Position numbers and translations under genes: made by a program | Shown here: one piece after another, positions 1 through 64,000 of the stretch | Position numbering within the stretch: position 1 is the stretch's first letter | Layout of the letters: every line of letters starts with the position of its first letter | The notes under the pieces: generated by a model | Seen by the model: the letters and a program-made list of their open reading frames with translations, nothing else | Database searches by the model: none | Told to the model about the DNA's origin: nothing | Assembly: GCA_964017185.1 (NCBI GenBank) | Contig: OZ024870.1 | Span: 35,108,139 to 35,172,138 of the forward strand | Reading direction: 5' to 3' | Length of the DNA stretch: 64,000 bases | Source: Rugalucina vietnamica | Lineage: Eukaryota > Mollusca > Bivalvia > Lucinida > Lucinidae

Positions 1-115
1 ACTAGACATCGACAAAATAAACATCGTTCGCTCACGAGATAGCACGTGGAACTGTTTTACATCTAATAATACACATATATCTGAACATGTACACTATACT
101 TTTTGATTTGGTGTC

Positions 116-370
116 TTGTGTATTTGTTTAAATTCAGTTTCACGTCCCTTTCAAGATTATTTCAGCTCATATGAACAGCACCAAACAGTACCATGTAGGT
201 GGGGCGAAAACGGGAGTACCCCGAGAAAAACCGTCTGGCACACCCGCAAGCAGAACTTGGCCTGTCTCACATGTGGCCATTGTGGGTCTCGAACTCGCAC
301 CAGACACAACGGTGAGATGATTAAGTGATTATGAAATAGCGCTCTTAACTGCTCGGCCACGGGGGACGCT
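116..370 (-). repeat. tRNA-derived SINE, minus strand
   Basis: Read on the minus strand, the copy starts near 365 with a tRNA-like head: a box A-like TGGCCGAGCAGTTAAG and a box B-like GCGAGTTCGAGACC. A conserved central part (GCTTGCGGGTGTG) follows, and the copy ends near 120-150 in a GGGACGTGAAACTGAA tail. The same body and tail recur at 44943-45207, and the central part at 18040-18240. The long variable-arm spacing suggests a Leu/Ser-type tRNA ancestor. The family belongs to the SINEs common in molluscs; the exact family name is not assigned. Confidence 0.7.
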
Positions 371-739
371 TGCGTATTTTTTTAGTCATTAGAGGCGGTC
401 AGCTTATCCTATCCACATTATCTGTACCAGCCAGTCAGGAAATAAATGTTGACGTTAGGATCGATCGCTGATCCGTTCTTCTGCCGAAAATGACGATCGA
501 GTTCTCGGCTTCAATGGGTGAAAAATCAAGACCTATAAAAAACCTATACATGCGGTCTGCCTTCTCACTAGACAGTTTAATCCAGAAACTTACGATTTTA
601 GTATTAAATGCAGCAGTGAATTTTGTGATTCTTGCATTTGCCAATAGATAAAATAATATTTTCGTTTTTCCTTTTTTTTCATTTCTTTTTAATTTTCTAA
701 GCTTTATTGTCACAGGTGCGAAAAAAGGAAGAAACAAAG
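371..739. other. No gene seen
   Basis: This stretch is AT-rich, with a poly-T run near 670-680. The only long minus-strand frame has no recognisable domain and I do not call it a gene. Confidence 0.5.
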
Positions 740-744
740 AAAAG

Positions 745-836
745 GAAATTTTTTGTCCTACCCGGACTCGAACCCAGGACATTCCGATTCTATGTCTTAC
801 ACTCTACCTACTGAACTATTCAGTTAGGCGTCCTGG
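745..836 (-). repeat. tRNA-like SINE head fragment
   Basis: On the minus strand there is a box A-like TAGTTCAGTAGGTAGAG and, about 40 bases on, a box B-like GGGTTCGAGTCC. The arms I would expect to form the acceptor stem do not pair convincingly, so I read it as a tRNA-derived SINE head or tRNA pseudogene rather than a working tRNA gene. Confidence 0.45.
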
Positions 837-1391
837 ACAATTTCGTTTTTTGCTTATCTCATTTAATACACCTCCGGTGGGCTGTTAGTAGTTTTGACTA
901 TGTTAATTCTTCATATCGCCCCTCGCCTTCGTCTCAAATATGCCCTCACGAGTCGTCGCCCATCACACACAAAGTCGTAACCGCAAGCGCCAGCAAAAGT
1001 TACGTTCAAAAGTGAAAAATGTCTATTAAGAACTGGTCAACTACCCATGAAGTGGTAGCTCCGTCCCATCATGACCGAAAAATTATTGACCCAGGATTTT
1101 AAGCCGCAACCAAACAATTATCTTCTTTCGTAAAAGTGACTGTGATAGCTTCCTGAAAAAGAGTGCGAGAATAGCTTATTAAAAAAATAAGTTTATTTAT
1201 TCAAGCTCCTTACAATACTGGTTAACTTCCAAGGCAGCCATGGCCCTGTCCCAACATGGGTGAAAAATGGTTGACCGAGATGCTAAGAAAAAGACAAACC
1301 AAATCATTTCCTCTGGGAAGCTTAAGTGGTGATGCATCTCTATTTTTGTCAGTTTTCACCAGGTTTTTGACTGCTATTTTTCTTCTTGCAG
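837..1391. other. Intergenic or intronic, dispersed repeat fragments
   Basis: The stretch holds two short related pieces near 1040-1120 and 1215-1300 (GTCCCA-CATG-TTGAC type). These resemble SINE-tail fragments also visible at 12400-12450, 19980-20090 and 63860-63960. A pyrimidine-rich tract just before 1392 acts as the acceptor of the next exon. Confidence 0.4.
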
Positions 1392-1593
1392 ATGATTGAG
1401 ATGTATCCCCAATCAGGTGTTTACTGGTTCAGAGGAAAGAGAGAGGCCGCCCTTTTTAACTCCGAGGACCCTGACAAGTTATTGAACAAAATGTTAGATA
1501 TCTTCTTCTCAAAACACGTCCTTAAAACGTCCAATGCCAGGGGAGGGGGTGTATACACACCCCTAAACTCCCAAGTCATAGATGCTTGTCTAA
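1392..1593 (+). CDS. BEN-domain protein, penultimate exon
   Basis: The exon is preceded by a T-rich tract ending TTGCAG and ends at A|GTAAGT, a canonical donor. It encodes about 67 residues. The second half has the BEN-domain pattern: a helix KLLNKMLDIFF, then a Gly-rich stretch ARGGG, then PLNSQVIDACL. It ends one base into a codon, and the exon at 2269 completes that codon, so the two exons join without a stop. BEN domains bind DNA or chromatin and occur in host nuclear proteins and in some mobile elements; which applies here is not decided by this window. Upstream exons were not found. Confidence 0.7.
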
Positions 1594-2268
1594 GTAAGTT
1601 TTAATTCTCTCAGTCTCTTCTTGTCAGTTCTATTAACACGGTCGGGAAATAAGCAGTTTATGTAAGGTACTTCAAATTCTAATACCTGTCCTATCGTATG
1701 GGGCATACATTCCCGTAGGTTTAATTGTCCTTACTTGCAGTATTCTTTTCTTGGTCACCAAGAAACATTTAGGAAGTCCTATTGTTCAAAATGTTCGGAA
1801 ATCACACATGGCTAAATAGCAACAATAATATCTCTAGTTTAGGACATAGAAAATTAAGTTTTAGATTCTGTTTTGTTTTTGCATATGCAAATTATTGGTT
1901 TTCTCATGCAGTGACTCAAATAATACTGAGTTGTCATCAAGATACCCTCGTTTAACAAGTCATTACTTACTGATTTATAGATGAGCCGCGACGCGAGAAA
2001 ACCGGTCTTCGGGGTTTCCGACCAGGTCCGACACAAACCGGCCTGTACAAGCTCAGAAGCAGGCTAGAAGCTTGAAATTTCGGATATAAGAAGAAGAGGA
2101 AATATACTATCCGTGTAGCGAAAACAAAGGCGCTGATCAGCTTCGCGGTTACCGCGAAGCTGATCTGCGCCTTTGTTTTCGCCTAGGCAAAAATCCGGTT
2201 TTCTCACGATGCGGCTCAAGTCATTACTTACTGATTAATAGATGGTTTCAATGCATTATTCATTTTAG
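1594..2268 (+). other. Intron carrying hairpin MITE
   Basis: This is the intron between the two BEN exons, GTAAGT to TTTAG. It holds a degenerate MITE end near 1860-1917 and a complete MITE at 1983-2217. Confidence 0.6.
1983..2217. mobile_element. Hairpin MITE (GAGCCGC family), complete copy
   Basis: Terminal inverted repeats run GAGCCGC...GAGAAAACCGG at the left and the complement at the right. In the middle lies a near-perfect stem-loop of about 30 bp per arm (GGCGCTGATCAGCTTCGCGG turning at GTTACC). Other copies or remnants are at 12545-12985, 41075-41290, 51095-51262, 51687-51830 and 56013-56253. No coding capacity. The flanks carry a direct duplication of about 25 bp (1957-1982 and 2218-2242). 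Confidence 0.75.
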
Positions 2269-2441
2269 GATTTGTCCAGCATAAGTATGATGTACGAGAA
2301 ACTCACCTAATAAAGATCATCAATAATAAGTGTTCCCAGGCTGGAAGAAGGCGGCGACTTGGCCTATACGACGCCAGTAGTTATCAGGCTAAGAAACTTA
2401 AGATGTCTTTGGAGAAAAGGGAAAAGGGCACACATATTTAG
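2269..2441 (+). CDS. BEN-domain protein, last exon
   Basis: The exon starts after CATTTTAG and completes the split codon left at 1593. It encodes about 57 residues ending at TAG (2439-2441). The sequence FVQHKYDVRETHLIKIINNK followed by a basic RRRR run matches the closing helix of a BEN domain. The tail is Lys/Arg-rich, as expected for a nuclear protein. Phase continuity with the previous exon is the main evidence that this is a real gene end. The MITE in the intron would not change the product if it is spliced out. Confidence 0.7.
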
Positions 2442-2721
2442 AAATTAGATGACTGTGACAGTTTAGAAAACATTAAAACAACAGCGTACACACTAGAATG
2501 GGGATAACCATATTCAAAATTTCATTTGGGAAGGTAAGTAGCAAATAACCTCCCGAATACCTAAAATAAATGGGTGTCACAGCGAGAATATAGGTAACTG
2601 ATGAAATTTACATCAGTTTACTATCCGAGTGTGATAAGCTTGTTTATTGTTGGTCATTAGGTTGTTAGTTGCTTTATAATTCAATCAGTTTTAGACAAAA
2701 TTCATACACACAAAAAACCCT

Positions 2722-2965
2722 GGACCCAGTTGTTCAAAGCATCGTTAGCTTAACGATATCGTTAAGACATAAATTTGTTAAGCAAATATCAGCTAAAGTA
2801 ACAAATACACTGTTATTTTTTGTTGAAAAAATGTGAGAATCCTTTGCAGTGCAAAGGATTCTCACATTTTTTCAACAAAAAATAACAGTGTATTTGTAAT
2901 ATTAACGTTTGAAATTTTAACGAAACGTTAACTAACGACGTCGTTAGTTTTGAACAACTCGGCCC
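2722..2965. mobile_element. Palindromic MITE (AGTTGTTCAAA family)
   Basis: Ends are GGACCCAGTTGTTCAAA at the left and the inverse of GGGCCGAGTTGTTCAAA at the right. The centre (about 2800-2898) is an almost perfect palindrome with arms of about 49 bases meeting at CTTTGCA/GTGCAAAG. A related copy with a much shorter centre lies at about 57030-57212, and a more decayed one at about 55665-55790. No coding capacity. The TIR style resembles Harbinger-type MITEs, but I could not confirm a 3-bp target duplication. Confidence 0.7.
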
Positions 2966-3799
2966 TGTTTGCTCAGAAGTGAGTTGATCATTGTTCCTCC
3001 ATTTTTTATAAATTCACTAGCTATAGCAATCATTCCGCTGACAAAATCCTTAAAGACTCCGCTTTTACAGAACATTTTACGCAAAATTCTTGTCCATCTT
3101 TTTGTTTACGTAACATTCCAGCACGACCATGGTGTTGTTGTTTGTGCAATTGTGCAGCCATTTAAAATTGTGCAGCCATTTAACACAGTGCTTTCTACTC
3201 GGCTAAAACACAATCAGGATGGACATTTCACAAAATACATGTTATACGCCAGTATTTTGCCCTGGTGCACTCCTAAAATGATGTTATTGTCATAGCTATA
3301 TAGGAAATTTCACAATCTTTCCAGTGATGTATAATATGTGTGGGTTATTAGTAGAGGTACAGTTTACTGCCTAGTCAAAAGGCTAAAATTGGGCCATTTT
3401 TGAGTGTTATAAAGTTTCACTTCAAATTTTCTATTATTTTACAAGGCACCAGCTATTATAATTTCATCTTTAGCCAATAAATTTATGTCCGAAATTCAAA
3501 AGGAATACCCAAACTCTTATCTGAGGTGATAAATACATTGGTACTTGCCTTAGAGCTTTTCTTAAAAGTAGCTCTTTGTTATATACATTTTGGCTTTTTT
3601 AATACCCCCAAATCAGGAGCTTCCAAACTTAATAAATTGCAAAATATAAAATCACAAATGCCATATTAAGCCTAAGATACTTTTTGAATTTTGATGGGAA
3701 AGCCCTTATTGAATATAAAGTGATTGTGGAATCTGCCAGATGCAATTTTGTAACACCATGTAAATGTCGTGTCCGTAGCCCCCTATTTTCAAGCCCCTA
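2966..3799. other. No gene seen
   Basis: AT-rich unique-looking DNA. Short open frames here have no recognisable domain. Confidence 0.5.
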
Positions 3800-4049
3800 T
3801 TAACCCTTACCGCGCGGTGACCGACTTTAGTCATTCGGTAGCCTGTAGTACCGCTACGCGGCGGACGACTAAAGTCGTATTTTACCCTACTTTCATTTTC
3901 GCGAAAATGGCGGCCCGTAGCAAGCAAAATGTGAACCCCGCGTCATATAAAGTAGTTCTTGTAGGCCTGATATGCGCATTTGGAAAAATATTTTACAAGC
4001 GTAATTTGAAAACGAAAGTAGCTTTTGAAACGGAAATAAGAAATCCATC

Positions 4050-5855
4050 ATGGCTGACATTGGAAACAACGACGAAGCGAGTGGCGAAAGTTCGCCAAAT
4101 ATTGTGCCTAGTAGCGCTTCTGACGGAGAATTCTCCGGTTTCGAGGATCAGGAGGCTATAAGAAGAGGGGCTGTGTTAGTTGAGACCCCCATGAGCGACT
4201 ACGCACCCGATAATGACCAGGAATTCCCGATCGATATTGAAAGTGGGTGGGGAAAAAATGACAGTCCTCCAGTTGTTGCCCCATTCACGAGACAGTCAAA
4301 ATTAAATATCGAGATGGACTCGACAGGACCTATAGACTATTTTAAATTGTTTTTTAAGGAGAATATGTTCCAGTTAATCAAAGAACAAACAAACCTGTAT
4401 GCAGAGCAACATATTGATAGGGGTAATCTGTCGCCAAATTCAAGGTTCAGTTCCTGGACACCGGTCACTGATTCAGAAGTAAAGAACTTCTTTTCCCTGA
4501 TAATATGCATGGGGCTTGTGCATAAAACTCATATTGAGAAGTATTGGAGTACTAGTCCTGTGAATAACACACCCTATTTCAGTGCTAGAATGCCAAGAGA
4601 CAGATTTTTATGCATTTTATATAACTTACATTTGGTAAACAATGAACTTGATGACCGTACCGATCCACTGTTCAAAGTCAGACCTATGATAAGTCACACA
4701 TCTGAAACATTTTCCAGTGTTTATACTCCTGAAGAATATCTTAGTTTTGATGAGGCCACCTGCCCCTGGAAATGGAGGCTTCGTTTTAAAGTTTATAACC
4801 CAGCAAAGCCTTGTAAGTTCGGGATAAAATTATTTCAAGCTTGTGAAGCACAGTCAGGATACTGCTGCGGCTATGATGTTTATGCGGGTAAAGGTGCTCC
4901 TAGTGCGGGAGACCTCTGTGAAGCTCTAGACTTAGATCCTGGCCTAACCCAAACTACAAAGATTGTTATTGGTGTTTTAGCTAAATGTGGACTGTTAGAG
5001 GCTGGTTATAGAGTGTTCATGGATAACTATTATACTTCTCCCGAACTTTTCACGGAACTAGATCTTTTGGGAACTTATGCATGTGGCACGTTACGAGTAA
5101 ATAGGAAAGGGGTACCTGATGCTGTTAAACGTAAACGAAAACTCCAACAGAATGAAGTAATATACAGAAGGAATGGGAATATCCTTGCTATCAAATTTCA
5201 TGATAAAAGAGATGTTCATATGATATCAACATTTCACGAGGCCACCATGGCAGTGCTCAACAAAAAGGTGTACGGAACCGACCTCAATGTTACAAAACCA
5301 CAACCTGTCGTTGATTACATTAAACACATGGGAGGTGTAGATCTCAGTGTCCAGTTCAATCAATATAACACAGTCATGAGGAAATCCCAGAAATGGTGGA
5401 AAAAGCTGTTTTTCCACTTGCTCAATGTGTGCATTGTGAACGCATATTGTATGTACTTGAAATTTTCTGAGGATGTCTCAAAAATGAGTCACTATGAATT
5501 TAGAATGGGTTTGGTGCAAGCTTTGGCAAATGAATCAGGTAGCATAGACATTCCACAAGTACCAAGGAGAAGGAGAACTGAGGAGGTTCCAGAGAGGTTA
5601 ACTGGAAGGCATTTCCCTGAATATATTCCAGCGAAACCGGGTGCAAAACGGGCAAAGCCAATACGGAACTGCTTTGCATGTAATGTCAAAAAGTCTGAAC
5701 GGGTTGGAGCAAAACGTAATGGTACAGCTTACTGGTGTGCTACTTGTAAAGTGGCACTCTGCATTCCAGATTGTTTCAGAGTCTTCCATACTCACAAACA
5801 TTACAGGCACATATTGTGCGGTGAGGGACAAGAGGTGTCAAGTGATTCCGACTAA
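4050..5855 (+). CDS. piggyBac transposase, intact 601 residues
   Basis: This is a cut-and-paste transposase of the DDE_Tnp_1_7 (PGBD-like) family that acts in the nucleus on TTAA sites. The frame is unbroken. An acidic N-terminus with an EFSGF motif at residues 27-31 is followed by the DDE domain. The three catalytic Asp are recognisable: D234 in SFDEATCPW, D325 in MDNYYTSPELF and D431 in GGVDL. The C-terminus holds a Cys-rich zinc domain (C541, C544, C563, C566, C571, C575 and following His). The ATG chosen opens the acidic leader; an overlapping frame that starts upstream is noise. Its length matches the family and no inactivating change is visible, so the protein could be active or recently active. 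Confidence 0.9.
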   Translation: MADIGNNDEASGESSPNIVPSSASDGEFSGFEDQEAIRRGAVLVETPMSDYAPDNDQEFPIDIESGWGKNDSPPVVAPFTRQSKLNIEMDSTGPIDYFKLFFKENMFQLIKEQTNLYAEQHIDRGNLSPNSRFSSWTPVTDSEVKNFFSLIICMGLVHKTHIEKYWSTSPVNNTPYFSARMPRDRFLCILYNLHLVNNELDDRTDPLFKVRPMISHTSETFSSVYTPEEYLSFDEATCPWKWRLRFKVYNPAKPCKFGIKLFQACEAQSGYCCGYDVYAGKGAPSAGDLCEALDLDPGLTQTTKIVIGVLAKCGLLEAGYRVFMDNYYTSPELFTELDLLGTYACGTLRVNRKGVPDAVKRKRKLQQNEVIYRRNGNILAIKFHDKRDVHMISTFHEATMAVLNKKVYGTDLNVTKPQPVVDYIKHMGGVDLSVQFNQYNTVMRKSQKWWKKLFFHLLNVCIVNAYCMYLKFSEDVSKMSHYEFRMGLVQALANESGSIDIPQVPRRRRTEEVPERLTGRHFPEYIPAKPGAKRAKPIRNCFACNVKKSERVGAKRNGTAYWCATCKVALCIPDCFRVFHTHKHYRHILCGEGQEVSSDSD

Positions 5856-6239
5856 ATACATGTATCATTCTATGTGAATGTAGTCTGTGGTCAATGGAAC
5901 TCATATGTGAATAAACATTAGCCCCATACATGTATTTATACCAGAAACTTGTTTATGATGTAGTTTTCTTCAACTGGAAGCAAAGCAAACAAAAAGACTG
6001 TATATTTTCAGAAGTTTATTGAACACATTTGGGTGTAACAAAGTATATGACACTGCAGTTGAATCCAGCTGTTTGTCTGTTCTATGGCTAAAGGTTCTTT
6101 TAGATAGGTATGCACATGTTTTACCTGAAAAAGAATAAAATTGCAAAGGTCACATGATTTTATCAATTGCCATCCAATCTCTTTTCTATGCTAAAAATGG
6201 TCAGAAATTTTTGTGAAGATTTTTGAGAAAAAAAAAAAA

Positions 6240-6335
6240 GTGCACACCTGGACAGGTAATTACATCTGTATTTACACCTGTAAAGGTGTAAACAATCTGT
6301 ATTTACACCTGTAAAGGTGTAAACACAGGTGTAAC
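6240..6335. repeat. ACCTGT cluster, proximal block of piggyBac 1
   Basis: Several ACCTGT/ACAGGT hexamers occur in a few dozen bases, including two copies of an ACACCTGTAAAGGTGT palindrome. The same hexamers recur downstream (8280-9250) and in piggyBac 2 (31886-31950, 33908-34130). Confidence 0.6.
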
Positions 6336-6363
6336 TAGAAATTGGCTGCAAGCAAGGCTTTCA

Positions 6364-8160
6364 GTATACCCCCCGCAAAATTATCTGAAGCTGGCCAATA
6401 ACTTCTTAAGTCAAACATGCAGAAAATTTGTCAAAGATATCTTTTCAGCATTATAATCCTTCATGTACATCCTCAGTATGCCAATCACATCTATAAGATA
6501 TTAAAAGAATATATTGAAAGCTTGAGGTTGATTTCACTGTATGCACTATGATCTTTGTTTATCATGAGAAATGGTAAAAAAATGGCTAAGTTAAATAAAA
6601 GCAGTAAATTTGTCAAAAATTAAATTTTCAGCATGAAAATTATTGATGTACATCTAAAATATATCTGGAACAAATCTACAAAGAATTTAAAAGAAACACT
6701 GAAAGCCCTACGAGGAGTTGATTTCACAAAAGTATGCACTACCAACCATTATTGTATATAAGCAATGGTCAAGAAATGGCTATGTTGAAAGGTGATGTAA
6801 ATTTGTCAAAAATCACTTTTTCAGTATTATAATTATTCATGCACATCTTCAATATGTGTGGAACATGTCTGCAAAGTAATGAAAAGAAATACTGAAAACC
6901 CTAGGAGGACTTGATTTCACAAAACATGCACTACCAACAATTATTGTTTATAAGCAATGGTCAAAAAATGGCTACGTTAAAAATTGCTGTAAATTTGTCA
7001 AAAATTATTTTTTCAGCATTATAATTCTTCATGCACATCTTAATTCTGTGTGGAACATGTCTGCGAAGTATTGAAAAGAAATACTGAAAACTCTAGGAGG
7101 AGTTGATTTCACAAACTATGCACTACCAACCATTATTGTATATAGGCAATGGTCAAAAATGACTATGTTGAAAAAATGCTGTAAATTTGTCGAAAATTAT
7201 TTTTTCATCATTATAATTCTTCATGCACATCTTCAATATATGTGGAACATGTCTGCAAAGTATTGAAAAGAAATACTGAAAGCCCTAGGAGGAGTTGATT
7301 TCACAAAATATGCACTACCAACCATTATTGTATATAAGCAATGGTCAAAAAATGGCTATGTTAAAAATTGCTGTAAATTTGTCAAAAATTATTTTTTCAG
7401 CATTATAATTCTTCATGCACATCTTCAATATATGTGGAACATGTCTGCAAAGTATTGAAAAGAAATACTGAAAGCCCTAGGAGGAGTTGATTTCACAAAA
7501 TATGAACTACCAACCATTATTATATATAAGCAATGGTCAAAAAATGGCTAAGTTGAAAAATGCTGTAAATTTGTCAAAAATTATTTTTTCACCATTATTA
7601 TTCTTCATGCACATTTTCAATATGTGTGGAACATGTCTGCAAAGTATTGAAAAGAAATACTGAAAGCCCTAGGAGGAGTTGATTTCACAAACTATGCACT
7701 ACCAACCATTGTTGAATATGGCAATTATCGAAAATTGGCTAAGTTCAAAATGCTGTAAATTTGTCAAAATTCATTTTTTGAGCATAAAACTTCTTCATGC
7801 ATATCTTCAATATCTCTGGCACATATCTGCAAAGTACCAAAAGAACATATTGAAAACTGTAGGAGAAGTTGATTTCACAAACTATGCACTATTAGCATTA
7901 TGGCAAACATTCTATTTATAGGTTTAAAAAGTCCCATAACTCTTGCAAAACTGACCCTTTGGCCCCTAAATTCATACCACACATGTGTTGTCTAATGGTG
8001 CAGGTGTGTTGAAAATTTGAAGAACATTGGGCAACAACTACTAAAGTTATTCAGCAAAGATGTCAAAATGTTGACGGAATGACGGAATGACGGAATCACG
8101 GAATTACGGACAGACTGAAAACAGTATACCCCCCTAAAACTTCGTTTTGCGGGGGGTATA
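6364..8160. mobile_element. Capped element with eight ~192-bp units
   Basis: It begins AGTATACCCCCCGCAAAA and ends with the inverse, TTTTGCGGGGGGTATA, next to a short hairpin. In between, a unit repeats with its GGAGTTGATTTCAC landmark ending near 6530, 6720, 6913, 7105, 7297, 7489, 7681 and 7871: spacings 190-193, most often 192. A short GACGGAAT-type repeat (8078-8110) precedes the right cap. There is no convincing ORF. Capped repeats of this style are abundant in marine invertebrates; I cannot name the superfamily. No clear target duplication was seen. Confidence 0.7.
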
Positions 8161-8279
8161 AATACCATTTTGTATTGTGGTGAAAAGGTGTGGCACTTAG
8201 GCACTCTGCATTTCTTACAATGAAAAAATGCTACTCTGTATAGTAAAGACATATAATAGCCATTATAATGGGGATCCAG

Positions 8280-9250
8280 TACTCTTATAAAATACAGGTG
8301 CGATATACTGGGTTTAATTTTACCTGTAATTTGTAATTAATTAGATAATCTTATATCTTTGATAATAGCAGAATGCTTATATGGTGAATAAAGTTCATAT
8401 TTACAGCTCCAAACAGTTACTTCTATGATCTGTATGTAAAAAAACCCGGTATTTTTTAAAAAAAAAAAGATAAAAAAATACCTGTATTCTCACCTGTATT
8501 GGGAAAATTCTCACCTGTCCAGGTATACTTTGATATATAGGTTGAAGAATGTTTATTGTTGAATGGATACAGCTTGAGTTTTCATACATAAAGCGCTTAG
8601 AAAAAGTCATATGAAGATTTGAAAAGAAGTACCGTACTGCCTTCATTTCACTTCAAATATATTCAAAATACAGGTGAGTCATATTCTCATTAAAAATACC
8701 TGTATATGCTATAAATATGCACAAATAGAAAGAAAAAAGGGCTGAATAATTTTGAAGAAAAGTAATGCCTGATAAAAAGTCCATAAAACACAATTTTATA
8801 CATTTTAAAAGCCTTTGCAATTGAATTTTACCTTTTTTTAAAGAAAATTTACCTGTATTCTCACCTGTATAGGTAAAATTCTCACCTGTCGCGGAATTAT
8901 TTGGTACATTTTGAAGAAATTTTATTGCTAAACAATTAACATTTGAGTTTTCATTCATAAAGCAAATAGGATAACCAATAGAAAGATTTGAAAATAGGTA
9001 CTGTAATGCCTTGAAACATTGGCAAAATACAGGTGAGTCATACCCTAATAAAATACCTGTTATTATTATACTTAGGTGAAATATATCTTTTTAAAGAGTC
9101 ATTATCACTTTGACACTTAGAGTGATACATAGTCCACAAAACTAGCATTATTGTCATTTTAAATGAATTTGAATGAAAAATTTACCTTTTTTTAATTAAA
9201 TTTACCTGTATTCTCACCTGTACAGGTGTAAATCTCACCTGCACATCAAT
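8280..9250. repeat. Tandem ~360-bp x 3 with ACCTGT pairs
   Basis: The phrase ACCTGTATTCTCACCTGT occurs near 8481, 8851 and 9203, and AAATACAGGTG near 8293, 8667 and 9029, giving a period of about 350-375. Each unit therefore presents one ACAGGTG, one ACCTG and a triplet of ACCTGT-like sites. It lies just inside the 3' end of piggyBac 1. CACCTG is also an E-box sequence, so binding by a host factor is as possible as binding by transposase. Confidence 0.65.
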
Positions 9251-9539
9251 AATTTTTGGTCTATTTGAAAGTTCAGTCACTGACCTTCCACTTTTGTATT
9301 GGGTGTTTGGTTGTAATACATGTATGTATAGAACAAAAGTTACATGGTTTTAAAGGAAAGTACTAGAAAATTAAAAAAAATACTCTGACTTTCTCAGCAT
9401 TGGCAACCCAATTATGTAACAGAATTGGCAGCGCTGCAAGGGTTAATAACATGAAAAGTAATCAGATCACCAAGCATGAATGTGCCCATGGTCAGCTTAA
9501 GTAGTACAACGATTGAACCTATTATGTGGCACCTTAATA

Positions 9540-10345
9540 ATCCCCGAGTTTCAAAACAGGATTATGAAATTGCAGCACGGGCAATAGGCTGTTAATACAC
9601 TTTCTTCTCATAACACACACTTGCAACAGACTGGAAACAAACTGGTAATACACAAAAGATAACTGGTAATACACTAGGAGTATACTGGAAACAAACTGGT
9701 AATACACTGGGAGACAACTGGTAACACACTGACAATAGACTGGTGTCAAATACTACATTCTGGTAACACTTGCAATAGACTAGAAGCAAACTGGAAATAC
9801 ACTGGAAGCCAGCTGGTAACATGATGGCAATACACTGGCAATAAACCTTTATGGATTTTTATTGCCAGTGTATTGCCAGACCCCTTTAATACCAGTCTAT
9901 TACCGGATATCTACCAGCACCCAAAAAAGCTGGCAATACTATGGTAATAGGCTGGAAAATACCAAATACAGTCTATTACCATAATACTACCAGCCTATTG
10001 CCAGTTATCCAGCCTATTGCCAGACTGTTGCCAGACTATTGCCAGATTTTCCGCCTATTGCCAGCCTGTTGACAGTCTGTTACCAGCTAGTTATAACTAA
10101 AATATACTTTTTGGAAAGATAAAAAAACCTCAAGTTTTATCAATGACAGTCTATTACCAGTGTATTGCCAGCATATAACCAGCATCATCCAACCCTGGCA
10201 ATAAACTGGTACATAACTGGCAACACTCTGGTAACAAGCTGGCAATCTGGTAATCATCTGACAATAATGTGGTAATACACTGGCAACAGATTGGCAATAA
10301 ACTGGTAATAGACTGGTAATGGACTTGCAATGGACTGATAATACA
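9540..10345. repeat. CTGGTAATACA minisatellite with orientation switches
   Basis: Short, imperfect 10-11 bp units of the type CTGGYAATACA run in the + sense from about 9600 to 9850. They then appear in the opposite sense (TATTGCCAG) to about 10190, and in the + sense again to 10345. A local hairpin (about 9925-9995) lies near the first switch. The array runs straight into the truncated N-terminus of the pogo transposase at 10349. Confidence 0.75.
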
Positions 10346-10348
10346 CCT

Positions 10349-11628
10349 AATTTTCATAAGGGTTATGATCAGGAGACTGAGGACAAGGTTGCCACCTTCG
10401 TGATAGAGAGAAGGGAGCACCAGTTGCCGGTAAGCCGTGCTCGTGTTAGTCGGTACGTACTTTCACTCACCAAATCCAAGTATCCAGACTTTAAAGCTTC
10501 GTCAGGGTGGATGACGCGATTCATGGATAGTAAAACAACTTCAGTGTGAGACGTCATATCTCAGAAATTACCAGCTGACTTGGAGATTCGACTTGTGGCG
10601 TTCTACAAACATTTGAATGAACTCAGAGACACAAAGGAACTGGACGAGGAGGCCTTAATTATTAATTTGGAAGAAGTGCCCATGGTGTTTGATACTGTGC
10701 CTAAGACTACGTTAAATATGCGAGGTGTGAAAGATGTCCGAGAACAACAGGAGGAGAAAAGAAGCTGTACACTGCTGTATTGGCCGTCAGCGCTGCTGGT
10801 GAGTTTCTCCCAACAATGGCTATCTTCAAAGGGAAGCGCAACCCAGACGACGTTAACGGACCAAAAGGATGGGTTGTGTGTTTCAACGACAAAGCATGGA
10901 TGAGGGAAGACGTAATGATACGCTGGATAAAGGAAATTTTACATCCGTACATCCGGCACTGCTCGTGATGGACTCCTTCTCGGCACACATCACGCCAAGT
11001 GTTCGGAGAGAGCTCGAGAGAATCAACACCTACCCAGCTATCATCCCCCGGCGGTTGTACGAGTAAGGGGCAGCAGTTAGACGTCGTGATCAACAAGCCG
11101 TACAAAGACAGGGTGCGGTCATGCTGGTCGGACATGGATTTTGAGGTCAGTGAGTCCAGTCTATTTCATACTAAGAATCTACCTACAGAGCTGAAATAAG
11201 AAAACAATAACTCTATCTTTTCAAAAGTCAGTTTAAAGTGTCTGGCTTTCGCTGCCAGTTCTTAAAGGGTCACTGATGAGGGTTCGGTACCCGAAATGGT
11301 ACAATATGACCCATCTTCTCGCTTTTAATGTTTTACTGCTTCCAAAGGATCTAACAAGGACAGTCTTGTACTGACAGGACCATCACGACAAAATGTGGTC
11401 AGCTGGATGGCAATGGCGCAGAACGAACTGCAACAGACGGCTTACATCGCTAAGTCATTCAAGGTCACAGGAATATCCAATGTGCTTAGTGGCACAGAAG
11501 ATCACATGATCAGGGATTCCGACCTCATACCTGAGAATGATTGTCTCTACAGGGACGATGAGTTAGATGAATTTTCGGGGTTTGACAGCGATGAGGTTGA
11601 AGACCCATTCATTGACCTCTGTGACTAA
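10349..11628 (+). pseudogene. pogo/Tigger transposase, decayed
   Basis: Pieces in several frames line up in order with a pogo-type transposase. They are a CENP-B-like helix-turn-helix ending in FKASSGWMTRFM (10349-10540), the start of the DDE domain with VPMVFDTVPK (about 10580-10740), FLPTMAIFKGKRNP (about 10810), LVMDSFSAHIT (about 10965), QQLDVVINKPYK (about 11070), and a C-terminal part with SFKVTGISN and EDHMI (11378-11628). The Asp of the usual triad can be placed in FDT, VMDS and QLDV. Frameshifts break it. The segment 11146-11377 looks like an intron or insert (GTCAGT to CTGACAG), although phase does not close cleanly. The C-terminus carries EFSGFDSDEV. The first helix-turn-helix is missing. 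Confidence 0.75.
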
Positions 11629-12544
11629 ATAGTGTTGACAAGCAGTGCAGTGACATGCACGTGCAAGCAACAAACTTTACATGTGGTTGCTAGCGGCGAT
11701 GTCCGGACATTACCATATCTGTTGACTGGGGCATTAAGCAAGAAATCGGTCAAACAAACAAAATTTTACATATGAAATCTCATTATTTACAAGGATTTGT
11801 TTTTATTATTTTATTTATTTAATTATTTATTTTATTTATTTTTTATTTTTTTTTTTTTTTTTTCGCAACAATAGTTTTTGTGTAAACATGTTTAATATGC
11901 TCAGCTACTTCTTTGTACATGTACAGCAGTGTAGCTCTTCATCGATGCAATGTATATTTGAGGAAAGTGCTGGCACCCATTGGTAGTTTCACTTGACAAT
12001 GAGTGGTCTGATGTTCGAAAACAGCCTCCGCTTTGAGCAAGACACATTAAGGTTTAGTGTTCAGGAAGTGATGATTGTTCCGAGGTTCATTCATATACAT
12101 GTAGTTTTTCTTCGACATCATTTTGCACGTTCTTGTTTGTTTCTTATCTGTTTGTTGTTGTTGATTTTTTTTTAATTCAAATATTAATATGTCCTGATTA
12201 AAGAAAGTATTGAAACTGTGCTTTCGTATCATTTAACACCGAGCTTTGTCAGTTTTAAAGAAGTAGAAGAAAATTATGTGGTTACTGGTAGCTTGGTCGG
12301 TATCAAGTCGACGCATGTTTGCTCGCGATCGAACTACGGACTTGGCACATTCTATCGTGAGCATCAAACACACATTTACTCCCTGTAGTATCGATAGCAG
12401 GGGCTCCGTCCCAATGTGACTGCATAGTTGTTGACTGGGTCGTTCAAATCAAAATGTGCAAAACAAAGATGGTGGTTAGAATAACTGATCGTCACGAATC
12501 AGACTGGTCTTGAACAAGTTTTGCTTCATAATACATGGATCCTG
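11629..12544. other. Non-coding, AT-rich
   Basis: An A/T-only stretch with long T runs lies at 11805-11865. A SINE-tail-like fragment (GGCTCCGTCCCAATGTG) is near 12400. No gene or pogo 3' end was identified. Confidence 0.5.
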
Positions 12545-12985
12545 ACTAGATCCGACACAAACTAGTCTGTTCAACAACAGAATATGGCTAATCTATTCTG
12601 GATTTGAAAATCTGGATTCAGAATGTACTAGTAGTCATTGTGCAATCTCTGCATAGCAAACAAAATGTTATGCTGATCAGCTGAGTGGCTATAGAGTCTA
12701 TATTTTTTTTTTTGCATTCAACTTGTAACCGTGTTCTGAAAAACAAGATTACTTTCATTAGAAAGCAACACATATTTTGAGCCGCCACATAAAATACAAA
12801 ACAAAATACATAGGCGAAAACAAAGACGCAGATCAGATGTGCAACAGCTGCACATCTAACTGATCAGCGTCTTTCTTTTCGCTACACTGCGCAATCGATG
12901 TTCTTCTTAAAATCCAAAATTTCCAAGCGTCTGGCCTGCCTCTGTGGCTGTACATTTTCGTGTGTATACACCGCCGCTTCACGTG
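12545..12985. mobile_element. Two degenerate hairpin MITE copies
   Basis: At 12545-12640 the phrase TCCGACACAAAC...CTGT of the GAGCCGC MITE is readable. At 12780-12985 another copy runs in the opposite order, starting GAGCCGCC. Its central stem (AGACGCAGATCAG ... CTGATCAGCGTCT) has changed loop sequence compared with the copy at 1983. Confidence 0.55.
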
Positions 12986-13119
12986 GCATAAATAGAGCCA
13001 ATACACAACAAAACAGCAGATTTGATGGCTTAGCTTCAAAAGGAAAATTTCGGAAAGATATTTCAGATGTTTCAGTTTGCCCTCATACGATTTGCATCTT
13101 TTGCCTTTAATAAATAATT

Positions 13120-13155
<36 letters not shown>

Positions 13156-13497
13156 GGAACAAGTGAAATAAACAATAAATGTGCAAGTACCGATATTTCA
13201 TGGTAGGTGGTACATTTTATTTTGCACGTCAACAGTAAACATGAGGCATGAGAAAAGAAACATTCTGTTTAATAAAAACGATCTTTCACTGATGGCGTCA
13301 GAAAGGATTATAGGTCGGTATTTACTCTACAATCATGCCAAAGTTTTGCGTACGAACTATTAAAAATTTAGACCCTTGAAAAAATCGAGTGTACGAACTA
13401 AAAGAGCAAATTTTAGGGATCCGGGCCAAAATAATTTTTGGTGTTCGAACTGCTTGGGTGTTCGAACTAATTGGTCATTTACCGTATATTGTAAATA
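12986..13497. other. Non-coding, includes poly(A) run
   Basis: A pure A run of about 33 bases spans about 13122-13154. It may mark the 3' end of an old retroposed sequence, but no parent is recognisable. Confidence 0.4.
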
Positions 13498-14335
13498 CCA
13501 CTCAAAAATCTTCTTCTCCAGAACCGCCAGGCCGATTTTCACGAAACTTGGTATGTAGCATTTGTGACCCCAGCCCATCATAGTTTGTTCAAATGATGAC
13601 CCTAACATGACCTTGACCTATTTTACGGCAAAGTCAATTTTGGAAATATAGGCTTATACATGGGGAAAAAGAGAAAATTATGGATTATTTGAAAACTATT
13701 GCAGCCTGAGACCTGAAAAGTGGTAGATGCAAACAACTAATGGAGTAGGCGAATGTATGTGATTAATTTAGGTCAAGGTCATCTCTTGACCTTGGCCTAT
13801 CTGTTGGCCATACACACTTTTCAAAGATCTTCTTTTGTGAAACTGCTTGGCCAATCAAAGTGAAATTTTATGTGGAGCATCCATGGGTAGGGGGAACGAA
13901 AGTTTGATCCCGAAATCTGGGTCACATGACCAAGATGGCCGCCAAGCCCATATATGGTAAAAACCACTCAAAAATCTTCTTCTCCAGAATCGGCAGGCCA
14001 TTTTCACGAAACTTGATATGTAGCATTTGTGACTCCAGCCCATCATTCATAGTTTGTTCAAATGATGACCCTAAGATGACCTTGACTTATTTTACAGCAA
14101 GGTCAATTTTGGAAACATAGGCTTATACATGGGAAAAAGTGAAAATTACGGATTATTTGAAAACTATTGCAGCCTGAGACCTAAAAAGTGGTAGATGCAG
14201 AGAACTGATGGTGTGAATTAAGTTATGTGATTAATTATGGTCAAGGTCATCTCTTGACCTTGGCCCATCTGTTGTCCTAACACATTTTTCAAAGATCTCT
14301 CAGGTGAGCGATCGTTGCCCTTGGGCTACTTGTTT
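13498..14335. mobile_element. Capped repeat family, two ~470-bp units
   Basis: The phrase CCACTCAAAAATCTTCTTCTC starts near 13498 and again near 13968, giving a period of about 470. Units contain ATGACCTTGAC and GGTCAAGGTCATCTCTTGACC. The right end is a cap: CTCAGGTGAGCGATCGTTGC followed by T-rich DNA. The same family lies in inverted orientation at 15044-16702. Confidence 0.65.
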
Positions 14336-14840
14336 TTTTTTTACCCTTGTTTTCCATTTTCGCTCCACCTACCCATACAAGCTGAAAAAATCTTGAAAGG
14401 GACACTATTTACACTGGAAAAAAGTTGATACTTTGCATGTTGATAGATATTGGTCTGAAGTTTTATGCTAGACCATCATGACCCGAGGTCACAGACTAAG
14501 AAATTCTGTGTTAGTTTTCTGTTAAAGTTTTGTAGTCTATATCTCTTGAACATGTTGATGGATCAAGCTGATACTTTGCATGATGGTAGATGCTGGTCTG
14601 AACCATTCTCTACCATTATGACCCACCTGAGTGACCTTTAGGGTTGAAGTTGAGGCCAAGGTCAAGGGTCATAGATTTTGAAAGCACAAGTCAGGCGAGC
14701 TATGCTGTCCTGCGAAAGCTCTTATTAAAATTCTCCAAGCTATGAAAGAAGTTGAACTAGAATGGGATTACATTACATAAAATATTGCTTTTATTGATAA
14801 GACTTTCAGTTGATGACACCGAATTGTTCATGTATGATGT
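14336..14840. repeat. Related repeat remnants
   Basis: Two copies of a TTGATACTTTGCATG phrase (about 14430 and 14570) lie here, with further GGTCAAGGTCAAGGGTC text near 14660. This is a decayed, separate member of the capped-repeat type. No gene seen. Confidence 0.45.
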
Positions 14841-14880
14841 GTTAAGAATATATCTATGCATACATTACCTTAAATTTCAG

Positions 14881-15043
14881 ATACCTCACCAAGTCATGGC
14901 TCTGACAAAGCAGGTAGTTCTATGAGTGAAAAAGATGAGTTGAAAGGCTCGAATTCAGGGAGTAAGAAATGTCAGACGGAAGGCTCTAGCAAAAAGTCAG
15001 CAGAAAAAACCCGAAAAGAAGACAGACAGAAAGATCAAAACTA
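14881..15043 (+). pseudogene. Ser/Lys-rich exon, copy 1 (broken)
   Basis: This is nearly identical to the exon at 19611-19775, including about 40 bases of upstream intron with the same TTAAATTTCAG acceptor. It encodes a hydrophilic stretch rich in Ser, Lys, Gly and Glu (SSHGSDKAGSSMSEKDELKG and on). The reading frame meets TAG exactly where the capped repeat at 15044 begins, and the donor site is lost. It is therefore read as a duplicated, interrupted exon. Confidence 0.65.
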
Positions 15044-16702
15044 GAGGACCAATGGTCCTGTAAACGCTCACCTGAGATCTGCTTCATATGCCAATAAACA
15101 TATTTGAATATTATGGTACTTAACCCCAGTGCATGGGCAGATGAAGCCCTTGGGCCATTTTCTTTTTTCAGAACAATCAATATTCTGTCCATTTGCTAGT
15201 TTCCTGCTGATTTTTCCCTTCAAATAACATTTTAAAAGCAGATGAGCCCCTGGGGTCCATTTTTTTTTCAGAATCATTAAATTTCAGTCCTACTGCCTAT
15301 TTCCTGCAAGACTTTCACTTAAAATGACATTTTAAAAGTTTTCCCAATTCAAATGCATTGACGACCTATGTTGACCTTGCCATAAAATAGGTCAAGGTCA
15401 CCATAGGGTCATGTTTTATAAATATATTGTAGTACTTGAGTCATCCATACTTCATGCAAAGTTTCGTTGAAATCGGTTCATCAGTTCTGGAGAAGAAGAT
15501 ATTTTAAGGGTTTTTACCATATATGGGCATGGCGGCCATCTTGGTCATGTGACCTGGATTATTTATATACACATTGGTTCCCACTTCCTATAGATGCTTC
15601 ATATAAGATTTGGCTTTGATTGGCCAAGTGGTTTCAGAGAAAAAAATCTTTGAAAAGTGTGTATGGACGACAGACCGGCCAAGGTCAAGAGATGACCTTG
15701 ACCTAAATTAATCATATGCCTTCATCTAATCCATTATTTGTTTACATCTACCACTTTTCAGATCTCAGGCTGCAATAGTTTTCAAAAAATAGCTAATTTC
15801 CACTTTTCCCATTATAAGTCTATGGAAACTTAAAAGTTACCATAGCTACCAGAGTTCTTATCTGACTGGAATAAAAAACACAAATTATGTAGAGGCTACT
15901 GTCAGGAACATGTATACAAAGTACAGGATTCATCCACTTGACAGTTTCTGAGGAGAAGATTTTTTAATGTTTTTTTTTTTTAATTTTGCCCTTTATGGGG
16001 CCCCAGCAACCAATAACAATAAAGGATTAGGACAAAACTCGCAAGAAACATCAAACACTACTCAATAAAAATTTCTGAAAAAACAAAATTCAAATGTCTG
16101 CAATTTTAAAGGAAAAATAGCCGATTTCCACTTTTCCCATTATAAGTCTATGAAAACTTTAAGTTGCCATAGCAACCAGAGTTCTTATCCGCCTGGAATA
16201 AAATCACAAATTATGTAGAGGCCACTGTCAGGAACATGTATACAAAGTATAGACTTCATCCCCTTGACAGTTTCTGGGAAGAAGATTTTTGAATGTTTTT
16301 CGATACTTTGCCCTATATGGGGCCCCTGCAACCAATCAAAATGAAGGATTAGGACAAAAGTCACATGAAACATAGAGGACTACTCAATAAACATTTCTGC
16401 AAAAAACAAAATTCAAATATCTCTAACAAGAGAGCAAAAACTGGCAATTTTCACTTTTTTCCATTATAAGTCTATGGGAAGCATAAGTTGCCATAGCAAC
16501 CAGAGTCCTTATCCGATCAAAACAAAAAACACAATTATTCTATCCCCCTACCTGTAGATGGTGTATGTGTAATATGAGAACAATCGGCCCAGCGGTTTCA
16601 GAGAAGAAGATCTTTGAAATTGTGGACGACGGACGGACGACGGACGGACGCCGGAGCATGGGTATACTATAAGCTCACCTATGAGCCTTCGGCTCAGGTG
16701 AG
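15044..16702. mobile_element. Capped repeat element, ~327-bp units and GACGGACGG tail
   Basis: The left cap is AGGACCAATGGTCCT with CGCTCACCTGAGAT. The right end is a GACGGACGGACG tail (about 16625-16650) and a hairpin cap CTCACC...GAGCCTTCGGCTC. The part 15360-15770 is the reverse complement of the unit at 13498-14290. Another unit with CCATTATAAGTCTATG repeats near 15808, 16137 and 16462, a period of about 327. No ORF of interest. A fragment of the family is at 38877-38990 in the hAT intron. Confidence 0.65.
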
Positions 16703-17284
16703 CTAATAATGGTAAAAACACTTATTTGAATACCCTAATGGTAGAGCTATTATAGAAAATATTTGTTTCACCTTACCCATGTCTAAACATTTGGAATATG
16801 TAGGTAGGTAGGTGTTCAGGGCTTTTGCTCTATATGCAAAACTGGGTCCAGTTTCCAGGACCAAATTTATTCCCAACTGGCTGAAAAAATTCCCGATTAA
16901 TGTGAAACATCCCAAATTAGCAGAGAAATCAAAGTTTAAAAGGTAATTTGGCTAATAATAGTTCTCTTTTTTTCCCAAAACTTGTTTTTTTCCCAAAATA
17001 GTGTTTTTCCCCAATTTCATCGGAACCAAAAATTTCCCCAAAAGGCCAGAAAAGGACCTGGTATTTGTTTTGTAGCTCTGGGCTTTAGCCTGAATTTTGT
17101 GGGGGTAAACAACCCTGAGCCTGAATTTTGTGGGGGTAAACAATCCTCTGTAGGGGGTAACTCGGAATGCTGATAGAGCTAGGAAGCAGTGGGTAGATTC
17201 TTGCCAAAAATGCATTGATATATTATTTCAGTCATAATTCAGGAAAAAGTTGATAAGATTTTCAGGTTTTTGATGAAATTGAAG
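16703..17284. other. Low-complexity, no gene
   Basis: T- and C-rich text with two copies of a CCTGAATTTTGTGGGGGTAA phrase (about 17091 and 17121). The end (about 17190-17284) resembles the intron upstream of the exon at 14881, suggesting it is the left part of the second exon copy's intron. Confidence 0.4.
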
Positions 17285-17293
17285 TGTTCATCA

Positions 17294-19511
17294 CCCAGGA
17301 TTACCTGTTACAGGGAACTCGGAGGTTCGGGGAACTCGGAGGTAAACAACGGAAGGCAAATCCGACTAGGGGCAGTATTTATCCTATTTTATTTTCAATA
17401 TACGTCCACTTTAGAAATTTTAACATATCGCACATACAAAGTTTAGAAGACGAAGCCCCTACATGCACCATCAGTTTAAGCTGACACGTCAATTTTCAAT
17501 CAAAAATAAATAATGTAAACTGGAAATTGCATGATTGTAAAGCACTTTCAATTCGGACCACTTAATTTTGAGGTTTTACGATATTTTCGCATTAAACAGC
17601 GGCTGGTTTCTAAAAATACAGTGTCTTAATGAGTATCACGCAAAATTTTAGCCTCATATATGCAAAAAATCCAGTGTTTTTACCCAGGTAAATGTAGGAG
17701 GTATCACAATTTTGGGTACGGTAATTATCGGAGGTATGATCTGGATAACTCGGAGTAACGTCGAATTTGGGATACAGAGAACTCGGAGGGTCAGTTCATT
17801 GAAAATGACTCGTGATTTTGCTTCTGGAGCAAACTAGACTTTAATTTTATGACATACAGTCCAGTTAATATGTAAAGTACCAAATATACATTAATGTGTC
17901 ACTCTAACCTACATGTATGCTACTCTGACCTTAATGTATGGCATGGACTTATTATTAGCATATTTAAGAGTATAATTATTTGGCATGATTATTATGTTGT
18001 CGATTTCATTAAGCACTCTTAATCATTCAATCACTAACCGCACTCTTAGGGTAACAAGTGGAGCAAGCCAAGTTCTGCTTGCGGGTGTGTCAGGAATTTA
18101 TTCTGGGGTTCTCCCGTGTTCACCCAACCCATTGATGGAGTCGCCTCGATATGTCTGAAACAACCTTGTAAAGGTGAAAGGGACATCAGACAGTAATAAT
18201 AAAAATTGAGCGACCGCATCAGAAAACCGTCCCACAATTAGCTTAACTCGTCTGCCAATATTTTGCCAAAATCTGTTATAATCTCACAATTCAAAGTGTC
18301 AAAAAGGGAGATCTAGATGAAATGGCAATGATCAGGAAAAGGCGCAATCAGAAAGAAATTACAACCCTAACGAAACCGAGTCAGAAAAAAAAAACAAACA
18401 TATCGTAAGCCGAGTGAGCAGCTTTTGCCCAATAGGCGGCCACTCAGTTACCGTAACTTAAACTAAACATAAAGTATCATCAGCTCTTGAAAGAAAACCC
18501 GTATTCTGTATGTGCAAGTAAAAACGTATGCACATGATTTTTCAGGTCGATCGAGTTCAAACGCAGACGAGGGCACTGACAAAAATATCCTCCCCTCTCT
18601 GTATTTCTCCCATTCGAAAGTTGGCCAAGAAAATTTAGCATCAGCCGGTTTATAAGCTGTAAATGACAATCTTTTTTTTTTTTTTTTTTTTTCATGTGCA
18701 TCATTGAAAGATTCTACCGAGTACGCAAAGTCGATAATGTGAATAAAATAAATAATGCACACAATATGGGATGTAAGGGGTTTAGATTGCATAGACGGTA
18801 GCTTGCTTGTTGATCATCTCCTTTCCTAGTATACATCAAACACCCCCTCCCCAATACGCATGTGCGTATACTTATCGTGTCACAACAATCAGAATAAACG
18901 TTTTGTGCTTACCTTTCCTTGATTCGTAGGCAAATGGAAGTGATCCAAACAAATATACTCTCAGATAAGCATTATCAAGAAAAAAGAGAGGAAAAACAGC
19001 TCTTAAAATGGTGAAATACCTCCGAATCTCCAAAACCGTCCCTCCGAGTTCCCAATATTACATTTCAAAATTACTCCGAGAATTCCCGTATCAAATGATG
19101 TGACACCATCTTAATGTTTTTAAGCCTGTGGAGTTTATACTTTTGTAATCATGCGCAAGGATGCTAAGAATCTCGAGGAGAAAGCCTAAATTTTGAAATG
19201 TAGCTGCCAGTTTGTTGACAAATGTTATTGGTCGGCCACTATTTACCTGATAATACAAATGTTCTTGCTGCGTGAGCATAATTTTGAGTTCGAAATACTG
19301 TAGCATGTTAATGTGAGTACAAAGACGGCCACACTGTTCATAAATTGTTTGCTTATTATAATACCTTTTCAACCCAGAACACCATATGTTCTGAATTTAC
19401 CGTTATGTGGTATTATAAATGATATTATACTGACCCTAGTACGAGGCGCCTTCCATTGTTTACCTCCGAGTTCCCCGAACCTCCGAGTTCGCTGTAACAG
19501 GTAATCCTGGG
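17294..19511. mobile_element. TIR element with 9-bp target duplication
   Basis: The left end CCCAGGATTACCTGTTACAG and the inverse at 19492-19511 begin inverted repeats of about 60 bp. These contain paired GAACTCGGAGG motifs. TGTTCATCA (17285-17293) and TGTTCATGA (19512-19520) flank it as a 9-bp target duplication with one difference. Further CTCGGAG motifs lie inside (17730-17790, 19010-19080). Nine bases with long TIRs suggests a Mutator-like non-autonomous element; there is no transposase inside. A SINE fragment is at 18040-18240. Confidence 0.7.
18040..18240 (+). repeat. SINE central-domain fragment
   Basis: The phrase AAGTTCTGCTTGCGGGTGTG matches the body of the SINEs at 116 and 44943, in the opposite orientation. 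The tRNA head is not recognisable. Confidence 0.5.
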
Positions 19512-19600
19512 TGTTCATGAATGATGAGTGAAGAATTTATAGTAATCCTGGGTGTTCATGAATGATGAGTGAAGAATTTATATCTATGCATACATTACCT
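19512..19600 (+). repeat. ~40-bp tandem duplication
   Basis: The text from GTAATCCTGGGTGTTCATGA to GAAGAATTTATA appears twice in direct succession, spanning the right junction of the 17294-19511 element. It probably arose after that insertion. Confidence 0.6.
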
Positions 19601-19610
19601 TAAATTTCAG

Positions 19611-19775
19611 ATACCTCATCAAGTCATGGCTCTGACAAAGCTGGTAGTTCTATGAGTGAAAAAGATGAGTTGAAAGGCTCAAATTCAGGGAGTAAGAAAG
19701 GTCAGACGGAAGGCTCTAGCAAAAAGTCAGCAGAAAAACCCCAAAAAGAAGATAGACAGAAAGATCAAAATAATG
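19611..19775 (+). CDS. Ser/Lys-rich exon, copy 2 (host gene)
   Basis: The acceptor TTAAATTTCAG ends at 19610, and the donor G|GTAAAT begins at 19776. The exon encodes about 54 residues of low complexity: Ser, Lys, Glu and Gly, with repeated KK and SS. It leaves one base over, which the next candidate exon at 20344 completes without a stop. No domain is recognised; such sequence is typical of disordered, charged linkers in nuclear proteins. The same exon is present in broken form at 14881. Confidence 0.6.
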
Positions 19776-20343
19776 GTAAATATTAATAAACTTAACATAT
19801 AAAAACTGCTTCGCCCATTGGGGCCTAGGAAAATAAGATGGGCTGATTGTGTCTCTAGGCAAAGCTTCTAATCTACTGACCAACCATCTGATTACTGATG
19901 GCTGAGCCTGCCAAGGAAAAGTGAATTAGTCATACCACCCATACATATAAACCTTATTGGCTTAGTTGGGTGGTAACATTTATGACGCACATTTTGAGTG
20001 TCGTGACACCCTAATGTTGGGTAAAAGTCCCTTAAAATGGAGACAACGTCCCAAGATGACCATTGCTGTTGATTGGGACGAAAGCATCAATTCAAACAAA
20101 AAACTAAAGTCTTAGGGGTCTACTTGTTTCAGCTTATGCTTAATGACGTGGGCGTAAGCTCGCTGACCTACACCAGCACACTATGTAAGCATGATCAGTT
20201 TAACTTTGAACCTAAATCAATGTCCCCAATAGAAATCAGGGGGTATTTTTTGCCCATATGCCCTCTGTGCACTTGCTCTACTTAAGGAACAATTTACTTA
20301 CAAGATCCTGTATATTTATTTAATTCATTTTCCATTGTTGTAG
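19776..20343. repeat. Intron with dispersed repeat
   Basis: Between 19850 and 20090 lies a copy of a repeat shared with 63680-63970. Shared phrases include GTGCCTCTAGGCAAA-type text, CATCCATACATATAAAC-type text and ACAT(A)AAATGGAGAC. A SINE relation is possible. No ORF. Confidence 0.5.
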
Positions 20344-20390
20344 TTGTACTTCAAAGAAAAGCACAAAAAGAGTTGGCAGAGTCTTTTCCT
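20344..20390 (+). CDS. Small exon upstream of DIRS-A
   Basis: A 47-nt candidate exon between TTGTTGTAG and CCT|GTAAGA. Read in the phase set by the exon at 19611-19775 it encodes GVLQRKAQKELAESFP with no stop. The DIRS-A element begins 42 bases downstream of its donor, in the following intron. Confidence 0.5.
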
Positions 20391-20429
20391 GTAAGAACTG
20401 AAAATAAGGTCACAGTGCACACAGAGTAA

Positions 20430-21436
20430 ATGAATTTCATCTCCCACTCGCTCCTTAATGCGGAGGCTGTTCAAGAAATAAGAAAGGACATGCGGGAGCT
20501 GAAACGGAAACGCGATACGGAGGAAGAAACGCCGGCAAAGAAATCACGGGCAGAATCATCAAAGGAGACACCACAAGATGGGCCAGGAGAGTCAAGTTTA
20601 CAGGACGTTTCGGAGTCGGAGGACTCGGAGTCTGAAGAGGATCTGGACTCCTTCATGGACAATAATAAAACAGAAGCAGAATCACAGGACACACTGTCGG
20701 ATCTAGAAGATTTCTTTGCTGCGGACGATGGGACGGGGGAAGCCCTGGGGGAGAGAATGGCCAGAATAACGGAAAAGGGGCTTAGAGGCAAAAAATCCAA
20801 AAAAGATGAGGATAAACTAAAAGAACTGCGAGATAAACACAAACGACCGAAGAACATTGAAAATCTGCAGGCCCCAAAGTAGAGGAATTTGCCTGGAGGC
20901 AGATGAAATGAGAAGTCAAGAGAGTTGACTACGCGTTAAAGAAAGGCATGCTGGACTGTGCACAAGCAGTTACCCCACTAGCGAAGGCGTTAGAAATAAT
21001 TCAAAATAATGGGGATCAGGATGCAATGAAAAACAATGTCATGGATGCTTTTAAGATACTGTGTCTCCAGATAAAAGCTACAAATGTCAAAAGGCTAGAT
21101 CTGATCAAGAAAGAAATGCAACCTAAATATAGAGACCTGTGCGCAGAACAACCTTCTGCCACTAAGCTGCTGGGGGATGGCTTCCAGGAAGCGGTGAAGA
21201 AGCTGGATGGTACCAAAGGTCATCTCACCATTTCCTCTCAAAATTTTTTAGGGAGGAAGGGGGGCGACAGACATCAATCACCCTATCAGTACCACAGGGA
21301 TCAAAACAACAATTACGGTTACCGAAAGAACCAGAACTACCAAGGAGGAAAATTCCAGCAGAAGGGGAAGTTCAATTACACCACCAACAACAGGAACCCA
21401 AACAAGGGGAAAGCACCTCAATCGATGAGGAAATAA
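20430..21436 (+). pseudogene. DIRS-A gag-like ORF1 (one frameshift region)
   Basis: A first frame (20430-20882, 150 residues) is acidic and Ser/Glu/Asp-rich with a basic end. A second (20948-21436, 162 residues) continues with a helical region (AVTPLAKALEIIQNN) and ends in a Gln/Asn/Gly/Lys-rich tail such as NYGYRKNQNYQGGKFQQKGK. Between them the frame is lost over about 65 bases with one in-frame stop. DIRS ORF1 proteins are thought to act like Gag, binding RNA. There is no CCHC zinc knuckle. The start codon overlaps the left tip of the element. Confidence 0.65.
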
Positions 21437-21486
21437 ATGCTGTAGGTATTGTAGACAAAAATCCTTTTCTTCTCAAAGATTTTCCA

Positions 21487-22869
21487 TTGCTCAAGATAGA
21501 TAAAGGGAATAATCAGGAAATTTATGACTCATTTAACCTCCAAAATACTCCTCAGAATTTTGAGGCTGGCAAAACAAGATATTTCAAAAACAATTGGTTT
21601 GACATCAGTCACATCACTAATGATTTTTTCATTAGGAATACAATATGTGGATACAAGGTTGAAATGGAGAATTTTCCCTTACAAATGGTCATTCCAAAAC
21701 CTATAACATTTTCCACGGAAGAACAAAATCAGATCAGCAAAGAGATCAAACGGTTTCTAGAATGTAAAATCATTGAGAAAGTAAATGACACCAATGAAAG
21801 GGAATTTATCTCTAACATTTTCTTCAGACCAAAAAAGGATGGCAGAATTAGAATCATACTGAATCTCAAAAACCTGAATAAAAATTACCTGGAAAAAATT
21901 CATTTCAAAATGGAAACACTTAAATCAGCTATTGATGCAATGCGGAAAAACTGTTTTTTCGGTTCAGTCGATCTCTCGGAAGCCTTTTATTCGGTTCCAA
22001 TAAGAGAAGCTGATAGAAAATTTTTTCGCTTCATCCACAAAAATCAGAAATACCAATTCACTGCTCTAATTATGGAATTAACTCATTCTCCGCGAGTATT
22101 CACAAAAATTCTTAAACCAGTGTTCGCGAAACTATGAACAAAAGGACATGTGAGTTCCGCATACATAGACGATTCATGCTTACAGGGTTCCACATACCAC
22201 AAATGTCAGCAAAATATAAAAGACACAGTTGAACTTATGGATTCCCTGGGACTGACCGTTCAACCACAAAAATCAGTTTTTGAACCTACACAACAAATTG
22301 TTTTTCTAGGTTTCCTTTTATGCTCAGTGACCATGACGGTCAGACTACCGCCTGAAAGACGTCAAGAAATTATTATGATCTGTCAAGAGGTTCTTGTCAA
22401 ACGCAGAGTGACAATCAGAAAATTCTCCCGACTTATTGGAAAGCTAGTAGCCACACAACAAGGGGTAGAATATGCCCCCTTGTTTTACAAACCTTTAGAG
22501 AAAGTTAAAGAACGTGAAATCAAAAAACATTGCGGAAATTACAATTGCTTCATGACTATTCCAAAAGTAGTTACACCAGTGTTAGAATGGTGGATTCGCA
22601 ATGTAGATTCTAGTTATAAGCAAATATCTCATGGAAAACCAAAACTTGTTCTATATTCAGACGCGTCAAAGAAAGGTTGGGGTGCATATAATGAAACAGG
22701 AGACATCCGAACAGGGGGAAATTGGTCATTGTCAGAACAGCAATCGCACATAAATATCCTTGAACTTAAAGCATGTCAGTTAACTTTACAAACATTTTGC
22801 AGAAATGTGGAAAACTTACATGTTAGACAATACAACAAGTTGTTCCTATATAAACAAACTAGGGGGTAA
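21487..22869 (+). pseudogene. DIRS-A reverse transcriptase / RNase H start
   Basis: RT motifs can be followed: FFRPKKDGRIRIILNLKNLN (motif 1-2), GSVDLSEAFYSVPI (motif 3 with the first Asp), RVFTKILKPVF, then AYIDDSCL with the YIDD catalytic box, and FLGFLL. RNase H begins at VLYSDASKKGWGAY with ILELKA. The frame is broken by one TGA (22135-22137) and shifts near 22850, where RNase H continues in the next frame. YIDD with a downstream tyrosine recombinase is typical of DIRS-like elements. Confidence 0.85.
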
Positions 22870-23580
22870 GACAACGGAACTTGACATGATATCTAGAGAC
22901 ATATGGTTCTGGTGCATAGACAGACATATACATCTTAGTGCGGCTCATGTCCCAGGTAAGGATAACTGTGAAGCTGACGAAGAAAGTCGAATTGAAAATG
23001 ATGACACAGAGTGGTCTTTAACTGAATGTACATTTGCAGCCATCCATGAACTATATCCAGAAATGTCGGTAGACCTATTTGCGTCGCGAATAAACAAAAA
23101 ATTGGACAGATATGTAGCGGGAAGGCCAGATCCAAATGCATTAGCTGTGGATGATTTCACCATGACTTGGAATAATGATTTTTTTCTATATTTTCCCCCC
23201 TTTCAGCTTGTTGCCAAGGATTTTACAGAAGATAGAGGAAGACAATTCGGAAGCAGTGTTGATTGCTCCTCTTTGGCAAACCCAGAGCTGGTGGCCCAGC
23301 CTATTAGAATTAGTGACAGGAAAGTATTATCGTCTTCCGAACCCACAAAAGATACTGTATCTGCCGCACAAACAAGGAAAACAGCATCCGCTAAGGAAGA
23401 TGAGCCTTGGGTGTTTTCACATATCAGGAAAGCACTCAAGGACAAAGGCACTCCTAAAAGTGCAAGGGACCTTATCCTCAAATCCTGGAGGAATTCCACC
23501 AAGAAACAATACAACACATACATTGCAAAGTGGTTTGCATTTTGCAAACACAAGATTAATCAAATTCGACCCTCGATCAA
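22805..23580 (+). pseudogene. DIRS-A RNase H end and Dam-like methyltransferase region
   Basis: SYINKLGGKTTELDMISRDI and HVPGKDNCEADEESR complete RNase H. Then come VDLFASRINKKL, MTWNNDFFLYFPPF and, after a frame change near 23215, a stretch with APLWQTQSWWP. This order (LFAS, W, PPF, P-W-Q-W) is the DIRS methyltransferase-like region related to phage Dam enzymes. Where Dam has (D/N)PP(Y/F), this copy has FPPF. The second half shares nucleotides with the recombinase frame. Confidence 0.65.
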
Positions 23581-24370
23581 TGATGAGTTAAGATTTCTAT
23601 CTAACCTTTTTGCAAAAGGGTTGCAATATAGATCTTTGGGTACAGCTCGATCAGCGTTAAGCACCTTTCTTAAACTTTGCAGTAATATTGACATTAATAA
23701 ATATGAAGAAATAACTAGACTTATGAAAGGTGCTTTTCTCGACCGACCTGCACTACCCAAATATTCTTCAATGTGGTCAGTTGATTCAGTGTTGCATTAC
23801 ATAAAATCATTAGAAGACCTCACCCTTCTACAACTGTCAGGAAAACTTAGCTTACTGTTCTTACTAGTGTCGGCACAGAGATGCCAAACTTTACATTTAA
23901 TAGAGTTGTCGTATATTAAGATAACAAAGGACAAGATTTTCATTGCACCAACTCATTTATTAAAGCAATCTAGACCTAACAAACATTTAGATATAATGGT
24001 GTTTAAGGCATATGACAAAGACAGCAGATTATGTATTGTGAAAACATTAACAGAATATATTGACAGAACCAAAGAGCTTAGAAACAGTCAAAAGCTGTTA
24101 ATTAGCACAATAAAACCTCACAAAGCAGCATCCAAAAGCACAATTTCCAGATGGGTGAAAATGGTTGTAATTCGGGCAGGTATTGATCCATCTTTTGGAC
24201 CACATAGCACAAGAGCTGCTTCGGTATCCAAGGCTAAATTAGGGGGAATATCGCTAGAAACCATTATGAAAACAGCGGGTTGGTCTAGTTCATCCATGTT
24301 TGCAAAATTTTATGACAAACCAGTGGACACCCAACTGAAAACTGTGCAGGATGCAATTCTAGATGCATGA
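23300..24370 (+). CDS. DIRS-A tyrosine recombinase, open frame
   Basis: Tyrosine recombinases of DIRS elements integrate circular DNA intermediates without the duplications made by DDE integrases. This frame is open to the stop at 24368-24370. The N-terminal SAM-like core-binding part has SWRNSTKKQYNTYIAKWFAF. Catalytic residues are recognisable: Arg in SAQRCQTLH, the HxxR of HSTRAASVSKA, a Trp in AGWSSSS, and the nucleophile Tyr in FAKFYDKP. No inactivating change is visible in this domain. The start is uncertain because it overlaps the previous ORF in a -1 relation, the same arrangement as in DIRS-B. Confidence 0.85.
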   Translation, partial: PIRISDRKVLSSSEPTKDTVSAAQTRKTASAKEDEPWVFSHIRKALKDKGTPKSARDLILKSWRNSTKKQYNTYIAKWFAFCKHKINQIRPSINDELRFLSNLFAKGLQYRSLGTARSALSTFLKLCSNIDINKYEEITRLMKGAFLDRPALPKYSSMWSVDSVLHYIKSLEDLTLLQLSGKLSLLFLLVSAQRCQTLHLIELSYIKITKDKIFIAPTHLLKQSRPNKHLDIMVFKAYDKDSRLCIVKTLTEYIDRTKELRNSQKLLISTIKPHKAASKSTISRWVKMVVIRAGIDPSFGPHSTRAASVSKAKLGGISLETIMKTAGWSSSSMFAKFYDKPVDTQLKTVQDAILDA

Positions 24371-24507
24371 GAATATTATATGCTGGGTTAGACAGACAAC
24401 TTCTTGATATAGCTAGTAATGTAAATAAAAGTCACTGTATATTTTGTGTCAGCGTAACAATTTTTGATATGTTAGGAAGAATCATCTCTGAAATCTCTGT
24501 GAGGCCC

Positions 24508-24870
24508 CATTAAGGAGCGAGTGGGAGATGAAATTGTAAAATTAAACGAGACTTACCTGAAAGGGAAGGCGAAGTTTAGTTGAAATTTCATCGACCACAA
24601 GCTCCTTAAGGGGTCTCACACCCACCCTCCCAAAACCCGGGGAATTTGAACATGATTCTTGAATCTTCATAACTTGCAATCAAGATATTGTTTCATGAAT
24701 ATTATTAGCATATCATGAAACAAAATCTTGATCAGAGACTCTAAAGACTGATTTCCTGGAAGAGATTGCTGCGCATCTCTCTGTGAGACCCCTTAAGGAG
24801 CTTGTGGTCGATGAAATTTCAACTTAACTTCGCCTTCCCATTCAGGTAAGTCTCGTTTAATTTTACAATT
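24508..24870. repeat. DIRS-A internal complementary region and right terminus
   Basis: Positions 24536-24620 and 24779-24870 form long inverted arms of about 85-90 bases around a loop of about 160. Positions 24508-24535 are the inverse of the left tip. The right arm contains CAGGTAAGTCTCG, a potential splice donor. A further short inverted pair (TGTTTCATGA / TCATGAAACA, about 24690-24722) sits in the loop. Confidence 0.75.
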
Positions 24871-24903
24871 ATTTTTCATTTCAGTGCTAAGTTATGTTGG
24901 TGA

Positions 24904-25110
24904 GGCGCGCCTTGGCGTATAAATGAAAAAAGTGACACTGGAGAGGTGCATGCCAACTGCAAAGTCTGCCACAAAGCTGGCACTCAACCTGATCGAGTTT
25001 ATTATTTCAGAAGACCTTATGCAGACTGTCGTTTCTGTTTATGGAAATACCCAGTTTCGATTAAAGAGCATGCCCAGCAGCATGGTTGCAGCACTGAAAC
25101 TAAGGTTCAG
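24904..25110 (+). CDS. Host gene exon with Cys/His cluster
   Basis: The frame is open from 24904 and ends at CAG|GTCTAT (25110). It encodes NCKVCHKAG, then YADCRFCLWKYPVSIKEHAQ and HGC. The two CxxC pairs and His suggest a zinc-binding fold not assigned to a named family. It ends in phase 0, matching the next exon. The 5' border is unresolved: an acceptor at 24884 would run into TGA (24901-24903) in this frame. The DIRS-A insertion is just upstream. Function unknown. Confidence 0.55.
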
Positions 25111-25583
25111 GTCTATATTTGCATTATGTTTGTGACATCCTTAGTTGAACCTCTGTATAATAAGGGCATGTACAGGTTCGTTACATAAGTTTAGTACATG
25201 TACATAGCACTTTGTTTCATACGTAATGGTATAGTAGAACCAGTGCTTGAAACATGGTAAAATTTTATTGGATGTTTCCAGATTTGAACGGATTTCGCTA
25301 TGTCAACCCTAATGCATAGAAATAAGCACTGATTGTAACATTTGAGATTTTGATCAATTAATAAATAGATAATAAAACATAAAATATATAATAAGCGACA
25401 TAGCATAACTTCTGTGATACAAATATAAAAAATAATATTGATTTCACACACTTCAAGAAAGTTTGAACCAAAAACAGATTGTATTGATAGATTGACATAT
25501 CACCCGGTAGACTACACCTATAAGCTGTGATATCTATCCATTGAAGTGTTTTTGCGACATTGATTCATTTCTTTTTATTACAG

Positions 25584-25736
25584 CCGTCAAAGAATACCCA
25601 CTATTGCCGTGACGCATGTTCATTAAAACTGTGCAGAGACTTGGAGTCACCACAGTATACGGAGATCAGAATGGAGAAAGCGTTATATCTAGACCTTCCT
25701 AGGTTGGAAGACCATGCAGGTCACTTAATGGGAGAA
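25584..25736 (+). CDS. Host gene exon, middle
   Basis: The exon lies between TATTACAG and GAA|GTAAGC. It has 51 codons, phase 0 at both ends. It encodes THYCRDACSLKLCRDLES and a leucine-rich segment EKALYLDLPRLEDHAG. The exact phase match with the exons on either side is strong evidence for a spliced gene. No family recognised. Confidence 0.7.
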
Positions 25737-26155
25737 GTAAGCATTTACTATTTTTTTTTTAAATAGAAACAGCTGATCATTTTGGAATCAGCTTCGGTGT
25801 TTGTTTCCGATAGTTTTTACGTTGAGATAAACTCTGTCTTTTTATTCTTGTACGTAAAATGGCCATCGTGGAGGACTCCTCTATAACTTGTACTTTACCA
25901 CCCTTTTTATTTTTTCATAATACTTGTATTTGTTTGCCTCTTTTTCGACTTTTGAAAAGGCCCATTATAATGCCTTTCACGAGGCAGTATTTTGCTAAAT
26001 AATTATGCTTCTCCACTTAAGAAATGCACTACAGTCAAATGAATTACAAGAAGTTTACTGTTTTAACACACTTCCGTTGTGATAACTCATCACATACATG
26101 TATGATGTTATTTTGTTTGGCTTGTTAAAATGTTATGATTTTAATTATGTTTCAG

Positions 26156-26212
26156 GCTGCCGATCTGAAAGCTCCCATTGACAATCGTGTTAATGCCCAC
26201 ATTAAGAAATAA
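26156..26212 (+). CDS. Host gene last exon
   Basis: It follows ATGTTTCAG in phase 0 and encodes AADLKAPIDNRVNAHIKK and a TAA stop. The basic short tail ends the gene that runs through 24904-25110 and 25584-25736, and possibly from 19611. Confidence 0.7.
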   Translation, partial: AADLKAPIDNRVNAHIKK

Positions 26213-27176
26213 GCAAGCAAAAACATAACAAACACCAATGAAATACAAAGAAATGTAAAGATGTATTGTTTGGGAGTAAGCTCCCACAAAATCAAAACCG
26301 TCGTTTCTATCCGTCAAGGGAAGACATCAGAAAGATCGTATACAGAGAGAAAAAATGACTTATGGAGGGAAAACTAGACCATGAAACATTAAAAGAGAAG
26401 ACTATGAGAAAAGACAAGGCAGGGAGTTTAACCCCCATTGGGCAAATTCCCACCCATAGAAAAAATATGAAAACAGGTCAATGTACTGCACTTGGTGCAA
26501 ACAAAAGATGCACAAGAAAACAACACCCTGTATAACCTGTGTTGATTATTTTATCCCAAAATGAACTGCTTTTGGTTGGGCTAGTATATTTTTTTCCAGC
26601 TAGTAAAAATTCCCTGTGTGCTAGCCCGACCAGCTAGAATGTTAAAATCCTACTTTCTGTCACTGAAAGCAGTGCTGGGTTGTTTAAATCTGGAGACAAT
26701 GTGAAGATTGAAAACTCCTGGTATGGGACTCCTTCAGAGATCACTGTACAGATGCAGTGAAGGAGCTCCTATCAGAATATAGAGTTTTGGATGAACCAGG
26801 AGATCACGGTAGTAAAAGAAGGGTGTATGAGTATTCTATAACCTGCTGATGTCAGCTGGAATAAACCCTTCAAGTCACAATTTCAAGAGAAGTGGGAAAG
26901 AGGGATGGTAGATGAACAAGGATTTAAATTAAGTATTGTCAGAGACACTTGATCCTACACTTGCCACAATCAGTGATCAACAACTGGCCTTTGTGATGCC
27001 ATAGCTGCTTCTACTTTGAAGACTTTGGAGGTGGAAAGATTGGGCGGATAAATATTTGATTAGATGGCAATGCAAGATCTCGAGTTGAATTTCAACATTC
27101 TCAAGTCAATTGATGGACTGGTTGAAATGGATGCTGCTTGTGAAAGGTTACATAAAGTGAATACACAGTCTAGGTA
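26213..27176. other. No recognisable gene
   Basis: Possible 3' untranslated region followed by broken frames. A few exon-like stretches around 26700-27050 contain stops in all frames and resemble no family I know. Confidence 0.4.
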
Positions 27177-27182
27177 TGAATT

Positions 27183-28000
27183 AACCCTCTTCCTGCGGGA
27201 CCCGCATGTATGCGGAATCGTAGGCTCAGGCTGTATGGCTGCACCTGCATATATGCGGATCCGGGGGTACCGTGTTTTAGTTGCACAAATCTCTTGACCA
27301 ATCAGAATCAACGTACTATCGATGTTCGGGTCGGTTGCTATAAGCGATGAAAAAACGTTTCGGCATATTATCGGACATTATAATTGGTTTTACAGGTAAG
27401 TCACATGTCTTTTAGCGAGATTTCATCAGCTGTTAAAGATAGCGAATTACATGCCACAAATGGGATCGTTTTTTGACGATTTAAATGCCGATTCTGATAG
27501 TGGGGATGAATTTGAGGGCTTCGATGCCGACGAAATTGATAGTGACCGTGAGAATCGTGATGATTCTGACAACGAAGGGGCGTTTGACATAAAAAATTGG
27601 GCAGAGGGCGACCCGGAACCAACACGCCTTCAGTTTACAGGTGTGCCTGGGGTGACACTGCCTGGCTTCCTGATGACCCCGATGTGATTGATTATTTCTC
27701 AGTTTTTGTAAAGAATGATGATTTTGAGGTCATGGCAACAGAAACAAACCGATATGCAGCCAAATATTTACAGGATAATGCTGAACATTTAAAACCAATT
27801 TCTTGTTTCAACTCATGGAAAGAAACTACCTGGCAGGAAATGAAACTTTTCATCGCACTCACATTAGCAATGGGTTTAGTCAATCAGTTAGACTTGTCTG
27901 AGTATTGGTCAACAGGTGAGATCACTGACACCCCATTTTTCTCTTGGATCATGTCAATAGACAGGTTTTGGTTGCTACTCTCTTTTTTTCACAAAAAATC
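27183..28000 (+). mobile_element. piggyBac element 3, 5' part only
   Basis: TTAACCCTCTTCCTGCGGGA near 27181 is a piggyBac-type 5' end with a subterminal hairpin (CCGCATGTATGCGG) and a second GCATATATGC site. The same end recurs at 49684. The transposase N-terminal half follows and stops at about 28000, where the tandem array begins. No 3' end was found. Confidence 0.65.
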
Positions 28001-28005
28001 AGCCT
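27451..28005 (+). pseudogene. piggyBac transposase N-terminal fragment
   Basis: An acidic leader with DEFEGFDADEI (EFEGF at 27508-27522) is followed after a frameshift near 27650 by the start of the DDE_Tnp_1_7 domain. Readable pieces are VIDYFSVFVKND, ETNRYAAKYLQ, MKLFIALTLAMGLV, LSEYWST and TPFFSWIMSIDRF. These match residues about 90-190 of the intact transposase at 4050. All catalytic Asp are missing because the copy is truncated. Confidence 0.8.
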
Positions 28006-29806
28006 AAACATGGACTATTCCCACAATATTAAGAAACTTAAAACATATGGTTGTTGGGACCATGCAATGTACTCCAGAATGATAGAACTGAAGGAAACAT
28101 TTGTTGTATGGGCTCGCTCATTGGTTCAGTGCATTAAAACATTTCATTTAAATAACTAGTGGCAATTAAGTTTGTTTGTTTTCAGAATCTGATCCTGAGA
28201 ACAGTGAAGGAAGCCAGGGGACTGTTACTTTGTAAACATTTAACATAATAATGCTAGTGGAGACCATGCAATAAGCACCAGAATGATAGGACTGAAGGAA
28301 ACGTTTGTTGTATGGGCTCATTGTTTCAGTGCATTAAAAACATTTCATTTAAATAACTAGTGGCAAGATTGTTTCCAGAGTCTGATGCTGGGAACAGTGA
28401 AGGAAGCGTGGGGACTGTTACTTTGTAAACATTAGTGTTTGGGATTTGAAAAGTACTTTGTTGCAATATGGTTTCCCTATCAAATAGTTGTGCTTTGATG
28501 GAGGAAATTCAAATAGAGCCTTCCAAATGTTGCATTTCAAGATAGAGTAACCACTTTTGAAGGTTTTTTTTACAGCCTAAATATGGACTATATTAAGAAA
28601 CATGGAAAAAAAAAAACATATATAGTAGTGGGGACCATAATATGTGCCCCAGAAAGGTAGGACTCAAGGAAGCATTTGTTGTATGGGCTCAATGGTTCAG
28701 GGCATTAAAAACATTCCACAATATTAAGAAACTTAAAAACATATGGTTGTTGGGACCATGCAATGTACTCCAGAATGATAGAACTGAAGGAAACATTTGT
28801 TGTATGGGCTCACTCATTGGTTCAGTGCATTAAAACATTTCATTTAAATAACTAGTGGCAATTAAGATTGTTTGCTTTCAGAATCTGATCCTGAGAACAG
28901 TGAAGGAAGCCTGGGGACTGTTACTTTGTAAACATTGAACATAATTATGCTAGAGGAGACCATGCAATAAGCATGAGAATGATAGAGCCTAAGGAAACAT
29001 TTGTTGTATGGGCTCATTGTTTCAGTGCATTAAAAGTGTTTCATTTAAATAACTTGGGGCAAGATTGTTTGTTTTCAGAATCTGATCCTGAGAACAGTGA
29101 AGGAAGCCTGGGGACTGTTACTTTATATTATGTTTGGGATTTGAAAAGTACTTAAATGCGATAACGTTTCTCCATCTAATATTTGTGCTTTAATGGAGGA
29201 AATTCAAAAAGAGCCTTCCAAATGTTCCATTTTCAAGATAGAGAAACCACTCTTTTTGAATTTCCAACAATGAACATGGACTATTCCCACAATATTAAGA
29301 CACAGGTAAAAAAAACATATATGGTAGTGGGGACCACATAATATGTGCCCCAGAAAGGTAGGACTTTTTTTAAAAGGAAACATTTGTTGTATGGGCTCAT
29401 TATTTCAGTGCATTAAAAACCTTTCATTTAATAACTATGGGCAAGATTGTTTGTTTTCAGAATCTGATCCTGAGAACAGTGAAGGAAGCCTGGGGGCTGT
29501 TACTTTGTAAACATTTAACATAATTATGCTAGTGGAGACCATGCAATAAGCACCAGAATGATAGAACTGAAGAAAATTTTGTTGTATGGGTTCAATTTGT
29601 TTCAGTGCATTAAAAACCTTTCATTAAAATAACTATGGGCAAGATTGTTTGCTTTCAGAATCTGATCCTGGGAACAGTGAAGGAAGCCCGGGGACTGTTA
29701 CTTTGTAAACATTTAACATAATTATGCTAGTGGAGACCATGCAATAAGCATGAGAATGATAGAACTACAGGAAACATTTGTTGTATTGGCTCATTGGTTC
29801 AGTGCA
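28000..29806 (+). repeat. Tandem array of exon-like units
   Basis: Units contain a pyrimidine-rich TTTGTTTTCAG followed by AATCTGATCCTGAGAACAGT and a run that stays open for about 16 codons (ESDPENSEGSLGTVTL). They also carry a block with GAATGATAGAACTGAAGGAA and GTGCATTAAAAAC. The exon-like start is seen near 28186, 28378, 28881, 29078, 29460 and 29659, with a seventh at 34380 beyond piggyBac 2. A higher-order period of about 700 is visible (28007 to 28711; 28574 to 29268). No complete gene is present. Confidence 0.7.
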
Positions 29807-30081
29807 TTAACCCTTAAAGTGCCAATCGCTACAAATGTCGCGATGCGAAAAAAATGGCCGAAACTGCCGATCGCGTCAATTGTCGCGATTTGTAGTGCTA
29901 TCTTATAGGCGAGCGTACTACTGTAATGACGCTATATACTATTTTTAGATCGGGAATATCCAATACTGGAAATATGAACCAATGAAATGAAAGTATTTTG
30001 GGCATATGTTTATTATTAGAATATTGACGTAAATTATGTTCTTTGCAAGGTAGTTTCCAATCCCAGTTTCCATAATTCAAG

Positions 30082-31877
30082 ATGGCGGCGGTTGGAAATT
30101 TGCGTGATTCCGAAAGTGAAAGTGACAATAACTCTGCCAATTCTGGCTCCGATTCGGAGTTTGAAGGGTTCGAAGGAGAAGAAGTACAGTTGTTAGGCAA
30201 TGTTTTACGTTACACTTCAATTCTTAACCCCGATTATGATCGGGAAGTACCGAAAGATGTGACTCTGAATTGGACCGATGTTGATACCCCACCCACTATT
30301 GCACCTTTCAATAGAGACGTCGGTTTGACAGTGCATTTAGAGGAGGTTGCGTCCCCTTTGGAATTTTTCCAGCTGTTGTTTGACAAGGACTACTGGGAGA
30401 AAATTGTTACCCAAACAAATAATTATGCAGCTGCTAGAATAAATAATGAGGCCAGGCCAATGACACCCCAAAAGTAGATTACAAAATTGAAGTCCAGTAA
30501 ATTGATGAAATGAAACTGTTTTTTGCCCTTTGTATTTTGATGGGCCGTGTGTACAAGGAATCAATAGAAGACTATTGGACCACTGAGGAAGCTATATTGA
30601 CTCCCTTTTTCAGTAAAAGTATGAGTAAAAACAGGTTTCTAGCAATTCTAAGCAACCTTCATCTGTCGGACAGTACAAGGGAAGTTCCACATGGTCAAGA
30701 TGGACATGATCCCCTCTATAAGTTGAGAACATTTGTAACAATGTGTAGTAAAAACTTTTGCGACGACAGGGAACTGAGTGTTGACGAATCCACCTGCCCA
30801 TGGAAGGGAAGGCTTAGGTTCAAAGTGTACAATCCTGCCAAACCTGACCGATTCGGTATCAAACTTTATTCGGTGAACGAAGCTTCGTCGGAGTATTGCA
30901 TTGGCTTTGATGTTTATACCGGAACTACACCCGCGGCCAATACTCTGAAATTAGTGGACCTCAACCCAGAGTGTGGTCAGACTACAAGAATTGTAATTGG
31001 GTTGCTGGCAAAAACTGGGTTGCTGTTCAACGCACATGATGTATGGATAATTATTATGTTTCCCCTGAACTTTTCGATGAACTGTCCGTTAGAGAGACTT
31101 ACGCCTGTGGTACCGTGCGAAAAAACAAAGGAATTCCCTGAAGTTTGAAAGGCAAACACAGGAACATGCTACTAGGGGACTCAGTATTTAGGAGGAGAGA
31201 CGATCTCTTGGCGGTGAAATATCTTGACAAGCTCCAAGTGCACATGCTGACGACAATTCATGTTGCCGAGAATGGTATCCTGGACAAGAGAGACACCAAT
31301 GGTCGAGCTAAATTCAAACCATCATGTATTATCGATTATTGCAAATTTATGGGCGGCGTTGACCTTTCAGATCAGAATATGAAGTATACTACTGTATTAT
31401 GAGAAAATCTCACAAGTGGTGGAGGAAACTTTTCTTCTTTTTTTTTTTCAACATGATACTTACAGTTTCGCACTGTATAGGAAATATGGGTCCAATAAGA
31501 GGATGAAAAGTCAACAATTCCGACAGCATATAGCGTCTGCCCTTATCCAGGAGGCCACTGAAGCCCCTAAACCTAAACCAGCCAGGAAGAAACCCCTAAC
31601 TCATAGTGAAAGGCTCAATGGGAGGCACTTTCCAGCACACAATGAAGCCCAACCTGGTGCTAAGCGTAAGCATCCATCACGTGACTGTGTTGCCTGTAAC
31701 CCAAGTTTCAAGAATAGGGGCCCACACAAGTACAAACGAACACAAACTGCATTTAGATGCCCAGACTGCAATGTTGCCCTCAGTGTCCCAAGGTGTTTTG
31801 AGTTGTATCACACCTACCAAAACTATCGGCAAGTTCTTACTGGAGAAAACGGTGCTGAAAACAGTGATTCAGACTAA
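30082..31877 (+). pseudogene. piggyBac transposase, frameshifted
   Basis: Four consecutive pieces (30082-30477, 30510-31148, 31145-31402, 31416-31877) cover a nearly full-length transposase. The acidic leader has EFEGF (30157-30171). VDESTCPWKGRLRFKVYNPA holds the first catalytic Asp. The region equivalent to MDNYYTSP is out of frame by one base near 31050. GGVDLSDQ holds the third Asp. The C-terminal zinc domain has CVACN and CPDCNVAL. At least three frame breaks make this copy non-functional. It is clearly diverged from the intact copy at 4050, so it belongs to a different piggyBac family. Confidence 0.85.
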
Positions 31878-31883
31878 TTTTGA

Positions 31884-31960
31884 CACACCTGAGTGATTGC
31901 ACACCTGTAACGAGTTAGTGTATACCTGTAATTAGTTTTACACACCTGTAATTAAGGTGA
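31884..31960. repeat. ACCTGT cluster, proximal block of piggyBac 2
   Basis: Three ACCTGTAA/ACCTGTAAT motifs and one ACCTGAG lie within about 65 bases, directly after the transposase stop. Confidence 0.6.
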
Positions 31961-32081
31961 AATGTACTTGTATTTGAATGTTTAAAACTGTTTTGTGGTT
32001 TCATGAAAGATAGAAGTGATTTTATAACCTGGAGAAGCTACTGTTTGTAAAATAACTAGAAATGCGTGTTTGTAAAACACT

Positions 32082-33880
32082 ATGCCCCCAACTGTATGCT
32101 TGTCCCTAAACTGGCAGCTTGTATGATTCATTATTTCATTTGAATTAAGTGAAATTTAATTTCCTAAAAAAGCTGTTCGGTTGCCTTTTTTGCCTCCATC
32201 CAGAAACAGAATGTAAGCCTTTGCATACAAGTTAGAAATGGAGTAAAAATTTCAAAATGGAGTTATTTTGTCAAAATTTGATGGAAAGTCCTCAAAAAGT
32301 AATCAGGTGATCTTCTTCTCAGCCCCAACCAGTATACCAAATATGAAGGCTCTAACTTAAATACTTTTTCAGATATCTTGCACACAAGATTTTCAAATTT
32401 TATTTTAAAAGGGCCATAACTCCAAAAAAATGCATACCTTGAACATGAAAAAAAATGCCTGTCAACTATTTTTTCATGAGGAATTTGTATATGAAATTTC
32501 AAAACCCTAACATTCACTGTTCAAAAGTTTCAAATTTCACCGATAAGTGGAAAAATCAATCAAAATTTCAAAATTCTGTATTTTTGTAAAAATTTGACGG
32601 AAAATTCTCAAAAGTTAATCAGGTCATCTACTCCTCAGCCCCAACAACTGTACCAAATATGAAGGCTCTAGCTTAAATACTTTTTGAGATATCTTGCACA
32701 CAAGATTTTCAAATTTTGTTTTCAAAGGGACATAACTCAAAAAAGGGGCATAACTTGGCCATACAAAAAATACGGGTCAACTATTTTATCATGAGGAATG
32801 TGTATATGAAATTTCAAAACCCTTGCATTCACCATTCAAACGTTTCAAATTTCACCAAAAAGTGGAAAAATCAACCAAAATTTCAAAATTCCGTATTTTT
32901 GTGAAAATTTGACAGAAAGTTCTCAAAAAATAATCAGGTCATCTACTTCTCAGCCCCAACAAGTGTGCCAAATATGAAGGCTCTAGCTCAAATACTTTTT
33001 GAGATATCTTGCACACAATATTTTCAAATTTTGCTTTCAAAGGGACATTACTCAGAAAAGGGGCATAACTTGGCCATACAAAAAATACGGGTCAACTATT
33101 TTATCATGAGGAATGTGTATATGAAATTTCAAAACCCTAGCATTCACCTTTCAAAAGTTTCAAATTTCACTGAAAAGTGGAAAAATCAATCAAAATTTCA
33201 AAATTCCGTATTTTTGTCAAAATTTGACGGAAAGTTCTCAAAAGTTGATCAGGTCATCTACTTCTCAGCCCCAACAAGTGTACCAAATATGAAGGCTCTT
33301 GCTCAAATACTTTTTGAGATATCTTGCACACAATATTTTCAAATTTTGTTTTCAAAGGGACATAACTCAGAAAAGGGGCATAACTTGGCCATACAAAAAA
33401 ATACGGGTCAACTATTTTATCATGAGGAATGTGTATATGAAATTTCAAAACCCTAGCATTCACCTTTCAAAAGTTTCAAATTTCACCGAAAAGTGGAAAA
33501 ATCAATCAAAATTTCAAATTCCGTATTTTTGTCAAAATTTGACGGAAAGTTCTCAAAAGTTGATCAGGTAATCTACTCATCATCCCCAACCAGTATACCA
33601 AATATGAAGGCTCTAGCTTAAATACTTTTGGAGATATCTTGCACACAAGATTTTCAAATTTTGTTTTCAAAGGGAAATAACTCAGAAAAGGGGCATAACT
33701 CGGACAAGAAAAAAAATACGGGTCAACTATTTTTTCATGAGGAATACACACATGAAATTTCAAATCCCTAACATTCACCATTCAAAAAAAAGGCGTTACA
33801 CACGCACACACAGACAGACAAGCCCAAACCAATATGCCCTTCCAACTTTTTCAAAGTTGGGAAAAAGTTGGGGGCATAAT
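32082..33880. mobile_element. Capped element with ~315-bp units
   Basis: It begins CTATGCCCCCAACT and ends with the inverse AGTTGGGGGCATA, next to a TTCCAACTTTTTCAAAGTTGG hairpin. In between, a unit with AATCAGGT/GATCAGGT recurs near 32301, 32617, 32932, 33247 and 33562, a period of 315-316. Just before the right cap is a CACACACAGACAGAC tail. The architecture is the same as 6364-8160 but the unit sequence differs. Long apparent ORFs here come from the repeat and are not genes. Confidence 0.7.
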
Positions 33881-33904
33881 GAAGACTGACGCTTCATCGA
33901 GTTC

Positions 33905-34135
33905 CTGTTCACACCTGTAATTTTCAAGGTAAATTACCTGTATTACCTGATTATATGTATTTTCCATGCTGAAATGTCACTTCATGTATTTCTGCTAGAA
34001 TCTAAAAACTTTTCAGCAGCTAGAAAGCTGTTTTTTTTTTTTTGTTGTTTTTGTTTTTAAATCCTGTGAAGCACAGCTTTTTTACCTTTTTTTCATAAAA
34101 TCTGTATTCTAACCTGCACAGGTAATATATAGGGA
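33905..34135. repeat. ACCTGT cluster, distal block of piggyBac 2
   Basis: ACACCTGTAATTTT, TTACCTGTATTACCTG and, at about 34082, a TTTACCTTTTTTT...CTGTATTCTAACCTG phrase. The last closely resembles the 3' units of piggyBac 1 (about 8830-8880). Confidence 0.6.
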
Positions 34136-34471
34136 CACACATGCATCAAAAGGTAAGAAATGAAAAGATCAGACAATATACTTCAACTTTTTTATACATT
34201 TCATTATTCTATCTTCATAAATAAAAACGATACAGCATGTTAAAGACATGTACCCATTTTAACACAATTTTTCACAAATTTGCTTGGCAGAGGCAAAAAC
34301 ATAAGTTATTATTTACACGACACTTTAAGGGTTAAAAACATTTCATTTCAATAACAAGGGGCAAGATTGTTTGTTTTCAGAATCTGATCCTGAGAACAGT
34401 GAAGGAATCCTGGGGACTGTTACTTTGTCAACATACAACTAAACAGTTCGTTCATTAATGACAGGAGGAGA

Positions 34472-34864
34472 TTGACAAGAGAGATAAATTTGCTGCCTAA
34501 CTACTGTTATAGAGAAAGGGTTCCACTCATCATATCAGAAATTCCTATATATTCTATTAGTAAATACAATTCTGTAGCAGGACACAACTTCCCTGAACTT
34601 TTTTCGGATCAAGATATTCACCTTTCGGAACAGCTCAGCATAAGTAATCAAGAAATTCAAGACATTAATGACATCAGCTTTACAGGTTTCTCCACGTTTC
34701 TCCCTGGACTTCTGCTTAGAAATAGATCAAATGTTCGCCTCCGACGACAAAGGACGTATTATTACAACTTTAATTTGTACGGGGATGGAGTTCATCCTAA
34801 AACACTACTGGCTAACCTGTGGCTTATGAAATTGGCCCTAATGGTGAAAAGGGACTGTTTTTGA
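34472..34864 (+). pseudogene. SGNH-hydrolase-like C-terminal fragment
   Basis: A 130-residue open frame with YYYNFNLYGDGVHPKTLLANLWLMKL near its end. The DGVHP (D-x-x-H) box is the last catalytic block of SGNH/GDSL-type hydrolases, as seen in hydrolase-like proteins carried by invertebrate mobile elements. The Ser, Gly and Asn blocks are not visible, so this is a fragment. DISFTGFSTF in the middle also contains FxGF. It lies immediately after the last exon-like array unit (34380). Confidence 0.4.
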
Positions 34865-35193
34865 TTACACTTTCTAAAATATGTTGATTGCAAGGAATGC
34901 CTATAGCTTATAGTATATATAGGCTGATACATGGCATCTGTCAATCAACTTTTGCTTTTAGACTGACCATAAAAAAGTGCCAAAAAAAAAATGTCTCCCT
35001 CATTTGATTTTTCAAAGAGTTGCCTGAGAAACAATTATATTATTTTCTTTTGGCCTTATTTCAGATTGCTTGTTCAGGGAAAACAGATATGTTGAAAACA
35101 ACGCTACAATGCAAGACTAACATGTTTATGGAATTTTTCATTTATTTGAGTGGAAACACTTAACAAATCTTTCGCTATCCATACTTATGAATA
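34865..35193. other. Spacer, no gene seen
   Basis: AT-rich DNA up to the left tip of DIRS-B. Confidence 0.5.
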
Positions 35194-35340
35194 CATTATT
35201 TTCATATTGGCCTACAGCCTGCGAATATCTAAGCATGTTCTTCCTAGACCGTCTTATAGCCGCGATTTAACGGTAAAAAATACCTCTATAATCATGTGAC
35301 GAAGTGTATAAAGAGGCGTGTCCGATCCACGCTTGTCATA
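35194..35340 (+). repeat. DIRS-B left inverted terminal repeat
   Basis: It begins CATTATTTTCATATTGG. Positions about 35225-35340 are inverted at 47923-48040 with few differences. CACTGTGTAAAG|GTAAGTG just downstream (about 35395) and TTTTTTTAG|GCCATGG (35714) could define a 5' intron ahead of ORF1. Confidence 0.75.
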
Positions 35341-35717
35341 GTTCTTTTTGCGACCGTAGTGTGCATATCGATAGCCGCTGTCACTGTGTAAAGGTAAGTG
35401 ACTACACGTGGCATTTTGATGGCTAGTTCTACGAAGTTAGAACTTTTTACAGCCTTGTAGCAACGGAGTTTTGCTTGCTTTTATATACTAGCTACAGCGT
35501 CTTTATGCTGTGTTTAGTGAACGAAGTTTGCTAATATGTAAATTACATATTTTATGCGTGTCCTTTGAAATTTCTTAGTGTTTTCTTGTTATGTTTTCAG
35601 GTTATTTGGCACAGCTTTTGCCTCGTAGCATAAAAAACTGACAGCTTTGATCTGTGTCGCTTTTATTGGATCATTTCCCAGTCAGTAGTTAATTCATTTT
35701 GACCGTTTTTTTAGGCC

Positions 35718-36298
35718 ATGGATAATGATAAACACGATAAAGATGTCCTTTCACTTGAAAGTGAGGACGAGGACTTATCGGGGTTTTCCTCTTTCGAGGA
35801 CGAGGTGATGGATGTCACAAAAAAGGGAAAGGCCTGGAAGAACTCTGGTCCGGGTCCGGTAAATAGTAAAGCTAAGGGAAGTAAAAAGTTGAGTGCTTCC
35901 GCCACTAAGGCTTCCGGTTCCTGTACAAAAAAGCAAAACAAAAAGAAATCGCAGAATAAAAATGATAGGGCATTTGATTTGAGCACACTCTCTGCTCAAG
36001 ATATCGAGCAATTAAAGTCCCTATTAGGGATTTCAGCATCTTTGCAACCCGAGGATAGTTTGGACGATGATGGTCACGTTTTATACTATGAGGTCCAGGC
36101 CCCACCCCAGAATGATCAAGAAGTTGATCAGATAATGGATCCCAATGTTGCTCCGAATTTTCAGGATGCATTATTTCAGTCAGAACATGGGTCTGTTGAC
36201 CTAAATGTGATTCCAATTGAGGTGGACAAAGATTGGTCCTTGCCGAAACTTAAAACCCCGGACAGGGGAGAACCAATTTCCGAATCGTTGGCAGGGTT
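35718..36298 (+). pseudogene. DIRS-B gag-like ORF1, first part
   Basis: The ATG follows a candidate acceptor (TTTTTTTAG|GCC). The product is acidic, with DEDLSGFSSFEDE near residues 17-29, then Lys-rich, then an acidic central part. The frame runs to ESLAG at 36298, where a hAT element begins; the text resumes at 41711. No zinc knuckle. Confidence 0.7.
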
Positions 36299-37221
36299 CA
36301 GGGATTTATCTGGGCTGCGCCATGTGCTAAATCGCGCATGAAATCCAGAAAAAACGCACCTAAATCTTGGTAGTGCGCTGAAAAGGCGCATCGAATGCTA
36401 AAAAAACGCATAAAACTGTGGTTAATGCGTCCGTTAAAACTGCGACTGAATGGGCGCAAGTGTTTTCAAACAAGTGCGTCCGAGATCGGTGCATTCCAAG
36501 CGCTTAATAAAAGAAAGCACTAGAATAAAGCATTTGTCCGATATAGAATAGAACATGGTGTGCTTCATTAGCGCTGCACTAAGATTACAAATCCTGGCTA
36601 TTTCGCCCCAGTTTCGTATATGTATCGTCGCATTGCAACACAAGTTCATTGAAACACCAAGTGCGCCAAAACACCGAAAAACACTGGCATTTTAAGTATA
36701 GACTTGACATAAATACTGTGCTATATGTGTACTCTACATTAAGGTGCATTTCAAAACTAAATGCTGATTTGAATAGTTTACTGGTGACACGCCAAATTAC
36801 ACTATTTCACAGGGGGGTTATCATTTTTGTTTTATTTGGTATATCTCTGTTGACTTTGCCTAGCTAACAGATTCATTATTCAGGTGATTGGTGCATGGTT
36901 ATTGATTGACTGACTCTAAATTACGTGGTAATTAGGTTAAATCAAACCTTCAAAACTTGCCAAATCCAAGTGTATTCTTCAACCGGGCAACCCCCTAGTG
37001 AATAATTGTCATTTTGGCGTTTCACAAGTGAACTATTCTGTTTCTGATTCTTCTATTTGTGATAGCTCGTGAAATAGTGTGTTCCGGTATCTTGGGGTGT
37101 TCCAGTTATTTTACGAACCGGAGCGACTCGGGTACGAGTTGACCAGTTACCGATAGTACCAATCATTCACCGGTTTAGCACTGAAAATTTTAAACAATAT
37201 CATCATTACCAGTCGAAAAAC

Positions 37222-40200
37222 ATGCCGACGAAACGAAAACGTGAAATTGTGGATAAAAATCAGACAAAGTTGTCGGCTTGGGTTGTGCAGCACAATGCTG
37301 CTAGTAGCGATGAAGCGCCGTGTGACTCGGAGATCGCGTCTGCCCAGTCTGCGGCTAAAGATTCAGAAACCGAGGTCATGATTGTTGATGGGCAAAGCCA
37401 GAGGGATCCACCCCAAAAAACCAATGATTCCGAGCGAGGATTTAAACCCAAATGGTTAATACTTCACTCATCCTGGTTAACATATGATGAGCAATCAAAC
37501 AAAATGTACTGTAAACTATGCCGAGATCTGAAATTAAAAAATGCTATGGGCATGGGTACTGATAACTTTCGGACATCAACGTTGACCAGGCACCTGGAAC
37601 ATAGTGACCACAAAAGGGCACTGAATGCCCCAAAAGAAAGGCAAAACCTGGAAAAGTCAGTTAATCACGTCTTTAGCAAGAAAGAAAATGCCATCCTGTT
37701 AGCCATGAAGACTGTTTATTTTATTGCTAAAGAAGGATTGCCGCTTTCTAAATACCCCAAAATGGTGGATTTTTTGAAGTTCATAAATGCTCCCTATTCT
37801 GATGCTCTGAAGGTGAATGAGCATGTAGATTACTCATCTTCAACGACAGCTATAAGTTTGTTGGATGCCATTTCATCTGTCATTGATCATCAGGTGACCA
37901 GCCAAATAAATGAATCTCCCATTGTAACGATATTAGCTGATGAAAGCACTGACATAACAGTTAGACACAAACTGTGTATTAACATGAGGATTGTCAATCC
38001 AACCACGCTTGCTCCAAAAACTCTGTTTTTAACAAACATAAGGTTGAAGGATGGCACAGGCAAAGGAATGTTCGAAGCCATAACGAAAGAGTTACATGAT
38101 CGTAAGATTACATTGTCAAAGGTGATGGGATTAGGGACAGATGGAGCAAGCGCTATGACGGGGCGTAAAGAGGGCTTAGCTGGACAATTTCTTCGTGTAA
38201 ACCCTCACATTATCAACACACACTGTGCTGCTCACAGGCTGGCTTTGTGCAGTGAGCAAGCTGCCCAGAAAATTCCTGCCATGCAGAAATATCAGAAAAC
38301 CCTGGAGACAATCTACTACCATTTCAAACACTCATCTAAGAAAATCGATACGCTGTCAGCAATACAGGATGTACTTGATGAACCTCAGCTCAAATACAGA
38401 GAAGTTCATCAGGTGAGGTGGCTCAGTTTCTATGAAGCTCTTATGGCTATCCAAAGAACTCTTGATAGCCTCATTACATACCTGATAGAACAGTCTAAAC
38501 ATGATGCAGTAGCGAATGGACTTAAGAAGAGTGTCGCACAGGAACTTTTCATTTCTCTAACTTATTCAATGATAGATATCCTGGAGCCCATAATGACCCT
38601 CAGTTTGACTCTGCAGAAAAAAGACTTGGACATTGGTATTGTGCAGGTGAGTTGGCAGTCCAGTGACAGTTTTTTTTTCTATAAGTCAAATTATTTCATT
38701 GAAGCATCCGTGGCGCAGTGGTTAAGCCACTTGCCTTGTAAACCAGGGGTTGCAGTCGATCCCGCGCTTCTCCAGTCCTTCGCATTGAGATTATAAACCA
38801 AGCTCTTGTCTCCATTTGACCTTAGCTGTTGGTGGGACGTTAAACCCCAATCAACCAACCAAATTATTTCATTTTGAGCTCACCTGAGCCTGCAAGGCTC
38901 AGTCCACTGACACTTTTCAAAGATCTTCTCTGAAACCACATGGCCAATGAAAGCCAATTTATGTGGAGCCACCATGGGTAGGAGGAACAAAGGTATTTAG
39001 TTCTGTTTTTTTTAGGTCTCAGTCAACAAGTTTTCAGTCATGTCGAGACTGAGCTATGGACCATGTCTTGCTCAAGGAAACAACACTGTTTGCAGTATCT
39101 TGATCAGTTGGTAGTCTACGGTAAATTTGCAATAATTTTCCTAATTTGACAGTTTGAAGTGTCTGAAATTAATTTGCCAAAAATGTGTGAATTTATGCCA
39201 AGATCTTGCAAATTTCATACCGACTGACAGAAAACTTTTTGTCTGCATCATATTTCAGGTTGCAGTTGAGCACTGTAAAAAAATGCTGCTAGAAATACGA
39301 GATGGAATCAACCCTCTGAATAGACCAAGAATGTCTGACCGTCTTCAGCAGGACCTCGATAAAGGAAACTTCAAGGGTCATAGAGTGGACAAACTTACAA
39401 CCCCAACTCATTTTGATAATGTCAGAAAATCTTTCATAGATGAGCTGCTTAAAAACCTAGACAAAAGGTTTGTTGATTAGATTATTTATTTTCAGTATTT
39501 TGCCAAGCTAGCCAGGTCAGGTGATCCTAGTAAAACAGTTTTTAAATTTTAATTATGGCAGTGCGAGGTCTGTGTGTGCACAACAAGCCAGTTTCCAGGA
39601 TTTTCAATTTAGTTTTTTCCCCACCTCGGGTTTTTGGGGTGGGACTTGCTTTATGATTGCGCCTTTTCCTGATCGTTGCCTACTTTTACCTTTTAAAGGA
39701 TTCAAAATATTTCTATCCAAATACTGAAAATAGTAATAAATTTCTGAGTTTTTTTATTTATTTCTGCTCAAAACATACATTTTTGTACTCATTAGACTCA
39801 CCTAGTCGTTGCGGTTGACCAGGTATCCATGTATGTTTTATAGCTGAAATAATCATTATTTTGTTATATTTCTGCTATAAAACATACATGGATACCTGGT
39901 CAGCCGCAAGTTAACGACTAAATGTACATGCATGTCCCACTTTTTGCTCTATCAAATACGTATACTGGGATATTCATCAGAAACTCACATGTGAGTATCT
40001 GATTGAATACCCTGGTAAAGAAGTGGGACAGTATCAGCACTGTAAATTTGAACTTTCGTCTTTCTAAAGGTTTCCACAAAAGGAGGTAATGACTGCTATG
40101 GCTGTATTGGGTCTGCGTCCTATATCATTTCTGTCTGAGGCGGAGCTTGCTGAATGGGGCAATGACATGATCGAAGTCTTGACTGATTTCTATGGAAAGG

Positions 40201-40943
40201 AACAGATCCATACACATAAAGGGGAAGAGTTCCGTTCTTTGCCAGTGGTGGATTCCCTGAAAGTGAAGGTACATTTTATATTTGCAGTGCTGTCTAATTT
40301 TTGTAGTTGAGAATTTCTGGAATAGAATGTTGTCTTTTAGCATTCTGTCTCAAATGGAGCAATGAACAGGGATTAATACAATTTCCATTCTCCTAGTCTA
40401 CAGATTATTTGATAGCAGCTTAGCCATGGTGTAGTAAATCTTTTTTTCAGTTTCACTTTCTGACTTTTGTTGTTGTTGTTTTTCCTATTCTTTGAGGCAC
40501 TCTGACTGTCCCAATAATCAGCCAAGATAATTGAGACAGTGGGAGTGCTTTAGAAGAAACGGGAAAAACAAATAAAATTATCTTTGCAGGAAGAATGGCA
40601 GCTCCTCAAACAGATAGTTAAGGCCCTGCATTACCCTAGAGAGTCTGTTGCAGCATTGTGGGCGATGATAGCCAAATTCCACTCTGAAGAGTTCCCTCAG
40701 ATGATGAAGTTGGCAGCGCTCGCATTGACTCACCCAATCCACACAGCAGATGTTGAGAGATCCTTCAGCTCACAGAATCAAGTGACAACCAGTCTCAGAA
40801 ACAGAATCACCAGTGAAAATTGTGATAACCTGATGAGGATCATGATAATGGGGGAAGAGCTGAAAGAATTTGACTTTCTACCAGTACTACAGTACTGGAG
40901 AAATGTCAAAGCCAGAGTCATATTTGGCTGTACAGATGATTAG
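37222..40943 (+). CDS. hAT transposase, four exons, 728 residues
   Basis: Exons 37222-38646, 39259-39467, 40070-40268 and 40590-40943 join with GT-AG borders and matching phases (0, 2, 0) into 2187 nt ending in TAG. The N-terminus is basic with NQTKLSAWV, loosely like a PCNA-binding box. A zinc finger of TTF/BED type follows (C97, C100, H124, H130). The RNase-H-like DDE core has ILADESTDI and GLGTDGASAMTG. The C-terminal dimerisation region has HPIHTADVERSFSSQN, with the catalytic Glu likely in DVER, and LMRIMI. It resembles host proteins of the ZNF862/C17orf113 type. No inactivating change is visible, so it could be an active or very recent copy. Confidence 0.85.
38703..38868 (+). repeat. 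tRNA-derived SINE in hAT intron 1
   Basis: TCCGTGGCGCAGTGGTTAAG is a box A-bearing tRNA head and GGTTGCAGTCGATCCC a box B. The tail is TGTTGGTGGGACGTTAAACC. The tail alone recurs at about 56697-56815. A small ORF extension of exon 1 into this region is not real coding. Confidence 0.75.
39804..39920. repeat. Inverted-repeat MITE in hAT intron 2
   Basis: Arms of about 38 bases (GACCAGGTATCCATGTATGT and its inverse) are separated by a short AT-rich loop at about 39845-39873. Confidence 0.6.
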
Positions 40944-40974
40944 ACTTCTGTTTGAAAACAATAAGAGTCAAACA

Positions 40975-41300
40975 ATACGGAGTACATACTAGTCAAACAG
41001 TACATACTAGTCAAACAGTACATACTAGTCAATCAGTCAAACAGTCTTACAATGACCAGAGAGATTTAGCCATCTCGTGAAAAAAAAAAACAATCTGGTT
41101 TACGACCAGGCTTGACTCAAACCAGGCTGTACAATCACAGAAGGTAGTTAGAGGTTTGAAATTTTGGGTTTCCGGAAGTAGAGGGATTGTACTATCCATG
41201 TAACAAAAACAAAGTCACTGATCAGCTTTGCGGTGATTGCAAAGCTCATCTGGGCCTTTGTTTTTGCATATGCATATTGTTGGTTTTCTCACCAAAATGA
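40975..41300. repeat. Short tandem repeat and MITE copy
   Basis: The phrase ACATACTAGTCAAACAGT repeats about three times at 40983-41030. From about 41075 to 41290 lies a diverged copy of the GAGCCGC hairpin MITE, with the stem CAAAGTCACTGATCAGC. Inside the hAT element, downstream of the transposase. Confidence 0.55.
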
Positions 41301-41710
41301 CCAACAGACCTTTCCAAAATTTTGTGCATTGATCAGGATACTATAACAATGGATTAAATGAGAAATGGGTCATGGATGGCAACATTACGTTAGTCATGCA
41401 TACTAGTCAAACATTCTAGTCAAACATTAGTTTAGCCTGTTTATTAAAAGTTTATTTGTTTCACCAAAAGTTTTTTTTTCTAAAATATGGTCCTAGAGTA
41501 AAGAAAAAAGAATGTTGATATGAAAAAATAATAAGAAAAAAGGGTAAAGGAGAGGCTGTCTAGGCACATGCAAAATGCTTAAATTCAATTTCGGACCTGG
41601 ACCCCACTGGGGACCTGCGGCCCCCAGACCCCCGGCTAAAATAATGGCCCATGAAAATTTTGTTGGATGGGCCTTCGGCCCATCCAACAAAATTTCCAGA
41701 TAAATCCCTG

Positions 41711-42430
41711 GGGTTAATAGTTAGGGCTTGTAATAACTCATGTCAAACTTTTGAGATTGCTGACAAGTATAAGGTGCCTTCTAATTGTGAGGCCATGTGC
41801 CCACCCTCTGTCAATGAGGAGGTTTGGGTTGACCTGAACAAAGTTAAGAAAGTACAATCGACTGACAAGTCTTTCAAGGAGATTCAGGGTTTGGTTACAG
41901 CCAGTATGCTCCCTTTGTTGGAACTGGCAAAGGTTGTAAGACCTTTTATTGCCAATGCCCTGGAAACTAAGACAGGTCTACATTTCTGAGATTTTGACCC
42001 TGATGGGTCAAGTTCAGTTCAACCTGAGCCTTAGAAGAAGATATCTTATGAAGCCTTATCTCAAGGGTCAATTTCAAGCATTATGCAATATGAAAACACC
42101 TTTTTCGACAATGTAGTATGGTGACGACATTCAAAAAGAAATTAAAAAATGTGAGACTGCAGTCAAAATTGGAAAATTTGTTCCGAATTCCCGTAGATCT
42201 TTCGGTAGGGGTGCTGCTCGGTATAGTAGGCCAGGTTATCAAGGTCAGGTCCGTGGTCTGTATCGAGGCAAAGGCAGAGGCGCGGCTAGGTACCAGCCAT
42301 ATCAGAATCAGTGGAGTCAGGCCCAGCTTGGGTTTGGTGGCCCATATGGTCAATTTGGTCATCAACATCAGCTCCAACTGCTATGGTTACTTCGGCCACA
42401 GCTCAAGGTCCTGCGGTGGCCGCAAACATG
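41711..42430 (+). pseudogene. DIRS-B gag-like ORF1, second part
   Basis: It resumes the ORF1 frame after the hAT with RACNNSCQTFEIADKYKVPS, CPPSVNEEVWVDLN and MLPLLELAKVV, then meets stops near 41989. Further on, another frame gives an Arg/Gly-rich tail (SFGRGAARYSRPGYQGQVRG and RGKGRGAARYQPY, about 42175-42290), likely RNA-binding. The copy is therefore decayed by frameshift between the two. Confidence 0.65.
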
Positions 42431-42438
42431 AATCCTAC

Positions 42439-43686
42439 ATTAAACTAGTTACAGAGAATACCAGGCAGGTGAGTAACCGGGAAAAGATGTTGACTAGTTT
42501 TCATGAGTGGAAAGCATTAACCAATGATCAATGGATTTTGAATACAATTCAAGGTTATGAAATTGAGTTTGAGGCAGAGCCATTCCAGTTGAAAATTCCC
42601 AATCAAATTAGGTTTTCAGCAGAAGAGGAGAAACTTGTTGACAAGGAAGTGTCCAGTTTATTGTCAGAAGGTGCGATCATAGCCTGTTTTCACGAACCTC
42701 ATGAACTTATTTCAAATATATTTTTGGTTCCAAAACCAAATGGAAAATTTAGACCAGTCATAAATTTGAAAAAGTTGAATGAATTTTTTGTTTATGAGCA
42801 TTTCAAACAGGAAACATTTCCGTTTGTTTTGGAGGTGGTTCAAAAGAATGAATTTTTCACGAATTTGGACCTCCGTTCCGCTTATTTTTCAATTCCAATT
42901 CATCCTGATTATCAAAAATTTCTAAAATTTACTTGGAAAGGAATGTTGTACAAGTTCATTTCATTATGTTTTGGTCTTTCAAGTAGTCCTAAGGTATTCA
43001 CTAAGGTTTTAAAACCTGTGTTTGCTCTTTTTCGAAGTCTAGGCATGAGATGTTCATATTACGTTGATGATTCTATCAATATGCATTGGGAAAAGCAGGT
43101 TTGTGAGGCTAATGCACATTTTATGTACAATAAACTGGATTCTTTGGGTTATGTTATCAATGACGAGAAGTCAGTGTTAATAGCTTCACAGAGAATAAAA
43201 TATTTTGGTTTTATTCTAGATTCAGTTCTTTTCATGGTGTTTTTACCAGATGAAAAGGTTCAGAAAATAGAGGGAATGGCAACATATTTGTTGGGAGCAA
43301 AAGTGATAAAAATCAGAGAGTTGGTTTCTTTCATAGGATTATTGATTAATGCTTTCCATGCAGTTCTTGAAACTCCTTTGCATTATAGGACTTTGGAGCG
43401 TGAAAAAGTTAAAAACCTAGGTATTTCTGGTGACTATAATAGCAAGATTTTGTCAACAGAAGCCAAATTCCAGATCAGTTGGTGGGCAGACAATATACGG
43501 AGTAAAAATGGTAAAAAGATTCGACCCGACCCTATTTCAGAATGGATTCAGACTGATGCATCCTTATTAGGATGGGGTTCGTTCTGGGTAGGAAAGTCCA
43601 TTTCAAGTGGCGGAATATGGTCAGTCGAGCAAAATGGTCTGCATATATCACCTATTTGGAATTGTTGGCAATTTTCAACACATTAA
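42439..43686 (+). pseudogene. DIRS-B reverse transcriptase and RNase H (first frame)
   Basis: RT motifs include SNIFLVPKPNGKFRPVINLK, FFTNLDLRSAYFSIPI with the first Asp, SLCFGLSSSPKVFTKVLKPV, the catalytic SYYVDDS box, and YFGFILD. RNase H begins with EWIQTDASLLGWGSFW. A frameshift of one base near 43640 moves the remainder into the frame that continues at 43640-44504. This part looks better preserved than in DIRS-A. Confidence 0.85.
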
Positions 43687-44504
43687 AAGTCTGGTTTTCT
43701 GACAGTCAAAATATTCATATTGCTATTCAGAGTGACAACACTTGTGCCATTGCCTGTGTAAACAATCAGGGTAGTATTACCTCTGTTGATCTAGATACAT
43801 TATCCTTGCAAATTTGGAACTGGTGTATGTGTAGAAATATTTATATTTCTGCTTATTTTTTACCTGGAAGTCAGAATATTGAAGCTGATTTCAATTCAAG
43901 GAATTTTTCTGATACAACAGAGTTGATGCTGAAGAGAGAAATTTTTCTTAGGCTTACGGCAAAATTGTTGCAACCTGAGATAGATTTATTTGCCTCTATG
44001 AGTAATGCTCAGATGGGCAATTACGTATCTTGGTCAACTGACCCTGGTGCGGTTCATATCAATGCCTTTTCCATGAGCTGGTCTGGTTTGACTCCTTATA
44101 TTTTCCCACCTTTCAAGCTGTTAGGGAGAGTTTTGAATAAGATTTTAGAAGATGAAGTAGAAATTGGATTGCTAGTTTGTCCCTTTTGGCCAAATCAAAC
44201 ATGGTTTCCTGTTTTTCTGAGTGTTCTTGTTTCTTTTCCTGTCAGGTTACCCAGGCACATAGATCTTCTGTCCTTACCGTGCAGCGGAAAACCTCATCCG
44301 ATGGGAAAGAGACTAAACATGATTGGGGCTCTTGTGTCAGGACGACCCTCAAAGATAAAGGATTTCCAGACGATGTTGTTAACTCGATATTCGACAGTTG
44401 GAGACCAGGGACACGAAAGCAATACAAATCGGCTTGGGCAAGGTGGTCACGTTGGTGTTATATCAGGAGTTGCAGTGCCTTTTGTCCGACTGAAGCAGTT
44501 ATAG
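43640..44504 (+). pseudogene. DIRS-B RNase H end and Dam-like methyltransferase region
   Basis: LELLAIFNTLK, SDNTCAIACVNNQG and GSQNIEADFNSR complete RNase H. EIDLFASMSNAQ, AFSMSW, YIFPPFKLLGRVLNKI and LLVCPFWPNQTWFP are the DIRS methyltransferase-like region, again with FPPF where Dam enzymes have N/D-P-P-Y/F. The last part overlaps the recombinase frame by roughly 300 bases. Confidence 0.7.
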
Positions 44505-44859
44505 TAACGTTTTTACAGTATTTAATGAACTTGGGGAAATCCTTCAGTGTGATTTCTACTCATAAAGCTGTAATTCTAGAGACCCTGAAGTTAATAGACA
44601 GTTCGTACCTGAAAGAGTTCAAAGTCATATCGAGATTTATGAAAGGATTGAGTACAATTAAGACTCCCAGTCCTCGATATGCTTTCACTTGGGATGTTTC
44701 CAAGGTGTTAGCATTATTGGCAACATGGTTTCCCGTTAATTCTTTATCTCTGAAAACTCTGACGTTTAAGGTAGTTACGTTGCTAGCCTTATCTATTGCC
44801 GCACGATCTCAAACTTTGGTGCACGTGAATGTGAAAAACATTGTTTTTAGACAGGACAA
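44177..44859 (+). pseudogene. DIRS-B tyrosine recombinase, first segment
   Basis: The core-binding part includes FDSWRPGTRKQYKSAWARWS. The start of the catalytic part includes LSIAARSQTL with the first catalytic Arg. The frame is cut at RQDN, where the palindrome-rich element is inserted (44860-46508). It lies in a -1 frame relative to the preceding ORF, as in DIRS-A. Confidence 0.8.
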
Positions 44860-46508
44860 CCCTACTGAAAATATGAGTGAAATATCACTGAAATTACAAT
44901 GATATTTCAGTGAATTGCAATGGAACCCTTATAAGCAATGAATTTTTTTTTTTTTTTTTTTTTTTGATTCAGTTTTACGTCCCTTTCAAGCTTTTTCACT
45001 CATATTGAGACGAATCAATCGGTAGGTGGGGCGAAAACCGGAGTACCCGGGGAAAAACCACCTGACACACCCGCAAGCAGAACATGGCTTGTCTCACATA
45101 TGAATTCGTGCCCCGTGCGAGGCGCGAACCCACATCGGTGAGATGATCGAATGATCAAGAGCACTGAAGTCAGCGACCTTAACCGCTCGGCCACGGGGGC
45201 CGCCTCAATGAAAATATCACTGAAATTTCAGTGAACTTTTATTTTTCAATGGAATGTCAATGAAACTTCAGTGAAATATCAATGATATATTCCATTGAAA
45301 TTTCAGTGAAATATCAATGAAATATCATTGAAATTTCCAGTGCTATTTCAATGAAATTTCAATGATCACATGATCAATAACCACATTACCCATAATCCCA
45401 TGACCTCTGACCCTACTTCCTTTTCCTGTTGCACTTAATTTTGAAAGGCAAACAAAAATCTGAACTAAATCTTCAAACATCTAAGGCATCAGAATGACTA
45501 CAAACTAGAAATTTGAAGACATTACAGCAGACAAGTTCAGAGTTAGTAACAGGAAGAGGATAGTGCAGAAACATTGATGGGAAGTGGTCTAGAGGATGTT
45601 TATGTAGAAGACATGAGGGAATGAGAGAACAATCATGGACAGAAAAAAATGATAAAGGCTATTTAGGGCTAGTATATGTAAGTTACTTTGAAGAACTATT
45701 ATTTTTAAGATATGAAAATATGTGCATGTTGTTATCAACATAGTTTCTCATATATCATACTGTCTGGCTGGGGAAGGGTAGATATCATAATTTATAGTCT
45801 CTAATTTAGAGAAATTTGACCAGGTACGTTTTTCCTACAGGGTACAGGCACATCCTTGCAATTCACATAGGCCATTGAAACAGCCAAGAATGTGATCACA
45901 ACTCCATTCCCCACCCATTACCTCTCAAAGTTACAAATCACAAGTCAGTCCTATTGGGCCTTGAAAACCAAGCAACTATAACTGGATGGAAGGCAAAGTA
46001 GCAGCAAAACTGACAGTACAGATAGATATCATGAAAGAACTTAAAAGTTGTGTTAAATGAAATTATGTATGTTTGTTTTATATAATAACTTTTTTGTATT
46101 TGTTTGCATTTTCTAACCAGTCCTCCAGACATATTGCAACTACTACTGGTGTCTGGCAGGGGTTAAACTGAAATTTCAGTGCTATTTCATTGAAATGTCA
46201 GTGTTATTTCAGTGATATAGCATTGAAATTTCACTGACATTCACTGAAATTTCACTGCTATATCATTGAAATTTCAGTGCTATATCACTGAAATTTCAGT
46301 GAAATGAGGGGGGAATTTTTACACTGAAATTTCAGTGATATTTCAGTGATATAGCACTGAAATTTCAACAAAATTCATTGAAATTTGAGTGATATAGCAC
46401 TGAAATTTCAATGATATAGCACTGAAATTTCAGTGAAATGAGGGGGAATTTTTTCACTGAAATTACACTGAAATTTCAGTGAAATTACAATGCATATTTT
46501 CAGTAGGG
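44860..46508. mobile_element. TIR element rich in TGAAATTTCA palindromes
   Basis: Perfect 16-bp ends: CCCTACTGAAAATATG and its inverse. On both sides (44880-44935, 45210-45370, 46165-46500) the sequence is a dense run of AATTTCAGTGAAAT-like palindromes, with less repetitive DNA at 45370-46160. It split the recombinase frame, and joining the flanks restores it if a 2-bp AA target duplication is assumed. A SINE sits inside. No transposase. Superfamily not assigned. Confidence 0.75.
44943..45207 (-). repeat. tRNA-derived SINE with target duplication
   Basis: On the minus strand it runs from a GTGGCCGAGCGGTTAAGG head to a GGGACGTAAAACTGAATC tail and an A run. CAATGAA is present on both sides (about 44936-44942 and 45205-45211) as a target duplication. 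Same family as 116-370. Confidence 0.75.
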
Positions 46509-46741
46509 AAAGTCATGATTAACTGTGAAGACAAATTAAAAGGTAGAAAAGCTGGAATTCCTTTTATCGTTGAAATTCATAAGTACTCGTCTGAGGATAT
46601 TTGTCCTGTTCATACGATAGGAATGTATTTGCTAAAGACTAAAGACATTTGGAAAGATGATCAGCTTTTAATTTCCTTTTCTACCTTCAAAGCTGTCACT
46701 ACAAGTACAGTTACAAGATGGTTAAAAACAGTTCTACAGTT
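46509..46741 (+). pseudogene. DIRS-B tyrosine recombinase, second segment
   Basis: It continues with KVMINCEDKLKG, ICPVHTIGMYL and SFSTFKAVTTSTVTRWLKTV, matching the region between the catalytic Arg and the HxxR box. It is broken at 46742 by the small MITE. Confidence 0.7.
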
Positions 46742-46745
46742 CATG

Positions 46746-47226
46746 CTGAGAACATCCTCTTATAAAATTAAGTGCGGTTACCCGAGAAACTAGGTGCTAA
46801 CTCGGGTTAGATAAGGAAGTGTGGTTTTGAGGCTTCCTGCTGATAACAGGTGGCTTTGATTCATTCTGTAGTAATTATTGCAATAAAATGTTGGAGTGGT
46901 CAGAGTCTGATATCTGCTTGGTCATTAAAAGGTAATCTGACACCACAATCAAAAGAATGGAAAATATATAAATTTTAAGTTTTTAAATTGTACAAAAAAC
47001 TTAAGGCTATAGCTTTAAAGAGGGGGAAAAGTTAATTGAATTTTGTTTTTCAAACGTTAAATTTGACCAAAAAATAACATTTTTAATACCTTGTTGAGGT
47101 AAAGAAAATGGACAAAATACAGGTAAATGTAGCTGAAGACTCTAGGTGTTAATTAATTCATTTACATAATAGGTGCATAACTGCAAGATAAGAATTCTTG
47201 TTTACAGATATAAGAGATGTTCTCAT
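46746..47226. mobile_element. Small MITE between CATG copies
   Basis: Ends CTGAGAACATCCTCTTATA and the inverse of ATGAGAACATCTCTTATA, flanked by CATG (46742-46745 and 47227-47230). No coding capacity. It interrupts the DIRS-B recombinase just before its HxxR box. Rejoining the flanks leaves the frame one base off. Confidence 0.65.
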
Positions 47227-47230
47227 CATG

Positions 47231-47474
47231 AGCAGGAATTGATACTAGTGTGTTTAAGGCCCATTCATTTAGAGGTGCATCTGTCTCTTCAGCCATTAGG
47301 CAAGGTTGTTCGCTGCAGCAAGTGTTGAAAACAGCTGATTGGACTTCTGCTAAGAATTTCAAGAAGTTCTATTTCAGAGATCTACAAGAAAATGTTGAAA
47401 CAGACTTTTCTCGATGTGTTCTCAGTGCCGGGGATTCTCAGTCAAGACTTCGAAGTTATCAACTCTGCTCATAG
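47231..47474 (+). pseudogene. DIRS-B tyrosine recombinase, third segment
   Basis: It carries KAHSFRGASVSSAIRQG with the HxxR box, a conserved Trp in TADWTSA and the nucleophile Tyr in FKKFYFRD, then a short tail and stop. The catalytic residues are preserved despite the insertions. Confidence 0.75.
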
Positions 47475-47544
47475 GGTTCAGTGTATTTTTCCGTGAATAA
47501 ATGAATGGTTGATTTATGTTTCTTTATGTTGTCTGACTTTAAAG

Positions 47545-47667
47545 ATGCTTAGATATTCACAGGCTGTAGGCTAATATGAAAATAATGGAACCCCCATCCA
47601 AGCACTTGCTGTGAAGGATGCTGGGGGTCATTGTTGGAATATGGCCGGAGGCCAATAATATCTAAGA
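47545..47667. repeat. DIRS-B internal complementary region
   Basis: Positions 47545-47587 are the inverse of the left tip (35194-35236). Positions 47585-47667 are the inverse of the right tip (about 48030-48109). The shared ATG at the join corresponds to CAT at both element ends. Confidence 0.8.
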
Positions 47668-47922
47668 ACCCGCCCGAGTTTAAGACTATGCAGTTTTACG
47701 ATATATCTTGGAAATGAAGCAATGATCAGGAAGCAATGATCAGGATTTGGTACAAATAAGTTTAGAACTTGTTCAAAGTAGTTGAACAGAATAGTTTTAG
47801 CTTTTAGCTCGTTCGTTGTCTGGTTCACAAAAGTCCAGTTGTAAATAATTGGGAATAAGCCCAGCCCAATTTTATGTTTTGAAGATGTTTGCTGTTGATC
47901 AGACAACATAAGTCTTTAAAAC

Positions 47923-48109
47923 TTATGACAAGCGTGGATCGGACACGCCTATTTATACACTTCGTCACGTGATTATAGAGGTATTTTTTACTGTTAAATC
48001 GCGGCTATAAGACGGTCTAGGAAGAACATGCTTAGATATTCTTGGCCTCCGGCCATATTCCAATAATGACCCCCATCCTTCACAGCAAGTGCTTGGATGG
48101 GGGTTCCAT
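47923..48109 (-). repeat. DIRS-B right inverted terminal repeat with extension
   Basis: Positions 47923-48040 are the inverse of the left ITR. The outer about 70 bases (TTGGCCTCCGGCC ... GGGGGTTCCAT) are an extension present only on this side and in the internal complementary region. Confidence 0.75.
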
Positions 48110-48214
48110 TTTCCACGATGAAAGACAGCCTGCTAAGAACTTTGTATATGCAGATCGACAATTGCTGGAAAGACAATTAAAAATCAGTAATTGTTGTTAC
48201 TTTCTTTCTTGAGA

Positions 48215-48753
48215 TGTATGCAGCATGCTCAAATCGCAAATACTATTTGAAGAAACTTGTTCATGGGACTTGCCCAAATTGTGGGACTTTTCACATAAAA
48301 AATGAAGAAGCTGATGGATGAACAGCCACATTTGGTTTTAAACTGCATGAAGCAGGTAACATAATGGATTCAAAGAAAATGTGAAGAAAACTAATATCAA
48401 AGCATGATTTTATAAACACAAGGCTTTACAAAACAGAAAAAAATTTAATTTCAGGTTTGTTAAAAACAGTGGCCATTAAGCAGGCATCTCAGATAGCCCT
48501 GCAGACCCTACTGATTACAACTGATTAGTTCAAAATCTGTAATCCACTACAGCTGATTACGATTACAGATTATGATTACCCCAGCCCTGTTTTAATTTCA
48601 GGTTTGTCAAAAACAGTGGCCATCAAGCAGGCATCCCAGATAGCCCTGCAGGCAAAGGAGAACATTCCGAACATTACAGTAGACATACCTATTAGAAAGG
48701 GGTCTCAGGTTATAGAAAATACAGTGACAAAGGATGTAATCAGCAAGTGCTAG
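48215..48753 (+). pseudogene. Exon-like pieces, one duplicated
   Basis: A piece at 48215-48355 contains GTCPNCGTFH (CxxC) but stops in frame before its GTAACA donor. After TTTAATTTCAG, positions 48602-48753 stay open to TAG (SKTVAIKQASQIALQAKENI and onward). The first about 50 bases of that exon, with the same acceptor, are also present at about 48455-48508. I do not recognise the gene. Confidence 0.4.
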
Positions 48754-49680
48754 CCTTAAATTTTATGTGATTCTATATAACGCAGGACAAAGAAAACAGC
48801 ACAATAAATAGCCTATACAGGCAGGAAAACCACTGGCAAAGGGGTTCACATTAACTCTGTATGTCATAGGAATGATAGGATGTTGTTTCGCAATTCGAAC
48901 AGGTAATTTAAAAATTAAAATAAAAAGTTTTTATTTCTTATATATTTATATTATTCAATCATTATGTAAGATTATTCATGCAAGAACAGGAAATGTCAAA
49001 TCAGACTTTGGGGACTGTGGTTGCAAGGGATTAAATAAAAAATTTCTCCCTGAGAAATAATTTCTTCTCTCATACATTAGCAATCTTTTACTTTGAAAAA
49101 GAAAGTGCAGAAATGTTAGCAGGATGGGACCATCAACTTGATGGACTATCAAACAGATTTCGGGCAAACACAGAAAAGTTCTGGATCCAACCTTCTGACC
49201 AAAACCGCTTAGGATGGGATCATCAACTTCTACAAAGACTGGAGGGAGTATAAGCAAGGTTTTGGGGAAACATGGGCAAATCTGTAGAAAAATAATTATC
49301 GACAAGCGATTTTTAACCTTCATACAGGTAAAAAAAATTGGCATGGCTGCCGAAAAAGATTATTTTAAGGTTTCTTTACATTCATTAGAAAAAAAAATAC
49401 AAAAGAAATGAAATCAGGCATATATAGAGTTAGAAAAGCTGACTGGCTAATTTCTTTCCTCCTTCATTCAAGAAGAAACAGATGACATCATCATAAAAAG
49501 AGTTGGCTACGGAGCTGGAGGAAACTTCGAGGTCAAACTGCAGACACCAGTGTCTGTTATCCAAAGCTTTTGGTATCAATATTCCACAGATCTCTTCCAA
49601 TTTTGTCATGCTGTATACATTGTATCCCAGATCCCCTTTTAGAATTTTAAGCTGCAGTGTCTAATTTTTGATGCCGTGTA
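48754..49680. other. No firm gene; one exon-like stretch
   Basis: Around 49473-49550 a stretch after TTCATTCAAG encodes EETDDIIIKRVGYGAGGNFE before drifting into stops. It may be an exon of the same unknown gene as 48602. The rest is AT-rich, with two copies of a GATGGGA(T/C)CATCAACTT phrase at 49125 and 49214. Confidence 0.35.
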
Positions 49681-49683
49681 TAT

Positions 49684-49930
49684 TAACCCTCGTCCTGCAG
49701 GACCCATATGTATGCAGAATCATAGGCTCAGGGTGTATGGCTACACCAGCATATATGCGGATACCGCAGGTACAATGTTTTAGTCACACAAATCGCTTGG
49801 CCTCCGTCGATAATCATTTCCTAGGGGCGAAAATTCTTACTATCACCCTCTCAGCAATGTTGTATTTATATGCGTTTCTAAGGATCCTATATATAACTAG
49901 CTATGTAACGGAAATACGTTGCAGTTAGTA
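49684..49930 (+). mobile_element. piggyBac 5' end without transposase
   Basis: TTAACCCTCGTCCTGCAGGA is followed by a subterminal arrangement closely matching piggyBac 3 at 27181: GCATATATGCGGAT, then GTTTTAGT-CACAAATC. Homology ends near 49800. This is a MITE-like remnant or a solo end of the same family. Confidence 0.6.
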
Positions 49931-50267
49931 ATTCCCTTGCTCCTCCCGTCATACTCCGAGGGAACTAGATGTGTTGGAGCTCCGCTGGGGAAGTATGCAT
50001 GTGGAAGAGTGAGAGGAGCAAGCTACCACCTTCTCCCATGAGTTGGGAGTACTCTGACAGGAGACTCACAGGATTCACCGGAGCTTCTGTCAGAGTATAT
50101 AAGGCTCGAGGTCTGAAGGCCAGGCAGACCGTGATTTAGATTCTGAGTAGTTGAAAGCCTGGTTATTGTATTATAAAGTTGAATGTGTTGCTTGATTCTT
50201 CTATCCTTGTCTAAATTTCACATGGATCCATAAAAACTGTGGTGTTAGCTTAGGTCAAACGCTACAG
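49904..50267 (+). mobile_element. Possible solo LTR
   Basis: It starts TGTAACGGAAATACG and ends CAAACGCTACA (TGTA...TACA). It contains a TATATAAGG box at about 50097, followed by GTCTGAAGG-type sequence and TATTATAAAG. This has the layout of a Ty3/Gypsy LTR, but flanking target duplications do not match cleanly. Confidence 0.35.
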
Positions 50268-50394
50268 ATATCTCTATAATTTTACAATCTCAAATTATTA
50301 AATGATATTTTCCAAGTTATGCTGTATTTGTTGAGTGCACCAATAAGATGTGATTATTAAACTGTCATGCATACCAACCAAAGTACCACAAAAA

Positions 50395-50485
50395 CAATAT
50401 TGTTTGTGTTGAGGCTTAACGTCCCTGTCAACTATTTTTCAGTCATGTTGGGACATAAAACAACAACATGCCTACTAAATTGTCA
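50395..50485. repeat. SINE-tail-like fragment
   Basis: AACGTCCCTGTCAACTA and TTTTCAGTCATGTTGGGAC match a repeat tail also seen near 39010-39060. Confidence 0.4.
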
Positions 50486-50709
50486 ATATAATAGGAATGG
50501 ATACAGGTACTTTAGTATCGGTTACTCCTGGTTCCACGATGTCCCGAGTAATTGGTATCTTTTCATTTTGAAGGTACCGGTTCCTACATCCGATTACAAT
50601 ACATTATTTCATTTAATTTTCACTTAAACAATTCAGTCTGTTCTCCAAACAATTCTTTATCCCAAGAAACATCCATTTTTTATTTTGCTAAACGCTTCAG
50701 TTTTTCTAG

Positions 50710-50951
50710 TGTTTCCACGGGGTATTGTGCGGCTATTGAATGAATTTGTATACCCCTCTCGGCGTGATGTCATCCAAATCATGCTGGGCAATTGCGAAAA
50801 AAAAAGCCAAAGCGATTTAGGCGGCGAAGGCCGCTGTAACTTTTGCCAGAAAGTGATAAAAGCAAAGGGTGACATGACGTCAAACATGATTAAGCACCTC
50901 ACCACCATCCACAAAGACAAAATCAAACTTAACGAACTAAATCCGTCCAAG
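50710..50951 (+). CDS. BED-type zinc finger exon
   Basis: The acceptor TTTTTCTAG lies just before and AAG|GTAAGT ends the exon in phase 0. It encodes GRCNFCQKVIKAKG and MIKHLTTIHKDK: a C-x2-C ... H-x4-H finger of BED type, found in hAT transposases and domesticated ZBED proteins. The next exon at 51508 is in the same phase. A host ZBED-like gene or a hAT remnant are both possible. Confidence 0.6.
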
Positions 50952-51094
50952 GTAAGTGAGTCAATACGTGTTTTCTACTTTGTGTATACTAATCGTTATT
51001 TTTAGATGCGGTTTTATTTTAGCCAGCCAATCATAACCAGGTTACTACAGTGAAGGTCATTTGTTTTGTTTTGACAGAATACTCTTCAAATTTG

Positions 51095-51262
51095 AACCGC
51101 CTCATGAGAAAATGAACTATCTGCATATGCGAAACCAAAGCTGATCAGCGTCTCTACTTTCTCAATCAAACTTTTCCAGTCTCTAGCCATCTTCTGTGAC
51201 TGTACAGGCCGGCTTGTGTTGGACATGGTTGAAAACCACATTGTTTGTTTTCCCACACGATG
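51095..51262. mobile_element. Hairpin MITE copy in BED-gene intron
   Basis: GAACCGCCTCATGAGAAAA at the left and TGTTTGTTTTCCCACACGATGG at the right, with CAAAGCTGATCAGCGTCT in the centre; inverted relative to 1983. Truncated stem. Confidence 0.6.
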
Positions 51263-51507
51263 GCCCAATTATGTGCATTATTTTTCAGACTTGATTTACT
51301 TAGGTATGTAGTATTCGAGTGCATTTATTGAAATATATTAAAGAAATCAGCCAGTAATTCTTGTATATATCATAAGTTCATGTAGTTGTGGCTGTTTTTC
51401 AAACAAATTAGGCGAGGCTTATTGATGGGTCAATCAGCTCGTCCTAGCTGCTAAGGATATGTTTATATCATTCATGACAGTTTTTATACGGTAAGCTGAT
51501 TTTGCAG

Positions 51508-51687
51508 CTGTTCCCTCCAATTGACAGAACACTCGCTGTTCATAATGACAGTCCCCAGATATCCAAGACTGTGGTACATACTCCACAGGCAAAGGCTGCC
51601 ACATTGCTTCCTCCATTACCAGCACTACCAGAGCTGCCTACACTTCCAGAGCTGCCGACACTTGATGAGAGTTCTATGTTTATTTGA
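51508..51687 (+). CDS. BED-gene second exon, Pro/Leu-rich
   Basis: After GATTTTGCAG, an open frame in phase 0 continues the BED exon and ends at TGA (51685-51687). It has a Pro/Leu repeat (LPALPELPTLPELPTL). The stop overlaps the first bases of a GAGCTGC-type MITE, so the true gene end may have been replaced by that insertion. Confidence 0.5.
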   Translation: MFPPIDRTLAVHNDSPQISKTVVHTPQAKAATLLPPLPALPELPTLPELPTLDESSMFI

Positions 51688-51830
51688 GCTGCATCATGAG
51701 AAAACCAACAATTTGATTTCTGAACAGGTCCGACACAAACCGAGCTGTACAAGCACATAAAATGGCTGGAGGCTGGAAATTTTTGTTTTTGCATATGCAA
51801 AATGTTTGCTTTCTCCTGACGTGGCTCATT
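51687..51830. mobile_element. Hairpin MITE copy, lacking the central stem
   Basis: AGCTGCATCATGAGAAAACC at the left, GACGTGGCTC at the right, with GTCCGACACAAACCGAGC inside. The central stem is deleted. ATTTG on both sides may be a target duplication. Confidence 0.6.
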
Positions 51831-51918
51831 TGTCATGTTATTAAATGCAATAATGAATTTACATAAGTTGTTTTTGTTTATTGATCATCACATGTAGGTA
51901 CTACCATGTTCATATATA

Positions 51919-52591
51919 CTGAACAAAAAAAAGAAACGCAACAATTATATTCCACTAAATTTTGAGCAAACTATGATACAAACAGAAATCATTCTGCATT
52001 AGATGTCAGGCTTCCGAATTCAAGAAACCCATTTTCATTTTGATGAGTATTTACAGAGTTATGCGATGCCGACCCTGGGCATGTTGAAAGTAATACACCA
52101 CATAGTGCGCATGAGCAAGCATTAAAATAATGGTACGATTCAAATCCGCTATAAACCTCCATTCAAAATCACAATGTACCACTCAGCAGATAATTCACAC
52201 GTTAAAGAAATAAAAGTAGTAAAATTGAAATTATTCCCCTTTCAATTAAACATATAGGGATTTTGATGGTTTTAATTACGAGCTTGTGTGTCATGGAACT
52301 TTATTTCTTTTTCATGAGTTTTAATAAGGGTGCAGCTGACATTGTTTCTTGATGATTTGGAGATTCAAAAGTGTGCGCATGTGCAGAGCAAATCTTGTCC
52401 GATTTGCATTATTTAAGACGACAAAAATTATCATTCAATTGTTATCGAAATGAAAATCATTTTTTTTTGCATGATATACCCTAATATCCCACGAATTGGA
52501 ATCATATAGCAACATACCTGAAATTATCAACGTTTTACCTTAAACTCAAAAATCCTCGGTGGCCTATTGTTGCGTTTCTGTTTTTGTTCAG
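51919..52591. mobile_element. TIR element flanked by TA (CTGAACAAAAA ends)
   Basis: CTGAACAAAAAAAAGAAACG with GCAACAAT at the left is inverted at the right (ATTGTTGCGTTTC ... TTGTTCAG), with TA on both sides. About 670 bp, non-coding. TIRs of this type, ACTGAACAAAAA...AAACGCAACA, are widespread in animals. Confidence 0.7.
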
Positions 52592-52749
52592 TATAGTATG
52601 TTTATATTGTAAAGTAATTGGAATCAGAATCGGTAGGAATCGCTATCGGTTAAAAAGTATCGATTAGGTATCGGAATCGGTTAAATTCTAACGATGATCA
52701 TCCCTAATTGTCAACTTGCCATGTCAAACATCATCCATTCTTAAAGTAA

Positions 52750-53350
52750 GATGTTGACAAAAGACAAAGAAGCTTAGTAATGGCTTGATTCTTACCGGAA
52801 CATTCTGTGCTAATAGACCATTGCCACTATCTATCAAGTATCCGACAATGAATGTGGCGAGTCCTACTTTGTTCACAAAGGGCACCCGTATTGTCATGTG
52901 CTTACAAAGACTATGGAGCAAGAAAACCAATTAAATTATGGTTAAGAATGGTTGTCGCCAAAAAAGTATTATATGAGAATAGTAATCCATATGTTCAAAA
53001 GAATTCTACTGACTGCCTATGTACTCTACAAAGCCAACACCACAGACAGGAGGAAGAAGACCCTTCTCATATTCTAAAAGGATGTTGTAAATGGTTTGGC
53101 AGCAGGGCATATCAGAGCTGGGGACAAGTTCAAAAGCAGAACAAAGAACATGGGAAACTGATAACAACCTTGGCAATCTGTGACAATGGCACTGGTATCT
53201 ATGGCTCTAGAACAACCAGTTGTACAGGACGTTTTGGAATTCGATGTTAGGGCTCTTTCAACTATTGGTTGCAAAATATCTTGGGCTATCTCAGGCCACT
53301 TTGGAAAGACACTACTTGGCACTGTTTCGACAGGCTGAGACAGGAAAAAC
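52750..53350 (+). pseudogene. Repeat unit copy 1 with conserved short frame
   Basis: It starts with TTGACAAAAGACAAAGAAGC. Between about 53185 and 53336 an open frame reads MALVSMALEQPVVQDVLEFD and STIGCKISWAISGHFG. The same frame occurs in the copies at 53527 and 54240. The peptide is not recognised. Confidence 0.5.
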
Positions 53351-53526
53351 ATTTGTAGCTAAAGTTACTGAATGATACACTGATGCCCTAGAAGATTTCT
53401 TAATCCTTAATAAACTTGCATACACAATCTCCAGTTCAGAAGTTATTCAAATTACTTGCTGACTTACTTGATATTAAAGTATGCATATATAAGGTAATTA
53501 TGCACTTCCGCTGTTTCAATAATGTT

Positions 53527-53900
53527 TTCTGTGAAGAAGCTTAGTAATGGCATGATTCTTATCAGTATGTGTATGTTCGAAAGCATATTGAAAGGGCACA
53601 GGCTTATGTTGATCGTTAATTCATGTAAGCGACGTAAAGCTGAAAGATTATTATTATTATTACTATTATTATTTATCATTATTATTATTAAGGGAAATTT
53701 TGATAACAGCTTTGGCAATTTGTGACATTATGACATTGGTATCTATGGCCCTAGAACAACCAGTTGTACAGGCTGTTTTGGGATTGGATATTAGAGCAAT
53801 GTCAATCATTGGCTGTAAAATATCTTGGGCTATGTCAGGCCATTTTGGAAGGACACATCTTGGTATTGTTTAGACAGGGTGTGACAGGAAAAATGGTCAT
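53527..53900 (+). pseudogene. Repeat unit copy 2 with conserved short frame
   Basis: The frame (about 53721-53872) reads VSMALEQPVVQAVLGLDIRA and SIIGCKISWAMSGHFGRTHL before TAG. Many of the differences from copy 1 fall at third codon positions. An ATT/ACT microsatellite is at 53645-53695. Confidence 0.5.
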
Positions 53901-54239
53901 GTTTGTGAAGGGAAGAAAATGCGACATCTCTGATGTTCAGATATGAACACATTTCATGCTTTCAAGAATTTCAATTGATCTAATATAAATAATTTTCTTT
54001 CTCAATAATGTCATATAAATGATTTTCTTTTTTTCTATGATTTTATAATCTCACATTTCATATCTTAATAAAAGATAATTTTCAAAGTTTTAGTTACCAT
54101 TTGTCTGTATTTGATGTATTCATCAGTAAGATGCGATTGCTGAACTATCTTGCATACAAAGGTACCACCACAACAACAACATGCCTACTAAATTCTCAAC
54201 ATGCCATGTCACACATCAATTCAAGTCTTTAATTAAAAT

Positions 54240-54560
54240 GTTGACAAAAGACAATTAAAGAAGAAGCTTAGTAATTGCTTGATTATTAATGTATATATAG
54301 TTCAAAAGCATATTAATAGTCATGGGCTTATGTTGATTGTTAATATAATTATGTAAGTGACTCTAAATAAAGCATAAAGCTTATTTTATGATTATGATAT
54401 TTGTGACATATTGGCACTGGTAGAACAACCAGTTGTACAGGACGTTTTGGAATTTGATGTTAGTGCTCTTTCAACTATTGGTTGCAAAATATCTTGAGCT
54501 ATCTCAGGCCACTTTGGGAGGACACTACTTGGCACTGTTGGCAGGAAAAACGTTTGTAGT
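54240..54560 (+). pseudogene. Repeat unit copy 3, decayed
   Basis: It starts with TTGACAAAAGACAATTAAAG. The frame (about 54423-54540) reads EQPVVQDVLEFDVSALSTIG then has a TGA in place of the Trp codon of the other copies. Confidence 0.5.
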
Positions 54561-54699
54561 TAAACAATTAATTTGTGAATGTGATTATAAAAAGATTTTG
54601 ATATCACACAACAATGTAATTTATGTTAACATATTTTGGACACATCTTGCTTTTTCAAAGATTTAAATGGACCTTATATAAATAATTTTCTTTCTCTAT

Positions 54700-56012
54700 G
54701 ATTTTACATACAGTATATAATAAAGAAACTGATACCCCCACGCCCGTGCATCACCAGATGCAATTGTAACATGTAACTGTTGTGGTGAGGGATATGTGGA
54801 AATTAAATGCCCCCTTTGTTCAAAGGACAAGAAACTTTAGGAAAGTTTGGACAGCAGCAAGTCATGTTTAGAACTTGACAATGCAGAGTGGAAGTTGGAA
54901 ACTTAAACTAAATGTGCTCATAACCCTTTTGAAATAAATTAGTATTATTATTTTATTATCAAAGCCTAGCATCCTAATCTAGCACTTTGAGAAACCACCA
55001 CCATAAAAATTTAGCCCAAGCAACATCTGTTGCAGCTTAGTGTTTTCTCCACTTTAGACAGCAGCAAGGTCATGCCTAGATGCTGATACTCTGTGACATC
55101 ATCGGACTTTCCTGAAGAAAATTACTTCATGCCAAGTCAGAAAAAGGAAAAAAAAACAACAAAAAACAACATTATCCTCAATTAGAAAGCTTGATCAAGC
55201 ATAAGAGAAATGTGGCTTATAACATATCAGTGGACAGCATGATAATTTTGAAGAAAAAATGCTACAAATGTTTCACAGTTCCTTGTTGATCAACCTTGTT
55301 TACCTAAAATAAAAATTGACTGTGAAGGCAAAACCCAAATGATTGATTTAATCTACATATATACTTATTTTCCTTTCTTAGGATCCAGTGCAACTGGGAA
55401 GATTTTTGTTTGATGTTTGTTCTATTTCTCCCCATATTATAAAGTAATTTGCTGTTCGGTTTGTTATTTAGACATCAGCTAGACATCAATAGTGAGGAAT
55501 GTTCTTGTGAATATAAACAGTTCAAGAGACTAAGTTAAAGGTAGCTACAGCACCAATTCAATGTTGGAAATGACAGTTGCCAAAGCTGACAAATACAGCG
55601 AAGAAAAGGCCCAACTTGTTATTCGTGCTGCAGGTATCATGACAATGGCTAAGTGTGAACAGGGCTTTCCCTTGTTCAAAACTTTGTTAGCTTAACATCA
55701 TCATTAACACCTCAATTTGTTAAGTTAATTTATGCTGACTATATAAGCAAATACACCATTAAGCCTGAGGAAATAATTCTGTTTACTTTCAATATACCCT
55801 CGATATCGTCGTTTAACTATCGATCGACCTTAAATTTACCTTGATACTATACGCGCTTATATTTATTTTTAGCCAGAGAGTGACAACGAAGTATTTTTGG
55901 ATCGATGACCTTGAGTTTGCTTCGTTTACAATGTAATCAGATATTTAGCATGTGTGATCAGCCATCGTTGTCCAAACATAAAAGTCATAGTTGTTACTTG
56001 GTGGTTATAATT
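54700..56012. other. No gene seen
   Basis: AT-rich DNA. About 55665-55790 is a worn copy of the palindromic MITE at 2722. The rest shows no domain. Confidence 0.45.
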
Positions 56013-56253
56013 GAGTCGCCTCGTGGGAAAACCAAAAATGTGGTTTTCGAACAGGTCTGACACTAACCAGCCTCTACAAGCACAGAAAATAGCCAGAAGC
56101 TTGAAATTTTGGATTTAACTTGAGTAGAAGAAGAATTGTACTATCCGAGCAGCGAAAACAAAGGCGCTGATCAGCTTCGCGGTTACCGCGCGAAGCTGAT
56201 CTGCGTCTTTGTTTTCGCCTATGCGGATTGTTGGTTTTCCCATGAGGCGGCTC
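56013..56253. mobile_element. Hairpin MITE (GAGCCGC family)
   Basis: GAGTCGCCTCGTGGGAAAAC at the left, GGTTTTCCCATGAGGCGGC at the right, with a central stem almost identical to 1983-2217. Its right half lies in a 200-bp tandem duplication. Confidence 0.75.
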
Positions 56254-56531
56254 ATATATTAGCACATTAGGAAAAAACCGATGCTTTGTAAACCCTAAAA
56301 GTCATGTTTTGTGTTTCATACATTGTAGGTATAATTGTACTATCCGAGCAGCGAAAACAAAGGCGCTGATCAGCTTCGCGGTTACCGCGCGAAGCTGATC
56401 TGCGTCTTTGTTTTCGCCTATGCGGATTGTTGGTTTTCCCATGAGGCGGCTCATATATTAGCACATTAGGAAAAAACCGATGCTTTGTAAACCCTAAAAG
56501 TCATGTTTTGTGTTTCATACATTGTAGGTAT
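56132..56531. repeat. 200-bp exact-looking tandem duplication
   Basis: The segment from ATTGTACTATCCGAGCAGCG to CATTGTAGGTATA occurs twice head to tail with no difference I can see, spanning the right half of the MITE and about 78 bases beyond it. Confidence 0.75.
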
Positions 56532-56696
56532 ACATTAGAACCGCCTCGCCGAGAACGGCCACGTTTTCCTGATGCTTTTGTATGTGCTCAGTTAAACAAA
56601 GCACCTTTGCGGACAAAATACCACTGGTATATTCTTAATATTTGAATGCGAGTTAGGAAACAAGGCGTGTCAATGGTCGCATTTGGGTCTGTGTTT

Positions 56697-56815
56697 CCTT
56701 TAAATACCAGGGTCCAGAATAAAGTTCGATCCCGGGCTTCTCCAACTATAAACCGACGTCCCTTCTCCATATGACCTAAGCTGTTGGTGGGACGTTAAAC
56801 TCGAAATCAAATCAA
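56697..56815 (+). repeat. SINE tail fragment
   Basis: It matches the 3' part of the SINE at 38703 (CTGTTGGTGGGACGTTAAAC), with part of the box B region (TTCGATCCCGGGCTTCTCC). The head is truncated. Confidence 0.6.
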
Positions 56816-57029
56816 AAAGTAATCTTATTTTCATCATGGTTATATGACAATTTATAAACAGGGTTTCGTAACGAATCTTACGGAAGCCTATTGACATATT
56901 GACATATTTATTTCAAGGTCGAGCGGGATACTGGGAAACTACGCATCTAAAAATATCTTACCTGTGTCGCAGCCAATATAAAATTTACTACAGCTAAAAA
57001 TAAACATTGATCGATCGAGTTAGGTTGAT

Positions 57030-57212
57030 GTAACGTGCATAGCAAAGTAAACAGAATATTTTCTACTGGTGTATTTTTTGTTGATAAAATGTGGGAATCC
57101 TTTGCACACATTTTTTCAACAAAAAATAGCAGTGTACATGTATCTGCAATATTCATGTTTGAAATTTTAACGAATCATTAATTAACAACATCATTAATTT
57201 TGAACAACTGGG
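57030..57212. mobile_element. Palindromic MITE copy, short centre
   Basis: It shares TTTTTTGTTGA-AAAATGTG(A/G)GAATCCTTTGCA and the TTTTGAACAACTGGGCCC end with 2722-2965. One central arm is shortened. Confidence 0.6.
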
Positions 57213-57494
57213 CCCTGATCCTGGTAACTGCTACAAGCTGTGGAAAAGCATGAGTCAACAAGAACAGTGTGCTAACCATTCAAAAGATTCCACAAGTCAG
57301 GAGAATATTTTCCACTGACATGCTGTGTTAAAATTATTCATTTAGATAGTCTGGATCAGGGAGAACCAATAACTGGACCCAGGATGTTTCAAAGCATATT
57401 TCACTGATCATGAAAAAAGTATAAAGTGTATCATTGCCACTGTTTCCACACACATCTGTCTGTTATAAACTTGTAATTAGAGAGATTAAAGGTT

Positions 57495-58460
57495 AATCTT
57501 GTTTTAAATTGTGAAAGACATATTCCACTTTCACTTTCACCTAACATTTATCCCCCTTGCATCTCTTTGATAGCGAGAATGACACGCTTGTTTGGTCATA
57601 CGTATACACAACTTTTGTTGTTGTAACAGTTTGGTGAGGTACAGTGGCTAAGACTCCCATGAAACAGGGTATTACCTATGAAACCACAGCCTGGCAGAAC
57701 CACAGGACAAGAACGGAGACACTGTCCTAAACACGGAAGAACAACCTATGGTTGAAGAACAGCAAGTCGCCAACCCAATACCCCTGGTTGAGGAAATGGG
57801 GCAACAACGAGATCCCATTCTACCACCAGATGAACCCAAAAGAATGGCGATGCAACCAACAGGACTCCAACTCGAGAAATTTGCTGGGGACTGTTCTACT
57901 GATGCTAAAAGTTGGCTAAAATGGTTTAACAGCTACTGTTTAGTTCATAAGCAAGATGAGGGACAACAGCTCTTGACCCTACCATTTTACCTAGCCTCCC
58001 ATGCGCGAATATGATACAAACCACTGCCTGATGCTACTAAGATAGATTAAGGAGCATTAAAAACTGCCTTTGAGGCTAGCTTCAAGAAACAAGAGATTCT
58101 GGACACAGAACTGTTAGATATGGCTCAAAGGCCAGATGAATCCTGTAGTGATTACTTTACTAGAGTGCTAAAGAAATCACAACAGAGCAAAGCAGACATG
58201 TCTCTTGTGACCTCCCTAGCAATAAAGGGGCTCAAACAAGCCATCAAACTCATAGTGATGCCCCCAAAATCCGAAGAACTTTGATGATGCACGAAAACCA
58301 TTCTGGCAGAAAAGACTGTTCTTTCCACTACAATCTTGTTTTAAAATGTGAAAGACATATTCCACTTTCACTTTCACCTAACATTTATCCCCCTTGTATC
58401 TCTTTGATAGCGAGAATGACACGCTGGTTTGGTGGTACACAACTTTTGTTGTTGTTGTAT
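57495..58460 (+). mobile_element. Mini LTR element with direct repeats
   Basis: About 125 bases (AATCTTGTTTTAAA to ACACAACTTTTGTTGTTG) at 57495-57630 recur at 58333-58458 as direct repeats. A gag-like region lies between. No protease, RT or integrase is present, so this is a deleted Ty3/Gypsy-type element. TTTGGTGAGG after the first repeat may be part of the primer-binding site. Confidence 0.6.
57748..58284 (+). pseudogene. Ty3/Gypsy-type gag fragment
   Basis: LEKFAGDCSTDAKSWLKWFN, LPFYLASHARI, ALKTAFEASFKKQEIL, and SCSDYFTRVLKKS are typical of the Gypsy capsid region. It has at least two in-frame stops (58012-58014, TGA in place of Trp, and 58047-58049) and no nucleocapsid knuckle before the second repeat. 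Confidence 0.65.
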
Positions 58461-58833
58461 GGAGTCTACCTCTGGGAAACAAAGGGGTCTCCTCATATGA
58501 TTTACAGGGCCCCTTTAAATGATAAGTTTTTGTAACTGCGCCTCCTAGCGTCTGATATCTCAGCACACCCTGGCTTTGTGCACGAAACCATTACACAACA
58601 GATGCTCCTTATATGGCACGCGAGACCCTTATCTCAGCCAATCAAATCATTTCCCTCCAAAAGCCTCAGCCAATGTATCACTGTTAAGCTCACCGCTTGC
58701 TTATACCGCGTGGGCTTGTCAGTTTCAAATTTGATGCCAAAGCCATCGCTTGTGTGTAATTTTTCAACATCAGAATAATGTGAAATACTTCGAAAATTTG
58801 GATTTAAGCATAATTTAAGCTCCAAAAGTGCTT

Positions 58834-59612
58834 AGGCCATTAAAAAAAGTGTTGTGTTTCCGGTTCCCCGACCGACCCTACGTTATGGGGGACGACTCTG
58901 AACTTTTTTTTAGTTTCCGAGCCCTTTTTCCGTACGCCGCTCAAAACGGTTTTTAGGGTTACCGCAAACCGGCTTACGCTTTAAAAACAGCTTACACTAA
59001 AAATCGCACAATAGTTACCACCGTACAAAACAATATGGCGGCGGCCATTCTATCGGTGAATCTCTTTAAATGTCCACATTTTACGGGCATAAAAACCCTT
59101 AACAGCTATCCCTATTCTATAACAGTGGACAGAATCTGGCAGAGCTTTCATCCTGTGGTGGAAGGGACAAAATATCTGCTGTCGGGAATAGTGTTGCGCA
59201 TTCTGTTGATGGAAAGGTGAGTGATTGATTTCGATTTTGAGTTGGAAGATTGCGGATACTATTTACACCATCAATTTCAACTTATTTACCACAACATGTA
59301 TTGGCAGTGGAGCTTAAAATGAGCCAGTCCAAAATGGTTTGGCCTGCTCCTGCCTCATCTGTTTTTGTTTTGTTTTTCTTTCTTTTTTTTTAGCTTGCCT
59401 GAGCTGTTGGGCCCACCATCAGGATGACATGTCCATGAAATTTATCTCATTTATCTTGGGAATTTTAATGAAACACAGTCCAAAGTGCATTTCTGTACCA
59501 GATATGGTAAAAAAAAAGTAAAAAAAAAAAAAAAAAAAAAAAAGTAAAACCTACCTACCGACCCTGTTTTTTTCTGGCAAGGAACCTGAAACACAACACT
59601 TTTTTTTTTGGC
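58834..59612. mobile_element. TIR element enclosing a first-exon-like ORF
   Basis: GGCCATTAAAAAAAGTG with TTGTGTTTCCGG at the left is inverted at the right (GGAACCTGAAACACAACAC and a T run to GGCC). TTA lies outside each end, suggesting a 3-bp duplication of Harbinger type. The interior holds the ORF at 59035 and an A run at 59519-59543. Confidence 0.5.
59035..59215 (+). CDS. First-exon-like ORF
   Basis: The ATG has a good context (AATATGGCGGCG). The frame runs 60 codons to GGAAAG|GTGAGT, a canonical donor, leaving one base. The product MAAAILSVNLFKCPHF and onwards is not recognised. It lies entirely between the inverted ends of 58834-59612, so it may be a captured first exon; chance is also possible. 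Confidence 0.4.
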
Positions 59613-59970
59613 CTTATAAACGTGAACATTAAAGGAAAACAAATATTATTGTGACGATTAGGCTTATTCTATCGAGGTTGGATTTACAAACGTGTTTCAA
59701 AAGGAGAATTTGGTAAATGGAAAAATGGTGGACATTTTAAAGATCGTGAGAAATGTCTTTTCCATACCAGAGTGGTACCGAATCTCGGACAATGAATTAA
59801 AAAGGTTGAAGCAAAATATTAAAGACGCTAGCTGCCCCGAGGAAGCAAGGTTTTTCACATTTTAGATTGCTCTACTGGCTGTAATAGGAAAGACTGTTTT
59901 TTCTGTGGGGGACTTTGGTGTGTGGTTGAACTGGCATAGGGCACTTGACCAAATAATCTTAAACATAAAC
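59613..59970. other. Exon-like text, unassigned
   Basis: An ATG near 59725 opens a 46-codon frame (VDILKIVRNVFSIPEWYRIS) ending at TAG. Not recognised. Confidence 0.35.
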
Positions 59971-59977
59971 AACAACA

Positions 59978-60772
59978 GTGGCGGGAGACCAGTTACAAAT
60001 CGAGGAACAAAAGGAGAATGTGTATGCAATCGTAATGGACCTCAGTGACACAGACCTTGTCATTAATTACTGCCTGCAAAACAAAGTAGACAAGATGGCA
60101 GTTGACGAACTGCTAAAACGAGGCTATACCAGCCTCAAAGCATTGCAGCTGATAGAAGCTGAGGATCTTTCGGGGCCGAAAATACCCAGAGGTCAGCGCC
60201 GCACGATCTTTCACATCACGGGGGCGCTGAAAGAAACAGCCTCAAGCTCCATGGGTTCAAATGATGGAACAGCTACGAAAAACACCGAGGACAACCAACT
60301 ACCAGCGGAAGACCAACCTGCAACGACTTCCGGTACAACGACTTTCGGTACAACAACTTCCAGCACGACTTCCAGTACATCATCACCACCAACAACGACC
60401 ATGATGACAGCTGCAGAGGTTCCTAGAGTAAACACAACGGCAAACGGTGTATACTCTGCACCTCGAAACGACAACGCCGACGTGTATCACTCCGCGATAG
60501 TAATCAATCTTATTGCTCAACAAAATGCGCTTCAGGGACTTTCAACGGTTCAAAATTCAGGAAGTGTCGGTGCTCTTGCTTCCCCACTACAGCCCCAAGT
60601 GTCATGGAATGACCCTCAAGTCCACATTTCATCAGCTGGTAAGTCTGCATCTGTTACATATCTTGATATATGTGACTTTGTTCAATCTAATGTTGAGGAG
60701 GAAGTGGTGCTTGGCAATCAGGGGGACCAACAAGTGATCAAAAAAGCCCAGGTTAGAGAATTTGACATTTAA
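59978..60772 (+). CDS. SAM-like / gag-like protein, single long exon
   Basis: An open frame of about 264 codons begins after a possible acceptor (AACAACAG) and has no ATG until VMDLSD about 20 codons in. Residues about 25-85 look like a helical SAM-type domain (VDELLKRGYTSLKALQLIEA, LSGPKIPRGQRR). A Thr/Ser-rich linker follows (about 95-145), then VSWNDPQVHISSAG and TYLDICDFVQSNVEEE. I associate this last block with first ORFs of repetitive elements in cnidarians and molluscs, from memory only. It ends at TAA. Function unknown. Confidence 0.5.
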   Translation: MAGDQLQIEEQKENVYAIVMDLSDTDLVINYCLQNKVDKMAVDELLKRGYTSLKALQLIEAEDLSGPKIPRGQRRTIFHITGALKETASSSMGSNDGTATKNTEDNQLPAEDQPATTSGTTTFGTTTSSTTSSTSSPPTTTMMTAAEVPRVNTTANGVYSAPRNDNADVYHSAIVINLIAQQNALQGLSTVQNSGSVGALASPLQPQVSWNDPQVHISSAGKSASVTYLDICDFVQSNVEEEVVLGNQGDQQVIKKAQVREFDI

Positions 60773-61325
60773 GTCAATGGTCTGTAGCAAATTTGGCTAT
60801 CTTGTACAGATTAGTCGGGGAGAATAGGTTGCAAGGCCCTGCCTTAATGGATTATTTGTCCTATACAACTTAAGTGTATCAGTTGGATCAAAGGTATAGC
60901 CTTATATCGGTATTTCTCTTTGACCTTGAATATAGGAAGCTTAAAGCCACAATGCAGTTCAGGTGGGTGACAGATGTGCAGCATCTGTCATATATACACT
61001 TGCAAGCTCGAGAGAAGCCAGCAGCCCAATACAAGAAGGGGCTTTTATAAGTGCTGATGTACATTTTAAATAATTGACATCATGGCATTATTTATTGATT
61101 TCAATCGATAAAATTTTGTTATTATGTAAACTAGAGCAGCGAGCATGTGCTCTGAATAAATTATCTATCGCGCTTGCGCATTGCTTTTTATACTGTAGAC
61201 ACGCTTAAATTTTTGTAAAAAGAGCGTGATTTTCATAGATTTTAGCGACAACACTATAATAATTTGACAAAAATATTTAATTCAGGCGGAATATTGATAT
61301 TGTCATTCCCTGATTATACTTGCAG
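60773..61325. other. No gene seen
   Basis: Non-coding up to a candidate acceptor (TATACTTGCAG at about 61325). Confidence 0.4.
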
Positions 61326-61690
61326 ACCCAATTTAAGAGGGAATCTACACAGTAACATGGACAATTCGGCCGGGAACCAGGCCAAAGACGTGGACCACTG
61401 CACAAACGATACGCATGTGCAGACAGCAAGGGGCGCCGAAAGGGGCACCAAACAGGCCCGGAAACAGCATGGACAAAATTGTGTCAAAGCTGTCAGAGCA
61501 AATTGACGAGTTCAGCAAGGCATCAAAAAACGTCAGGGTCCTGACAGAATCAGTACGCCGCCTGACAGAAGATGTCAATGCTTTGAAAAGGAAACAGGAT
61601 TCAGAGGGGGAACAAGCCAACAAGACGCACTGCAGTGTCAGATATGGAGATGAAGAACAACCTGGCGTCTCATCAGGCACAGCAGCCTGA
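61326..61690 (+). pseudogene. Coiled-coil gag-like reading frame, frameshifted
   Basis: After TATACTTGCAG, one frame starts MDNSAGNQAKDVDH. Another, from about 61470, reads MDKIVSKLSEQIDEFSKASK and VRRLTEDVNALKRKQ, a heptad pattern suggesting a coiled coil. The two may be one protein split by a frameshift near 61440-61470. It may belong with the ORF at 59978 as part of the same repetitive element. Confidence 0.4.
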
Positions 61691-63670
61691 AAAGAAACAG
61701 GCGCTTCGTAACCGGGAGAAGCAGATGATAAATACTATCAATTCTTTATAATCATCAAAAGTGAATGATCAGTTGATATTGAGATGTAACAGGTGATTAT
61801 AAAAAGCAGTAAGGACAATGCATTTAGCAATGCTAAATAATAGTGTGCAGAAAATTTGTTGATTAATTTGGGCACAAATTATTTTTACTTTATTCGTTGA
61901 CAGTTAATTGTATTGAACATCAGCTAAGAATGAAATAAATTTATTTTATAAACCAGGACCTGACAAGAAACAAAGAGACAAGTGTCAGATCCTACTAGTA
62001 TAACACCTGGACCTCTTTATAACACGGTTCGTTACACCACGGTTTTGTATATGAAACGGACCATTCATGGACCCCAAATGGTCTAATTTTGCTATATATC
62101 TACATATTTTACTCTCGTTATAACACAGATTGGATAGCTAACACGGAAATTGTCTTGGACCCCATCAGTAGTGCTATAAAGCACGCCTGGGAAACGGTCA
62201 ATTTGTACACCGCCGGTGCTCCATTGTAAGTGAAGTTGACGGTTTCCGGTGCCGGAGTTGACCGACGTAAATAGAGAGAATTTTACTGGGTCAACCAGTT
62301 CAAGGTAAAATATTTTCCTTATTCTAAATCCATTCAAAAATCGGAGAATGTCAGATGATGCGCCTATGATTGGGGATTTTACAGGAACTCATATTACATG
62401 AAATGTTTATAAAAGTATGTAGTAATCAGTTTTCGCGTTTGAAATACTGGGTTATTTGGTGATTGTACATGTCTAAAAATGCCTGAATTACGTCATGTAC
62501 ACATTCCATATGCGGAGTTGAAATTAAAATACCAAGTTTAGAGTACACATTACTGTTTGAAGGTATTGTGTATAAAAGATAACCTTTGGTTACAAGAAAT
62601 TGGAATCAAAATTTTACAAGCGTACCAATTGACGACTGGAGTGCAATTTAACTAATGCATTTGAAGTGCTATCGTGATAAATTAAAATAAGAACCGTGAT
62701 ATCACTACTTTGATGCATGTTGTTTTCCTTGACGACAAAATCCCTTTCGGAAATAAAGTTGCTTATCTTTTTGTCCCATTTTCATGCCTGCTCATGCTAC
62801 ACTGTCGCAAAGGTATAGAAATTGCCGAAAGTCATCGCCATATGAACCGTTAATCAAATAGTCTGACCTTCATCTTGCCATTACAAGTTACACCACATAT
62901 CTTCAGATGTCTTATAAGTATTTCACTTGCAGAAACTTAAATGATTACAATCTTAACGCTTAATTTCTGTGGGTGTGCTAATTGACGTTAGGGCGTGCAA
63001 TTTGACCAATACTAACCCAGTGTAGCAACTTGCTGCTTAACTTCAGTATAGACATCTAGTCCCTTTAGTGTTTGTTCCTATATTTATGGCTAATGTGAAC
63101 ACGAGATTATAGGTACCAGAAACAGCTTTAACTATTCAAGATTGAAAGCTTAGTTAAAGAATTATATTGTTGATATCTAATCTTGCAAGTTGACATCTCG
63201 TGATACAATCAAGTCCATATGCTAAAGGAAAAACTACCGGTAACAAAACTGATTTATCCATCCTGCTTTTGATAACTCATTTGGATTTCGGGATTGCGTG
63301 TAACCATTCTAATGATTGCCTATATGAACACCGATTCAATGGGTTTTCCATATCAGTCTTACAACAGATCCTTGCTGCACAAGATTTGTTGGCAGGTACA
63401 AATTGATTGAAACATGTGACGCCTTTGTTGACTGAAATCTAATAATGTATACTAGTATTTGGCAGCCCGAATAGAAGATTATCGATTATTCAAATGCTCT
63501 ATTCTTTCAGCCCACATCTTTTTTGTGATACATGCATATAGCGTAACATGTAACTACATGTATTCCTAATCATTCAGAAATTCACGTATACACACATACA
63601 TGTGGAACTCGTTTTGCTGACTATAATTTGTTTATGTCTCCAGATGGGCTTTAAGGGAAAACCACCAAAG
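61691..63670. other. Mostly non-coding
   Basis: A repeat with TTTATAACACGGTTCG and GTTATAACACAG lies at about 62005-62130, a phrase type known from non-autonomous DNA transposons. Otherwise AT-rich, with small frames that show no domain. Confidence 0.4.
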
Positions 63671-63677
63671 GAAGATT

Positions 63678-63970
63678 CTATTGACTGTTTGTGCCTCTAG
63701 GCAAAACATATTCTGACTGACCGACCATATGATTACTCGTTAACCACTTAAAAGGCCTGAGCCTATCCTTGAAATGTGGTTGAGTCAAACCATCCATACA
63801 TATAAACTTTTGTTTGTTACTTGGGTGCCAAATTTCAAACCTTATTTCGCATGTCATGGCATCCCAATGTTGGATAGAAGTCAACATAAAATGGAGACCG
63901 CTGACACGGTGACGTCCAGACATAACCGAATGTGTTGACTGGGATGTATTTAGCACCAAACGAACAAATC
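63678..63970. repeat. Dispersed repeat shared with 19850-20090
   Basis: Shared phrases: TGTGCCTCTAGGCAAA, CATCCATACATATAAAC and ACATAAAATGGAGACCG. No ORF. Probably a SINE-like or DNA-element remnant. Confidence 0.5.
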
Positions 63971-64000
63971 GTTCTCGTGCTTTAATTTGTAGTGATATAA

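Follow-up and report, generated by a model that had tools for sequence, protein, structure and literature searches.

A short acidic peptide, [DE]FxGF, was found to recur in the proteins of unrelated transposon families in the genome of the bivalve Rugalucina vietnamica, the one genome covered by the whole motif survey. The peptide was shown to recur above the level of shuffled sequences, to hold a fixed place in each lineage, and to be retained while much of the flanking sequence changes. Human proteins attach to LEDGF, which is bound to active genes, through this kind of peptide, and its sharing by unrelated transposon families suggests docking on a host protein of the LEDGF kind. Our favored explanation, held with moderate confidence, is that transposon proteins are held on transcribed chromatin by a convergent IBD-binding motif, with binding and a bias in insertion both predicted.

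Results

The window analysed here is a stretch of 64,000 nucleotides (contig OZ024870.1) in which an initial annotation had reported five motif sites; all five were confirmed, and every one lies on the + strand. The first, EFSGF (4128-4142, +), occupies residues 27-31 of piggyBac 1 (PB1; 4050-5855, +), which fall in its acidic leader; this intact 601-aa ORF matches DDE_Tnp_1_7 (3.4e-88) and a C-terminal zinc finger, zf-Tnp_2 (2.5e-06). The motif is retained in L003, a copy of piggyBac 1 with 98% identity. The other two piggyBac pieces matched DDE_Tnp_1_7 only, and both were read as EFEGF in an acidic leader: piggyBac 2 (PB2; 30082-31877, +; motif 30157-30171, +) is frameshifted (domain 30510-31145, 1.7e-32), and piggyBac 3 (PB3; 27451-27957, ends approximate, +; motif 27508-27522, +) is an N-terminal fragment, frameshifted and then broken off (domain 27621-27956, 7.9e-14), of which L004 is a fuller copy. 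The pogo transposase (10343-11628, start approximate, +) is degraded by stops and frameshifts, and both hallmarks of its superfamily, HTH_Tnp_Tc5 (3.8e-07) and DDE_1 (1.7e-05), were matched. EFSGF (11569-11583, +) lies close to its C-terminus and is retained in relatives, including one on C6 that is 94% identical with a 444-aa open frame. As also claimed originally, [DE]xxE[A/V/I] follows the four strong motifs (FEDQEA, FDADEI, FEGEEV, and FDSDEV), and the motif-bearing stretch is acidic and probably disordered.

The fifth site, DLSGF (35772-35786, +), lies in a 207-aa gag-like ORF (35718-36341, +) that the initial annotation assigned to a DIRS-type element and for which no Pfam family scored above cut-off. 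The FxGF core is thus present at four of the five window sites, the DIRS copy reading LSGF. This ORF has 13 matches in the genome including the window copy, six of them in open frames of 446-450 aa. The DIRS motif had been described as the weaker one; that description did not hold, since EDEDFSGF was present in 7/7 other copies read and the window sequence is a diverged copy. One more N-terminal match (C12:1963088-1963345) stands outside these seven. These copies are weak evidence of constraint, because they are near-identical across the 40 residues read.

Among piggyBac elements the motif sits in the N-terminal leader. PB1, L005, and L009 are only 32-34% identical overall, yet F28, G30, F31, and E35 are common to all three. 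Two of nine piggyBac groups were without the motif, and two others read CSGF or FSGY. The groups were sorted by eye and checked afterwards; because L009 and L013 are 82% identical and so exceed the 80% cut used for pogo families, eight groups may be counted rather than nine, and under that count the first Phe was lost inside one group. Rows without a readable leader (L006, which resembles the L008 group, L018, L020, L023, and L024), a row with a stop upstream of the motif place (L025), two rows of the same copy whose frame is broken before the motif and which reads FFGGF (L017 and L029), and short fragments were left out of the count.

In the pogo superfamily, the motif was located close to the C-terminus in pogo elements, including the relatives L064 (about 45% identical to the window pogo across the best stretch), L065, L055, and L058, and in the post-catalytic linker in Tigger-like elements. 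A minority of the 143 superfamily matches in the genome was read, and families were separated at 80% identity, six (L069, L070, L072, L073, L082, and L083) being entered from the tail alone. L051, L057, and L060, which are truncated or altered versions of families already in the count, further copies of such families (L066, L067, L071, and others), and the degraded L084 were left out. Exact FxGF was absent from 12 of 19 families; two of these, L082 and L083, have the endings EFPGQYF and EFPGVYL although they are closely related to the pogo clade that bears the motif. The superfamily tree requires two changes.

Occurrence of [DE]FxGF was compared with chance. The motif was found in 5/9 piggyBac leaders against 0.03 expected from shuffles, and in 7/17 pogo-superfamily tails against 0.04 expected (7/19 when two tails read later, both without exact FxGF, are included). 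When leaders and tails were pooled, 12/26 regions carried the motif against 0.07 expected, which is given as an excess and not as a formal probability, because related families are not independent. Scrambled motifs matched in only 0-2 of the 26 regions. Motif-bearing regions contain 20-36% acidic residues. As a background set, distinct open segments of at least 60 aa from the window and loci L001-L080 were examined; their 140,586 residues held 22 distinct [DE]FxGF contexts, a count that serves as background rather than as genome-wide enrichment because these loci were chosen for transposases. Twenty of the contexts were transposase leaders or tails, whereas one of the other two fell within the L018 catalytic region and the other in an opposite-strand frame in the L041 flank. 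A chance origin is disfavored by the shuffles, the scrambled motifs, and the open-segment background.

The proposed conservation of FxGF was upheld in part: within the piggyBac and pogo groups the motif recurs amid leaders or tails that are otherwise mostly different, but it is absent from some families. Among 14 motifs compared (L064 left out), codons differed synonymously between families. For IBD binding, the consensus given in the literature is D/ExExFxGF (PMC8022399). This strict form was matched by 5/13 motifs (PB3 represented by L004) and a relaxed form with Ser by 11/13; none of the five window sites matched the strict form. Searches of the PDB with the motif peptides and with a motif profile returned no meaningful match, the top profile matches being repeats of an unrelated bacterial protein. 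Relatives from other species were sought in viral_contigs, genome_contigs, and phages, and none was found there.

The initial annotation had called for an IBD-bearing host protein, and exons of an IBD gene are indeed present in the same genome, on C17. A single PF11467 match was obtained (32.5 bits, above the 26.3-bit cut-off), with coding sequence in three exon pieces bordered by GT-AG. Against the PDB, the joined exons matched the IBDs of HRP2 (7.3e-13) and LEDGF (1.1e-11). The same strand also carries, 48 kb further upstream, a PWWP first exon whose profile match alone is weak (E 0.73). Judged from sequence, these exons constitute a putative PWWP-plus-IBD gene of the LEDGF/HRP2 type. In alignments with human LEDGF, the host IBD has a different loop and carries YKG in place of the FKV of LEDGF and the YKA of HRP2; given the roles of these residues, the differences count against the predicted binding of the motif.

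Discussion

We propose that [DE]FxGF would dock in the IBD of the host LEDGF/HRP2-type protein, whose PWWP domain would hold the nucleosomes of transcribed genes. The transposase, or for DIRS the gag-like protein with its DNA, would thereby be kept on active chromatin, and the consequence may be insertion in transcribed regions, easier access to the donor copy for excision, or both. Convergence is preferred over single descent because the position of the motif differs from one unrelated protein to another and because two changes are already required within the pogo-superfamily tree; the piggyBac and DIRS proteins, being unrelated, add to these. The earlier interpretation was that unrelated transposons had converged on, or kept, a tether of this kind. 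This interpretation is supported in part: convergence of the motif is favored, neither the recurrence of FxGF nor the host IBD spoke against it, and a bias of insertion towards transcribed genes would be a predicted consequence.

Partners of LEDGF/p75 include MLL1, JPO2/CDCA7L, IWS1, ASK, MED1, and POGZ, and HRP2 also has POGZ, JPO2, IWS1, and MLL as partners. The IBD motifs of the six LEDGF/p75 partners likewise have an FxGF core in an acidic stretch, the full consensus being found in the 5/13 motifs noted above; these partners are host proteins, whereas the carriers described here are transposon proteins known from sequence. POGZ is pogo-derived (PMC7386202), and like the window pogo it has a pogo-type DDE domain; its C-terminal fragment 1117-1410 binds the HRP-2 IBD with the binding mode also seen for the LEDGF IBD (PMC7835958), and an IBD-POGZ fusion structure has been solved (PDB 6emp). 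Unlike the present elements, POGZ is a domesticated vertebrate protein with zinc fingers. Lentiviral integrase, which uses LEDGF/p75, is likewise a mobile-element protein, and use of an IBD is proposed for the elements described here; HIV integrase differs in that its site is structurally prearranged rather than an unstructured motif (PMC10854676).

Several alternatives to IBD docking were weighed. The one that survives best, although we regard it as unlikely, is that the peptide serves as a TND-interacting motif for a different TFIIS-N-type domain (that of IWS1, TFIIS, Elongin A, PNUTS, or MED26), so that the link would be to the elongation machinery and not to LEDGF/HRP2. The genome has six Med26/TFIIS-N domain matches, IWS1 motifs bind TFIIS, ELOA, and LEDGF (PMC13175633), and the IBD itself has a TFIIS-N-type fold (PMC7835958); however, the published FxGF consensus belongs to the LEDGF IBD (PMC8022399), and one PNUTS-bound motif is VQPYF (PMC12278311) rather than FxGF. 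Somewhat less likely still is an acidic-hydrophobic activation-type motif that would recruit transcription or repair factors by binding the TFIIH p62/Tfb1 PH domain, a coactivator, or a kinase-regulated adaptor. The likeness to such motifs consists of an acidic stretch with two Phe three apart, often followed by [DE][LIV]. However, the Gly preceding the second Phe was constant in 12/12 aligned peptides (peptides selected for the motif), and [DE]FxSF, [DE]FxDF, and [DE]FxEF each occurred 0 times in the 26 regions, so FxGF recognition fits better. An action within the transposase itself, where the motif might for instance form an acidic clamp that inhibits the DNA-binding or catalytic domain, appears improbable: it would agree with the influence of the T. 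ni leader on excision (PMC9499001), but the motif recurs in unrelated folds and at opposite protein ends, which makes within-protein contacts hard to invoke. DNA mimicry by acidic tails would also suit such a clamp. Chance plus shared descent without function is very improbable: members of piggyBac, and likewise of the pogo clade, could have inherited the motif from one another's ancestors, and some families lost or never had the motif, but the excess over shuffles, residues that stay constant while codons drift, and the separate lineages all argue against it.

Returning to IBD docking, PB1-PB3 are unlike piggyBat, whose leader is without FxGF from chain residue 38 onward; the T. ni piggyBac leader is not known to contain FxGF. 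The T. ni protein resembles the piggyBac elements described here in having an acidic leader of about 100 aa whose sequence affects activity, and loss of this disordered leader harmed excision more than integration (PMC9499001). The same 2022 source describes the partners of piggyBac-type leaders as unknown. Among the matches listed in the open-licence literature, there was no report of such a motif in transposons. A 2013 review did raise the idea that cut-and-paste transposons interact with DNA-binding proteins of transcribed regions, treating such contacts as unobserved and as something that might explain non-random insertion (PMC3878927).

Taken more broadly, piggyBac, pogo, Tigger-like, and DIRS-type elements may have made four separate acquisitions of an IBD motif, with a host reader of methylated H3K36 as the tether; in that event, the use of LEDGF by HIV would exemplify an old, general strategy, and LEDGF binding by POGZ would be a transposon relic. 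We advance this only tentatively, at slightly under even chances. The pogo case suggests that LEDGF/HRP2 binding by POGZ was inherited from a transposase ancestor. Our finding supplies a named peptide and a host domain for a proposed link between cut-and-paste transposons and transcribed regions. For piggyBac-type leaders it suggests a candidate partner, for the LEDGF binding of POGZ a candidate origin, and for transposon vectors a possible handle on their insertion sites.

Motif sites and their carriers in the window

The initial annotation had claimed five acidic motifs of the [DE][FL]xGF type and had interpreted them as tethers to chromatin associated with transcript elongation. All five were found on the + strand at the coordinates claimed: in piggyBac elements PB1 (4128-4142), PB2 (30157-30171) and PB3 (27508-27522), in a pogo element (11569-11583) and in a gag-like ORF of a putative DIRS-type element (35772-35786). 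The piggyBac and pogo labels were also borne out, PB1 being an intact 601-aa transposase, PB2 and PB3 broken relatives, and the pogo copy degraded. Between PB3 and PB2 (27957-29900), PB3 runs on into recurring units with repeated VVGTMQCTPE and FVVWA stretches. The ORF at 32974-33456 consists of a repeated unit, NMKALAQILFEISCTQYFQIL, and probably represents translated tandem-repeat DNA. A repeat reading F(E/K/*)GFLPYMGMAAILVM in one frame was seen at 15502-15514 and within C17:12900001-12960000, and is a source of false FxGF matches.

The motif in piggyBac leaders

When the 1.09-Gb assembly containing the window was searched with PB1, 49 matches were obtained, and nine piggyBac groups with a readable N-terminal leader were delimited by eye. 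Exact FxGF was present in five of these leaders (PB1, PB2, PB3/L004, L005 and the L009 group; L-numbers denote transposase loci elsewhere in this genome) and near forms in two (CSGF in the L013 group, FSGY in L007); the leaders of L008 and L028 contained neither. Pairwise identity was 82% for L009 and L013, 59% for L005 and L007, and <50% for the other computed piggyBac pairs. In an alignment of seven leaders plus the catalytic-domain start (26-37% identity to PB1), conservation within the leader was, by eye, highest in the block around the motif, and F28, G30, F31 and E35 are common to PB1, L005 and L009. A separate Pfam search for piggyBac yielded no additional open frame of at least 300 aa among the 40 matches listed. 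L028 (C12:53443384-53447208), whose diverged piggyBac domain adjoins long acidic and Ser/Lys-rich open frames, is possibly a domesticated or host-fused gene.

The motif in pogo-superfamily tails and in a putative DIRS family

The genome contained 143 DDE_1 matches. Among the 19 pogo-superfamily families read, seven carried FxGF in the acidic tail (L038, L039, L055, L058, L064, L065 and the window pogo); exact FxGF was absent from the tails of L041, L042, L045, L049, L052, L054, L069, L070, L072, L073, L082 and L083. The tails of L082 (C1:41168350-41168671) and L083 (C9:46255314-46255620) read EFPGQYF and EFPGVYL, respectively, each after an Asp/Glu run; these may be docking motifs in decayed or in variant form. 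Within the pogo clade proper, whose seven members were joined by tail similarity, exact FxGF occurred in five (all but L082 and L083), and a relative 94% identical to the window pogo, its open frame spanning 444 aa, retains DEFSGFDSDEV. The motif lies near the C-terminus in L055, L058, L064 and L065, and in the post-catalytic linker in the Tigger-like L038 and L039. On a tree of 12 families, which leaves out the window pogo, L069-L073, L082 and L083 and in which L054 is a long branch, well supported branches made two changes of the motif necessary.

The gag-like ORF had 13 genome matches, window copy included. The window copy reads DLSGF; all seven other copies read (first 120 bases each) carry SEDEDFSGFSSFEDEV, which satisfies the full D/ExExFxGF consensus. 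Identity to the window copy is 90-93% for these seven, and over the 40 residues read they hardly differ from one another; they thus reveal the motif encoded by the family, not long-term constraint. No such motif was found in the second gag-like ORF of the window (20430-20882). The ORF at 35718-36341 spans 207 aa, compared with open frames of 446-450 aa around six other copies.

Excess over chance

When each region was shuffled, [DE]FxGF was expected 0.03 times in nine leaders (five seen) and 0.04 times in 17 tails (seven seen); because related families are not independent, these figures denote an excess and not a formal probability. The scrambled or substituted motifs tried were present in 0-2 of 26 leader/tail regions. 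Distinct open segments totalling 140,586 residues held 22 [DE]FxGF contexts, of which 20 were transposase leaders or tails, a figure that gauges background only, since the loci had been picked for transposases. The motif Phe and Gly codons showed synonymous differences between families. We consider a conserved functional role of the motif very likely. Its bearers would represent four lineages (two pogo-superfamily groups, piggyBac and DIRS), assuming no segment exchange between unrelated proteins.

A candidate host partner

The IBD-bearing protein called for by the initial annotation was present: one LEDGF-type IBD was detected in the genome, above the Pfam cut-off. Neighbouring exon pieces had GT-AG borders, and the joined peptide (exon joins approximate) matched PDB IBDs of HRP2 and LEDGF. 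On the same strand, 48 kb upstream, a PWWP first exon reads MEYKPFDKIFAKVKGYPAWPAR and has a GT splice donor after it. LEDGF/HDGF genes begin with an exon of this kind; it is the part of the putative PWWP domain detected here. Six TFIIS-N-type matches were also found.

According to the reports cited, the IBD-binding consensus is D/ExExFxGF (PMC8022399), the HRP2 IBD is bound by JPO2 and POGZ fragments in the same mode as the LEDGF IBD (PMC7835958), and POGZ originated from pogo transposons (PMC7386202), so that LEDGF binding by a pogo derivative was already known. The partner of the motif would probably be the IBD of a LEDGF/HRP2-type protein. That the motif biases insertion is a more doubtful proposal; in the T. 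ni piggyBac, one report describes a leader effect that depends on sequence and cell type, with excision hurt more than integration (PMC9499001). The chief weaknesses of reading the motif as a tether, with partner binding putative, are the single genome, several motif-less families and a strict D/ExExFxGF consensus in only five of 13 motifs. No report of the motif in transposons themselves was found in the open-licence literature searched. Interactions of this kind have been described before; what would be new is that transposons of several lineages exploit them.
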